From Beroe forskalii (lineage: Eukaryota; Ctenophora; Nuda; Beroida; Beroidae), in assembly GCA_011033025.1 (NCBI GenBank), contig WFMF01000076.1:346770-410769 (forward strand): a stretch of 64,000 bases of DNA, written 5' to 3'. The position numbers were made by a program, and so were the translations under genes. Positions 1 to 64,000 of this stretch are shown here, one piece after another. The notes beneath the pieces were generated by a model that did not search any database, was not told where the DNA came from, and saw nothing but the letters and a program-made list of their open reading frames with translations. The first letter of the stretch is position 1; each line of letters begins with the position of its first letter.

Positions 1-157
1 TCTAATATTGAGTACCTGAAGCAAAGGCTAATTAAAACATTAACATTTAAATAGTGAGTTATATAAACGTTCATTGGTTGTAATTCTCAGTCAATTCGCT
101 GGTCACATATGATTTATTTAAGTTATGAATGCAACTTGAGGACGACAAAGTCGTATG

Positions 158-307
158 TCAACTGTATCTCTGAATGGCTAGGTTTGGGTATTCCTTCTGC
201 AGGCTGTGCACCAGTTTCCTCAAGTTCTCTGACACGTGTTCTTCTACGTATGGTTTGAGAGTCTCCGAGAGATCCTCCAACGCAGATGAGAAGTAGTTGT
301 GATCCAT
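158..307 (-). CDS. Possible small ORF, 49 aa
   Basis: An ATG-to-TGA frame of 49 residues begins MDHNYFSSALEDL and ends with NLAIQRYS. An in-frame TGA lies 18 bases before the ATG, and no AG acceptor lies between them, so the ATG is a well-defined start rather than the inside of an exon. The peptide is rich in Leu, Glu and Lys with helical spacing (LEDLSETLKPYVEEHV) and looks more protein-like than nearby random frames. I recognise no family. It could be a true microprotein, the first exon of a gene running left out of the window, or chance. A cluster of CACGTG sites lies immediately upstream. Confidence 0.35.
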   Translation of the reverse strand: MDHNYFSSALEDLSETLKPYVEEHVSENLRKLVHSLQKEYPNLAIQRYS

Positions 308-334
308 GTCACGCGTTAGGGGTCACGCACTGCT

Positions 335-399
335 CACGTGTTGCGTGATGTGCACGTGTCACGTGATGTACACGTGCTGTGTTGCGTGATGTGCACGTG
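335..399 (-). promoter_or_regulatory. Cluster of five CACGTG E-boxes
   Basis: The palindrome CACGTG occurs five times in 65 bp, at 335, 353, 360, 371 and 394, within short repeats of the form TGCGTGATGTGCACGTG. CACGTG is the binding site of bHLH-ZIP factors (USF, MITF/TFEB, MAX). The cluster begins 28 bp upstream of the 49-aa frame on the minus strand, where a promoter would be. Local tandem duplication may explain the density without any function. Confidence 0.4.
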
Positions 400-2366
400 C
401 TGCGTTGCGCGATTTGTACCTTTTTATCTATCTGCTTATTTTCTTTGAGTGAGTCTATTAGGAATGTCTATCGAGCTCTGCTTCATTGTGTTTAGGTTGT
501 TCCCATGGTATCTCTGTTTGAAATCGAGAGACTGATACCCCTACTGAACAACAGAGGGTGGTAAGAGAATTAAAATAGAGAGCCCCCACTACCCCTTGGC
601 TCACCAAGCATTGACAAAGGAAGATAATTACCATCCATTACATTCAGATTAATATTTTGCATTCAGATTATGTTTTGCATCCAAATATCCAAATTCTTGT
701 CCCGAGTTGAAAATTTATCTGATAATAATTGTCAATCCCACCCGCAACTGGCAACATATTAGTCAAACTTGAAAAAAGGATTTATGGAAAACAAATAAAA
801 CATTAGATAAAAGGTTTAAAATTCGACAATATTCAAATAGATTAAATTATCAAAATAGGCTATACTGCAGAATATACCAATATTCTGGCACAGACAACAT
901 AATGTGCTTTCATCGCCTCCAAAAATACAGGATACAAAACTTAAAAAGGGACACCGTACAAAAGAAATTTCATCAAAATGACTCAGCCTATGAGCTGGAA
1001 TATAACTGGATCAGGAACCGAGATGAATATGATAACGAAGCAGAACACCGAATGAAGTGAGGATGGATGATTAGTTCAGACTTGTTTTTGAGACAGTGTT
1101 AAACGCGACAGGCGTCATAACAAACTGGCAAACTGCAGTTAAAAACAACAGAGATCATTAACAAGTCGGAAACAACAATGAAAAGTGCGACAAAGCGAGA
1201 TCGTTCCGCGTTCGATACCGTGGTAGATTCTAAATAATTAGGAGAACAAGTGTTACAGCTCATATGGACACTTTCTAGATTTTACAGCTATGAAACATTC
1301 AAATTTCCATCAGCTGAGGTTTAATTAAGATGAGGTGATCCCACGAACTGTGAAGAGAATACCCAGTGTCACGTTACTGAGGGGTAAAAATAGAGTTGGA
1401 ATGAACTGGCATAATATGTGTGTGATAAGAGAATGGATACAGCGCGTAGATTGGTGCCAGATTTCAGGAAACCCTACAAGTCATCAGACTATTATTTAAC
1501 AATGGACTTGTACACGACACTGTGCTTGGAGTCAGAGAAGAGAGGATATCTTTTGTAAATTACTTTCTTTGAAACTCTGCGATATAAGATCGATTTGCTG
1601 ATGATAGAGACAGATAATGTTTAACAATGTTTCATAATGACTTCCGATTGTGTTTTGGCGAACGTTAAATTCTTCAAAGCAAAAACTGAGTGTGGTTATA
1701 GGTAGGGAGAACCTGGCGCATGTCTTATCCAAGGACTCAGAAAGTACAAAATACCACACAGAACAACAAAGTTGCAAAGAACCTGGCACCTTCCTAACAG
1801 GACTGTTTTCCATGCATTTCTTCTGTAAAAGGGAACAGGAACGAAATTAATTTTAACTGTGCTTGCTGCGTAGTGCGTCATGAGCAAAATACCATTCCTT
1901 AGGAAAACACATAAGATCGATAGTAGGTAAATATTTGCTATTAATTTACATGACGTGAATCATGACTGAATCAGATTCCAATAAGAAGCATTGGAAATCA
2001 GTTGTTCTGTCAAAAATGCCTTCTCGCATTTCGAAAAGTTAGTACTTAGTACCTATATACTCAGAAACCAAAACACTAAGCGATAATACAGAAAATTATA
2101 AAATAAAAGAAAGAAAAGGGCAATAGAGCAGATAATAAAATTAGGACAATACATCCCCAATGTAAAGCCAAGGCTAAAGAACAGGCCGGATCCTTTAGAA
2201 ACCTAATTAGGTACACAATACAGGCTTCTGATTGAAAGAGAGGCACTACAATGGCTCAAAAGCTGTACAACTTCAACAATCAACACACCTGAGCAATAAT
2301 GTGCTAACTTTGAAACAAAAGCTGTTTACTCGAATATATTGTGTATTGTATTCAAGTCTGAATTAA
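400..2366. other. Gene-free stretch
   Basis: AT-rich sequence with only short overlapping frames (for example 1532-1813), no protein family recognised, and no large repeat visible. Confidence 0.5.
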
Positions 2367-2376
2367 AAGAATAAAT

Positions 2377-3130
2377 CGTAGATACTAAAAGCAGGAACTA
2401 GCGAAACCACCCCGAAACAAGCCGAAACAAGCGGAACGACCCGAAACCACCCCGAACCCAAAAACCTTCCGAAACAAGCCGAAACAAGGCGAAACGAAAC
2501 CGAAACAACCCGAAACAGCCCGAAACAAGCGAAACAAGCGAACAAACAACAGCAAGCGAATCAACCCGAAACAAGCAGTTTTGCATTTTCCACTTGTTTC
2601 GGCTTGTTTCAGCTTGTTTCAGCTTGTTTCGGGTTGTTTCGGGTTGTTCCAGTTTTAGTAAAATTTTGGCTTGATTCGGGGTTGTTTCGGGTTGTTTCGT
2701 GTTTTGCTGCTATATCAAGCGAAACAAGGCGAAACAAGCGAACCAACCCGAAACAAGGCGAATCAACCCGAAACAAACGGAAAATGCAAACTGCTTGTAG
2801 TTCATGTCGATTCGGCTTGATTCGGGTTGTTTCGCTGATTCGCTTGTTTCGTTGATTCGCTTGTTTCGGGTTGATTTGCCTTGTTTCGGGTTGTTGTGGA
2901 TTGATTCAACTTGTTTCGCCGAAACAAGGCGAAACAAGCCGAAACAAGGCGAAACAAGCCGAAACAAGCGAATCAACCCGAAACAAGCGAATCAACCCGA
3001 AATTTCGCCTTTTTTTCGGCGAAACAAGTTGAATCAACCCACAACAACTCGAAACAAGACAAATCAACCCGAAACAAGCGGAATCAACACAGAAAAAAGC
3101 AAATCAACCCCAAACAACCCGAATCAACAC
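2377..3130 (+). repeat. Left modular inverted repeat of the foldback element
   Basis: Tandem and inverted CGAAACAAGC/GCTTGTTTCG decamers. The outer 150 bp pairs almost base for base with the reverse complement of the right arm; further in, the modules are shuffled. Confidence 0.8.
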
Positions 3131-5499
3131 GATAAACTGTGAATTCAAGGAAAGCCCATGGTAAAAGTTTGTATAACTGTAGTACTGTATTAGTAGCTTG
3201 ACTTCCATCCTCCAGCATGTTGCAGAGTTGACACTGACATGGGCTATTTCACTTCTTGTGTGCAAGTAAGAATTTAAATTCCTCATGGATATGTCTAGTG
3301 TCCACACTCCACGGCCCCGCTCAAATATATGTCCCAATCCATACATCCATATGTGTATCAATTTATAATACCTGGAGAGCGAATTTTGGGGCAGATTTTC
3401 TATTCTGGGCAATTACTTCACTGCGATATATCCATTTAAATATTCATTCTCGGGAGCTTTTTTGAGAAATTTGCTCTTCTAGAAAGGAAATGTTGAAAGT
3501 TTGAGTATAAATCTTCAAAGAATTTCAAAACGAACGGAAAGTTCTTGTGGCAAAAAAATGACTATCCAATGCAAGAGCGGGGGTTGGAGAAATAACAGCA
3601 CTGTTATATCACTATTATAACATGGATTGAACACTGAGTTCGACTTAAAATCGTAAATCAGGAACATGACATGTATTAATGACTTATGGCAGCTTGAGCT
3701 ACGAAGTACGAGCCCGACGGCCAAGTTCAAGCTCGTTACTGATATGTATCTTCATAAATCATAGGGCAGAGGCATCAGATTGTAAAATAAGTTGAAAGTG
3801 CAAAAGAAAGAAAGATCCTCAGTGGCCGGGTAATTGCATATATGGTGGTTTTAATCTACAAGAGAAATAGGGAAATAGGTAGTAAAAACAAGAATTTGTT
3901 TATTCTTGTAGAGAAAATCCTCCAAACTGGGGCTACAGCCTACGGCAAACTACTTAAGCCGTTACTTTCGACCAATGAAGACCCATAAACGTTAGAGCTA
4001 AGGCAGTCACACAAGCTCCATAAAAGAGTAAAGGAGCAAAGGTGCTTTGAACTTTTGAAACCATGCATGGTAACACTTTTTTGACCCATAACGTTCTTAA
4101 AACAACGTTATGATTGCATCACTTACTTGGGCCCGAATGTGCAAATTCTGATCCATTAAAACAATCATAATGTAATTCACAACGAAACATCTGACATTTG
4201 TTTGAAATGATGGAAGATTTTGCCGAGGGTAACATCGCACACAAATAATAAGTCGCACACAAACAATATGCACCTGACACTGTGAGTGACAGTATAAATT
4301 CTTGCGCCTATTGTTCGCGCGACGCATAACATGCCCGGGCAGGTTCAGCGGCAGTAAGGAAATGTCGCGAATGTGTCATTGGTTGCGTGAGAATCCCTCA
4401 TTTCGTTGCAGTACAGTAAGTTCATTGCTCATACGGCCCGTGCACTTATCTCCATCGCTTTCATGTAATTCGACCGTACGTTCATCTTATTCACCTCTAT
4501 GTCTTTATGTGAAAATGCAAGAACTCGAGAAGCATCTCTAAATTGGCATCTCTATGCCACGTAGCCCAGTAAATTCGCCCGGTAAACTTGAATGAATTGA
4601 TATCGAGCGGGACAATTTCCGAATTGATTCGAGTGTTGTCCGAATTGAGTCGTGTCATTTTGAGACTAAAACACGGATGACGATGATACTGATAATACGA
4701 ACATAAGTTTTAGTAAATGTCATAACTTTAAACACCAATTCATGAGTTATATAGTCAAACATGAATGATAACTGACCCGCAAATAATTTTCTCCATTACG
4801 AATTGTGAGTTGCATTTCATTTTGTTGTAAATTAAGGGAATAACATGATTAATTATAATGATTAATGACGTTGCATTTAAAATGATCATTTTTACCACGA
4901 ATAAGGACATCATTAGTATCATTTTGTTGTCAGCTTGAGAAAGATCATAATTGTCATAATTTGATGACTGTTAGCAAAACAAGACTGTTAAGTACTGTAC
5001 CTTAATGAGTTAACGAGTGATAGGAACCTGAAAACATTCGACCTCTCGAGTGATTACGTTATTATGTAATTATCAGTCAGACACAGTTGATCAGTTATCA
5101 AGAATAGGGTGGTGATGAATGGTGAAAATAGATAACGTAGCCAGAGTATTTTATCTACATACTACAGTACGGAAGTGCTAATAAGGATCCGCAGTCAACT
5201 CTAAATAGTTAGTTGGAAAGGAAAAATAGAAAATAGAGATCTGTGAGATCAGGACATGCATAATATACAAATATGTGCAGTGTACGCAGTGTTTCACAGT
5301 TGACAGGTAAAATGAGCCGAATGAGTTGGGATTGGAGTTATAAAGTCGCCTATCATGAAAAGGAGATACAATTATAAGTTCATAAGATTTGTGTATACAC
5401 ATCTCTAAGAGTGCCTAGATAGCTAGATGACTAGAAGAACATATTTCTTGACAAACTGAATATCAATAAATATCCTATTAGTTATGTCCCATAATTATA

Positions 5500-6270
5500 C
5501 GGGTTGATTCACCTTGACTCTGACACTTATTCCGGATTGATCATGGCCGGCTTCAGATTGATTCGGCTCGTTTCGATATTGATTCGGGTTGAATCGTTTG
5601 ATTCGGTTGATTTACTCGAAACAAGCGAAACAAGCCGAAACAAGCGAAACAAGCCGAAACAAGCGAATCAACCCGAAACAAGCGAATCAACCCGAAACAA
5701 GCCGAAACAAGCGAATCAACCCGAAACAAGCCGAAACAAGTGGAAAATGCAAAACTGCTTGTTTCGAGTTGATTCGCTTGTTTCGGGTTGTTTCGCTTTT
5801 TCGGGTTGAGTCGCCCGTTTTGGGTTGATTCGGCTTGTTTCGGGGTGATTCGGCTTGTTTCGGGGTGATTCGGCTTGTTTCGGGTTGTTCCAGGTTTTAG
5901 TAAAAAAATTGGCTTGATTCGGGCTTGATTCGGGTTGTTTCGTGTTTTTTTCTGTCGTATCAATCGAAACAGGCGAACCAACCCGAAACAAGCGAATCAA
6001 CCCGAAACAAGCTGAAACAAGCCGAAACAAGCCGAAACAAGTGGAAAATACAAAACTGCTTGTTTTTTTCGTTTCGGGTTGATTCGCTTGTTTCGGGTTG
6101 TTTCGTTTGTTTCGCTTGTTTTGGGTTGTTTCGGGTTGTTTCGGCTCGTTTCGCCTTGTTTCGGCTTGTTTCGGAGGGTTTTTGGGTTGGTTCGGGGTGG
6201 TTTCGGGTCGTTCCGCTTGTTTCGGCTTGTTTCGGGGTGGTTTCGCTAGTTCCTGCTTTTAGTATCTACG
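5500..6270 (-). repeat. Right modular inverted repeat of the foldback element
   Basis: Reverse-complement partner of the left arm, reaching its outer end at 6270 next to the target duplication AAGAATAAAT. Same decamer modules, with a GTGGAAAATGCAAAACTG core at about 5740 and a variant at about 6040. Confidence 0.8.
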
Positions 6271-6280
6271 AAGAATAAAT

Positions 6281-9200
6281 ACAAGTCTTAATTATAATTG
6301 TACTACAGAGCAACTCCCACATTTGTAGATCTGTTGCCATTTGTGATGAGTACGCGTTTGATGTAATTAGTTGATTCTAGCGGAGGTTTCATGTGAATAT
6401 TTTAATCTAGCAACCACAGCACAGAATTGCACTGAAAGTAGGTCAAATTCCGGTGACCGTCCTTAACATATAATGAGCTTTAACTATAATCATTCATAAA
6501 AGTACCGAAAGTAGAATAAATGTGCCCCTCTGCTCAGTGCTTTCTTCATTATTCATTCAGTACACACGATTAAAATTTCGGAGGTGGCGCCACGAATTGC
6601 GAAACTCCCATATTTGGTAGCACACAGTATTGCCATAGTTCAGCTTGTACAACAGTTGACTTCACGTCTCAAGACAAACTACTGTGATAATAATATGTTG
6701 ACACAATATGCAGTCTGTTAGGGTGTGAACACGTATAGTTTCAGATGAAATAAATCGCACAACACGCTAAACAAAACGTAATGCCCGTCAGAACACGCTA
6801 AACTAAACGTAATCAGCGTCAGAGAGGAAGCCCCCGATTTAAGGCGGGTTTAAGGGTGTGAACGAAGCAGCAAAACATTTTAATTTACACAGAACAACAT
6901 CAAATCTCTGAATGTTGTAGTAGTACACACTTTAATTGAATTACACATAATCTTATCGCGTGTAATAAACAAAGAACGCATAATGTAGCCAAATCTAATT
7001 GCGAGTCTGAGTCCACAAATTCGATCACGATTCACGGATTTTGATGAACAGTATGTTGTCCGGCTGACATTGGACTCTTCGTTATGTTTTATTGTAGTTT
7101 CATATTTCTGGGGGATTGGAAAATGGTTGCGATAATTAAAGAAAGTGGCTTATGGTTCCTGTGTAACACTATCTGCCAACAGGCTCAATAATTCGATTAA
7201 ATCTTGATTCGGAAGGCGGCAATCCGCAATCGGTAGAAAAGCAGTGAATTACAATCACTGAGTTTTAAAAGAATGTGGTGGCAGACGATGTAACGAAACA
7301 AATAATAAAAAAGTTTCAATAACAGGAACGAAGCCATGGTCCAGCCCAAAGAAGAATAATGATGATAATATGCTATCGTGTTCTGCATAATATGCAAAAT
7401 TAGGTGATAATAACATCACGTCATACATGTCACTTTTGGGTCTGCTGTGTGTGGTTTGAGAATACTCAATACTGAGAGTGGTTTGGAACCTGGAAATGGT
7501 TTCTAACCACTGAGAATTGAGCAGAGATTCATTTTGCAAACAACTGTCACTCAGATTCATTAATAAGAGATTCAACAAAGATTCAAAAAGCGAAATTGAA
7601 ATCAGCAGATTGAAAATATTTCATACGTTGCAGGTCCCGTGACGTATTACGTACTCTGTAGCAGTGCAGCGAGTTACATTTCACGTGGGAAATACTAATA
7701 CTCAGCAATCAAAAAGTCGCAGGCACTTTTGTGCATTTCCTAAATAGAATATCCTCAAAATAGAAGAAATCATAAAAAGTCATAAGATAGGCGAATCAGA
7801 AAAAAGAGCATGCTGAACTTTTAAAACATGGACTTGACCAAGCTGGACTAGGTTATATTTGAATTTATTCTATATCGGGTAGTTTAGTGTTTGAACCCAG
7901 GTACGGGTTGATATAGAACAGTGAGTGAACCTCCCTGACTGTGATATGTAGTGTCCAGTGTACTGGGTACTGTCAAATATACCAGTAGAAGAGGGTGTAA
8001 CGTGACACGATGTGACATGGCCAATGGCCATGGAGGTGGGCTAAGTGCCAACTGATAAACCAAAGAAAGTTCAAAACAGACAATATTAGGATATGTGTTT
8101 TACTGTGATTTGCAGATAAAAATACAGCATCGTAAAACATTATATTAGGAGATGTGTTAATGTGGTATACAGCTTCATTAATTGAATGCAAAACGCCAAT
8201 AAGGTATAAAATACTGTTCATTATGGCTCATGGACGTGCCAGAGTATACCTAGCAGGGATACTGTTCGAATGGTATAGCAAATAACTCGGAAATGAGATA
8301 GGAACAACATGGTACTTGAATAACAGCCAACTTGTTCATTAATAGTTACGGGTTACGCAGCGTCCACAAGACCTGATGTTCAACATTAATTAAAAGAAGA
8401 TAACATGTGCCAATGAGAACTGAAGCAATATTATTCAAATTATCCGCAAAACATGAATAATGCAAGCTGAACAAGGATATTAGAATAAAGACGGAAGAAA
8501 CACTACAAAAACAGAATAACATATTCATTCAGTCTGAAAGGAATATATCCAAGGTAACAAACCAACGCTCCACTCATTATTCAGCAGTCGCATATTAATC
8601 TGTGAAGTGTTTTCCCTGCCAATTAACTTGACGCCGTCCAGCCTTGTCAACTGCACTCCACAAGCTGTGAAGGAGGAAGCGGCAGCAGTGGGACAGAATC
8701 CACATAATCACACCCAAATATAAACACTACGCGGGGAAAATAGGCGGTTCAATACGTCATTAATTTACTATATAGAGCTATGATAATGACGTCATCCTAC
8801 CCGCCTATTCCTCGCGAGAGAATGTTAACAGAAATATATAAATTCAGAATATTCTATATATTGGATGCAAGTAACACCTTGTAGATAAAGCGAGGAGTCT
8901 CCAAATCTAGCACTTCAATGGTGAAACAACCAGGAAGAATGGAGTTTAAGAGATTGCCTAAGTTGGTAGTGTCCCGGATACTATAGCATTCACTTAGCGA
9001 CAGAGAGCTGTCAACATTTCGAGCTTGTTACAGAAAGTCGGTAAAATGTGACGCGTGTGCTTTTAAATGTGGTTTGTCTGGCTATATCCATAAAAGTATA
9101 GTCAGGATTGATCTACAAAATATAATGCTTCATTTTGAAGTTATATATGGACGACAAATATCATATCAATTAATATTCCAAATGAGGATACATAGAAATA

Positions 9201-10259
9201 GTAAATTAACGAAGGTCTGAGATACTGACAATTATAATATGTTAAAAAGAACTACGGATATTATGAATATGGATATTCCTCAATATGAATTATTATCCAA
9301 CGAAGGACTGAATGTCCACAAACAAAGTTCAGAAGAAAGGAGATTGTCAAGGGAAATACAATGTACATGATGTACATTGACAGTATTTGGTCACGTGACA
9401 ATTACTCTAACAAGCGGGAAAGTGTACGTGACACATTAGAGCAGGATACAGAGCAAGCTCTCTTGGGATATTATCAGAGGTGTGAGATTAAACAAAACAA
9501 TTCCTATAATTCGATAGCAATGCTGGAATCAAACCAAACTAAAATAGCTCGAACGAGAGCAAGTTATAGATTTGTTAGATCAAAATATAATCCTAAAATA
9601 TAATCCTAACAAGGCTAATGAGCAGAGCCTGTTATATGTCCTACACGAGAAATAGAGAAGTACACGTCATCAATTCACCATTCTAAAGTATGATAATGAC
9701 GTCACCTTCACCAGTCCTATAGTGAGCGACACGAGGGGGCTGCGTAACGAATAACCGAGTAACCAGTGATCAGGTAACACCCGACAGGTGATCAGGTAAC
9801 ACCCGGATAATTTCATTAAATATAAATGTAGGATATTTATGGTAACAGACACAGCGGGCACACTGTCAACACACGATATGTATACGTTATACATGGTCAA
9901 TTTGTGTTCGTGCTAATAAGAAATAAATTAGAACGGGATAAAACAGTTAAAAAGTGTAGTAAATAATGTACCGTGCATGGCACATAACAGATATCATGAT
10001 AGTCGTAACTTCCAGTATCCACACGATAAGACTTCAGACAAAGTCTGATCTTGTCACAAGCTACAATAAACGCTGAATCTGACAACCCCAAATGAATCAT
10101 GGTTATTTGTCCTAGACTTGTCAATTAGTATCCGGATTAATTAATCTGCGAGCGCGGTCCTGTGTTCCTATGTCCCTGGAGATATATCATTTAACAGGGA
10201 CGTGTCCTTGGCATACAGCCAACATACAGTAGGTTATCATCCCATAGGTTCCCCAGCAG
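6281..10259. other. Gene-free stretch
   Basis: About 4 kb of AT-rich sequence without a recognisable gene. The longest frame (7255-7578, minus, 107 codons) has no family resemblance or splice context. It contains a small hairpin at 8730-8816 and a short local duplication near 6760-6830 (AACACGCTAAAC twice). Confidence 0.5.
8730..8816. repeat. Short hairpin (MITE-like) carrying TGACGTCA
   Basis: Imperfect inverted repeat: the left arm CGCGGGGAAAATAGGCGG pairs with the right arm CCGCCTATTCCTCGCG, and ACGTCATTA pairs inside it with AATGACGT. The right arm contains the palindromic CRE TGACGTCA. The 16-mer TATGATAATGACGTCA recurs at 9689-9704. Confidence 0.5.
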
Positions 10260-12763
10260 CTAGCTGACCTCCCCACAGTCTATAATCTCCACTGTTTTGG
10301 TGGGCTTACCCCCTTTAGTCCCACAGGACTCCATCCTCTGCACGATCTCCATCCCACTTATAACCTGGGGGAAGGAGAGAGGTAGGCGGGGGTAGTTGAG
10401 AATAGGTTTTAGTTTAGTCTGATTTTAGTCTCGCTGGGTGGAAACTCGCTAGTTTCATTTGGGCTTTTAAAAGTTTTTTAGATTTAAGTTGTCTTATTTT
10501 CAACGAGTGAAATTCACTAAGAATTCACTAATAACCAAATGGGGGTTAAACAGGCAAACAAACCTCGCCAAAAACAACATGCTTTCCATCGAGACCTTCC
10601 GGTCGATCTGTACAGATGAAAAACTGACTACCGTTGGTGTTGGGACCTGAGACATCATTCTAGGTTATAACTATTCTAAATATTTTTCAAGAAGTATAAG
10701 ATCGCGGTATTTCTTATCGAAGGGTGGAGACATCAAGAGTAAAGCCTCTATCCAACAAATAACTAAATCGGATTTCCTAATATAAAATCTTTGACTCTTA
10801 CCAGAGTTGGCCATGGAGACGACGCCTGCTTTGGTGTGTTTTAGCACAAAGTTCTCATCGTCAAACTTCTTCCCGAAGATGCTCCTTCCTCCGGTTCCAT
10901 TGTGGTTGGTGAAGTCTCCACCTTGACACATGAAACCAGGTATAATCCGGTGGAACTTACTGCCTCGGTAACCAAATCTGAGGGTGATGAAATATATCAA
11001 GGATACAGAAACTCAGAAAGGGTTATTCTTCAGGTACGGTGAAAAATTGGAGATGATAAAAAGAAATAAGAGAATCTGAATGAAGTTAAGATGCTTCTGG
11101 TTTATATAAGACTCTAAATTTTCACTTAAAGTCTCCAGAGATTCTATAACTGACCCCTTCTCATGAGTACAGAGCTGTAGGAAGTTGGCACATGTCATCG
11201 GCACGATGTCTGACCGGAGCTCAATTATCACTTTACCAACTTGCTCTGCTCCTATCTTTATAGTGAGGTATACCTAGAAGAATAATTCAGAAATACGATT
11301 CGAATATATAATTCAGAGATCAAATGATGAAGATCTACAAATTGGATGGGGATATTAATAGACAATAGAAAATGATGAATAGAATAGATATGCATAATTA
11401 TCTAATGATCATATGATTTCACTCATAACAAGAATTAATCCCCAGAATAAGGATACCTGGGGTTTCGACTTCCTTTGAACGGTTTCTACAACATTTGAAT
11501 CAACAGATTCGACGGGCTGGTCAGTTTTTTCGGGTTTCGTCTGGTGCTCCTGAATCCACGCATCTTCACTCCACACCGCCTTCATTGATCTGCAAAAAAA
11601 TTATCAATTACACGAGACTGAGTAAAAGTCAGATTGATACTTCCTGAGTTTTGTACAGTTTACTTTGAAGTGAACCTGTTCCCCCATATCAATTTACAAA
11701 CCAGGATGATATGTTTGGGTCTTACCTACTGCCAGCACAGCCCATCATATACGCAACTCAATGTGAACTGGAGCCATAAAATGCCAAGTCCAAATTAGCT
11801 AAATTTATTCGTTCATTTAAGCTAAGTATTCTGGTGAACTCCTTCAGAAACAAAACCAATTGCCAAACGGATATTGAACACAGGTTTTATGGGGCGTACA
11901 ACTTTTTAAGTATGGGTCATCCAAGTGACTAAAATCACTGGTTAACAAGACCAAAAACCGTTTCGTTCCAGACTCATCCAGTTCAAATAAAATCAAAGCT
12001 GAAACGCGCGGCGTAAAAACTATCGTGACCAATTGGTGACAACTACATTTAGACATTAAAATGTCAATGCGCGTTACGTCTAAAATTTTCAAAATTGCGC
12101 GTTCTTGGGCACAAATTTGTCATGCATTCAAAAGTTGAAAAGTAATGCATAAAAACATTGTATTTTCAATGATTATGTATTGCACTGCACAAAAATTCAA
12201 TTGTTGAACGGTGCTACTAATGTGTTATCATCTACATTATCATCGACATTCATTCGAAAGTGCTAGGGCGAAATCCCATTTATGCAAACCGCCGATTCGG
12301 TGACGAAATTCGGCGTAGAACCAGCGCTTAAAAACTATAGGCGCCGAATCAGTGCCCATGGGATTTTTGCCAGTGCTTGACATACCTCTCGCTCATCTTC
12401 ATAGGTTTGGCGATGTTACATCTGATAGTTCTGCCGTATATCTCACTTTCGTTCATGTTATCAAGCGCAGCTGCGCAGTCTTCAGCACTTTCAAACTCAA
12501 CAAATCTGAAATTACAGAATTTCATCTTAGACAATTTGGCTTCGATGATTTGAATGCTTATACTGAATTTACGAGCTACATTCAATGATATGTTGGATAT
12601 TCCTCTAAACCACGTACCCAAATCCACGATGTTTGTTGGTAGCGTAGTCAATAGGAATGTTGATATCGACCACATCGCCAAATACCACAAACGCAGAATG
12701 GAGAACTTTCTCATTGCATTCCTCAGCCAAACCTCCGACATACAGTATCTTCTTGTTTGCCAT
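10260..12763 (-). CDS. PPIE: Cyclophilin E (RRM + peptidyl-prolyl isomerase)
   Basis: Seven exons join in frame to about 293 residues (human PPIE has 301): 12618-12763, 12386-12505, 11457-11589, 11155-11273, 10802-10977, 10564-10646 and 10260-10364. All junctions are GT-AG. The N-terminal RRM runs over residues 1-85 (RNP2 ILYVGGL, RNP1 GFGFVEF). A linker follows (AVWSEDAW), then the cyclophilin domain from about residue 134 ([39 protein letters not shown]). Catalytic Arg, Phe, Met and Gln of [11 protein letters not shown] are present. The position of human CypA Trp121 reads Gly (EGLDG instead of DWLDG). Known role of the family: nuclear prolyl isomerase that binds RNA and works with spliceosomes and MLL/KMT2 complexes. 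The start is the only ATG giving the conserved ILYVGG strand. Confidence 0.93.
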
Positions 12764-13920
12764 GGGCTCAGTTTAGTACTGATAGTTTAGTTATGTTTAA
12801 CATTTTATACAGTCATTTCAGTAAACTTATGATATTCTGATATAATCGGTTTGAAGAAATTGAAGAGATTGATGTCATGAAAACTGAACGATATAAATTA
12901 GGTCGAATTCTATTTCAATTTGACAATTGACACTAAGGGTGGGTAATTAGACCTAACTCATACCATTGTCAATTTGGACAGTTATTGTTTGAGAAAGGAA
13001 TGTCCTTCAGATTGAAAGATTGTTTTCCTAGATGTTTCGCAAATAAAACAAGTTAGATTAAGCGAAATAGTAAACATTCACGATATATTGTACATGCATA
13101 TGTTACACAAAGGTAAAATATAGTGTATAAAACGTTCCATAAAAAGCTAATGGTTTAAAATTTCAAAGAAACGCTCCGTCTATTAATAGTAAAGTTAAAA
13201 AAGGAATGCATTCAAAAATCATATACACGGGTTCAACCAAAATCATTGCTTGGCCATGTTTTTGAAAATAATGATGATACAAGATGACTTATCTTTAACA
13301 TTTAACATCAATGGATTTAAGAAAAAATGATTATACTGCAAGTTATCTCAACTACTGTTGAAACGGAAAGGAGTTTTAAATAGGCCAAAAAGTAATTATC
13401 TAATTAGAACATTGTACTATGATATCTAAGGTCCAATAGAAAACGATGTTATCATTAATTCAAACACCTCTCTCAAATCTATCTAATATAAAATACCATG
13501 CCATGCTAAGAATTTGCTAAATTCGGGATTAGTCTTCTGCTAAACCGTGATAAATACATAATGTCTGTTGAAGCTTTAAGGTTGAATAATCAGTACTGTT
13601 TTAGAGAGTATAAAATGTTTTGATACCTAGGAAGTATGATACAATTAACAATTCTGATAAAATAATAAACGTATAAACGTAATAGTATAACAACTAACAC
13701 GTTAACATTAGTAAGTAGCAATGAAACTTGATAACGCTTATAAAAACCATCATAAGTCACCTACGGCGACTTTGAGTTACAATAGCAGTTTATAACAGTA
13801 AATAGATGATGTCAGACCATCTGTATCTTAATAAAAACGTCCAATGATCACTAAAGACAAGGTATTGTGAGATTTGACATTCACTCATCACAAGACACTA
13901 GACAGTTTACTGACACCCAT
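12764..13920. other. Gene-free stretch between PPIE and protoglobin A
   Basis: AT-rich spacer upstream of PPIE and downstream of the protoglobin stop. It probably contains the PPIE promoter, but no motif stands out. Confidence 0.4.
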
Positions 13921-16900
13921 CTACTCATCATTAAACACAATGTAAGCCATAGCCACAGCCCCCACCACCACAGCTCCCAGCAGGAGACTAGGTACAGAGA
14001 GGGAGGAGGGAGAGAGGCCTCGCTGAGAGAACTTAGTAATCCGAGGCTTCTCGTACCACTTACTGATGAACTGTCCCAGGACAGCCAGAACTTTGCAGAA
14101 CGCCCGCACTGTACCAGAAAAGTCGAATTCTTTGCTACCTGACGGAGTAAGAAAGTGTAACTTGTCGGCTTAAATTATGATGAAAATTACAAAGTATTCA
14201 TATCGAATAACAGCGTCAAACAAGAACACAATTTTAAAAACTCCAACAAATTTACGACCAATAGAAAACTTTCCGACAATTTTACAAAATTAAGGACACT
14301 CCCCAACCTCCACAACTCACCTTCCTCCCCAGACCGGTGGTAAGTGTAGAGTTCGGCTAGCACAGCGTCCTGTAAGAAAGCTAATAACGCCTGCATGTGG
14401 ATCAGCTCCACATTGATTGAGGTCCTGCCTGAGTGAGGCGTGTGGATGCGACCCATTCTGTCTAGCTCGTCCAACATCGCCCCGTCATACGGCTTAGTTA
14501 CTAGTCTGAGGGTGTGTGGCTTAGTAACTAGTCTGAGGTGTGTGGCTTAGTTACTAGTCTGAAGTGTGTGTGGCTTAGTTAGTAGTCTGAAGTGTGTGTG
14601 GCTTAGTTAGTAGTCTGAGGTGAGTGGCTTAGTTACTAGTCTGAGGTGAGTGGCTTAGTTACTAGTCTGAGGTGTGTGTGGCTTAGTTACTAGTCTGAGG
14701 TGTGTGGCTTAGTAACTAGTCTGAGGTGTGTGGCTTAGTTACTAGTCTGAAGTGTGTGTGGCTTAGTTAGTAGTCTGAAGTGTGTGTGGCTTAGTTAGTA
14801 GTCTGAGGTGAGTGGCTTAGTTACTAGTCTGAAGTGTGTGTGGCTTAGTTAGTAGTCTGAAGTGTGTGTGGCTTAGTTAGTAGTCTGAGGTGAGTGGCTT
14901 AGTTACTAGTCTGAGGTGAGTGGCTTAGTTACTAGTCTGAGGTGTGTGTGGCTTAGTTACTAGTCTGAGGTGTGTGTGGCTTAGTTACTAGTCTGAGTTG
15001 TGTGTGGCTTAGTTACTAGTCTGAGGTGTGTGGCTTAGTTACTAGTCTGAGGTGTGTGGCTTAGTTACTAGTCTGAGGTGTGTGGCTTAGTTACTAGTCT
15101 GAGGTGTGTGGCTTAGTTACTAGTCTGAGGTGTGTGGCTTAGTTACTAGTCTGAGGTGTGTGGCTTAGTTACTAGTCTGAGGTGTGTGTGGCTTAGTTAC
15201 TAGTCTGAGGTGTGTGGCTTAGTTACTAGTCTGAGGTGTGTGGCTTAGTTACTAGTCTGAGGTGTGTAGCTTAGTTACTAGTCTGAGGTGTGTGGCTTAG
15301 TTACTAGTCTGAGGTGTGTGGCTTAGTTACTAGTCTGAGGTGTGTGGCTTAGTTACTAGTCTGAGGTGTGTGGCTTAGTTACTAGTCTGAGGTGTGTGGC
15401 TTAGTTACTAGTCTGAGGTGTGTGGCTTAGTTACTAGTCTGAGGTGTGGCTTAGTTACTAGTCTGAGGTGTGTGGCTTAGTTACTAGTCTGAGGTGTGTG
15501 GCTTAGTTACTAGTCTGAGGTGTGTGGCTTAGTTACTAGTCTGAGGTGTGTGGCTTAGTTACTAGTCTGAGGTGTGTGGCTTAGTTACTAGTCTGAGGTG
15601 TGTGGCTTAGTTACTAGTCTGAGGTGTGGCTTAGTTACTAGTCTGAGGTGTGTGGCTTAGTTACTAGTCTGAGGTGTGTGGCTTAGTTACTAGTCTGAGG
15701 TGTGTGGCTTAGTTAGTAGTCTGAGGTGTGTGGCTTAGCTACTAGTCTGAGGTGTGTGGTAATTGAATAAAAGCTGGGAATTGCAAAAATTATGTGCATA
15801 TTGGATCCAGCGAAAAACTGTATCATGATTGCAGACTGCTTCCGTGACATAGGTAGATATTGTAATGTATTCTTCATTTAATTCACAATCATGCACAGAT
15901 TTGAAGCTCTAGAAATATAATTAGTCAAATCCAATTATAACCTGACGATGAATCGTTTGAGAGAAGACTTCCTCATCCCAATCTGTGGTTTGTTGAGGTC
16001 GTAGGTGTCCAGAGTGACAGTTTGTGAGGGGTCGTCGTACTTCTCTCTTTCCCTGAAAAACACCTGTAAAGAATGCCGGATATAACGAAATAATAAACCC
16101 TTCTTAGAGAATCACAGACATAACGTCCCACCCGTGGGAAGGTGATGCTCAAAAAGGTATAATGATTTTCATAATGCTCGTTTAATATCAGGCAAGGAAG
16201 TAAGGAGAGCCAAGAAATTTCGGGATCCTACGGTTAAGCTTTAATCCATTACCGATATTGGATATTAACCAGTTCACCGATCATTATACCGAATATGAGG
16301 CATGAGCGATGCAAAACAATCATTTCCTGCGGTGAAATGAGAACCTAGTGAGTCTCCCTAGATGCATGCTAGACTATATGCAATATCTATTATAGATCTA
16401 ACGGATATCCACGACAAATGGCGTGATTGGAATCACTTCACAGAAGTCTCATTCTAATAGTTGCTTTCAACAACCACATCATTAATAACCGTGCCCATTA
16501 ATCCATCTACTGCATCGATGTGCCAAAGACACTCGCTTTGCAACTGACATCGCTTCCCCAAGGAAAACGCACCATTATCAGTCTAGATAACTATTTACTT
16601 ATTTATATGTTAATAAGGACAATTAATAATTTCTCAAACACCATACCTTCTTAGTGCAGCTGAAGGAGAAGAGTTTGTCGTACACTGCGTCCACCAGACC
16701 TTCAACCTTGGGTCCTAACACACCCGCTGAACCTGGGAACAGGGGAGAAATTAATGGCGTCTACCAGACCCTCCACCTTGGGTCCTAACACCCGCTGAAC
16801 CTGGGAACAGGGAGAAATTAATGGCGTCTACCAGACCCTCCACCTTGGGTCCTAACACACCCGCTGAACCTGGGAACAGGGGAGAAATTAATGGCGTCTA

Positions 16901-17618
16901 CCAGACCCTCCACCTTGGGTCCTAACACACCCGCTGAACCTGGGAACAGGGGAGAAATTAATGGCGTCTACCAGACCCTCCACCTTGGGTCCTAACACAC
17001 TCGCTGAACCTGGGAACAGGGGAGAAATTAATGGCGTCTACCAGACCCTCCACCTTGGGTCCTAACACACCCGCTGAACCTGGGAACAGGGGAGAAATTA
17101 ATGGCGTCTACCAGACCCTCCACCTTGGGTCCTAACACACTCGCTGAACCTGGGAACAGGGGAGGAATTAATGGCGTCCACCAGACCTTCAACCTTGGGT
17201 CCTAACACACTCGCTGAACCTGGGAACAGGGGAGGAATTGATGATGGGATTTATTGGTCGATTTCACTATCCATTTCAATCAAGTTTAGATACAATTATA
17301 CTACTAAACTTTGATTGATAATAATTCCTTGAGTATGCAATTCTAACTGGGATCTTTAGAATATTTGAATTACAATGCATGCACTCCGTCATTCAATGTC
17401 TACATACCATGGATAAGTTTGATGTCATCTTCTGATATGCCAATGAAATCACAAAGGTACTTGAATCTGTAAGCTAAATCTGCATCTAATCTGCTCTCGT
17501 CAATTTTATGAACAGTTAATTGTAGCCATGGCTGTAGATGAATGCTGATTATAATTTTAATGTAACAAGTACATTGTACAAAATATGATACAGGTTTTAT
17601 AGTTTCCATAGAGGCCAT
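13921..17618 (-). CDS. Protoglobin-type globin A, with C-terminal membrane anchor
   Basis: Five exons: 17408-17618 (start uncertain), 16647-16732, 15942-16063, 14321-14505 and 13921-14138, giving about 273 residues. The fold signature matches protoglobins and globin-coupled sensors: YLCDFIGISEDDIKLIHG, then GPKVEGLVDAVYDKLFSF, then SLKRFIVRLVTKPYD, then MGRIHT with the likely proximal (F8) histidine, then the helix MQALLAFLQDAVLAEL and a C-terminal helix ending ISKWYEKPR. Unlike copy B, the last exon adds a segment ending in a strong hydrophobic stretch (LLLGAVVVGAVAMAYIVF), which suggests tail anchoring in a membrane. Protoglobins bind haem and gases (O2, CO, NO) and are best known from archaea and bacteria. 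The first ATG is unsure: residues before VHKIDESRL have no counterpart in copy B. Two of its introns carry splice-site arrays. Confidence 0.75.
14492..15759 (-). repeat. 26-bp minisatellite made of a splice acceptor plus exon start
   Basis: About 48 units of 24-28 bp directly upstream (in gene sense) of protoglobin A exon 4. In gene sense each unit is ACTAGTAACTAAG followed by CCACACACCTCAG. The first part equals the first bases of the exon (codons for LVTK) and also resembles a branch point (TAACTAA). The second is the pyrimidine tract and AG of the acceptor. The real exon begins at 14505 with the same sequence, so the array is a tandem expansion of that splice site into the intron. Confidence 0.9.
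16687..17243 (-). repeat. 70-bp minisatellite made of a splice acceptor plus 47 nt of exon 2
   Basis: Exon 2 of protoglobin A (16647-16732) is followed on its upstream side by about seven further copies of a 70-bp unit (67-71 bp). In gene sense each unit holds AATTTCTCCCCTGTTCCCAG, a strong acceptor, then about 47 bases of the exon start (GTTCAGCGGGTGTGTTAGG onward). Inner copies differ from the true exon only at third codon positions in the stretch coding KVEGLVDA. The outermost copy (about 17174) returns to the exon version. Confidence 0.92.
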
Positions 17619-18112
17619 AGCAATTGAACAATTTCAAAGTGAACAATTTCAAAGTAAACATCAATGAGACTGCAAAAACTTCAGAATTTTGGCCAATAAG
17701 ATAGCGGTAATATAAGATTGATTTGACATTTGTCAACATTCAACAAATTAACTTGAAATGTCGAGCTCAGAACGTCTATAAAATGGATTTCTGCAATCTG
17801 ATTATCGAGATCCATAATAAAATGAAACTAAAGGGCCCTTATTTGGTTACTGGAGGGAATAAGGATATGGATTGAACCAATCTCATTTGAAAATTAAAAA
17901 GCTACAGTCAGTCGGCTATTTTGTTAGCAATCGGTACGTGCTAAAAGAATAAGGGATTATATATCATGGGCTAGGTCATTACCCGATCGTAGGCAACCAC
18001 GCACAAAATATGGAATGAGAAATCAAAAAATAACATTTAACTTGAAAAGTTGGAAGGGCTTCACAATCGCAGACAGAAAGATCTGGAATTGGAAGGCCCA
18101 CGGATCTTTTTT

Positions 18113-19712
18113 CTAAGCTTTGCCTTCTTCGTACCATGCACTGATGAACTGGTTAAGAACAGCGAGGACTTTGCCAAAAGCTCGAGCAGTTCCGTCTCTT
18201 GTGGCTCCTGCGTGTGTATGTCAAGGAAATTAACTAAAATAATTAAATGAAATTAATAATAATAATTCTGGAAAAACATCAAAGAATTTGTTTTATACAT
18301 GTACACATTTCACGTCATACTATCCAATTTTACTATCAAAATTATACGCATTACTCATTACTGCATCAAAGGAATAATCACATGAAACATCAACATATTT
18401 TCATATTTGTGTCTAGACTTAAAAGAATATTCAAGATGGATATGAAGTATGATGTTACGCAGTCAAACATGACAGTCTAAATTTCGGATTCAGCTCACAG
18501 CAAAATAATATTAAAATGATGATTGAATAGAAAAATATTTCAGAAAATCATTTGTATCTTGATTCGTGACCTGAATAATCATCAATTAATTCTCAATCTG
18601 TCAAACAAACCTTCAACAGCCTCACCATCCACTGTGTCCGTATCCATTTTAAACACTTCAGCCAGGATGGCATCTTGTACGAATGCTAGAAGAGCCTGCA
18701 TGTGAATCAGATCCACGTTTACAGCCTTGTGAATGCGGCCCATGCTGTCCAGTGCCTGTAGCATTGCTTTATCGTATGGCTTGGTTACCAATCTGGGAGT
18801 TCAAACCACAAATAAACCTTGAGTATTTTAGACATTGTATTAGCACATCACTTACTTAACTTTTCGAAACAATACAATCCAAAGTCCTTCGAAATATACT
18901 TGTGATCCATCACCCGGTTTTCCCCACTAAAGCACTAAGTAAGATGCGATCATTTCATAATTGACATAAACAGTCCACACAGCGACTAACAAATCTGACA
19001 ATGAATCGTTTAAGAGAAGACTTCCTCATCCCAATCTGTGGTTTGTTGAGGTCGTAGGTATCCAGAGTGACTGTTTGTGAGGGGTCGTCATACTTCTCTC
19101 TTTGCGAAAAGAAAACCTGGAACATTACTCCGATACTGTGTGATTATAAAATGGTACCCCAATTAATAACTATATGTGTCGATATTGGGCTGATTTTCGA
19201 TCTTTCATTGTTTTGTACAATCCAATAGATGACTACTGAAAATGACTGCATACACTGCTAAATATCTTATCAAAACTGTGTTACCTTTTTGGTGCAGCTG
19301 AATGAAAATAGGCGGTCGTATACAGCGTCAACCAAACCATCCACTTTGGGACCCAAGAAAGGAGCCGAACCTGGAAAAGAATTGATGCCAAGTTGAAGAA
19401 GTTAAGATCGCTAGAATTTCAAGAATTCAGCTTTCGTATTGGGGATATCAAATTCATCAGCTGAGTATTAGAGTGCCAGTTGACTGTCACCTCGCACTTC
19501 GATAGTTCTGCATCAAGTCAATAAATAGGGAACTTATGAGTAAGCTAAAACGCCACCAACAACAGCAAGATAAGGGCTGCCTAAATACCGTGTATAAGTT
19601 CTATGTCTTGCTCTGTGATACCAATAAACTGGCAGAGGTATTGGAATCTATACTCCAGATCTGTTATCAGCTTTTCCTCGTCAATCTGTACCAAACTAGT
19701 GTTCTCACTCAT
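18113..19712 (-). CDS. Protoglobin-type globin B
   Basis: Five exons: 19589-19712, 19285-19370, 18995-19116, 18611-18792 and 18113-18207, joining to 202 residues, close to the roughly 195 of archaeal protoglobin. The sequence starts MSENTSLVQIDEEKL. Key segments are FIGITEQDIELIHG, GPKVDGLVDAVYDRLFSF, SLKRFIVR, LVTKPYDKAMLQALDSMGR with the candidate proximal histidine in IHK, MQALLAFVQDAILAEVF and VLNQFISAWYEEGKA-stop. Exons 2 and 3 have exactly the lengths and phases of copy A, so the two arose by tandem duplication. B lacks the membrane tail and the intron arrays. Exon 3 is followed by AT instead of GT (position 18994), although the reading frame is otherwise intact. Probably a soluble haem protein that binds gases; ligand and function are not deducible here. 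Confidence 0.8.
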
Positions 19713-20705
19713 GTTTTTCCTGGTTTTTGATAGACAAACAAACAAACAGGAGAAAGATTTTTTAGGCACTTCAAAAAATACAACAACGATCGAAGTTTGA
19801 TTTATACATCAATGCAGTATTGCAAGAACGTTTAAAATAACATTCCAAATCTACGTAACAAGTAAACACTAAACCTATAAAACATGCAACTCAAATTAAA
19901 CTTTATAAATCAATGAGTAGCAAAGTCTGGAATCATGCAAAGCTACTCATATAAGCATTAGTAAGAAATTAATAAGACGATATAAGGTATATATCCAGGT
20001 ACTTACCGCGAGCTGTGAGTACAGAGGATTTGATTTAAGCAGACTCTCGAGTCATTATATATGCGTGAACTTAGTGTCACATGTTACTCTTTAGCAGTGG
20101 TCACATGACACTCTTAGCTTTCAGTGAAATTAGAAGCATGTTCCTTAAGATCTCCAATTTTCGGGAGAAAGCTTCGAACACGTTCTAGAATGGAGCCTTG
20201 GTGCTCAGCTTGCAGAGGTTGGTCCTGAGTAGGGCCTCTCCCGACAAAAACCGTTCCAACCCACATGTAAGTAAGTACTTAGTACATTCTAGAAGATTCG
20301 GTCCCACCACCGCACCTAATAAGATTGCAGGACGCAATATGTCAGCTTCATAGGGCGGAACTTATTCGAATATCTGTTAACCTTATCACGAAATGGTTGA
20401 TATATACATATATACAGACCCTAATAGATGGACAAATTTCTTGACTTGTATTCTAGTCCGATACAGGAATCTGTCTTAGTAGCCAATTTCACGTGTCGGA
20501 CAATATGTCCATATTGGACAAATGTCCTAGATTCGTCATCAGCACAAATTCATACGAGGTTCTAAAAATAGAAATCAAATAGTATCAAAACTGTTGTACG
20601 ATGTACATATATCAAACACGTACATTCGTTCAGTACCTTCGATACTTCAGTAAACATTAAAACCCCAGGACCACGCCCGAAAAACAAATAGTCCAGTTAA
20701 GTTCA
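19713..20705. other. Gene-free spacer, probable promoter of protoglobin B
   Basis: About 1 kb of AT-rich sequence between protoglobin B and the next gene. No clear motif or family seen. A non-coding first exon of protoglobin B could lie here. Confidence 0.4.
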
Positions 20706-23700
20706 TTAAGACATGGTGTAGTTTTCTAACAGTTCGTTAAGGTGCTGTCTTATCTCTGAAATGTCGTCTTGCAACACTCCAGCGGCAATCAGATCAGGGT
20801 GCTCGTTAACATTGACTCGTTTGGACAAAACCTGGATCAAAAGGTAAGGCTTAATATAACCGATTTCAATATGTGGAACATGTAAAAATGACATATACAC
20901 CCGACAAAATACTGTATTCTTACAAGAAAATTCTCCACAATCACAGACCCAAGAACTTACTTTTTCAATTAAATGCACAGGTTGATTTGAGTTCTGTAAC
21001 ATGGAAAGGACTGGTAATTCCTGGACAGAAGTATTCCTCACTCTCTCATGTGGCTGACGTAACTTCCCTTGTTGAGAGGGGCAGTGTTATAGGAATTAAA
21101 TCGAAGAAACAAAATTATTAAAGCAGCAGCATTTATACCTAGATTTGGTTAGTTAGTACCTATACTGGATGTCCAGACATGAGTTGTCAAAACTTGCATT
21201 TAAGTTTTAAAAGTTTAAACTATGAAACAATAGTTAAATCTAACTTCCCATTTGACAGAATCTTGTCATTGAAAAATTGAGGAAAGGATGATGAAAGACA
21301 GAGAGATGAAGGACTGTAACAGAATTTAGTGGCAGAACTGAAGACTTGGATATCTGATGTTACTCCAGAGAGATGAGAAAAGAATTCATTGCTGTTTGCA
21401 ATATTAGGAATACCACAGCAAGTCATGAAGGTGTGATGTAATGGTAGGGTAACCTGGATGAAATGTTGAATTAGGCACTATTCAAAGCAATATCCATAAC
21501 GCCAAGGACAATGAATGTTAATGATATTTACAAGCATAACTGTTCTGATTGCATTTACAGCAATGCTTACCTCTCTGGATAAAAGGGACAGGGGATGCAG
21601 ATTACTTTTAATGTATGAAGGACTGAATAAGTTATTAATAGTTCTATCATCTGGATCATCAAATGGAACACCCACAATGTGAATTATATAACAAATTAGG
21701 CCTTAAAAATACCCAGGTATCTTATCTCAATAAAATATATTTTTAACAATGGACAGATTATCATATCTTGGCCATGATAATATCAGGCTCATCAAAATCA
21801 GAACTGAGATCATTACCCACAAATGATGTCAGTATATTCCTTGACAAGGGAGTCAAGAAATTCATCAATTGTCCAAAGTCTATTCCTTGTGAAGAATGCC
21901 TTAGAGTCTGATTTATGAAAAGTGACACAATTGCACTCATGTGATAGTTAGTATCTTCATTGAGTAACCCTCTAAATTTCCCTGAAAAGCATTTGATAAG
22001 AAATATTCTACATTGAAGCAATTCCTATCATTTCACTCGAAATGAATATCACTGTTTACTAATAGAAGAAAACATTGACACACATTTGAAGTAAAATTTC
22101 CCTTTTAGGTTTTTGTAGCTTAGAAAGGAGCATGTAGAGTTTGTAGATGAATCTTCTAGTTCAAAAAGATTTGGGGTTTCATCACCAATACCAAAAGTCA
22201 GTTTTTGTTTCTTTCCAAAAACATCATCCATGAGAGGAAATAGTTTTGATAGAAGGCCACCAAATCCTGAGCTTGTGTCATAAACATTGACAAAACCATG
22301 TTAGATATCAATTTAATTACCAATGAAACAAATCACTCAAATAATATCATCAATTGCAGACAGACATGATATCAGATTATTTGTCAGTGGCCAAGTGATT
22401 CATGCCACTCAAAGGTTATCAACCCTCTGGCCTCTTTTGTATACAGGATAGTCTCTTTGGGGTATGTATAACACACCAGTAGATCAAGCAGTAGATCAAA
22501 CGGCCTACCGACAATTGCGCACATAAGAATCTATTTCCCACGGTCTAACAGGGTGCCCTGTCAATGATTTGAGCTGTGAGCAGCCAAGTCAGTAGAATCT
22601 AATCCAAACTACAACAAACAGTAGATCAAACAGTAGATCAAACAGTAGATCAGAGGTCATGATGGGTTAGGTTACAGTAGATCAAACAGTAGATCAAACA
22701 GTAGATCAAACAGTAGATCAAACAGTAGATCAAACAGTAGATCAAACAGTAGATCAAACAGTAGATCAAACAGTAGATCAAACAGTAGATCAAACAGTAG
22801 ATCAAACAGTAGATCAAACAGTAGATCAAACAGAATTGGTTAATCAAGACAAGTCCATCTAAGTGAAGGATGTGTTTTACAGACCCCAAATGACCCCATG
22901 AAGGGATTATAAGGCAATGTTATAGTTATTTCTTAATAAGGTTAAAGATTTTCTGAGTACATTATATTAGTTGTCAAATGGAGTTGGTCAATTGAACAAT
23001 TCCATTCAATCCACTGATATGTTATAAATGCCCCTAAAACCCTCACTATAATTGGCATATTAGAAATTGGCAGATTGCTCAGATTTTTAACAGCCTATGA
23101 TCTTCTTCCTATATGATATCAAATAAACCAATCAGATGGTTGTATTTGATGTTGGCAATATCAGATACAACCATCTGATTGGTTCATTGGGTATCACACA
23201 CAAAGGAGATCACATGATAGGTTGTGGAAAATTGGAGTAATCTGCCAATTTCTGATACACCAAGTATAGACTTGAATAATGCATAATAGAAGATACTTAC
23301 ACGAAAATTGCTAGTTTTTTCCACTTGATATCTGATTTTATCCTCAAACTCATCACACAGAGTATGACTAGAAATTATATCTGATCCATTGTAGAAGCCC
23401 TCAAAATTGTTGCAATGTTGTAATTTGATCACTTGCTTGTCATTATATTCATTGAATGAACTCCAGTGCAATGTTGGATTTGGTGAATATATGTCTAATT
23501 TCTTTGATTTTGTATCATTACACTCAGCATTTATCTCATCAATCCTTCCATCCCATAATATATCATCCTTCTTCAAATGAAAAAATACAGAATTTTGAAT
23601 GGCAACTTTTTTCATCAAACAAATTGTTTATTTGTATAGCTACTTTATTTAATGTTTAAATTTGTTACAATTTTAAATCCTAATACTTACATGGTGGCTG

Positions 23701-23834
23701 TGAAAGGGGCTGTTGAACTGACTCAAAAAATCGACACAAATAAATGATTGGTTGGTACACTGTGATCCAGTGAAAGAGCTTTTTGGCCCAAGGTACAAAG
23801 AAAATAGTCCTGTTTCCAAGTCAGAACTGATCAT
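20706..23834 (-). CDS. Unrecognised multi-exon gene
   Basis: At least eight exon-like blocks on the minus strand keep a protein-like frame. Clear or likely exons are 23691-23834 (begins MISSDLETG, ends at GTAAGT), 23301-23615 (VAIQNSVFFHLKKDD to SNFR), 22084-22266 (LLSKLFPLMDDVFGKKQ), 21817-21981 (KFRGLLNEDTNYHMSAIV), 21571-21701 (GVPFDDPDDRTINNLFSPSY), 21245-21453 (VTLPLHHTFMTCCGIPN), about 20961-21070 (ELPVLSMLQNSNQPVHLIEK) and 20706-20831 (VLSKRVNVNEHPDLIAAGVL to ENYTMS-stop). Phases agree between the 22084, 21817 and 21571 blocks and at the last junction; other joins remain uncertain, as does the start. It is acidic, Ser/Asn-rich and without repeats, signal peptide or membrane span. I do not recognise the family. 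Confidence 0.55.
22615..22833 (-). repeat. 12-bp microsatellite-like array (CAGTAGATCAAA)n
   Basis: About 16 near-perfect copies of CAGTAGATCAAA, with looser copies from about 22480. It lies in an intron of the unrecognised gene. Because the unit is divisible by three, it opens a spurious LIYC-repeat frame. Confidence 0.9.
23057..23258. mobile_element. MITE-like hairpin, about 200 bp
   Basis: The outer arms AGAAATTGGCAGATT and AATCTGCCAATTTCT are inverted. The inner arms AACCAATCAGATGGTTGTAT and its exact reverse complement flank a short loop. It lies in an intron close to the exon ending at 23301. Small non-autonomous DNA element inferred from structure only. Confidence 0.6.
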
Positions 23835-23944
23835 AATGAATGAACAATGATTCAAACTGTCATTAAGTGTGACTCTGCATTCACATCCTTCTGATCATTG
23901 ATGGTTCAACCTAGAAAAGTAAAAATAACTAATACAAGTTTTAT

Positions 23945-24254
23945 GATATCTGAAATTCGAAATGAAAGAGCAAATTTGTCGAAACTTAGTGATACAGAAA
24001 TTGAGTTTAGGTTCCCTAGCAGTTTCATGACAATGTGCTCCAAAAAATCAATATCCCAGATGCTGCTGGACCAACAAAGAAATCGTGCAACATGATTTGA
24101 TATCTGAAATTCGAAATGAAAGAGCAAATTTGTCACTACTTAGTGATATAGAAATTGAGTTTAGGTTCGTTAGCAGTTGCATGAAAATGTGCTCCAAAAA
24201 ATCAATATCCCAGATGCTGCTGGACCAACAAACACATCATGCAACATCATTTTA
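23945..24254. repeat. 154-bp tandem duplication
   Basis: Two head-to-tail copies with a 154-bp offset, starting GATATCTGAAATTCGAAATG at 23945 and 24099. They lie just upstream of the first exon of the unrecognised gene. The first copy adjoins a good acceptor (TTTTTACTTTTCTAG on the minus strand). A non-coding leader exon or its duplicate is possible. Confidence 0.8.
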
Positions 24255-24403
24255 ATTTCCCAGAGCTGATATAGAAGTAGTATTGAATGAAAATAATGGT
24301 ATTGAACCATCACACCTCACTTAACTGACAGACATAAATTGGCTTTCATTCACAAACACACCCTTTAACACAGGGGTCCTGGGTCCAGCAACATGAAACT
24401 CTC

Positions 24404-24803
24404 TTGTAGGATGTTACCCTACCCTCCGCCGCGCACGCAAGGTTTTCCTAGTATGCAACACGACCCTCCAAACCTCCGAGTGTTGCGCGCAGGGATGGGA
24501 GAAATCCATCAAAAAACTCTCGAAAATTGATTCATTCACAATACCACTACCTATACCATCGAACTCACGCTTGCACCATATCACTTCATGCGCAATACTG
24601 TAATTATTGCTTGCATTGCATTCCCCTAACCAGAGGCGCCGCGCGGCGCGTTCCCCTAACCAGGGGCGTCGCGAAACTTGATGGGTTTAAATTTCTCCCA
24701 TCCCTAGCGCGCGACACTCGGAAGTTAGGACATAGGAGGGTCGTGTTGCAGACTCCGCGGAAAACGTTGTGGGCGCGGCGGAGGGTAGGGTAACATCCTA
24801 CAA
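24404..24803. mobile_element. MITE with about 105-bp terminal inverted repeats, GC-rich
   Basis: The ends TTGTAGGATGTTACCCTACC and GGTAGGGTAACATCCTACAA are perfect inverses, and the similarity continues inward for about 105 bp (ACACGACCCTCC, AGGGATGGGAGAAAT). The centre contains two CCCTAACCAG motifs. No clear target duplication. Base composition is far more GC-rich than the surroundings. The TGTAGG...CCTACA ends resemble those of the Ginger element at 41918, but the interiors differ. Confidence 0.75.
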
Positions 24804-25129
24804 CGCGAAACGACACCCCTCCTTCTGACCAAGCTTTCTTGAGTACGTGCGCGGCGTAGTAGGGAGTAGGGATCTGGTTACATTTTGGAGCAAGGCCTTA
24901 CCCCAACTATTTTGACAGTACCCCAATTAAGTTTCCTTAAGGAGCTACGCTTTACGCCATGTCGCCATGTGCGCGTAAACATTAAGTTAATGTAGTAGTT
25001 AAGGGAAGCTCTCATAAATCAGATGATCGAGCTCACGTGCGCGCGCCGCCTATCCGTTCAATATTGTCGAGAGAAAACGATGGCGCATATTCAATTGCTA
25101 TTAACACGCATATCCCAGTATGCATGACG

Positions 25130-25358
25130 TGGCGCACTTAACTTAAAAATTAAAAATGGTGCTATATGATTAAGGTCGGCAATTTGATGAGTATGATCGG
25201 GATTGTCACATGGATACTTCTATCACCCTATTAATTAAGTGTACATCCATTAAATTGATAGACTGATAGAAGTATCCATGTAACAGTCCTTATCATAGTT
25301 CATACTCATCAAATTGCTGACCTTATTCATACCGCTATCGTTCAAGTTAAGTGTGCCA
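25130..25358. mobile_element. MITE-like hairpin, about 229 bp
   Basis: The left arm starts TGGCGCACTTAACTT and the right arm ends AAGTTAAGTGTGCCA; inner arms GCAATTTGATGAGTATGA and ATGGATACTTCTATCA pair with their inverses. The whole element is close to one palindrome. No coding. Confidence 0.7.
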
Positions 25359-25618
25359 CTTAGGGATCGTTCACATACTATGTAATAAATTTTTGGCCGA
25401 TTTTAACTCTTCCTAGTAATCAAGTTTACAGTAGTTGTATTTGTTACAATAAGATGTAACGTAATCATTTGGAAACACAGTATTGAAAGCAGTAGTCGAT
25501 ATGCATGTTGATATGTAACTGCTCCATATTTATGATATAGAACTGACAGGTTTGAAACAAAAATATAAGATCAATACAAGTAATTCAATTGGTATTTTTC
25601 AATGGAATGTTCATTATA

Positions 25619-25840
25619 GTAGGCATGTTGTTTTAATTGTTACTGAAAAGGATAACGCATATGTGTGCAGATCGCTCAATAGGGAGGGCTCAATAACCTT
25701 AAATACAAACACTTGTTTGCCAAACTCTTTTATATAGTAAGTTACTGTATAAAAGAATTGTGCCCACTAGTGTTAGTATGTAAGGTTAATCGAGCCCTCC
25801 ATATCGAGTGATCTGCACACATATGTGTAAGTGCCTACTG
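25619..25840. mobile_element. MITE-like hairpin, about 222 bp
   Basis: Arms AGTAGGCA...TGCCTACT, then CATATGTGTGCAGATC and its inverse, then GGAGGGCTC and its inverse. The centre is an AT-rich TTTTATA loop region. A different family from the hairpin at 25130. Confidence 0.65.
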
Positions 25841-26021
25841 TGAGGGGAAGATTTTTTATTGAGGCATGAAACATATCTAAATCATCAATTTATTTCTCAA
25901 AATAAAAAATTTTGTGGAATGAATCCTTGTAGTTGCATCACCACACCTGAACATCATTTGGAATTTCTGACATTAAATACAATTTCTCATTAATCATTGT
26001 CTCTCCATGCATCCTAGATAC

Positions 26022-28094
26022 TCATGTGCACTTCCACAATATCATAGCCATGTTCCCACCAATGAATATGTACCTGTAATAAGATTATATTAGGATTTCT
26101 GTAATAAAATAGGTACCTACAGTAATAGACGATTTTGACTACCTTCAACCCCTTCCCTCAATAAATAATAAATAAATAAATGTTACATTCTTAGTAAACG
26201 CTTAATAGCTATCATGAGATTCAAAACCTTAAAGAGTCATCTAAAAAGTTCAACCCCGCTTTCTAAAGCGTCTCATAATCTTAAAACTTAGCAAAAGGGC
26301 ATAGATATAATGGCATATAATTTAATGACTTATTAGTTCAAATTGTCAATAAAATAATTGTAGTTTTAGTCCATTTATGTAAAATGATTTGCGAACAAAT
26401 ATGTTTTCAAATCTTTTTTAAAAGTTTGAGTGTCACTAGCACTTCTAAGTCCATAAGGGAGTTTGTTCCAGACAGCTGGTGCAGCATGTGAGAAGGCTCT
26501 TTCAGTTCTTTGCAAATGAGGAACACAAGAATTTTCCAATAAAAAGAAATCATCCTCTGTCCGCAGAGAATGGATTGGTTCAGTTTTGATTTGTAGATGT
26601 TGCCTGAGGTAATCTGGGACATCATTGTTCAAGCTTTTGAAGACCAAAAGTGCAATTTTGAATCTAATACGTTCTTTGACAGGTAGGAAATGAGCTTCTT
26701 TTAGGAAAGGTGTTATCCTGTCAAAATGTTTGATCCTCTTTCCATAGAGAAACCTGACACAATCATTTTGTACTTTCTGCAGTCTCTTTATTTGGTATGC
26801 TGGGAGATTATAGAACAGACCATTGCAAAAGTCTAGTCTTGACAGAATAAGACAGTGTACAAGCTGCTTCTTTATGCTGAAACTCAATTTTGAACTTATA
26901 ACCCAGAGGTTTCTGAGAGTTATGTTGCATGCCTGGACAATCTTACTGATATGGGAATCAAATGTAAGGAAATCGTCAAACCAAATTCCAAGACTTTTTA
27001 CTACATTAGAACATTTTATGGCAGTTGTATGACTGACCTTGACTTCTTTTATTGAATCAATGTGCTTCTGTCCACCAATTATCTTTACTTCAAAATACCA
27101 CAAGACACAAGTGCAACCCTTGTGACTCAGAATCTGCTTGTAAGTACAATAGCACATATTCCAATGTGCCTTGGGTTCTATCATAATCAAAAAGTAAAAT
27201 AGAATGAACCCACTGATATCTATTCACTCACATCAAATTTTTTGTTTCGTGAGTGATGTCAAAAGCAAATCCTTCCCCTACTGTTACATGCCAGTTATTT
27301 CCAAAGTTCTTATCCATCAGTTCCTAGAGAGAAGTGTTGATGGGTGTTATTCAAATCAATTGCATCTAGTTCAATTGGCAAAGATTATTTTAATGATCAG
27401 AGTTCTATATACCAAGTCTTTTTCAAAGAATACAATTGTCTTACTTATGTACCATTACAGTGGCTTGTCGAACTCCTATGTACATGGCTTTTCCATGCTT
27501 GCCATATTCATGTGCAGCTCACTGGCTGTAAATTACAGGCAGTGAGCCGCACAGGATTACACTAAGCATGGAAAAGCCACACACATAGAATTCGACAGTT
27601 CAACATTTTGCCATCAAAGTTATTTTGGAATATTTGAAGATCTTTCAAGACAACAATTTAAGTTCATACATATTGAAATGTTTTAGACAAAATTCACTTA
27701 TAGTGAATTTTGTTCCATATGGAATAATCTGAGATGGTCAGTTACTGAACCTAACCTTAAGGAACCGTGCAATTTGTTCATTGTTATTTGGGAACTTATC
27801 ATATGCTGTTACACAAGCTTCCAATACTTCTGTTTTCATCTCATCTGAAAGAAGTGAAAATACAACTTTTTATTTAGAATTGATATTTGGAATGTAATTA
27901 ATCAAATTAAAATGCTGATTTGGAATGTTTTCTAAACAGGGCAATGCCAATATGGGACAAAATTCACTAAAAAGTTATAAACCTGACATATCACAGTGTT
28001 GTATAAGTGGGTAGTTGTGTTGTCGGCGTGACAGAGGTAGGAGAGGTCGCTTCAAATGACTTGCAACAGCATTGTCACTCTCATCATGCGATAT
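26022..28094 (-). CDS. DNAL4: Dynein axonemal light chain 4 (N-terminal exon not found)
   Basis: Four exons, 27983-28094, 27756-27844, 27232-27323 and 26022-26073, splice in frame with GT-AG sites. They read PLIQHCDMS, DEMKTEVLEACVTAYDKF, PNNNEQIARFLK, ELMDKNFGNNWHVTVGEGFA, FDITHETKNLM and YIFIGGNMAMILWKCT-stop. This follows human DNAL4 along its length, including the C-terminal WKC-x end. The LC8/DLC family forms small beta-sandwich dimers; DNAL4 is an outer-arm/axonemal dynein light chain, so the product should act in cilia. The exon at 28094 starts after an acceptor (GCTACAG), and its upstream frame is not initiated, so a first exon with the start codon must lie further right and was not recognised. 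The last intron holds a LINE fragment. Confidence 0.88.
26375..27190 (-). mobile_element. Truncated CR1/L2-like LINE, reverse-transcriptase C-terminus
   Basis: An open frame of 271 codons matches the region after the RT palm in CR1/L2-group LINEs: SLGIWFDDFLTFDSHI, LSRLDFCNGLFYNLP, IKRLQKVQNDCVRFLYG, FLPVKERIRFKIALLVFKS and SHAAPAVWNKLPYGLRS. Endonuclease and RT catalytic parts are absent, as expected of a 5-prime-truncated insertion. It lies in the last intron of DNAL4 in the same sense as the gene. A separate family from the LINEs at 32.7 and 53.0 kb. Confidence 0.85.
27466..27597. mobile_element. MITE-like hairpin, 132 bp
   Basis: Outer arms TGTCGAA...TTCGACA, then GGCTTTTCCATGCTT and its inverse, then CTCACTG and its inverse around ACAGG. 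Lies in an intron of DNAL4. Confidence 0.65.
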
Positions 28095-29073
28095 CTGTAG
28101 CACATGGATAATGATAGACTATACCTACCAGGAATAAATATTCATACATAGGTTAAAGGTAGATGATTACAGTTTTACCTTGTTGACTTTTTATGACTTA
28201 ACTAGAGTTTAGGAGCTGTCAGCTAATCCTTTAACTCAAGTAGACAGTTAGGTGAATGTACAATGTACATGTAGTTAGTGATTGGCAGTGTGAGTTAACC
28301 CATGTAATTATAAGGGTTTTTAGGATTGCACATGAGCTTACTAGAGTGACGTACCTTTCTCTGCTGCAACACGTTCTGCATAGTTCTACAAAGCTAAAAG
28401 ACTTCAACGAAATGAGAAATATAAGTAGCAAACTGATACACGAAGTAAGCAGCAAGTAAACAGTAATTGCTGCTACTAATGGTCTCTATGGTAGCTGCTC
28501 ATCAGCTGAATGCTAAACTGCTCAGTACAATCGAATCCTCTATTAGTACAGGTGCAACGTACTATGTATTGGAGTAAAGATGGATTCGATGAACCAATAT
28601 ATATGTATCTGCATATCCAAGAACAAATTAGGCTTGCTGAACAAATGATCATAACATAATGCCACGTTTAATAATGTAATCAGCCCAGCTGGAGGTCGGT
28701 AGATAGTGCTTGTCTGTGTTACAACCCCAATAGCCTCAATCCTTCATTTCTCGTGTAAGATTAATTACATATAATTAAAGCTCAGTATGTCTAATGTGTC
28801 CGATGATATATGCTTCATAGACGAATCTCAGCAAAATGCAATGTTCTTTGCGTAATGATCAAGTGCAATATATACAACCTCAGAACAAGCTATATTAATT
28901 AATACCATATAGCTGTAGTAGACATCGATCTCCCGAACTAAACCAAACAGAATTGTGCCATACCGTCCTCATGGACCTTAAATCTATGAAAGTATGTGCT
29001 ATATACCGTCCTCACTCACAGTAATTGGTGTTGAGCCAGGGCATGTGAAGTCTGAACTCTCTGATATCAGACC
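28095..29073. other. Divergent intergenic region between DNAL4 and GCC1
   Basis: About 1 kb between the two head-to-head genes. It must contain the missing first DNAL4 exon or lie close to it, and the GCC1 promoter. Neither could be pinned to a motif. Confidence 0.4.
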
Positions 29074-32000
29074 ATGGACAGCCTGTTCGGAGGCTCAAAG
29101 AGCTCTCTTCACGAAACCATCAGAACTCAGCAGCACCGTCTTGCCAAATACGAGAAGAAGTTGGGAGATCTGGTGAAGGCTTACAAGAGCCTGCAGGACG
29201 AGAAAACAGCTTTGCAGGAAACTGTGAATGCGTTCAGCAACCAGCCTTCCCACGGTTAGGTGTTAGTGCACTGTTAATTAGTTATTAGATGACTAATGAC
29301 TTTGTAGCTATCGGGCAAATTTGTGATATAAACAGTATAGGTCCACTATTAGAGTATCTGAGTATCTGTATACCAAACCCTTTGTCTATTCACAGCTAGC
29401 GATCACTCTGAGGAGGTCGGAACAGACGACGCTCTCAGGCAGCAAGTGACTGCTCTTACCAAAACACTGAGCAGTTTAAACGAAACAAAGAACACTCTTG
29501 AGCTGAGGTTTCAGCATGATAAGAAGGAACTTCTCGAACAAGTTGATGATCTCAAGGGTCGTACACGAAGACCTTGGTATGATTTTGTGTCGAAAAGTTG
29601 TTGCCGCTAAGATTTCACCAGACTAAGGAATTAATATGGGTTTGTGTCTGTTTAGCTCCAGATTTATCTCCAAATTTAAGTGAGTAGACACGTGGCAGGC
29701 TTTGTATATTAACCTTGTTCGCGGTGTCACTGTACCTTCATAATTTCAAATCCTCAGGGTCTTCTGGCACGAGAGCAGGATGTTGTGCAACAGGAACGTT
29801 CATCCCACGAGCAGTTTAGGAAGGAAATGAAGAGCAAGCTGAGGAACGAGCAACACGAGAGGGAGCAAGAGCAAACCCATCATGTTGCGATGCTGAGAGA
29901 GCTGCAGCACATGCTAGGTGAGAAAGTGAGGGGGTGAGGAGTGGATTAATGGAATAATATTTTTCCCGTCTTTTTGTGATAGAAATTGATATAATTAAAA
30001 TTTTTCCAAAACCAAAAACGATTTGCTTGTGTTGGTTTGCGGCAGTTTTTTAAGCATGAAAACTGCTGCATCGTCACTATAAATGCCATTTATAGTTAAA
30101 TACCTGTTTCAGCGAACGAACGGAACGCTAACCAGAAACTGGAATTAGAAGTCGACGAGCTCCGAAACTCAAGGCACTTTGAGAAACAGAGGGATGTGTT
30201 CGAGGACAAAGTCAAGTTACTCAGAGAGGAAAGAGACTATTTGAGTTCCGAACTGGAGAAAATTAGGATGAAATCAAATGAACCTTCCAAAGATTTTATT
30301 CTGGTACGTTATTAAAATCAAATCTTATTACAACAATCTAAAGTTTTGATGCTTCGATCCTCATTAAAGATATTTTAGCATTGGATGATGATATTTTTTG
30401 CGGAGTTAAGATTTGGACAAGAATATTTATCGGCTAACCGAATAATGAATTACTTAGAATAATTCGTAATTAGATTGATTGATAATTTGATTAACTACCA
30501 GCTCAAGAAGGAGGTTGAGGAACTGAGGGGAGTGAAGGCAGAGTTAGACGCAGTAAAGAGCGAGCAGGAGACAGTAGCTTTCCAACAACTTCACCTCCAA
30601 ACTACTGCAGATCAAACCCGGATCAGGGAACTGGAAAACAGGTGAATGGGGAGTCGTATGAAAGCAACAGAGTAGAAATAGAATATGGGAAAACAGCTGG
30701 ATTGTAGATTGGTAAGGGCATGGATTCTGAAGAGTTGTAAGTTTGTAGGTAGTTCAAAATACCTATTTCAATGATCATGACTTTTCAGGCTAACAGACCT
30801 CTCAGAACTAGTGGCTGACTATGACGTCACACAGAAACGTGACCAGGATGAGATATCTCGGCTCCAGGCCAGAGTCACCACTCTTGAACAGGAAGCTAAG
30901 TCTGAAGATAGGCGGGTTAATGTGAGTGTTAACACTAACGTTATCATTGACACACCTACCACACCAACCACGCCTACCACGCCGTCCTACCACACGGCGT
31001 CTGATGCGATGACATCACCAACGGATAAGGTGTCGTCAGCAAGGGACTTGGCAGTGGTGCCGAGAGAGGTAATTCCTCTGCAACTCGTCTCAAAGAACAG
31101 GTAGTTGTCAAGGATCAGTAGAATTGATCTGTTTAATTCACAGATTCCGTTGAAACAGGTAGTTGTCAAGAAACGGGATATAAGATCTGTTTGATTGCTT
31201 GCTCACAGGTTCCCTTTGAAACTTTGAGGAAGAAAATTTATTTGTTTTATTCGCAGATTCCGTTGAAACTTTGCAACTACTTCCTTCTCTTTGATGTACA
31301 TGTGTTTACTGTATTGTGTATCATTACGAATAATGAACGGTAAACAACCGTCTCCTAAAACTAAAACATTTAAACCCAAACATCTCAAAACACCATTGCT
31401 CATATCAGGGAGGTTGAGATATCAAAGCTGAAGGACTCAGTACGGGTGTATAAACAGGAGGTTGCCAAGCTTCAGGAGGAGAAGAAGAATCAACAGCTGA
31501 GTTTGGTGGAGCTAACTGAGAAGCATAAGCAGGAGCTCATCCAGGTAATTGGAACATTATCTTTTCTATAAAAAAAAGGGTTGGGGAATTTTATTGTCAT
31601 TTTGTGAATTTAGCACCATCTTGTTATTTGAATATACCACTGAATTTCGAGCTATGAGCATTCAGATGTTAAAGCTTCCCCATTGCTTCAGATAGAGACC
31701 CAACATTCTCTTGAGATTAAGGAGCTAGAGAAAGGCTATGCTGGTCGATTGAGCGAACTTATTGAGAGTAGCAACAAAGCAAGACTGCGATCCCAGGTAA
31801 CATGATGCAACACCTTACTCTTGTCTTAAGCTTTCCAAGAGATTAAAGTTTAAACGATATAACTGATACGTGAGAGTTTTAATCAGAAGCTTTCGAAAAT
31901 CTTGAGATTATCTCCGTCAGCTTTCCAGATTATAATGAGTATCACTCTTGCACAGTCACAGTCCTTAAGTTCGCGGAATTTCGTATATTCACTTCACAAA

Positions 32001-32625
32001 ACCATATTTCAGGAATTACTTGCGGAGCGAGATCTGGAGATTTCTGACTTCAAAGCGAAGACGAACCCTAACAGGTGATTGTTTTTTCCTAAGTCATAGA
32101 CATTCTTATCACTGCCGGATAAAACTGTGATACTGCATATCCCTTGCATTAGTTTGGCAACGAAGTCGTACCAGAGCGTTTTCCAACGCGAAAATTAGTT
32201 AATTGTAGGAACGCGCGTGTACAATTTGGTGATCGTATTTGCGCCAAATCACGCGCACCGTGCGCGCGCAGGTTACGTAAGCGTTCATTCATTTGACATT
32301 TGATTGATTAATCAACTAATTAAACTTTAAATTAAGTAAATTTAATTTATTGATTAATCAAAGAAACGTCCGTTGAGACTTTGCAGTACGATTTTGGTCT
32401 TGTAGTACGGTGCCAAATGGCAAATTTCTTATTTCCGAATAGGACTGCGATTTCGATCTACGTGATTTGAATTCTCAAACATGAGAATTTGGCAATGATT
32501 AATCTCAATGTCACAGGTCGTACAGCGGTCAGAACGACGAGCATATGGTGGCTGATCTGCTTTCCAGCGTGGACAATGTTCCTAGGACCATGGTGTTTTA
32601 CAAGACACAACAGCAGTATCTCGCG
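29074..32625 (+). CDS. GCC1: GRIP and coiled-coil protein GCC1, C-terminus missing
   Basis: Ten exons: 29074-29254, 29396-29576 (donor uncertain), 29758-29917, 30113-30303, 30502-30641, 30789-31100, 31409-31544, 31692-31796, 32013-32074 and 32517-32625, about 525 residues. The N-terminus (TQQHRLAKYEKKLGDLVKAY) matches human GCC1 closely. So do EQTHHVAMLRELQHML and the late VFYKTQQQYLA, the counterpart of the FFLYAEQLARKE region. Almost all is predicted coiled coil, apart from a TPTTPTTP linker in exon 6. GCC1 is a trans-Golgi tether recruited by ARL1 through its C-terminal GRIP domain. No GRIP sequence (about the last 60-80 residues) was found before the next gene. The last exon ends at a good donor (GTAAGT), 65 bp before an inserted LINE. 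Either the gene is broken, or further exons lie outside the window. Confidence 0.85.
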
Positions 32626-33217
32626 GTAAGTTGTCATCTGAACAAAGGACAAAAACTCAGGGGTTCCGCACGGGCCAATGCTTTGTGATGAAGCCCCTAC
32701 CTCTTGTACCTCTTGTAGGTTCTTGCTGGAAATCCGAGCTAGACCATCTGTTGTAGACCACCTGTGCTCCAGTCCAGTAGCGAGTTTGAGTTGGGAGAGG
32801 TATACCCGGGTACTGGTGGTTGATCTGCATACGTGCTCATGATATGGGAAGTCAATCTCGATTTGAAAGACTCTATGGACGGAGCACAGGTGACGCTGTA
32901 GGGGAGAATGTTGCAAAGCTTTGGGTCGTCACTGCGAATGATTTATCAAACAGTGACTTGGCATAGGATGGGGCTTTCCTGGGTAGAGGTGGAACAGAGC
33001 ATCGAGTTCCTAGACGGATGTGTTCGTAGGACTTCAGTTGGAGGTCATTGGGAGCAATACCTTTGAGAATCTTTCAAACCTGTATGATGATGTATCTTTC
33101 TCGGCGTCTCTGGATTAACATCAGATCTAACTTTTTAGGCGTTCCCAATAGCTGTGACCTTTGCAGCCGGATATTTGACGGGTGAAGGCTCTTTGTGGTG
33201 ATTCTAGCCTTTGGATA

Positions 33218-35516
33218 TCACTCGTTAGTGTGGGGGTTCCATACTGGACAAGAGTATTCCAGTCTGCTTCGGACAATGGACTTGAAGAGGGTGAGCATGG
33301 TATTTCGGGATCTGTCTGAGAAGACACTAAGCACCCAGTTTGCCATTTTGTTGGCACTTTCGACAGCAGTCTTGACCTGAGTCGACCATTTCAAGTCAGG
33401 GGTGAGCATTATGCCAAGGTCTTTAACACTTGGCGCCGGGAGTATTTCTTGACCAGACGTAGTGATGTACTTGGTCCACTGGGATGTGAATGGGAGCTGC
33501 TGGAGAAGGTGGCTTCTAGGTGTTCTGTAGGTGAGGAGCTCGAACTTGTTTTCATGAAGTAGCATGTTATTTGCTACGGACCAATCGATGACTTTCAGGA
33601 GATCTTGTTGGAGAATAGTCTGGTCTTCGCAGTAGCTTACAGATTTACTGAGACGAGTATCGTCAGCAAAGCTTCCGGAAGTTGAACCATCCAGACAGTT
33701 TTCAAGGTCATCGATATAGATGAGGAAGAGAATAGGGCCGAGTACAGAGCCTTGTGGGACACCACTAAGAACGAGTGAAGATATGGAATGTACTCCATTT
33801 ACAGAGACGACTTGTTGTCGGTTGTTCAAGAATTGTTGGATCCAAGCAAGGAGCTTCCCCTCTACACCAAACTTCTGGAGCTTGTGAAGGAGGATCTCAT
33901 GGTCAACTTTATCGAACGCCTTGGCGAAGTCAAGATAAACCACATCATGTTCGTTGCCGTCAAGGATGCTCTGGATTACTGAGTCGATGTGTTTGAGAAG
34001 GTGTGTGAGACAGCTTCGTCCTTTTCTGAATCCATGTTGATTCCTGGAGAGCAGGTTGTTAGATTCCAGGTGGTTTACCAGTTGTTTCCTGATGACTCTT
34101 TCGAAGATTTTTATTAAGTGGGATGTTAATGATATAGGACGGTAGTTTGCAGCATCTGACCTATCACCTTTCTTGAATATTGGTGTGATGATCTGCGTTT
34201 TCAGGTTACTCGGGATGCTACCATCTCTAAATGATTTTTTCCCATATGAGGGAGATGGGGTAACACAGGTTAGTCTTGCATTCCTTAAGGACTACAGCTG
34301 GAATGTCTTTGTCAGTGGTGGCCGAGTTGGAGTCAATTTCATCGATGGCGTCAATGATGTCTTGAGTGGAGAACGAAAAGTCACTGAGAGAGGCAGAGGT
34401 TTGAGGTCGATCAGGGAACACCTTGTTGTTGTTCGTAGGATCACTGAACACTGATTCATACTGGTGTTGAAGGATGTTTGCCATCTCGAGGGGATCGTTC
34501 GTCAGTGAGCCATCCTTGAGCAATGGCCCAACATTGGATTTGCACTTAGCGAACCTTTTGGCATAGCTAAAGAAGTACTTTGGGTTTGATATAACCTTAG
34601 AGACGGCTAATTTCTCACGGTGAGACTGCTCTGCGTTGTATGATTCATTGATATGGAAGTGTAGGATACTTATTTCATCTTCCATAGCTTTGATTTTTGC
34701 AGAGGTTGGGTTTCTTGCTCTCACAGCTTTCAGACGAGACACAAGTTTCCGCCTCTTTCTGTTAAGTACAAAACGGTCCCTTGAGTGCTTCGTCTTAGGC
34801 TGGTGTGACGTTGATTCTGAGGACTTTGGGAGCTTGCTTGGACAGCTTAGCTGACAGGCTTCAAGGACAGTCAGATAGAGTTTTTCCACAAAGTCGTTTC
34901 CATCTGATTCAGAGTCACAGAGCTGGTAAAGCTCATCCCAGTCAACTTCGGAGAGGATGCTGTTGATTTTAGTGAAGTCGGCTTTCGGGAGGTCCAGTGA
35001 GCGGAAGGAGTCTTTGTCGAAGGATGGAGAGGAGGGAGGCACTGGCGCTTTGATGTTATAGAGGAGGTTCACCTTGACTGCCAGGTGGTCAGATAGAGTC
35101 GTCTCTTCTGTTTCGATGTTTCGGATTTCCCTCTCATTGTTGGTGAGGAAGAGGTCGAGAGTGTTATTTTCCCTAGTGGGACGGTCGATGACTTGGGTAA
35201 GCATATTGTTGCCGATGAATTCGAGGAATGCTTCACCAGATTCTTGTTGTTCTCGACCCTGGGAAGAGCCAGAGACTAGTGTAGTCCAGTCGATATTAGG
35301 GAAGTTAAAGTCACCCATGATGTTGATTTCGTGGTGCTTCTTTTCCATGAGGGGATCTATGTAGTCTTGGATATACCGAAGGACTTGGGCAAAAGATAGT
35401 GAGGATGCCTTTGGAGGTCGGTAAACATTGATAAGGATGGTCGAGGTAGCTGGAAGGGTGGAAAGGATTGCTTGACAGATGCCGTCGTCGTAGGAGTTTT
35501 CGTTTGAGACGGGCAT
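33218..35516 (-). pseudogene. LINE copy 1 ORF2: endonuclease and reverse transcriptase, frameshifted
   Basis: The first part (34227-35516) carries the apurinic-type endonuclease: INVYRPP, IMGDFNFPNIDW and LSDHLAVKVN. The second (33218-33943) carries RT motifs VYLDFAKAFDKVDH, GVPQGSVLGPILFLIYIDD and SGSFADDTRLS, whose FADD is the catalytic YADD-type box. The two parts are separated by an extra T in a T run near 34236; another extra base near 33236 ends the frame early. The more N-terminal endonuclease stretch lies in another frame just upstream (up to about 35700). Not expected to make an active enzyme. Confidence 0.88.
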
Positions 35517-35749
35517 AGAGTCGTGGACGTAGAGAATTGTACCACCCCCTTTTCTAACAGAACGATCACAACGGAAAGACAGGTAGTTGTTGATACGAAC
35601 CTGAGCATCTGTAATGTAGCTCTTTAGCCAAGTCTCAGAAATAGCAAGGATGGGGATGTTGCTGTGGCTTGCGTTGAGGATAGTGTCTGAGATGAATGGG
35701 ATTTTCCATTTGCAGGAGGACTTGGCATGAGGAGAGATGGACTGGGCAT

Positions 35750-37171
35750 TTAGGAGGAGTATAGAGGAGTATTCTGTGCCCAGATCGGGGTGGGTTGTAG
35801 AGGAAGGTGATGTTGGAAGGTGTGCAGTGGATTGTCCTGGAGGTTCATCTGAGATGGTTGTTGGAGAGTTTGGCCTGGATTCAGAGTTGGGCCGGAGGGA
35901 GGGAGAGGAACGTTCCAGCGTGCTTGATGTGACAGACTGTCTCTGAGGTGAGCTATGTCTTTCTGGAAATCGTTCTTCATGTTCTGGATCATTCGGACTA
36001 AAAAAGACACGTCCGAACTGCTGTTGTTGTAGGCCCCTGCACTTGGGGTAACAGGTCTGCTTGGGTGGGAGGCAGTGCTGTCATAGCGCACTCGTGGGGG
36101 AGGAGGTCGCTCATTTCGTCCTGAAGTCCGGTTTCTTGGGCCAGGAGAAGCGCCACGACGTCGATCTTGAGATTGGCTGCTTCCTCGTTCAGCCGGATCA
36201 CGTCGGCGCTTTGTGGATTTAAGGTGCACAAACTTGCAGTTGTCATTGTAGCAGCTCAGTGAGCCGACAGAGTTCCTGCATAGTTTGGGGTGGAAGTACT
36301 TGCATTGATCGCCTTTTTTGCATCCTTTTCTGTTTTTAGCGCCGAATTTGCAGTATCGAAAACAGCGTCGGGGATGGTAGTCAGGACATGTAACGCCGTT
36401 TACGACTTGATTTCCGTTCATCCCGTGGGGGCACTGGTTATCGGTGTAGCGCTTGCAGATGTTTTGGGGAGGATCTTCACCTTCTGATATCCGGGGATGA
36501 TTATCACCTTCAGAAGCCCGCCTAACAGTCTCCATGGAATGATTTGAGCCTGCTGGACTGGCATCTTCGGCAAGGATCCTGTTGATAGCTGGACTCTGAC
36601 CAATTCTGGAGATAGAAGGAGATGAGTTTGGGGTACTGTTCTCGAAGGAGACACTGCCAGATCTCTTTCTTGGATTGTTGGAGAGGAGGGGATTGTTCTT
36701 CAGGAAGCAACCGCTGCATATCCATGCATTACCAATGAGTGTAGTGGGCAGCGATGTGAGGGATTCAACGGTGCTTTTCACTTTCTCACAGTCATGCGAG
36801 GGTAGGAGACATAGAAAACAGCGGAGTCGATGTTCTGACTGCTGATCACTGAGCGTGACCCGGTAACCATCACCACAATCTTGACAAGTGGAGGGAAATG
36901 TGGTTTCGATCATCGTAATGATACGGTCAGCCAGCGTCGGCTTGTTGGTGAAGATGAGAGTATTGTCCTCGTCACGTGTCTTTAGACCTAGGAACTTAGC
37001 ACAAGTCTCTAATTGCTCTGATCTGAACTTTGCGCTAGACAGGTTCTTGACATTGGTAGCGTGATCTACTGAGTGGGAATAAGCTCCTATGACAAGCTTG
37101 GAGACTGCATCAGCATCTCTCAGGATTTCACCGATGGCAAGCTGAATTTGATTTTCAGTAGTTTCGGACAT
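35750..37171 (-). CDS. LINE copy 1 ORF1: CCCH zinc-finger RNA-binding protein
   Basis: An intact frame of 473 codons starting MSETTENQIQLAIGEIL. The N-terminal half has a Cys-rich region (CQDCGDGYRV, LRCFLCLLPSHDCE, WICSGCFLK). The middle has three CCCH-like fingers (CKRYTDNQCPHG, RCFRYCKFGAKNRKGCKKGD, CRNSVGSLSCYNDNC), followed by an Arg-rich tract and a Pro-rich C-terminus. ORF1 proteins of LINEs bind the element RNA and act as chaperones. The equivalent in copy 2 is broken by many small indels, so this copy is the better preserved one for ORF1. Confidence 0.8.
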   Translation of the reverse strand: MSETTENQIQLAIGEILRDADAVSKLVIGAYSHSVDHATNVKNLSSAKFRSEQLETCAKFLGLKTRDEDNTLIFTNKPTLADRIITMIETTFPSTCQDCGDGYRVTLSDQQSEHRLRCFLCLLPSHDCEKVKSTVESLTSLPTTLIGNAWICSGCFLKNNPLLSNNPRKRSGSVSFENSTPNSSPSISRIGQSPAINRILAEDASPAGSNHSMETVRRASEGDNHPRISEGEDPPQNICKRYTDNQCPHGMNGNQVVNGVTCPDYHPRRCFRYCKFGAKNRKGCKKGDQCKYFHPKLCRNSVGSLSCYNDNCKFVHLKSTKRRRDPAERGSSQSQDRRRGASPGPRNRTSGRNERPPPPRVRYDSTASHPSRPVTPSAGAYNNSSSDVSFLVRMIQNMKNDFQKDIAHLRDSLSHQARWNVPLPPSGPTLNPGQTLQQPSQMNLQDNPLHTFQHHLPLQPTPIWAQNTPLYSS

Positions 37172-37330
37172 ACCGTGTTGTGAAAGATCTTATAACAGTA
37201 TACAGCAACAGCTACACACGACACTGACAACACAGGTTACCTCAGTTCGATGAAAGACTTGAACCTGCTTGAGAGAGTAACCCTGTGTGCTCGTGTCTCT
37301 TCTGTGTGCAACTGTCACTGATCTGAAAAT

Positions 37331-37884
37331 AGATGAACAGCAGTAAATCTGTTTATGTGGTGGGAGTAGCGCTGCGAGGGGGTTAGTGGGATACGCAACA
37401 CAAATGAAGAACAGATTATTTTTGCTGATGAGACAGAGAGTTTGAAGAAGCAGAGAGTTTGATGAGACAGAGAGTTTAAAGAGACAGGGAGTTTGATGAG
37501 ACAGTTAGTTGAAAGTCCCTTGAGGGCACACTACACAAATACGCACTGTGAAGTGAACTTGAAAACGGCTTAGCTATAATGTGACCCGCCGTATCATGTT
37601 GTCACATCTCAAATTTGATTGTATAAAGTAGTGTTGTAAAGTTTATGGACAAAAATAATTTGAATCGGCTCCTCGGAAAAACATTTTCAAGCGATTGTCA
37701 GATCATCGATTAAACGCTATAATATGTGCCCTCTGTATCATTTAATGGCGTAATTTAAACATTGTATAAGACAAGTACACTCAGTTTTTTTTAAATAAGA
37801 AACTGTCGATAAGAAACATAGCCTAGGATTTTCGAAAATTTAAGAAACTTAGCCTAGAATTTCGGAAAAATTAAGAAACTTAGT
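37331..37884. other. Spacer between LINE copy 1 and WDR31 array
   Basis: No coding seen; in particular no GRIP-like exon for GCC1. Short imperfect repeats of GAGACAGAGAGTTTGA occur at 37430-37510. Confidence 0.45.
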
Positions 37885-38823
37885 TGTTGTGTCTAACCCC
37901 TGCTCCCTAGGCCATGTCATGAAGTTGCTGCGTCTTACCCCTGCTCGCCCTAGGCCATGTCATGAAGTTGCTGCGTCTAACCCCTGCTCCCCTATACCAT
38001 GTCATGAAGTTGCTGCGTTTAACCCCTGCTCTGCCCCTTAGGCCATGTCATGAAGTTGCTGTGTCTAACCCTGCTCCCCTATACCATGTCATGAAGTTGC
38101 TGCGTTTAACCCCTGCTCGCCCCTAGGCCATGTCATGAAGTTGCTGCGTCTAACCCTGTCTCCCTAGGCCATGTCATGAAGTTGCTGCGTCTAACCCTGC
38201 TCCCCTAGGCCATGTCATGAAGTTGCTTGTCTAACCCTGCTCGTCCCTAGGCCATGTCATGAAGTTGCTGTCTAACCCCTGCTCGTCCCTAGGCCATGTC
38301 ATGAAGTTGCTGCGTCTAACCCCTGCTTCCCTAGGCCATGTCATGAAGTTGCTGCGTCTAACCCCTTCTCCCCTAGGCCATGTCATGAAGGCTGCGTGTG
38401 TCAACCCCTGCTCCCCTAGGCCATGTCATGAAGTTGCTGCGTCTAACCCCTGCCTGCCCCTAGGCCATGTCATGAAGTTGCTGCGTCTAACCCTCTGCTA
38501 CCCCTAGGCCATGTCATGAAGTTGCTGTGTCTAACCCCTGCTCCCTAGGCCATGTCATGAAGTTGCTGCGTCTAACCCTGCTCGTCTTCTAGTTCATGTC
38601 ATCATGAAGTTGCTGCGTCTAACCCCTGCTCTCCCTAGGCCATGTCATGAAGTCGCTATGTGTCTAACCCCTGCTACCCCTAGGCCATGTCATAAAGTTG
38701 CTGCGTCTAACCCCTGCTCTCCCCTAGGCCATGTCATGAAGTTGCTGCGTCTAACCCCTGCTCCCCCCTAGGCCATGTCATGAAGTTGCTGCGTCTAACC
38801 CCTGCTCACCCCTAGGCCATGTC
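37885..38823 (+). repeat. 43-bp minisatellite made of a splice acceptor plus WDR31 exon start
   Basis: Twenty-two units of about 43 bp (irregular, 39-46) end directly at the WDR31 reading frame. Each unit reads CTAAC (a branch-point match), then CCCTGCTCCCCTAG (pyrimidine tract plus AG), then GCCATGTCATGAAGTTGCTG. The last unit runs into the gene, whose possible first codons ATGAAGTTGCTGCG are repeat sequence. It has the structure of a tandem array of 3-prime splice sites upstream of the exon. Confidence 0.92.
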
Positions 38824-38844
38824 ATGAAGTTGCTGCGGCGGTGT

Positions 38845-39798
38845 ATGGGGTCTAAGAGCAGCCACGAGTCCCCGCGACTGAGGGAGGAGCGGGTGCACCG
38901 TTACAGCAGAGTACACCAGGGCGGCGTCAACTGCCTCGCCGCCTCGCCCGCCAAGCACACCGTCATCACTGGCGGCGCGGACGGCAACGCCACCCACTTC
39001 AACTACACGACGGGCAAAGTGAGCCTGTACCTGCGGCACGAGGGGAAGCCAGTGACTGCCCTAGCCGCCCTGCCCCCCGAGGGCGTGGTGTCCGGGTGCC
39101 GGGACACCAATGTCCGGGTGTGGCGGGACACCGCCTCGCAGGTCTACGCCGGCCACTCCCTGGTCGTGACGGCGGTGGTGGTGTCCGGGGACGGGGCCAC
39201 CTTGCTCTCCGGGTCCAGGGACAACTCCATCAAGATGTGGGACGTGGAGAAGGTGGCGGAGGTGTGTTCAGTCTCGGAGAGCAGGAACCTAGTGACGGGC
39301 TTGTCTCTGCACGGCAACCTCCTCATCCAGACGAGTGAAGACAAGCGGGTCCGGGTGTGGGACTCCAGGACACTCCAACTAACCCACACCTACCCCACCA
39401 AGCACTACATCCAGACTTGCTGCGATATAGACTCTACAGGCAACACAGTGGTGACAGGCAGTAATGGCTTCAGTGGGTCGGGATGCGAGGTCAGCATCTG
39501 GGACTTGAGAGGTGGGAGAGAGTTGGTGTGTGAGTTGAGGGGGCACGAGCAGGGCGTCAACTGTGTCAAGTTCTTGCCTTCCTCCCCACAGGTGGTTGTG
39601 TCGGGCTCCAAGGACAGCATGGTCAAGTTGTGGGATGTAGCCAGGAGGGAGTGTGTTCTGGAGAAGCGGCTGCCGGGCATGGGGGCCATTACCGACTTCG
39701 TGTGTCAGGACAAGTCCGTGATGTGCAGCACCAACAACGGCTGTGTGTTGCTGTCCCTGTCTGACAACACCACGCTCTCGGAGGTGGTCTGCTTCTAG
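38845..39798 (+). CDS. WDR31: WD40 protein WDR31, single exon
   Basis: A 317-residue frame without introns. Human WDR31 matches along the whole length, including SGSRDNSIKMWDVEKV, LLIQTSEDKRVRVWDSRTLQ, TYPTKHYIQTCCDID, GCEVSIWDLRG, VVSGSKDSMVKLWDV and the C-terminal EVVCF. About seven WD repeats form one beta-propeller. WDR31 acts at cilia, with ELMOD proteins in ciliary GTPase control. I chose ATG 38845 because it gives MGSKSS, an N-myristoylation consensus (Gly2, Ser6) shared with the human start. The frame is open seven codons further, to 38824, but those codons are minisatellite. The coding sequence is much richer in G+C than its neighbours and lacks introns, unlike every other gene here. 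Confidence 0.92.
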   Translation: MGSKSSHESPRLREERVHRYSRVHQGGVNCLAASPAKHTVITGGADGNATHFNYTTGKVSLYLRHEGKPVTALAALPPEGVVSGCRDTNVRVWRDTASQVYAGHSLVVTAVVVSGDGATLLSGSRDNSIKMWDVEKVAEVCSVSESRNLVTGLSLHGNLLIQTSEDKRVRVWDSRTLQLTHTYPTKHYIQTCCDIDSTGNTVVTGSNGFSGSGCEVSIWDLRGGRELVCELRGHEQGVNCVKFLPSSPQVVVSGSKDSMVKLWDVARRECVLEKRLPGMGAITDFVCQDKSVMCSTNNGCVLLSLSDNTTLSEVVCF

Positions 39799-40859
39799 GA
39801 TAGTCCAGCAGCCCTCACACAACGTGAGCCAGGGCATGCGATGAAAAGTGGTTCAAGTAAATGAAGATCGATATGGAAGTGTGAAGAAATGAAAAACTAG
39901 TTTGAATACTTATGCGAATTTAACAGTATTATAGATTGTCGGAATTGTGATTCCAGTACTGGTTTAGTTCGGAATATGGCGACTGTGAGTCGAAGCTTCA
40001 GAATACCTAGAGAGTGCGTTGAGATTTCAAAACTTTCACCCTCTGTTAATAGTTGGGCGTCAGAATAACTCTCAGTTGAACTGAGTTCCTACTGCCTCCT
40101 CGAGGTGAGAGAGTAACCAACTAACCATCGTATTTTGCGAGGGATTAGATCAAATAACTTTCTGACTAATTAAATGCTGATTGTCATCTTATTATATTAT
40201 TTCATTAGGCTGAAATCCCGCGATTTTTTGCAGGATGGTAGAAAATGGCAAAATTGGGGTTAAAGTTATTAAGTTATTAATTAGATTCAGGCTTAAGTTA
40301 GTAAGTTGTTTTACATCAAGAATCGGGAAAACAGGAAATTGTGCTAAAATCTAGATGAAATTTACACTCGCATTCGCAAATTGCAACCGTTCTTTATTTA
40401 TTTCTATTCCAGGAGATTGGTATTCTATAAAATGAATTCATTTGGCATCATAATGTTGGTATGTTGCGAGTAGGAACATATTTTTAGGGCTCTAAAACAA
40501 ATTTCGCTCAGATGAAAGTACGTGCGAATTTTCAAAATTGCGAATTCGTGCCGAGTCTCATAACTGCAAAGCACAAGGCCGATATATTACAGCAATTCTC
40601 GCCCTACCGAACTTATTTTGCCTTTGATTCTATTGTTTTGGAGAAAATCTTTATGGGGCCAAGGCCCACCAGGGAAAGCAGGAATTTTCTTGAGGGGTCT
40701 TCCAAAATTGCAAAAGCTAGGGAGACAGTTCGGATGCATGTAGTTAATGTTATATTGATTGCTAATTACTTAATTAAAGATTGTTTACTAATATAGTTGC
40801 GTAATCTGTTCCACCTAGTGAACTTGTTGAATGTAGAGTCAATGGTTTCAGTGAATTGA
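39799..40859. other. Gene-free stretch
   Basis: Downstream of WDR31. The only sizeable frame (40512-40796, plus, 94 codons) shows no family and no splice context. Confidence 0.45.
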
Positions 40860-41330
40860 AAATCTGTGTCGGGAGGGTTAAGAGTAATTATTACCCTCCC
40901 GTGGCTCAAACTCCAGTGTGATAATTATCGATATATCACTCCTTTATAGGACTACTGAACAGTGGAGGAATAATAGAGCAGAATATCGTTAAATAAATTG
41001 TTGATTTTATGAAGGAGCACTCGATAATCTATAAAAACGTTGAATTCAGATGAGGGTCGTCAAACCCGAGTGGAATAATAGAGCAGAATATCGTTAAATA
41101 AATTGTTGATTTTATGAAGGAGCACTCGATAATCTATAAAAACATAAAAACGTTGAATTCAGACGAGGGTCGTCAGACCCGAGTGGTAGGGAGTACTGTT
41201 TTGTCGGGTAATAATACAATTAACAAACTCATGGATCGTGTGATATCGAAAATTGTCAAACTCGGCTGACGCCTCGTGTGATAATTTTCGATATAACACT
41301 CCCATTCGTTTGTTAATCGTACATTATACA
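40860..41330. repeat. Tandem 107-bp duplication and hairpins with TCGATA-type arms
   Basis: A unit starting GGAATAATAGAGCAGAATAT at about 40972 recurs at about 41070 and contains ACTCGATAATCTATAAAAACG. It is followed by a hairpin in which GTGTGATATCGAAAATTGTC pairs with GATAATTTTCGATATAACAC, and another inverted GGAGGGTTAAGAGTAATTATTACCCTCC lies at 40870. Probably remnants of one small transposon family. Confidence 0.55.
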
Positions 41331-41398
41331 ACTGCAGCATAATTAAATAATGTGTAAGGTGAAGTAAAAAATCCTAGTGTAGTTCCCAGCCCTAGCTG

Positions 41399-41917
41399 AC
41401 ACCAGTGCACTCTTCATTTGTGCTGGCACCAGTGCACTCTTCAGTTGTACTGACACCAGTACACTCTTTAGTTGTGCTGACACCAGTACACTCTTCAGTT
41501 GGACTGACACCAGTACATTCTTCAGTTGTGCTGACACCAGTACACTCTTCAGTTGTACTGACACCAGTACATTCTTCAGTTGTGCTGACACCAGTACACT
41601 CTTCAGTTGTACTGACACCAGTACATTCTTCAGTTGTGCTGACACCAGTACATTCTTCAGTTGTACTGACACCAGTACACTCTTCAGTTGTACTGACACC
41701 AGTACACTCTTAAGTTGTACTGACACCAGTACAATCTTAAGTTGTGCTGACACCAGTACACTTTCAGTTGTACTGACACCACTACACTCTTCAGTTGTGC
41801 TGACACCAGTACACTCTTCAGTTGTGCTGACACCATTAAACTCTTCAGTTGTGCTGACACCAGTACACTCTTCAGTTGTACTGACACCAGTACACTCTTC
41901 AGTTGTGTTGACACCAG
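41399..41917. repeat. 27-bp minisatellite, segment 1
   Basis: About 19 copies of a 27-bp unit with core GTGCTGACACCAGTACAC followed by TCTTCAGTT; R/Y switches (GTRCTGA) are frequent. The Ginger element begins inside it at 41918. The unit is divisible by three, so both strands give long repetitive frames (SSVVLTPVH / LKSVLVSAQ) that are not genes. Confidence 0.95.
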
Positions 41918-42150
41918 TGTAGGCAGTGGCCTGGTTCTCTACACTGAAAACACTTCATGAAATAACTGTGTTGAATTATAAAAACTGATTCATCCAGGGG
42001 GGAAGTATTGGGTATCCCATATCTCCTCAGTAATACCCATGAAATTGTTAAATGTTTTGATCCACAATCATTCCCATACAATTTTGCACATGTGAAATGG
42101 GACTTCGTCCTTTACATCCGACAGTACTAGACACCAGACTGATCTCCAAC

Positions 42151-44517
42151 TTAGATGTATTCATCTTCAAAGAACCCGTCAGAATCAGATTCCTCGTAGT
42201 AATTCACTCTCCTTCCTCTATTCCGTGCAGACCTCCTGGGGAGTACAACTTCTTCCTCACTGCTGGAACGTACTGCAGGGGCTTCGTCATCAGAATTCAC
42301 GGGGGATTCATCTTCTTCACTTAAGAAAATCATATTATATCTTCTTATTGGACTTTCCTGGGGGTGTACCATCCGATTGGGAGTTTCGGTATACCTGGGT
42401 TTTTTGAACTTTTCACCTGGCCTATCATCATTAACATCATCCTCTTCAGGTGCATCGTTCACATCGGGCATTCTTGGCGGAGCATCAATTACTCCATTTC
42501 TGGGCACTTCACTCCCGAAACTTGTCCTGGGGCTCTCATTTCCGCTGTTACCACTGGGCAGATTTACTTCGTTGGGTACACCCGCCACATCAACTTCATT
42601 ATTTGGTCTCTGCACCCCATCATCATCATTACCATCATTGTCACTAGGGGGTCTGTCCCTTTCTCCTAAAGGTCTTCCACTTTTCCCTCGCCTCGGTGGG
42701 GTTGCAACACCAGGGTTTCCAAGTCCAACATTAGCTCGATGTTTTGGGGTGTGGTCAGGTCTTGGTCCACTGTGAGCTGGGGTCACTTTCGCCATGCCCT
42801 GATTTACTTCGTCCTCAATGCTATCTACGCCCCGATAACAATAATAAGCATCATCTTCTGAACTGGAACTGTCGTCTTTGGACTTTGGGTCCTCGTTCTC
42901 ATCATCGTCAGTGTCATCTTCAAGTTCAGGGATCATTTCACCTCCACGTTCACCACTCCCTAAGTGACCCCTCATACCCTCTGGTATTTTTCTCAAGTGA
43001 TTTCTGTGGGCAATTATTTCTGTGCCATCTCTCTTTATTCTGTAGTTGTGGTCATTGAATACTTCCGTCACCTCATAGGGACCAGTCCAAACAGATGTCA
43101 GCTTGTAATAAACATTCCCAGTATTCTTTGGACGATACAACAACACTTTGTCCCCCTTGTTGATGTCAATACAAGTATTGTTCCTGTCGTAGATTTTCTT
43201 CTGTAGTTCATGAGTCAATTCCAGATTATCTGATGCGATTTCGAAAATCTTCTTGAGGGTATGATAGGTCTCACTAGCCAGGTGATCTTCGCTCTGGTAG
43301 AACTTCGTGCTCCGGACATCGAATATTATATTGTCTAAACCAACCATTTCACGTCCTGTCATCAACTTGAATGCCGAATATCCAGTAGACCTATTCACTG
43401 CCGAGTTGACACTCATACTCAATACTGGAAGCCATTTTTTCCAATCTTCAGGTCTGTCTCGTACTAACTTCTCCAGCATGTTAATCAGAATTTTGTTGAA
43501 CCTCTCTGCCGAACCACAAGTCTGGGGTCTATATGGGCAACTGTACTTTTTCTCGATGCCCAGGAGCTGATACAAATGATTCATGATGCCAGCAACTTTG
43601 AAACTTAATGCATTGTCAGATAACAGCATCTCAGGGCACCCCCAATGACACACCCATCCGTCAAGCAAGGCTCTTGCAATTGTTGTAGCCTTTTCGTCTT
43701 CCAGGAGTAGGAACGCTACCATCTTTGTGAACCGGTCTACCAAAGTCAGAACACAATCATCATTCTTCCCTTTCACAATTTTCACAACATCCATAGCAAC
43801 TGATAACCCTGGGTACTTGTATATGAAAGGTTTCAGTTCAGCCTTCTCAGCCTTATGATGCTTCAAATTGGTCTTGAAACAGACGCTGCACGTTTGACAG
43901 AATAACTGGACCTCTTCTCGAATGCTAGGGAACCACAACTTCTGCAGAATCCTGTTAACAGTCTTATCTCCACCCTGATGAGAGCCTGCCTTCTCATGGT
44001 ACTCCTTGATGACAGGTTCAGTCATGCTGTCTGGTACACACACTAGCCATTTCGCAGTTTTGGCTTTGTTAAAGAAGTATTTCCTGATGAGTAAACCTTG
44101 TTCATTAATTGATAGGAGTTTGATCTTATTATAATACTGTCTCTCTCTTCTACTGAGCATCATAGGGTCTTTAACAAGGTCCTTGAGTGTAACTTTAACA
44201 TTGTCTTTAGGGGGGTCGTCTGTGGGGTCTTTAACAGGATCAGCAGGGTCTTTTTCTGTGTTCTTAGCTCTCACCCATTCCTTAACTTTTTGAAGCACTT
44301 TATCCTGTCTTTCCGCTTCAAGGAATCGCTCATCGTGGATCTCAACTGAAGTCTCAACGTGTATCACGTCGATTTTATTTGCTTCATCTTTTTCACTCAC
44401 TAAATTCACTTTTTCACTGATCTGACCGGAGCTTTTTTTGATGTTATCGATGAAGAAATGTTTCCCTTGGTCTATTCTCAATGTAAAGTGGTGACCCTGA
44501 TGTCCCTCCTCCTTCAC
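42151..44517 (-). CDS. Ginger transposase (retroviral-type integrase fold)
   Basis: Open frame of about 788 codons. The frame has no ATG at its right end (44517 reads GTG) and continues upstream into a palindrome, so the true start is unclear. Domains: a short pre-integrase stretch (RQDKVLQKVKEWVR, about 70-83); an HHCC zinc-binding domain (His174, His180, Cys210, Cys213); and the integrase core with Asp243, Asp301 (LLSDNALSF) and Glu338 (GSAERFN). A GPY/F motif follows at 479-481 (WTGPYEV), then a long acidic, disordered C-terminal tail (520-788). The catalytic triad and zinc ligands are all present, and there is no stop or frameshift over the core, so the copy may be young. It would cut and join transposon ends in the nucleus. 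Confidence 0.8.
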   Translation of the reverse strand: MKEEGHQGHHFTLRIDQGKHFFIDNIKKSSGQISEKVNLVSEKDEANKIDVIHVETSVEIHDERFLEAERQDKVLQKVKEWVRAKNTEKDPADPVKDPTDDPPKDNVKVTLKDLVKDPMMLSRRERQYYNKIKLLSINEQGLLIRKYFFNKAKTAKWLVCVPDSMTEPVIKEYHEKAGSHQGGDKTVNRILQKLWFPSIREEVQLFCQTCSVCFKTNLKHHKAEKAELKPFIYKYPGLSVAMDVVKIVKGKNDDCVLTLVDRFTKMVAFLLLEDEKATTIARALLDGWVCHWGCPEMLLSDNALSFKVAGIMNHLYQLLGIEKKYSCPYRPQTCGSAERFNKILINMLEKLVRDRPEDWKKWLPVLSMSVNSAVNRSTGYSAFKLMTGREMVGLDNIIFDVRSTKFYQSEDHLASETYHTLKKIFEIASDNLELTHELQKKIYDRNNTCIDINKGDKVLLYRPKNTGNVYYKLTSVWTGPYEVTEVFNDHNYRIKRDGTEIIAHRNHLRKIPEGMRGHLGSGERGGEMIPELEDDTDDDENEDPKSKDDSSSSEDDAYYCYRGVDSIEDEVNQGMAKVTPAHSGPRPDHTPKHRANVGLGNPGVATPPRRGKSGRPLGERDRPPSDNDGNDDDGVQRPNNEVDVAGVPNEVNLPSGNSGNESPRTSFGSEVPRNGVIDAPPRMPDVNDAPEEDDVNDDRPGEKFKKPRYTETPNRMVHPQESPIRRYNMIFLSEEDESPVNSDDEAPAVRSSSEEEVVLPRRSARNRGRRVNYYEESDSDGFFEDEYI

Positions 44518-44680
44518 CCTTACCCCTGATCCTGACTCCCAACCCCTGTACGCAACACGCAGTCCAGCCGTGTTGGTACAGGGGTTAGGGGGTCAGGATC
44601 AGGGGTAAGGGTGAAGGAGGAGGGACATCAGGGTTACCACTTCACATTGAGAATAGACCAAGGGAAACAATCATCATAGT
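44460..44680. repeat. Long hairpin at the right side of the Ginger element
   Basis: About 95-bp arms containing GGTCTATTCTCAATG, CCCTGATGTCCCTC and TACCCCTGATCCTGA pair with their inverses around a loop with GCAGTCCAGCC. The left arm overlaps the 5-prime end of the transposase frame. Confidence 0.85.
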
Positions 44681-45229
44681 AAAATGGTCAAGTGGCTGCC
44701 TCGTGACAATAGGACAATCTTGACAAAGCTTTCACCCCAATAATAAGAACTAACACACTCTAAAAGCTAAACGCTAAACTTTCTCACTAGTTGCTGCTAG
44801 ACATAACAATAACTTCTGTGGTCTTAGAAAGAGTGCTACGTTACAGTACTAGCCTAACTGTTGCCACGTACGAAATAGAGAATCGGGCCACTGCCTACAT
44901 ATATAGTAAGATATGCGTGAAGATACGCGTTGATGATGTGAAGATATGAGTTGATAATGATGATATATGTGTGATTATTGAAAGATTGTGAACTGATCAG
45001 AAATGTTACAAGTGTCGATTATGAGTGGAAGAAAAGTTTTTATACGTTTATGGTTGTGATGGTGGTGTTGAACATAACGAGTTTCAGGGGGGAAAGTCGA
45101 GCATTATCCATAGGCATTGTCTGGGTAATCAGGAGGTTCAAGCAACAACTGGCAAAGTGCTGTTGCATGCAGCAGACATCGGACTGAAATCTTCAATGAA
45201 GCGGTTGAAGGCAAGGAGGGGACCTTTGG

Positions 45230-45268
45230 ACATTTAAACATGTCCGGGTCCCGGACATGTTTAAATGT
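45230..45268. repeat. Perfect 39-bp palindrome, copy 1
   Basis: Arm ACATTTAAACATGTCCGGG, central T, then the exact reverse complement. No mismatch in 19 pairs. Contains DraI-like TTTAAA, ACATGT and CCCGGG-type steps. Confidence 0.95.
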
Positions 45269-46395
45269 GTAGACTGAATAGTGTAGACTGTAGGTATAAC
45301 TATATGTTCCCTAATGGCAGTTTTGAGATGCGCGCCTAATTTTTCCGTCAGATTGATCGACCTAATTAAACCCCAATGTGAAGTTCTAAATTAGTTAATT
45401 TTGATAGGGGAGTGTAGGCAATGGTGTGATCGTAGGGCTGTAAGATGATACACAGTTGTTTAGACTCCCCGTTGTAAAAGTACTGCGAATGAATATGAGG
45501 GACGTGTGTTGTTACACTTCTTACACTTTGATTCTTTCCTAGTAAACCATCGTCTTCCCTGTCTCCTCGTCTTCTAAACCCCCTTTCCCATTCCCCCCTC
45601 TTGTGAAAGCGTACAGGAAATGGCGACGAGGAAAACTCACGTGGGGCGGGTGTTGCCCAATGGCTACTGGATTACTGGCAGGCTGTTATCTTGGATGGAG
45701 GAATGGTGGCTGACGGAGTGACGGTATGTCTACGGTGGATTGGTGGCTAGTGGGGTGGCAAGGATATAGGCTTGGGTCTCTCTAGCGGCTGGTGGGTTGG
45801 ATGGGAATTGGACTGGGTTGGTGATTTGGCGGCTGGCAGATGAGAAATGATGAAAAATTGGAGGAATCAGAAGAATTGTGAAACTGTGGGACGGATCCTG
45901 ATTGGAAACTGTGAGACGAGGCAGGCTTCTCTCGCGATATCAGATTTTGGAGGAGTTTGGAAGGTTACATTTGTATGTATGAACATTGAAGAATAGATTC
46001 ATTGTTGATATGGAAGGTTGTGTGTGTTATGTGTATGTTATGTATATGAATTTACGAAGCGTATTGATGAATTAATGAGTGTGTAAGAAATGTAAATAAT
46101 AATGCGAATGAATCTATGAATGTCTGCAGTCAAGATGATAAGTGGAAAGACGAATTTAGAGGACGATTTTGCTTGATAAGAATGTCGAATTGAACTTTAT
46201 TTCAGTAAGGATTTTGATCGGAGTTGAATGGATCAATGATTTCTTCTATTTTTCATGTATTCACGTCTAGGTATTGGCATGGGGATAAAGTTTTTTATTC
46301 AGAATATCCAATTATTATTAAGATTTATCTATAGATTGGCATAATGATTTGAACCCCCATGTCAGGTTTTAATTTTCCATATTTTAGAAGGGTAG

Positions 46396-47065
46396 TGTAG
46401 GCAGTGGCCTGATTCTCTATTTCATACGTGGCAACAGTAAGGCTAGTATTGTAACGTAGCACTCTTTCTAAGGTCACAACTGTTATTGTTATGTCTAGCA
46501 GCAACTAGTGAGAAAGTTTAGCGTTTAGTTTTTAGGATATGTTAGTGCTTGTTATTGGGGTGAAAGGTTTTGCAAGGATTGTCCTATTGTCACGAGGCAG
46601 CCACTTGACGATTTACTATGATGATTGTTTCCCTTGGTCTATTCTCAATGTGAAGTGGTAACCCTGATGTCCCTTCTCCTTCACCCTTACCTCTGATCCT
46701 GACCCCCTACCCCTGTACCAACACGGCTGGACTGCGTGTTGCGTACAGGGGTTGGGAGTCAGGATCAGGGGTAAGGGTGAAGGAGGAGGGACATCAGGGT
46801 TACCACTTTGCATTGAGAATAGACCAAGGGAAACAATCATCATAGTAAAATGGTCAAGTGGCTGCCTCGTGACAATAGGACAATCCTAACAAAGCTTTCA
46901 CCCCAATAATGCGCACTAACATATTCTAAAAACTAAACGCTAAACTTTCTCACTAGTTGCTGCTAGACATAACAATAACAGTTGTGGACTTAGAAAGAGT
47001 GCTACGTTACAGTACTAGCCTAACTGTTGCCACGTACAAAATAGAGAACCAGGCCACTGCCTACA
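46396..47065. mobile_element. Ginger-derived palindromic non-autonomous element
   Basis: A 670-bp sequence that is almost entirely two inverted arms of about 325 bp, with Ginger ends TGTAGGCAGTGGCC and GGCCACTGCCTACA and a short loop near 46730. Each arm equals the 5-prime end of the Ginger element, so it looks like an inverted duplication of one end. Same flanks as the neighbouring Ginger copy; no target duplication identified. Confidence 0.75.
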
Positions 47066-47395
47066 TATATAGTAAGATATGCGTGAAGATACGCGTTGAT
47101 GATGTGAAGATATGAGTTGATAATGATGATATATGTGTGATTATTGAAAGATTGTGAACTGATCAGAAATGTTACAAGTGTCGATTATGAGTGGAAGAAA
47201 AGTTTTTATACGTTTATGGTTGTGATGGTGGTGTTGAACATAACGAGTTTCAGGGGGGAAAGTCGAGCATTATCCATAGGCATTGTCTGGGTAATCAGGA
47301 AGTTCAAGCAACAACTGGCAAAGTGCTGTTGCATGCAGCAGACATCGGACTGAAATCTTCAATGAAGCGGTTGAAGGCAAGGAGGGGACCTTTGG

Positions 47396-47434
47396 ACATT
47401 TAAACATGTCCGGGTCCCGGACATGTTTAAATGT
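47396..47434. repeat. Perfect 39-bp palindrome, copy 2
   Basis: Identical to the palindrome 2,166 bp upstream; both arms unchanged. Confidence 0.95.
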
Positions 47435-48905
47435 GTAGACTGAATAGTGTAGACTGTAGGTATAACTATATGTTCCCTAATGGCAGTTTTGAGATGCGCG
47501 CCTAATTTTTCCGTCAGATTGATCGACCTAATTAAACCCCAATGTGAAGTTCTAAATTAGTTAATTTTGATAGGGGAGTGTAGGCAATGGTGTGATCGTA
47601 GGGCTGTAAGATGATACACAGTTGTTTAGACTCCCCGTTGTAAAAGTACTGCGAATGAATATGAGGGACGTGTGTTGTTACACTTCTTACACTTTGATTC
47701 TTTCCTAGTAAACCATCGTCTTCCCTGTCTCCTCGTCTTCTAAACCCCCTTTCCCATTCCCCCCTCTTGTGAAAGCGTACAGGAAATGGCGACGAGGACA
47801 ACTCACCTGGGGCGGGTGTTGCCCAATGGCTACTGGATTACTAGCAGGCTGTTATCTAGGATGGAGGAATGGTGGCTGACGGAGTGACGGTATGTCTACG
47901 GTGGATTGGTGGCTAGTGGGGTGGCAAGGATATAGGCTTGGGTCTCTCTAGCGGCTGGTGGGTTGGATGGGAATTGGACTGGGTTGGTGATTTGGCGGCT
48001 GGCAGATGAGAAATGATGAAAAATTGGAGGAATCAGAAGAATTGTGAAACTGTGGGACGGATCCTGATTGGAAACTGTGAGACGAGGCAGGCTTCTCTCG
48101 CGATATCAGATTTTGGAGGAGTTTGGAAGGTTACATTTGTATGTATGAACATTGAAGAATAGATTCATTGTTTATATGGAAGGTTGTGCGTGTTATGTGT
48201 ATGTTATGTGTATGAATTTACGAAGCGTATTGATGAATTAATGAGTGTGTAAGAAATGTAAATAATAGTGCGAATGAATCTATGAATGTCTGCAATCAAG
48301 ATGATAAGTAAAAAGACGAATTTAGAGGACGATTTTGCTTGATAAGAATGTCGAATTGAACTTTATTCCAGTAAGGTTTTTGATCGGAGTTGAATGGATC
48401 AATGATTTCTTCTATTTTTCATGTATTCACCTCTAGGTATTGGCATGGGGATAAAGTTTTTTATTCAGAATATCCAATTATTATTAAGATTTATCTATAG
48501 ATTGGCATAATGATTTGAACCCCCATGTCAGGTTTTAATTTTCCATATTTTAGAAGGGTAGTGTAGGCAGTGGCCTGATTCTCTATTTCATACGTGGCAA
48601 CAGTAAGGCTAGTATTGTAACGTAGCACTCTTTCTAAGGTCACAACTGTTATTGTTATGTCTAGCAGCAACTAGTGAGAAAGTTTAGCGTTTAGTTTTTA
48701 GGATATGTTAGTGCTTGTTATTGGGGTGAAAGTTTTGCAAGGATTGTCCTATTGTCACGAGGCAGCCACTTGACCATTTACTATGATGATTGTTTCCCTT
48801 GGTCTATTCTCAATGTGAAGTGGTAACCCTGATGTCCCTTCTCCTTCACCCTTACCTCTGATCCTGACCCCCTACCCCTGTACCAACACGGCTGGACTGC
48901 GTGTT

Positions 48906-49190
48906 GCGTACACCAGTACAATCTTCAGTTGTACTGACACCAATACACTTTCAGTTGTACTGACACCAGTACACTTTCAGTTGTACTGACACCTGTACAC
49001 TCTTCAGTTGTGCTGACACCTGTACACTCTTCAGTTGTACTGACACCAGTACACTCTTCAGTTGTGCTGACACCAGTACACTCTTCAGTTGTGCTGACAC
49101 CAGTGCACTCTTCATTTGTGCTGACACCAGTCCACTCTTCAGTTGTGCTGACACCAGTACGCTCTTCAGTTGTGCTGACGGCTTCACTTA
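48906..49190. repeat. 27-bp minisatellite, segment 2
   Basis: About ten units of the same family as 41399-41917, in the same orientation, starting at the truncated end of the duplicated Ginger-derived sequence (GCGTACACCAGTAC). Confidence 0.93.
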
Positions 49191-49398
49191 AGTTAATAGA
49201 ATTAACCCTGGCCCTAGTCCACTGCTTCTACAGCTTCCGGCTGACGCATGTTTATGACTAAAGTTAGCCAGACTAGGGCCATGACTAGGTCAGTAGGGTG
49301 AGACACTGTACCAACTACTGACCTGTTTGCAGAGCAACTTCATCCATCACCATCTGTCATCTAACACAACTTTGCAAGGGGGCACCATCTTTCATCTA
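49191..49398. other. About 200-bp insertion interrupting the minisatellite
   Basis: Unrelated sequence with a small inversion (GGCCCTAGTC ... GACTAGGGCC) and two TTTCATCTAAC/TGTCATCTAAC repeats. Possibly a small transposon; no coding. Confidence 0.5.
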
Positions 49399-49963
49399 AC
49401 AGTACACTCTTCAGTTGTACTGACACCAGTACACTCTTCAGTTGTGCTGACACCAGTACACTCTTCAGTTGTGCTGACACCAGTACACTCTTCAGATGTG
49501 CTGACACCAGTACACTCTTCAGTTGTACTGACACCAGTACATTCTTCAGTTGTGCTGACACCACTAAACTCTTCAGCTGTGCTGACACCAGTACACTCTT
49601 TAGTTGTACTAACACCAGTACACTCTTCAGTTGTACTGACACCAGTACACTCTTAAGTTGTACTGACACCAATACACTTTCAGTTGTACTGACACCAGTA
49701 CACTTTCAGTTGTACTGACACCTGTACACTCTTCAGTTGTGCTGACACCTGTACACTCTTCAGTTGTACTGACACCAGTACGCTCTTCAGCTGTACTGAC
49801 ACCAGTACACTCTTCAGTTGTGCTGACACCAGTACACTCTTCAGTTGTACTGACACCAGTACATTCTTCAGTTGTGCTGACACCAGTACATTCTTCAGTT
49901 GTGCTGACAGCAGTACACTCTTCAGTTGTACTGACACCAGTACATTCTTCAGTTGTGCTGACA
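49399..49963. repeat. 27-bp minisatellite, segment 3
   Basis: About 21 units, same orientation, ending at GCTGACAC where LINE-tail sequence (CTACCTA) and then the 3-kb element begin. Confidence 0.93.
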
Positions 49964-49971
49964 CCTACCTA

Positions 49972-52900
49972 GGGGGGGGGGGTAAGGCAAACTTTGGCAA
50001 ACTTTGGCAAACGCTTCCAATTTTTTGGCATTTGCCAAAAAAAAGTGTTTGCCAAAGTTTGCCATAGTTTGCCAAAGTTTGCCAAAATTTGCCAAAGTTT
50101 GCCAAAAATACCCCAAAAATTTTGTTATTTCTGATTTCTTGTCCACTATGCATGCAGGATGTGTGCATAATGGTTTTTGAGGGTGCTGAATCGATTTCCA
50201 ATGCTTAATTTTCATTCATACCTTCCCCTTCGAGGCTTTACTGGTGTCCACGCCTGGAACTTCTCTCTGCAAGCACCCCATTGTTTACAAAAAGGTATCG
50301 TAAAGGACCAGGGTTAGAAATCTTCGAGATAATTTTGGTTCAAGAAAAGAGATCTCTATAACTCCCAGGCATGGATCCATGCATCTACTATCTAGTACTA
50401 GTTCATCAGATAACGTGTCTTCGGCAAAATTGTAGCACAGGAACATGACCAACATTAGCCTCCCCCTCCATTAGCATCCATGGATGCTGAATGGAAGCTT
50501 TTTAGTTTTTTCAAGAATAAGCCTCCATGGACTCGGAGGCTAATGGTTGCAATAGGCTGATTTTCGAAAAATAGCCTCCACTGTGGTGGCTAATTAGCCT
50601 CCATTAGCCTCCACTCAGCCTCAATAGAGGCTAAAATTTTGGTTTCACCTTCACTAGCCTCCACTGAAGTCTGAAGAATTGGCCTCCATTAGCTTCAACG
50701 GAAAATAAAATATAATATTTTCGTGAAGGCTAAAGCTTTAATTTATGGAGGCTACTGGAGGCTATTTGGAGGCTGAGTGGAGCCTAAATCAATTAGCCTC
50801 CATAGAACTGGTAAAATGTGCACTCAAAAATCAATTTATAGATTCAAACTTTCAGACAGCTCCAATTATCCTCAACTCAGCCTCCACTAGGCTCTCCGCT
50901 CTACTCAGCCTCCACTGACCATTAGACTCCACGCAGCCTCCACTAGGCTCCACTAGGTGCCACTAAGCCTTCACTAGTCTCCAAGCAGCCTCTACTAGGC
51001 TCCACACAGCCTCCACTGACCACTAGGCTCCACTCAGCCTCTATTAGGCCCCACTTAGCCTCCACTAGGCTCCATTCAGCATCCGCTAGGCACCAAGTAG
51101 CCTCAACTAGGCTCCACTCAGCCTCCACTAGGCTCCATTAACCTCCACTAGTCTCCACACAGACTCCACTAGGCTCCACTCAGCCTCCACTAGGCTCCAT
51201 TGAGCCTCCACTTTGCTCCACTCGGCCTCCACCAGGCTCCATTCAGCCTCCACTAGGCTCCATTCAGCTTCCATTAGTCTCCACTCAGCCACCACCTAGT
51301 GGCGGCCCCACATAGCCGCCACTAGGTTCCACTCAGCCTCCACTGCGCTCCACTCTGCCTCCACTAGGCTCCAATGGGCTCCACGCAGTTTCCACTGACC
51401 ACTAGGCTCCACTCAGCCTCCACTCAGCCTCCACTGAGCACCAATCAGCCTCTACTAGGATCCACTCATCCTCCACTAGGCTCCACACAGCCTCCATTAG
51501 GCTCCACTCAGTATCCACTCAGCCTTCACTAGGCTCCAACCAACCTCCACTAGGCAACTTTCAGCCTCGACTAGTCTCCACTCAGCCACTACTAGGCTCT
51601 ATATAGCCTCCACTAGGCGTCACACAGCCTCCACTAGGCACCACGCAGCCTCCACTAGGCTCCACTCAGCCTCCACTAGGCGCCACTAAGCCTCCACTAG
51701 GCTCCACGCAGCCTCCACTAGGCTCCACACAGCCTCCATTGACCACTAGGCTCCACTCATCCTCCACTAGGCTCCACACAGCATCCATTAGACTCTACTC
51801 AGTCTCCACTGACCACGAGGCTCCAATCAGCCTCTATAAGGCTCCACACAGCCTCCATTAGGCTCCACTCAGTATCCACTCAGCCTCCACTAGGCTCCAA
51901 CCAACCTCCACTAAGCAACGTTCAGCCTCGACTAGTCTCCACTCAGCCACCACTAGGCTCTATTCAGCCTCCAATAGGCACCACACAGCCACCATTAGGC
52001 GTCACACAGCCTCCACTAGGCTCCACAGCTTCCACTAGGCGTCACACAGCCTCCATTAAGCTCCACTCGGCCTCCACCAGGCTCCATTCAGCCTCCACTA
52101 CGCGCCAAGTAGCCTCCACTAGGCCCCACGCAGCCTCCACTAGGCTCCACTCAGCCTCCACTAGGCTCCACTCAGCCTCCACTGACCATTAGACTTCACG
52201 CAGCCTCCACTAGGCTCCACTAGGTGCCACTAAGCCTTCACTAGTCTCCAAGCAGCCTTTACTAGGCTCCACACAGCCTCCACTGACCACTTGGCTCCAC
52301 TCAGCCTCCACTGAGCTCCACCCAGCCTCTACTAGGCTCCAATCATCCTCCACTAGGCTCCACACAGCATTCATTAGACTCTACTCAGTCTCCACTGACC
52401 ACGGGGCTCCAATCAGCCTCCATAAGGCTCCACACAGCCTCCATTAGGCTCCACACAGCCTCCATTAGGCTCCACTTAGTCTCCACTCAGTCTCCACTCA
52501 GCCTCCACTAGGCTCCACTAAGCCTTCACTAGGCAATAAGCATTCTCAACACCGTTGTGTTTGGTTATACTGCAGGAATCCATAGAAACTGGTGACCAGT
52601 GGTTACGGTGGGGCTTTACCATTGATTTTAGGCTGCTTATTTAGCGTAGATGCTTCGGTTTTAGGGCTTCATACAACAGTTTGATCCGTTGATCGGACTA
52701 CTTAGTACTTAAATGCATAAAACTTAAAGTAAGAGGTAATGAAATATCGTATTTGTTACTGTAGCCTACTACTCTATTCAATGTTGATGTGGCCTCTCCT
52801 ACAGCTTCTGGGTAACGTCAAAATGTGAAACAGACCTTGGGAATCGATTCAGCATCCTTGAAAAGCATATTATGGATACCTAAAGTGTTACCAAAGTGCT

Positions 52901-53029
52901 CAAAAAGGTGTTTCATTTTTGGCAAACTTTGGCAAACTTTGGCAAATGCTTCCACTTTTTTTGGAGTTTGCCAAATAAAGTGTTTGCCAAAGTTTGCCAT
53001 AGTTTGCCAAAGTTTGCCTTACCTCCCCC
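49972..53029. mobile_element. Non-autonomous TIR element with 8-bp target duplication (hAT-like)
   Basis: Ends GGTAAGGCAAACTTTGGC and its inverse GCCAAAGTTTGCCTTACC, preceded and followed by G/C runs. It is flanked by the perfect 8-bp repeat CCTACCTA at 49964-49971 and 53030-53037. An 8-bp duplication is typical of hAT elements (also seen in P and Merlin). Each end is a hairpin of about 110-140 bp built from GTTTGCCAAA words. The interior is about 2.1 kb of CCTCCACTAGG minisatellite between two unique blocks (50120-50450 and 52540-52910). No transposase. The element sits inside the tail of LINE copy 2. Confidence 0.75.
50455..52540. repeat. 21-bp-type minisatellite rich in CCTCCACTAGGCTCCACTCAG
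   Basis: About 2.1 kb of degenerate tandem units alternating CTCCACTAGG and CTCCACTCAGC, with strong strand asymmetry (C-rich top strand). The left edge (50455-50820) holds more divergent, partly inverted copies (TGGAGGCTA), suggesting the array grew from a sequence with both orientations. Confidence 0.9.
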
Positions 53030-53076
53030 CCTACCTACCTCTTGTACCTCTTGTAGGTTCTTGCTGGAAATCCGAG

Positions 53077-56000
53077 CTAGACCATCTGTTGTAGACCACC
53101 TGTGCTCCAGTCCAGTAGCGAGTTCGAGTTGGGAGAGGTATACCCGGGTACTGGTGGTTGATCTGGATACGTGCTCATGATATGGGATGTTAGTCTCGAT
53201 TTGAAAGACTCTATGGACGGAGCACAGGTGACGCTGCAGGGGAGAATGTTCCAAAGCTTTGGGCCAGTCACTGCGAATGATTTATCAAACAGTGACTTGG
53301 CGTAGGATGGGGCTTTCTTGGGTAGTGGTGGAACAGAGCATCGAGTTCCTAGACGGATGTGTTCGTAGGACTTCAGTTGGAGGTCATTGGGAGCGATACC
53401 TTTGAGAATCTTCCAAACCTGGATGATGATGTATCTTTCTCGGCGTCTCTGGATTGACATGAGATCTAACTTTTTTAGGCGTTCCCAATAACTGAGACCT
53501 TTGCAGCCGGATATTTGACGAGTGAAGGCTCTTTGTGGTGATTCTAGCCTTTGGATATCACTCGTTAGTGTGGGGTTCCATACTGGACAAGAGTATTCCA
53601 GTCTGCTTCGGACAATGGACTTGAAGAGGGTGAGCATGGTATTTCGGGATCTGTCTGAGAAGGCACTAAGCACCCAGTTTGCCATTTTGTTGGCACTTTC
53701 GACAGCAGTCTTGACCTGAGTCGACCATTTCAAGTCAGGGGTGAGCATTATGCCAAGGTCTTTAACACTTGGTGCCGGGAGTATTTCTTGACCAGACGTA
53801 GTGATGTACTTGGTCCACTGGGATGTGAATGGGAGCTGCTGGAGAAGGTGGCTTCTAGGTGTTCTGTAGGTGAGGAGCTCGAACTTGTTTTCATGAAGTA
53901 GCATGTTATTTGCTACGGACCAATCGATGACTTTCAGGAGATCTTGTTGGAGAATAGTCTGGTCTTCGCAGCAGCTTACAGATTTACTGAGACGAGTATC
54001 GTCAGCAAAGCTTCCGGAAGTTGAACCATCCAGACAGTTTTCAAGGTCATCGATATAGATGAGGAAGAGAATAGGGCCGAGTACAGAGCCTTGTGGGACA
54101 CCACTAAGAACGAGTGAAGATATGGAATGTACTCCATTTACAGAGACGACTTGTTGTCGGTTGTTCAAGAATTGTTGGATCCAAGCAAGGAGCTTCCCCT
54201 CTACACCAAACTTCTGGAGCTTGTGAAGGAGGATCTCATGGTCAACTTTATCGAACGCCTTGGCGAAGTCAAGATAGACCACATCATGTTCGTTGCCGTC
54301 AAGGATGCTCTGGATTACTGAGTCGATGTGTTTGAGAAGGTGTGTGAGACAGCTTCGTCCTTTTCTGAATCCATGTTGATTCCTGGAGAGCAGGTTGTTA
54401 GATTCCAGGTGGTTTACCAGTTGTTTCCTGATGACTCTTTCGAAGATTTTTATTAAGTGGGATGTTAATGATATAGGACGGTAGTTTGCAGCATCTGACC
54501 TATCACCTTTCTTGAATATTGGTGTGATGATCTGCGTTTTCAGGTTACTCGGGATGCTACCATCTCTAAATGATTTTTCCCATATGAGGGAGATGGGGTA
54601 ACACAGGTTAGTCTTGCATTCCTTAAGGACTACAGCTGGAATGTCTTTGTCAGTGGTGGCCGAGTTGGAGTCAATTTCATCGATGGCGTCAATGATGTCT
54701 TGAGTGGAGAACGAAAAGTCACTGAGAGAGGCAGAGGTTTGAGGTCGATCAGGGAACACCTTGTTGTTGTTCGAAGGATCACTGAACACTGATTCATACT
54801 GGTGTTGAAGGATGTTTGCCATCTCGAGGGGATCGTTCGTCAGTGAGCCATCCTTGAGCAATGGCCCAACATTGGATTTGCACTTAGCGAACCTTTTGGC
54901 ATAGCTAAAGAAGTACTTTGGGTTTGATATAACCTTAGAGACGGCTAATTTCTCACGGTGAGACTGCTCTGCGTTGTATGATTCATTGATATGGAAGTGT
55001 AGGATACTTATTTCATCTTCCATAGCTTTGATTTTTGCAGAGGTTGGGTTTCTTGCTCTCACAGCTTTCAGACGAGACACAAGTTTCCGCCTCTTTCTGT
55101 TAAGTACAAAACGGTCCCTTGAGTGCTTCGTCTTAGGCTGGTGTGACGTAGATTCTGAGGACTTTGGGATTGCTTGGACAGCTTAGCTGACAGGCTTCAA
55201 GGACAGTCAGATAGAGTTTTTCCACAAAGTCGTTTCCATCTGATTCAGAGTCACAGAGCTGGTAAAGCTCATCCCAGTCAACTTCGGAGAGGATGCTGTT
55301 TATTTTAGTGAAGTCGGCTTTCGGGAGGTCCAGTGAGCGGAAGGAGTCTTTGTCGAAGGATGGAGAGGAGGGAGGCACTGGCGCTTTGATGTTATAGAGG
55401 AGGTTCACCTTGATTGCCAGGTGGTCAGATAGAGTCGTTTCTTCTGTTTCGATGTTTCGGATTTCCCTCTCATTGTTGGTGAGGAAGAGGTCAAGAGTGT
55501 TATTTTCCCTAGTGGGACGGTCGATGACTTGGGTAAGCATATTGTGGCCGATGAATTCGAGGAATGCTTCACCAGATTCTTGTTGTTCTCGACCCTGGGA
55601 AGAGCCAGAGACTAGTGTAGTCCAGTCGATATTAGGGAAGTTAAAGTCACCCATGATGTTGATTTCGTGGTGCTTCTTTTCCATGAGGGGATCTATGTAG
55701 TCTTGGATATACCGAAGGACTTGGGCAAAAGATAGTGAGGATGCCTTTGGAGGTCGGTAAACATTGATAAGGATGGTCGAGGTAGCTGGAAGGGTGCAAA
55801 GGATTGCTTGACAGATGCCGTCGTCGTAGGAGTTTTCGTTTGAGACGGGCATAGAGTCGTGGACGTAGAGAATTGTACCACCCCCTTTTCTAACAGAACG
55901 ATCACAACGGAAAGACAGGTAGTTGTTGATACGAACCTGAGCATCTGTAATGTAGCTCTTTAGCCAAGTCTCAGAAATAGCAAGGATGGGGATGTTGCTG

Positions 56001-56086
56001 TGGCTTGCGTTGAGGATAGTGTCTGAGATGAATGGGATTTTCCATTTGCAGGGAGGACTTAGCATGAGGAGAGATGGACTGGGCAT
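53077..56086 (-). pseudogene. LINE copy 2 ORF2: endonuclease and reverse transcriptase, one frameshift
   Basis: The endonuclease part (55133-56086) includes AISETWLKSY, IMGDFNFPNIDW and LSDHLAIKVN. The RT part (53077-55080 and slightly upstream) runs through IFKKGDRSDAANYRPISL, VYLDFAKAFDKVDH, GVPQGSVLGPILFLIYIDD and SFADDTRLS to the C-terminal PAVWN-type region (GPKLWNILPCSV). A 2-bp deletion near 55168 separates the two parts. The RT portion is longer and more intact than in copy 1, while the endonuclease-RT junction is intact only in copy 1. Confidence 0.88.
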
Positions 56087-56928
56087 TTAGGAGGAGTATA
56101 GAGGAGTATTCTGTGCCCAGATCGGGGTGGGTTGTAGAGGAAGGTGATGTTGGAAGGTGTGCAGTGGATTGTCCTGGAGGTTCATCTGAGATGGTTGTTG
56201 GAGAGTTTGGCCTGGATTCAGAGTTGGGCCGGAGGGAGGAGAGGAACGTTCCAGCGTGCTTGATGTGACCTGTCTGAGGTGAGCTATGTCTTTCTGGAAA
56301 TCATTCTTCATGTTCTGGATCATTCGGACTAAAAGACACGTCCGAACTGCTGTTGTTGTAGGCCCCTGCACTTGGGGGTAACAGGTCTGCTTGGGTGGGA
56401 GGCAGTGCTGTCATAGCGCACTCGTGGGGAGGAGGTCGCTCATTTCGTCCTGAAGTCCGGTTTCTTGGGCCAGGAGAAGCGCCGACGTCGATCTTGAGAT
56501 TGGCTGCTTCTCGTTCAGCCGGATCACGTCGGCGCTTTGTGGATTTAAGGTGCACAAACTTGCAGTTGTCATTGTAGCAGCTCAGTGAGCCGACAGAGTT
56601 CCTGCATAGTTTGGGGTGGAAGTACTTGCATTGATCGCCTTTTGCATCCTTTCTGTTTTTAGCGCCGAATTTGCAGTATCGAAAACAGCGTCGGGGATGG
56701 TAGTCAGGACATGTAACGCCGTTTGACTTGATTTCCGTTCATCCCGTGGGGGCACTGGTTATCGGTGTAGCGCTTGCAGATGTTTTGGGGAGGATCTTCA
56801 CCTTCTGATATCCGGGATGATTATCACCTTCAGAAGCCCACTGCCTAACAGTCTCCATGGAATGATTTGAGCCTGCTGGACTGGCATCTTCGGCAAGGAT
56901 CCTGTTGATAGCTGGACTCTGACCAACT
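56087..56928 (-). pseudogene. LINE copy 2 ORF1 remnant
   Basis: The C-terminal portion of the CCCH ORF1 protein, broken by many small deletions relative to copy 1 (for example near 56330, 56484 and 56645), and truncated at the 5-prime edge. Confidence 0.85.
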
Positions 56929-58078
56929 AAACTCTTCAGTTGTGCTGACACCAGTACACTCTTCAGTTGTACTGACACCAGTACACCCTTCAGTTGTGTT
57001 GACACCAGTACAATCTTCAGTTGTACTGACACCAGTACACTTTCAGTTGTACTGACACCAGTACACTTTCAGTTGTACTGACACCTGTACACTCTTCAGT
57101 TGTGCTGACACCTGTACACTCTTCAGTTGTGCTGACACCAGTACACTCTTCAGTTGTGCTGACACCAGTACACTCTTCAGTTTTGCTGACACCAGTACAC
57201 TCTTCAGTTGTGCTAACACCAGTACGCTCTTCAGTTGTGCTGACACCAGTACACTCTTCAGTTGTGCTGACACCAGTTCACTCTTCAGCTGTGCTGACAC
57301 CAGTACATTCTTCAGTAGTGCTGACACCAGTACACTTTCAGTTGTACTGACACCAGTACACTCTTCAGTTGTGCTGACACCAGTACACTCTTCAGTTGTG
57401 CTGACACCAGTACACTCTTCAGCTGTGCTGACACCAGTACATTCTTCAGTAGTGCTGACACCAGTGTACTCTTCAGTTGTACTGACACCAGTACACTCTT
57501 AAGTTGTACTGACACCAGTACACTCTTCAGTTGTACTGACACCAGTACACTCTTCAGTTGTGCTGACACCAGTACACTCTTCAGCTGTGCTGACACCAGT
57601 ACATTCTTCAGTAGTGCTGACACCAGTGCACTCTTCAGTTGTACTGACACCAGTACACTCTTAAGTTGTACTGACACCAGTACCTTCTTCAGTTGTGCTG
57701 ACACCAATACGCTATTTAGCTGTGCTGACACCAGTACACTCTTCAGTTGTACTGACACCAGTACACTCTTCAGTTGTGCTGACACCAGTGCACTATTCAG
57801 TTGTGCTGATACCAGTACACTCTTCAGTTGTGCTGACACCAGTACACTCTTCAGTTGTGCTGACACCAGTGCACTCTTCATTTGTGCTGACACCAGTACA
57901 CTCTTCAGTTTTGCTGACACCAGTACACTCTTTAATTTTACTGAAACCACTACACTCTTCAGTTGTGCTGACACCAGTACAGTGTACACTCTTCAGTTGT
58001 GCTGACACCAGTCCACTCTTCAGTTGTACTGACACCAGTACACTCTTCAGTTGTGCTGACACCAGTCCACTCTTCAGT
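56929..58078. repeat. 27-bp minisatellite, segment 4
   Basis: About 42 units, same family and orientation as the other three segments, with higher-order blocks (a run of about seven units is repeated around 57270, 57420 and 57590). Ends at 58078 in unique sequence. Confidence 0.95.
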
Positions 58079-60815
58079 TATACAAATTACAGTTTCTCTA
58101 CTAAAAGCTCTGAAACCCTCCTATAAATGTATAAAAGGCCTGTGATTGAGGAGCCATGCCTCCTGATGTACTGGATTAGAGGTGTGAAGCTTCACTTCTC
58201 AACCTGGATCACTCCTTGCTCGTACCCCTTCTTTCTGTTCTCTTGTTGGGTGTAGATTTATTTAATGTAATGTCTGTTTTGTCCGCGTTTGGTAAGATCC
58301 TGACATTGAGTATTGTCTTCTTGAAAGGTCCCCCTAACTCCATTACCCTCCATAAGCAGAAATTTCAATACGAGCTTGCTCTTCCATTTTCTCTGGAATT
58401 TTCTGAAAAGAGGCAATAAGGATCAGCTCAGGCTCGGTCTTCAACGTCGTGACGGACTTCCCTATAAGAAACGCAGCTTTTTCCTTTCGGACTTTATTAT
58501 TTTTGAAGATTAGCTATTTAGCTAGCCAACGCCCAACATTTTTACCAATCTAACTGTGGTCTACCGAATTCTTCTTTCCACAAACACAAATTGCTGTACC
58601 TGAGCCTGAGTTTATCTTTTTATCTCAAGACTCCACCTTGTTCAGCACCCACCGGAGAGAACCTATGGGGAGAACGGTTAACCACACCCCAGCAGCCTTT
58701 TCTTAGGCAAAAATTATAAGCCCTTTCAGCCTAACACCAGTAGGGTATGATACGTTCTCAGTGATCTCCCTCAACATACCAACATCCTAACTTCCTTGTC
58801 CTTCAAGCAGTCTCTAGTCACATCAGTTACATCCTCGTCCAGATATAGACTGTTGATCAATTATCAACGAAAATGGGACAAATTATAGGGTATGAAACGC
58901 TCGAGATTGATGCAGTTTTACATTAACGTGTTGCTTTGAGGTTGAATTGGTATTACTAATGGAAATTTGGATGAAAAATTCGGTTTTTAGGTAAAATTGT
59001 CCCATTTTTGTTCCAATTTTTGCCACATGCGCGGAACGCGCTAAATCTATTTTGTATACAAAGCGTTTGTTGTTTGTGTTGAGTGTAACAATCAATAAAT
59101 GCGCGCGTTGTAGTACATCCCTCGATCCGGTATGTCTGTGGTCTGCCTCAGATAATCTTGCTCTAACCAAGGCCCTGGTTACGCGCACGGAGTGCGCGGC
59201 GCGACACCCCTGGTTAGGGGGAATCCTTACCCTACACCTAGCAAATCTTAAACTTTAAAGCGCTAGATGAGCTTATATCTTTATCCCGATGACGCGTTTT
59301 GGTGCGCGCAGCGCAACGCAAACTTGTTAAACACGTGTCACGTTGCCAGTCGGGACGCGCGCAGTGGGCCGGGCAACGCCTGGCAAGTGTCACGTATATC
59401 CCTGTTTGCGTTGCACGTGCGCACGCCTATGCGCATATGATGTTTCCGCAAAATTGGAAAAATTTGGGGACAAAATGTGGTATGTCTCCCATGTAAGCGC
59501 TTACTTTTATTTTTCTGAGTGATGTCATTGTCATATATAATTAAGGCTCCCGTTTACATGGGAGACTAGCCTAAAGCCCCAGATGCGCTTAATTATAATT
59601 TTCTGACTCACTCAGTGAGTGGCGTCATTGTCATTGAGATGCCAGTTTACATGGGGGACCGACCACGTCATTTACAAGAGATAGGAGATACCTTATTTGC
59701 CTTTATTTAGCCGGCCTTTTTTAAATCGGCCCTTCGGACGAAAAATAGAATCATTTTTTAACCGCATTTCAAACCAGCCTCTTGGTCCAATTCCAAATTT
59801 TTCCGAGCAGTGGCCAAACCAAGAAATTTTTTCTCAAAAATAGCCATGCATAAAATTAAAAGACCTAAATCCCGGTCTAATAACATCGTGATTTAGGCCG
59901 GATTTATACCTGTGTTTTAAGACGGCCTAAATTGTTGGCCTTTATTGACCGACTTAACTTATTATAATACTGACCTTAAACTATTAAATCTAATCGGCCC
60001 CACTTTAATCGGCCTTTTTCAACCGGTCATTTGGACAAAAGTCTCAAAGTCGTTTTTGTCCTTAAGAACGACTTAAAAGGCCGTTTAAATAAGGGCCAAA
60101 AAGGTATCCGTGAGCGTGTTGGGAACAAATGGTTACTGAGAGTGAGACGCGGAGTTTGAGTGTAAAATATGCTGCTATAACTGCAGAAAGTACAAATAAT
60201 ATAAATACTACAATAGCTGAGACTTCTACTGTAGTAAAAGCAAAATACAATTTTCATATTGTTTAATCTCACGATTTATTGACCATCAAATAATTTCTGT
60301 TCTTATTGTTATATAGTCAAATGTAATATCGATTTCACTGTAAGTCACAATTTAAAGTAAAATTAAACATTACTGAAAGAAAAATAAAATGCTCTAGAGC
60401 TTTATTAACGCAACAGTTGACGCTGTCAAGTGAAAAGGAGAACTTTAAAACAAAACCAGGGGTGATTTGAAAAACTTAAATTATATTAATTATAATTATA
60501 TCACATTTCATCCAATTTCAAAATAAATTAGATGAAAAAATGCTTCAATGAGAGATGAACACAATGTCGTCTTATGCCAGTGCCACAGCAAACTCAAAAT
60601 ACAAATCAAGAATAAAAGTATATTATCATTAATTACCAATTATACTTGATTAATTTATTAATAATAATGATATGGTCAATTTGTTCCAACGGGCTGCAAG
60701 ACGCAATGTGATATATAATATAGTTATGATAAAGTTAAAACTCAATTATCAAATAAATCAGAGCCGCGACTCTGTAGCAAATAGAATACCTATGATAGCA
60801 GAGGCGGGTGCCCAG
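58079..60815. other. Gene-free stretch with dispersed repeats
   Basis: No gene recognised. 59150-59240 holds a GC-rich hairpin ending in CCCCTGGTTAGGGGG, related to the centre of the MITE at 24404. 59480-59690 has two related blocks (GTCATTGTCAT ... TTTACATGGG). 59700-60060 is rich in degenerate TAATCGGCC/GGCCTAA words. Small frames such as 60027-60272 (minus) show no family. Confidence 0.5.
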
Positions 60816-63800
60816 CTACACAGTGAAGCTGGCGGACTGGTGGAAGAGTTTGTGGTTGATGCCGGAGAGGACAGCGGCTATCTGCGCCTGTTTGCAGTCC
60901 GGGATGCCGGCCCACACAGCCGCAGACTCCGGATACTGGGGCCGCAGGTCGAGGAGCTGCTGCGGCGAGGTGATCAGCAACGGCTTGTTCTTCGAGCCCT
61001 TCGGCCTGCCGCGCTTCTTTCCGGGAATGGAAGGCGGCGTGTTGCTTAGTGACGTGTTGCTTAGCGGCGTGTTGCTTAGTGAGGTGTTGCTTTGCGGCGT
61101 GGTAGTGAGGGTCTGAGAGCTGCTGATTTCAGACGCCTGCAGTTCTGCACTATCCACTTTCTCAGTCTTGATCTTTGGAGTGGAGGCACTCGGCTCAGCC
61201 GAGTTGGCTTGTAAGAAGGGTTGTAGGGCCGCATGCAAAATCAAAAGGTCCAAAATACGAATCTTAAAACGCGACGTGAAACTCCGCCTTACCTCAGCCG
61301 AGTTGGCTTGGTGGACTTGGGACAGCGTGTTAGTAGAGCTACCAAACCTTCCCTCTTGAGCGGGGAAAAACATCCTCTGAAACACACGGAGTTAGTACAT
61401 ATCGGATGAAACGCAACACAATTGATAGCCAGATAAAAGGAAGAAAGTGCTGATTCGAGGTAGAGACCAGAACAGATGAAACACGTAGACACAACACAAT
61501 CTATATCCAATCCAGATAAAAGGACCAAAGTATAGATTGAGTTAGAAGAGGTGGCAGTAACTCACCCTCTCCTTAGCGCCAGGGTACTTCATCTTCCCGT
61601 TGACCATGTTGTAGTACTGCTCCGGGTACTTCCTCGGCCGCCCACGGTGAGAAGAAGAGAATTTGCATGATAACATTTCACTACTGATATAAGATATTGT
61701 ATTTCATCATATATAAGAGAGCAACTCACCAGGCTACTGGTTGCGGTTCCGTTGGGTGTGCCAGGGGGTCTGCCCCGGGGCTTGGGGAGCAGAGTCTCGA
61801 AGTGGTAGGCGCCAGGTATCTTGGGAGTGAAGATGTTCTTCTCAGCCCTCTGCTGCTGGGTCGGAGACTTCAGGCAAGAGATGAGCTGCTCTAGATCTGA
61901 CATCTTAGTCTCCTGCTTCGTTCCTTTGTTCGGGGAAGGAGTCAGCCCCAGACTCTGAGCACTTTGGGAAGGCTTCATGGTGCTCTTAGTGACATCAATC
62001 AATGAGGAGGGAACGGTCAGCAGGGGCGGTGTCATGTTGACGCAGGATTTGGGGATGTGGAATGCAGGTTTGAAGGAGCTACCCACGGAGGAGTGGGGTT
62101 GCTCAGGGGCCTGGGGGCCACTCGATTGAGACATCTTCATAGCAGGCTGCTGTGGCTTAGGAGGGGTGGTGTTTGCAGGGCGATTAAAGGAGTCTGAGGT
62201 GTGGTCAATAAGCAGCTGGATCAGCTGCGCTGTTTCCTTGTTCTCTGATCCCAGAGTCTTAATGACATCCAGGAACTGTTTGGTAACATCGTCAGTCCCC
62301 TTCTCTCCTGACACTCGAGTTGGTACGGTGCTGCTGGTTGCTGAGTGACCACTGTAAGTTGAGGTGTTGAGGAAGTTAGGAGGCTGTGGCAGAGACCAAG
62401 GCTTCTCAACGCTCGTCATCTTGGTGTCCGAGCTCGGGAAGCCCTCTGAGGAGTGGAGTACCTTGGGTATCGTCTGGTTAGGGGAGTGGTGCAAGCTTTG
62501 AGCCTCCAACTTGGCCATTGCACTCCGGATGATGGAGTCCTGGCTCTTGGTTTTCTGAGAACCTCCGTGGATGGCAGAGTTCAGCAGGAGAGGGGCTGAG
62601 CTGGAGCTGAGGGGGGTGGGGGCGGAGATGGCACTCTGCACCACCTTATTCACTGTGTTCTGCACAATGTCGTTCACTGCACTGTGCATGGCATTCTTAG
62701 CTGGCTGAGCACTGTTCTGGGACACCAACTTGTTGAGATGATAAAATCCAGCGTCCATATGGGAGGGTTTCTGTTCCTGTCTCAGCAGCACTCTTTCCAA
62801 CTTCTCTATTTCCTGTTTCAGCTGCAACTCCAGGAGGGCATTAGTCTGCGCTTCACTGCTGGGAGGGTTGCCTAGGAACGTGTTGGGAGGGTTGCCTAGC
62901 AACGGGTTGGGAGGAACATGTTGCTGCTCATTTAGCAACAATTTCCGTAAGTTGGGATCACACGCCAAAGCCAGCTGAATAGCCTCTGCTGAGTAGTTTT
63001 GAGAGGCTTGCTGGTTCTGCTGCTGTTGCTGGAGAAGTAGAGTTGCCAGGAGAGGGGATTGGGGCTGCTTTGGGTTGTTTTGGGAGTGCTGGGCTGCCAG
63101 AGCCATCATCTCCAAGGTAGATAGTTTGGTTGGAGTTATGGATTTCGGGGCCCACAGATTCAGACCCCCGGGGACTTTAACTCTCCTGTTCTTCGTTGTT
63201 GATCCCTTTGGTCGACCCCTCTTTCTTGGCACATATCCAGAGACCTTCATACCGGTTTTATGAGTCAAATTACCATGATGTTGAGATGAAGTGGTGGACG
63301 ACAGAGGGGTCATTTCCTTCTTTATACTTTCTGAGAAAGAAGGAACAAAACACTGAGGTATAGCAGATTTGAAATCCTGAGGAGCTTTGCAGTCATTTCC
63401 AGCTGGTGGAGTAGGGTGTGGTGTAGAAACGCCTTGCTCTTTCTTGAAAGGTCCCTGGGGATCTGAGACTTCAGCAGCTCCCTCACCGAGGGAAGGAAAG
63501 TTTGGGTGCGAGCCACACTTGAGTCTTACAGGCGATCCATTGGGAGAAACACTGGACACTGGTGATGATGGGAGGGGTTCTGAGTGGGACTGGGATATCG
63601 CCCCTGTTTCCAGCTCCGAGTGGGGTGCCATCCCTGTGTTCAGCTCCGAGTGGGGTGCTATCCCTGTACCTGAGTGGGGTGCCACCCCTGTACCTGAGTG
63701 GGGTGCCACCCCTGTACCTGAGTGGGGTGCCACCCCTGTTTCCAGCTCTGAGTGGGGTGCCACCCCTGTGTCCAGCTCCTCTTCCAAAACATCGTATCGG

Positions 63801-63991
63801 GTATCTCCTGCTGATATGCTCTGTGCTGGTGCCATGTTCTCATCTGTTGTCATGTTCTCTTCCGGTAGTGCTATGTCATCTGGCAGTGCCATGCCATCTG
63901 GTGATGCCCTCTCTTCTGGAGGGGTAGAGCTATCCTCATCTTTCCTCACTTCGCTGTTCTCCACCTCACTGCTCGGGTCCTCCTCTCCCAT
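60816..63991 (-). CDS. Multi-AT-hook DNA-binding protein (5-prime end may continue)
   Basis: Exons: 61730-63991 (large), 61566-61646, 61293-61376 and 60816-61193, giving about 934 residues from the first ATG (MGEEDPSSEVENSEV). AT-hook cores (RGRP): residue ~258 (PRKRGRPKGS), ~740 (KPRGRPPGT), ~755 (RGRPRKYPEQYY), and one in the last exon (KKRGRPKGSKNK). AT-hooks bind the minor groove of AT-rich DNA; the protein is likely a chromatin or transcription factor. The N-terminal part is acidic with a degenerate repeat TGVAPHSE/G (residues 75-130). A Gln-rich stretch (LLLQQQQQNQQ) and many Ser/Pro follow. The final ~60 residues (LLDLRPQYPESAAVWAG to FTV-stop) look folded. I do not recognise the orthologue. 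The exon at 61646 lacks an AG before it, and the 99-bp intron at 61194-61292 is unusual. Confidence 0.72.
61194..61292 (-). other. 99-bp intron bounded by an 18-bp direct repeat
   Basis: Donor GTAAGG follows CAAGCCAACTCGGCTGAG, and the intron ends with the same 18 bases, so the repeat offset equals the intron length. Removal keeps the frame (NSAE then PSAST). Retention adds 33 codons without a stop. A stronger-looking acceptor (CTTCTTACAAG) precedes the repeat but would shift the frame. Confidence 0.7.
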
Positions 63992-64000
63992 GCTGAGCTG

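Follow-up and report, generated by a model that had tools for sequence, protein, structure and literature searches.

The window, a stretch of 64,000 nucleotides of Beroe forskalii DNA, carries two tandem protoglobin genes and a WDR31-like exon, together with three tandem arrays that each span the acceptor of a coding exon. Its features are as follows.

13921..17529, minus strand: protoglobin A gene model with a putative 5' end; exons 17529-17408, 16732-16647, 16063-15942, 14505-14321 and 14138-13921
14321..14505, minus strand: protoglobin A exon 4, its acceptor being the exon-proximal unit of array 1; homologs P0121 and P0122 read RLVTKPYDG
14491-15759, minus strand: array 1; TRF period 26, 48.1 copies, 95% matches
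16647..16732, minus strand: protoglobin A exon 2, from the exon model; P0121 and P0122 read HGSA
16687-17243, minus strand: array 2; TRF period 70, 8.0 copies, 96% matches
18113..19712, minus strand: protoglobin B, the tandem paralog used as a control; same introns, zero overlapping TRF rows
37882-38837, plus strand: array 3; TRF period 44 (scored at 85 too), 22.2 copies, 87% matches
38816..39798, plus strand: WDR31-like exon; CDS 38824-39798 including the stop, 324 aa

The 26-bp unit of array 1 joins the last 11 bases of intron 3 (..CTCAG) to the first 15 bases of exon 4, and the array ends on the minus strand as ...CACACCCTCAG / ACTAGTAACTAAGCC / GTATGACGG, the middle element being the exon part of the unit. 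Likewise, the 70-bp unit of array 2 is made of 24 bases from the end of intron 1 and 46 from the start of exon 2 (terminus on the minus strand ...TTCTCCCCTGTTCCCAG / GTTCAGCGG...GACGC / AGTGTACG), and that of array 3, about 44 bp long, of 22 bases ending in CTAG and 22 exon-start bases including ATGAAGTTGC (terminus on the plus strand ...TCTAACCCCTGCTCACCCCTAG / GCCATGTCATGAAGTTGCTGCG / GCGGTG). An earlier note on this DNA had described three acceptor-spanning arrays whose units are unrelated to each other, the process rather than a repeat family being what recurs. Both TRF and the reading of the units bear this out, since every site combines an intron 3' end with the first 15, 46 or 22 bases of its exon under a TRF consensus of its own. 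The unit lengths of 26 and 70 bp stand as given, and the 43 bp proposed for WDR31 is nearer to 44, individual spacings ranging from 41 to 46 bp. A genome search with array 1, by a method that skips simple repeats, returned array 1 itself as the sole match.

Protoglobin A matches the Pfam Protoglobin family (E 8.6e-28), and its predicted exon boundaries at arrays 1 and 2 are supported by paralog B, in which both array-bearing junctions are present with no TRF array, and by homologs that lack extra residues. No inserted residues were seen at either junction in the six homologs read out of 296 protoglobin matches; P0123, P0125, P0126 and P0127 can be aligned across these positions, though not every residue agrees. 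The exon model also recovered exon 4 exactly, having had this exon as a seed. Indeed, seven of its eight seed acceptors (one of the eight misplaced by 3 bases) are protoglobin sites, and its recovery of protoglobin exons is therefore not independent. The intron lengthening suspected earlier is evident from the same comparison: intron 1 measures 675 bp in protoglobin A versus 218 in B, and intron 3 measures 1436 versus 202 bp. Since the same two introns are present, array-free, in paralog B, arrays 1 and 2 appear to have lengthened old introns and not to have created them, which speaks against the intron gain that had also been considered for these two sites.

At WDR31, the acceptor of array 3 sits 8 bases 5' of the ATG; no coding exon was seen upstream of the WDR31 exon, and none is shown downstream. 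Translation probably starts at the ATG AAG TTG within the unit, because four of the 12 relatives read begin with MKLL/MKLF..CMGSKSS and six start at or near the next methionine (the other two are longer). A second WDR31 locus on the same contig (C869:580739-581741) is 96% identical; its version of the array has 41 units versus 22 in the window, these being two loci of one assembly and not known alleles. Only three unit types, of 21 and 26, are common to both, and the genes differ by 10 silent and 2 replacement codons over the 115 codons compared. WDR31 gave no match to phages.

Site strength and block copying within the arrays

The strength of the repeated acceptors was scored with a model built from 68 re-estimated acceptors lying outside arrays. 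In array 1 the exon-proximal acceptor is the top of 48 (8.7, the rest spanning 1.7-5.9). The seven scored copies of array 2 are equal in strength (12.1-12.3). At 9.3, the exon-proximal acceptor of the WDR31 arrays is exceeded by some decoys, which reach 11.0 and 11.6. Strength alone is thus not what would pick the exon-proximal copy. Use of an upstream acceptor with the remaining array kept runs into a stop from 46 of 48 copies in array 1 and from 6 of 7 scored copies in array 2; the variation in exon start envisaged by the earlier note would therefore be mostly destructive.

Units have been copied in blocks in array 1 and at the second WDR31 locus. In the former, unit identity is maximal at an offset of seven units (0.951 versus a mean of 0.922), with a run of nine identical pairs; in the latter, it peaks at 15 units (0.942 versus an all-pair mean of 0.903). 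No clear block offset was seen in the WDR31 array of the window (best 0.875, mean 0.868). By inspection, GTTGAAGGTCTGGTGGAC occurs in the two outermost units of array 2 and GTGGAGGGTCTGGTAGAC in the six inner ones.

Donor-spanning arrays and the expectation by chance

An independent 190 kb of the same contig (C869:1-190000) contains 138 merged tandem arrays with a period of 8 or more. Three of its arrays span donors.

C869:77281-77492: 50-bp units; exon encoding a Pfam HLH domain (3.6e-15)
C869:58130-58582: 41-bp units; exon between PAS exons of apparently the same gene
C869:30680-30933: 59-bp units; exon ending SKLIPFSI, which the relative P0241 continues as TIETD

The tie to acceptors that the earlier note had drawn does not hold in view of these arrays, which rule out acceptor-only anchoring. 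The exon at 58130 by itself matched nothing in Pfam or PDB, and a PDB search with this exon and its neighbour gave no match either. The HLH exon and the following PAS exon have predicted phases that are not directly compatible, so the gene model lacks an exon between them. In P0242, a relative's predicted protein, the end of another exon of the 30680 gene (..FFLALKYPQ) occurs three times in frame, a hint that the same kind of array may exist in another species. The 30680 unit recurs at C869:14969-16105, which counts among the 19 clean arrays of the 190 kb with zero splice-site match.

Other arrays of this region were left out of the count. The units of the isoleucyl-tRNA-synthetase-like array at C869:43693-45618 code for DYKTLYPWFM, close to solved synthetases; this array is readable as acceptor or donor, and the exon body expected 3' of it was not found. 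The 36-bp array at C869:37903-38045 may be a plain coding repeat of 12 codons. Besides, no coding flank was seen for the 49-bp array at C869:120156-122239.

Could a repeat-rich genome, in which some arrays must land on exon borders, produce these placements with no tie to splice sites? We regard this as a serious contender, if somewhat short of an even chance. The genome-wide scan proposed in the earlier note was run on 254 kb in total, about 1/850 of the genome, and the excess of splice-site-spanning arrays over chance is suggestive, not secure. In the 190 kb, at exon thresholds of 15, 20 and 25, splice sites are spanned by 4, 3 and 3 of 19 clean arrays versus 1.59, 0.62 and 0.44 expected from region-wide density, and 2.30, 1.24 and 0.95 from local exon density. 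Three of 19 gives P 0.025 against the region-wide 0.62, which argues against chance placement, and P 0.13 against the local 1.24, which is compatible with it, as are the four found at the looser threshold versus 2.30 (P 0.20; the fourth is a candidate 18-bp array). In the window, which was chosen for its arrays, three of seven clean arrays qualify at each threshold, versus 0.72, 0.31 and 0.27 expected region-wide and 0.77, 0.32 and 0.27 locally; pooling this selected window with the 190 kb gives 6 of 26 versus 1.56 (P 0.005). Arrays of at least 1.8 copies in the 190 kb also point away from chance (6 of 97 versus 2.34), three of the six being only candidates.

A first, cruder null, in which every AG or GT within long open frames counted as a boundary, was later replaced by non-overlapping best exons. 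It gave 8 of 21 clean arrays versus 2.25 in the 190 kb, against chance, and the window showed no surplus (3 of 10 versus 2.43), in favour of it. For all arrays, the corresponding figures are 22 of 97 versus 10.75 and 7 of 30 versus 7.75. Under this null, 50 kb of other contigs and C1 (L002, L022-L025) yielded one weak match, in L025.

Origin of the arrays and their known counterparts

Amphioxus genes such as Adh3, the globins BflGb6 and BflGb9, troponin C and PGBD5 carry so-called mirages, in which the intron-exon boundary on one or the other side of an exon has been duplicated in the manner of a minisatellite; their units are 10-160 bp long, haplotypes differ in copy number, and inner copies are homogenised with the edges excluded (PMC3087553, PMC3902484). 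We consider it likely that the Beroe arrays are splice-site-spanning minisatellites of this kind, which grew from border-covering duplications and are tolerated. A tandem duplication of 26-70 bp would by chance cover an intron-exon border, and additional copies would all land on the intron side. The exon-proximal copy, presumably the one used, could go on serving its exon, which would leave the protein unaltered. The array may then grow or shrink through unequal exchange of one or several units, selection being blind to the surplus copies. The homologs without extra residues at the junctions suggest that mRNA splicing is normal despite the arrays. Exon definition, the recognition across the exon, may help to pick the exon-proximal copy; WDR31, however, shows no later coding exon, which excludes definition from an acceptor to a donor 3' of it as the explanation at that gene. 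A bolder version, which we find doubtful, is that such arrays arise far above chance at both exon ends in this lineage, duplication being favoured where splicing, transcription and exon base composition meet, and that amphioxus would then have in common with other animals a route of intron swelling from the ends inward.

The repeated sites might instead be functional decoys that slow or regulate splicing of their genes. AG is retained in all 48 copies of array 1 and GT in the 13 copies found in the 58130 donor array, a retention that homogenisation by itself accounts for. Besides, among the 20 scored copies of array 3 two have lost the AG (18 retain it), as have 6 of 41 at the second WDR31 locus, and paralog B is array-free; we therefore think this role improbable. 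At WDR31, the array may rather consist of copies of a trans-splice acceptor, a spliced leader being joined ahead of the start codon with no cis-intron end involved. The position of the acceptor just 5' of the ATG, with no upstream coding exon seen, favours this almost evenly balanced prospect, as does another ctenophore, Hormiphora, in which leaders occur on 56% of Iso-Seq reads (PMC8527503). An assembly artefact is very improbable. The synthetase-like array does decay, near C869:43693-46600, to homopolymer-rich sequence without the expected next exon, but those of the window are clean and contain distinguishable unit subtypes, and two loci with differing copy numbers carry the WDR31 array.

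Tandem duplication over splice signals has other precedents. Rogers (1989) is said to have proposed an AGGT duplication model in which it leads to new introns, and Zhuo et al. (2007) reportedly described human introns in tandem arrays where duplication covers splice signals; unlike the Beroe arrays, those make new introns. That the Beroe arrays are steps in intron gain through duplicated AG/GT borders, as in the Rogers model, seems to us even less probable than a decoy role. The units of array 2 do contain CAG/GT and AAG/GT. The amphioxus authors suggest such a route for globin introns (PMC3087553), and human boundary repeats may give rise to novel introns (PMC2812944). Against this, paralog B holds both protoglobin introns without arrays, so these introns came first or at least need no arrays.

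The tolerated, mirage-like minisatellites favoured here are thus a kind of repeat already known from amphioxus, now in a ctenophore and at both exon ends. The earlier statement that known minisatellites are not usually anchored in this way is contradicted by the mirages (PMC3087553, PMC3902484) and by the variable internal tandem repeats of human genes in segmental duplications, which have units of about 30 bp, about four repeats, and are half coding (PMC2812944). Some of these human minisatellite expansions likewise lie at the exon-intron boundary and alter exon or intron length; there novel introns are said to form, whereas in Beroe old introns grew and the proteins look unchanged. As in mirages, the Beroe units span the boundary at donors and acceptors, their sequence is specific to each site, and copy number is unstable (22 versus 41 units at the two WDR31 loci); the distinct outermost units of array 2, and of array 2 only, recall the edge exclusion described for mirages. 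The carrier is a ctenophore and not a cephalochordate, hence outside the amphioxus set; among homologs, the nearest that bear a name are listed under "eukprot sb/", a label that probably denotes Pleurobrachia. The open-licence literature searched yielded no mirages outside amphioxus and no report of ctenophore minisatellites of this kind. Six splice sites in four genes on one contig of a non-chordate, together with the second WDR31 locus and the hint from P0242, imply that mirages are either convergent or widespread. Regular splicing of mirages is backed by RT-PCR in amphioxus and, for the Beroe arrays, suggested by the homologs. Amphioxus BflGb6 has lower copy numbers, reported as 6 and 3, than the Beroe arrays (48 and 41). 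These arrays provide natural tests of how the spliceosome chooses from as many as 48 nearly identical sites.

Splice borders as repeat units

On the minus strand of the window, the protoglobin genes A (13921-17529) and B (18113-19712) lie in tandem, each modelled with five exons; gene A, whose product is a protoglobin (Pfam, 8.6e-28), carries two arrays and gene B none. These two arrays and a third at WDR31 are present where the earlier note had placed them, with units that combine, as it had described, an acceptor and the start of its exon. Their supposed anchoring to acceptors did not survive comparison with C869:1-190000, an independent 190-kb region of the same contig (assembly G000, 216.1 Mb, 1134 contigs; window, G000:C869:346770-410769). 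In that region, which includes 9,469 N and was searched by a simple exon model and inspection, three arrays span donors. The clear cases comprise six splice sites in four genes, half of them acceptors and half donors, besides a second WDR31 locus:

14491-15759, minus strand: array 1, protoglobin A; 11 intron and 15 exon bases per unit
16687-17243, minus strand: array 2, protoglobin A; 24 intron and 46 exon bases per unit
37882-38837, plus strand: array 3, WDR31; about 22 intron and 22 exon bases per unit
C869:77281-77492: donor-spanning array, exon with an HLH domain (Pfam, 3.6e-15)
C869:58130-58582: donor-spanning array, exon between PAS exons downstream
C869:30680-30933: donor-spanning array, exon whose relatives P0241 and P0244 go on with other sequence after the shared residues
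C869:580739-581741, minus strand: second WDR31 copy, with an array of the array 3 type (41 units)

Because the joined exons of the 77281/58130 region match HLH, PAS and PAS_11, we take the exons at these two arrays to belong to one bHLH-PAS gene; as modelled, it misses at least one exon, since the phases are not all compatible. An additional array, isoleucyl-tRNA-synthetase-like, is ambiguous between acceptor and donor. In the isoleucyl-tRNA synthetase-like gene at C869:43572-46600, one exon was not found beside a decayed array, possibly through an assembly fault. In P0242, a relative's predicted protein, three in-frame copies of the exon end ..FPYISIISQKFFLALKYPQ are separated by VITSTF, a pattern that looks like a donor-spanning array translated into the protein prediction. 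A 31-bp array (C869:31231-31964) starts about 9 bases within an intron, adjoining the exon end tandemly copied in P0242.

Frequency and known counterparts

Counting arrays of at least 2.8 copies, at least 85% identity and more than 100 bp as hits when they span a predicted exon boundary, the check for an excess over chance, run on the 190 kb and the window, came out in part. In the 190 kb, 3/19 arrays were hits; region-wide density predicts 0.62 (P 0.025), and density taken within 10 kb predicts 1.24 (P 0.13). A stricter exon threshold gave three hits versus 0.44 (region-wide) and 0.95 (local) expected, and a looser one four, the fourth a candidate, versus 1.59 and 2.30 (P 0.08 and 0.20). In the window, itself picked for its arrays, 3/7 were hits against 0.31-0.32 expected; pooling, with the window part so picked, gave 6/26 against 1.56 (P 0.005). 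The excess is thus suggestive.

Such arrays had also been thought unusual for minisatellites, and precedents speak against this. Mirages, minisatellite-like duplications of intron-exon boundaries in amphioxus (PMC3087553), appear alike in every sequence feature tested, although the lineage differs. Two other papers add PGBD5 and troponin C as further amphioxus cases (PMC3902484) and human minisatellites altering exons and introns, some at boundaries (PMC2812944).

Copy usage and a route of growth

AG is retained in 48/48 copies of array 1, in 7/7 scored copies of array 2 (where small deletions kept one further copy from matching the scoring pattern), in 18/20 scored copies of array 3 and in 35/41 at the second WDR31 locus; the donor copies found keep GT (13/13 in the 58130 array, 3/3 and 4/4 in the other two), with nearly equal strengths. 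Use of an upstream acceptor with the remaining array retained would bring a stop in 46/48 copies of array 1 and 6/7 scored copies of array 2; with the penultimate copy of array 1, nine codons would be added in frame. Of the 48 acceptors in array 1, the exon-proximal one scores highest (8.7; others 1.7-5.9); its counterparts in arrays 2 and 3 are not distinctive. Because of these stops and scores, protoglobin splicing likely uses the exon-proximal acceptor, and strength alone is not what selects it. No extra residues were seen at the array 1 and 2 junctions in the six inspected of 296 protoglobin matches, and P0121 and P0122 are identical to gene A at both junctions.

A duplication across a border would place additional copies on the intron side alone and, for that reason, should be tolerated, unlike a frame-breaking duplication within an exon, and be free to expand. 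Such growth would account for donors as well as acceptors, unrelated units, block-wise growth and proteins without extra residues, and border-spanning arrays would require no special driver. Intron lengthening, which the earlier note had named as a possible consequence, is apparent: introns 1 and 3 measure 675 and 1436 bp in gene A versus 218 and 202 in array-free gene B. Units recur in blocks in array 1 (offset 7) and at the second WDR31 locus (offset 15); no clear block recurrence was seen in array 3. In array 2, the outermost units match the exon, and all six inner units carry one other version.

Gene copies, homologs and other repeats

Since 4/12 inspected WDR31 relatives start MKLL or MKLF..CMGSKSS, the true start codon probably sits in the exonic part of the array 3 unit. 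The second WDR31 copy is inverted and 96% identical, and the loci are still alike at 90% beyond the gene; upstream of the arrays no similarity between them was found, and the flank there is repetitive in the window (at least 40 matches among those listed). With 10 silent and 2 replacement differences over 115 codons compared, both copies look to be in use.

The nearest named homologs (WDR31, 54%; protoglobin, 56%) both bear 'eukprot sb/' names, which we take to be Pleurobrachia bachei; the animal is therefore probably a ctenophore. Beyond a few likely relatives, the organism-named protoglobin matches listed are bacterial, mostly Planctomycetota (42-44%); both protoglobin genes (13921-19712) contain introns, and an old gene transfer into the lineage is possible. 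Exon 3 of protoglobin B ends as GTCAG|ATTTGT (18994-18995), with AT where gene A has its GT donor, which may be a mutated donor, a sequence error or another exon end. One 27-bp minisatellite family, whose unit has no visible splice border, occupies three window sites (41395-41918, 48910-49965 and 56931-58079). An element of about 250 bp at 41072-41330 has copies about 95% identical at some 40 places among those listed (40 scored of 1084 candidates).
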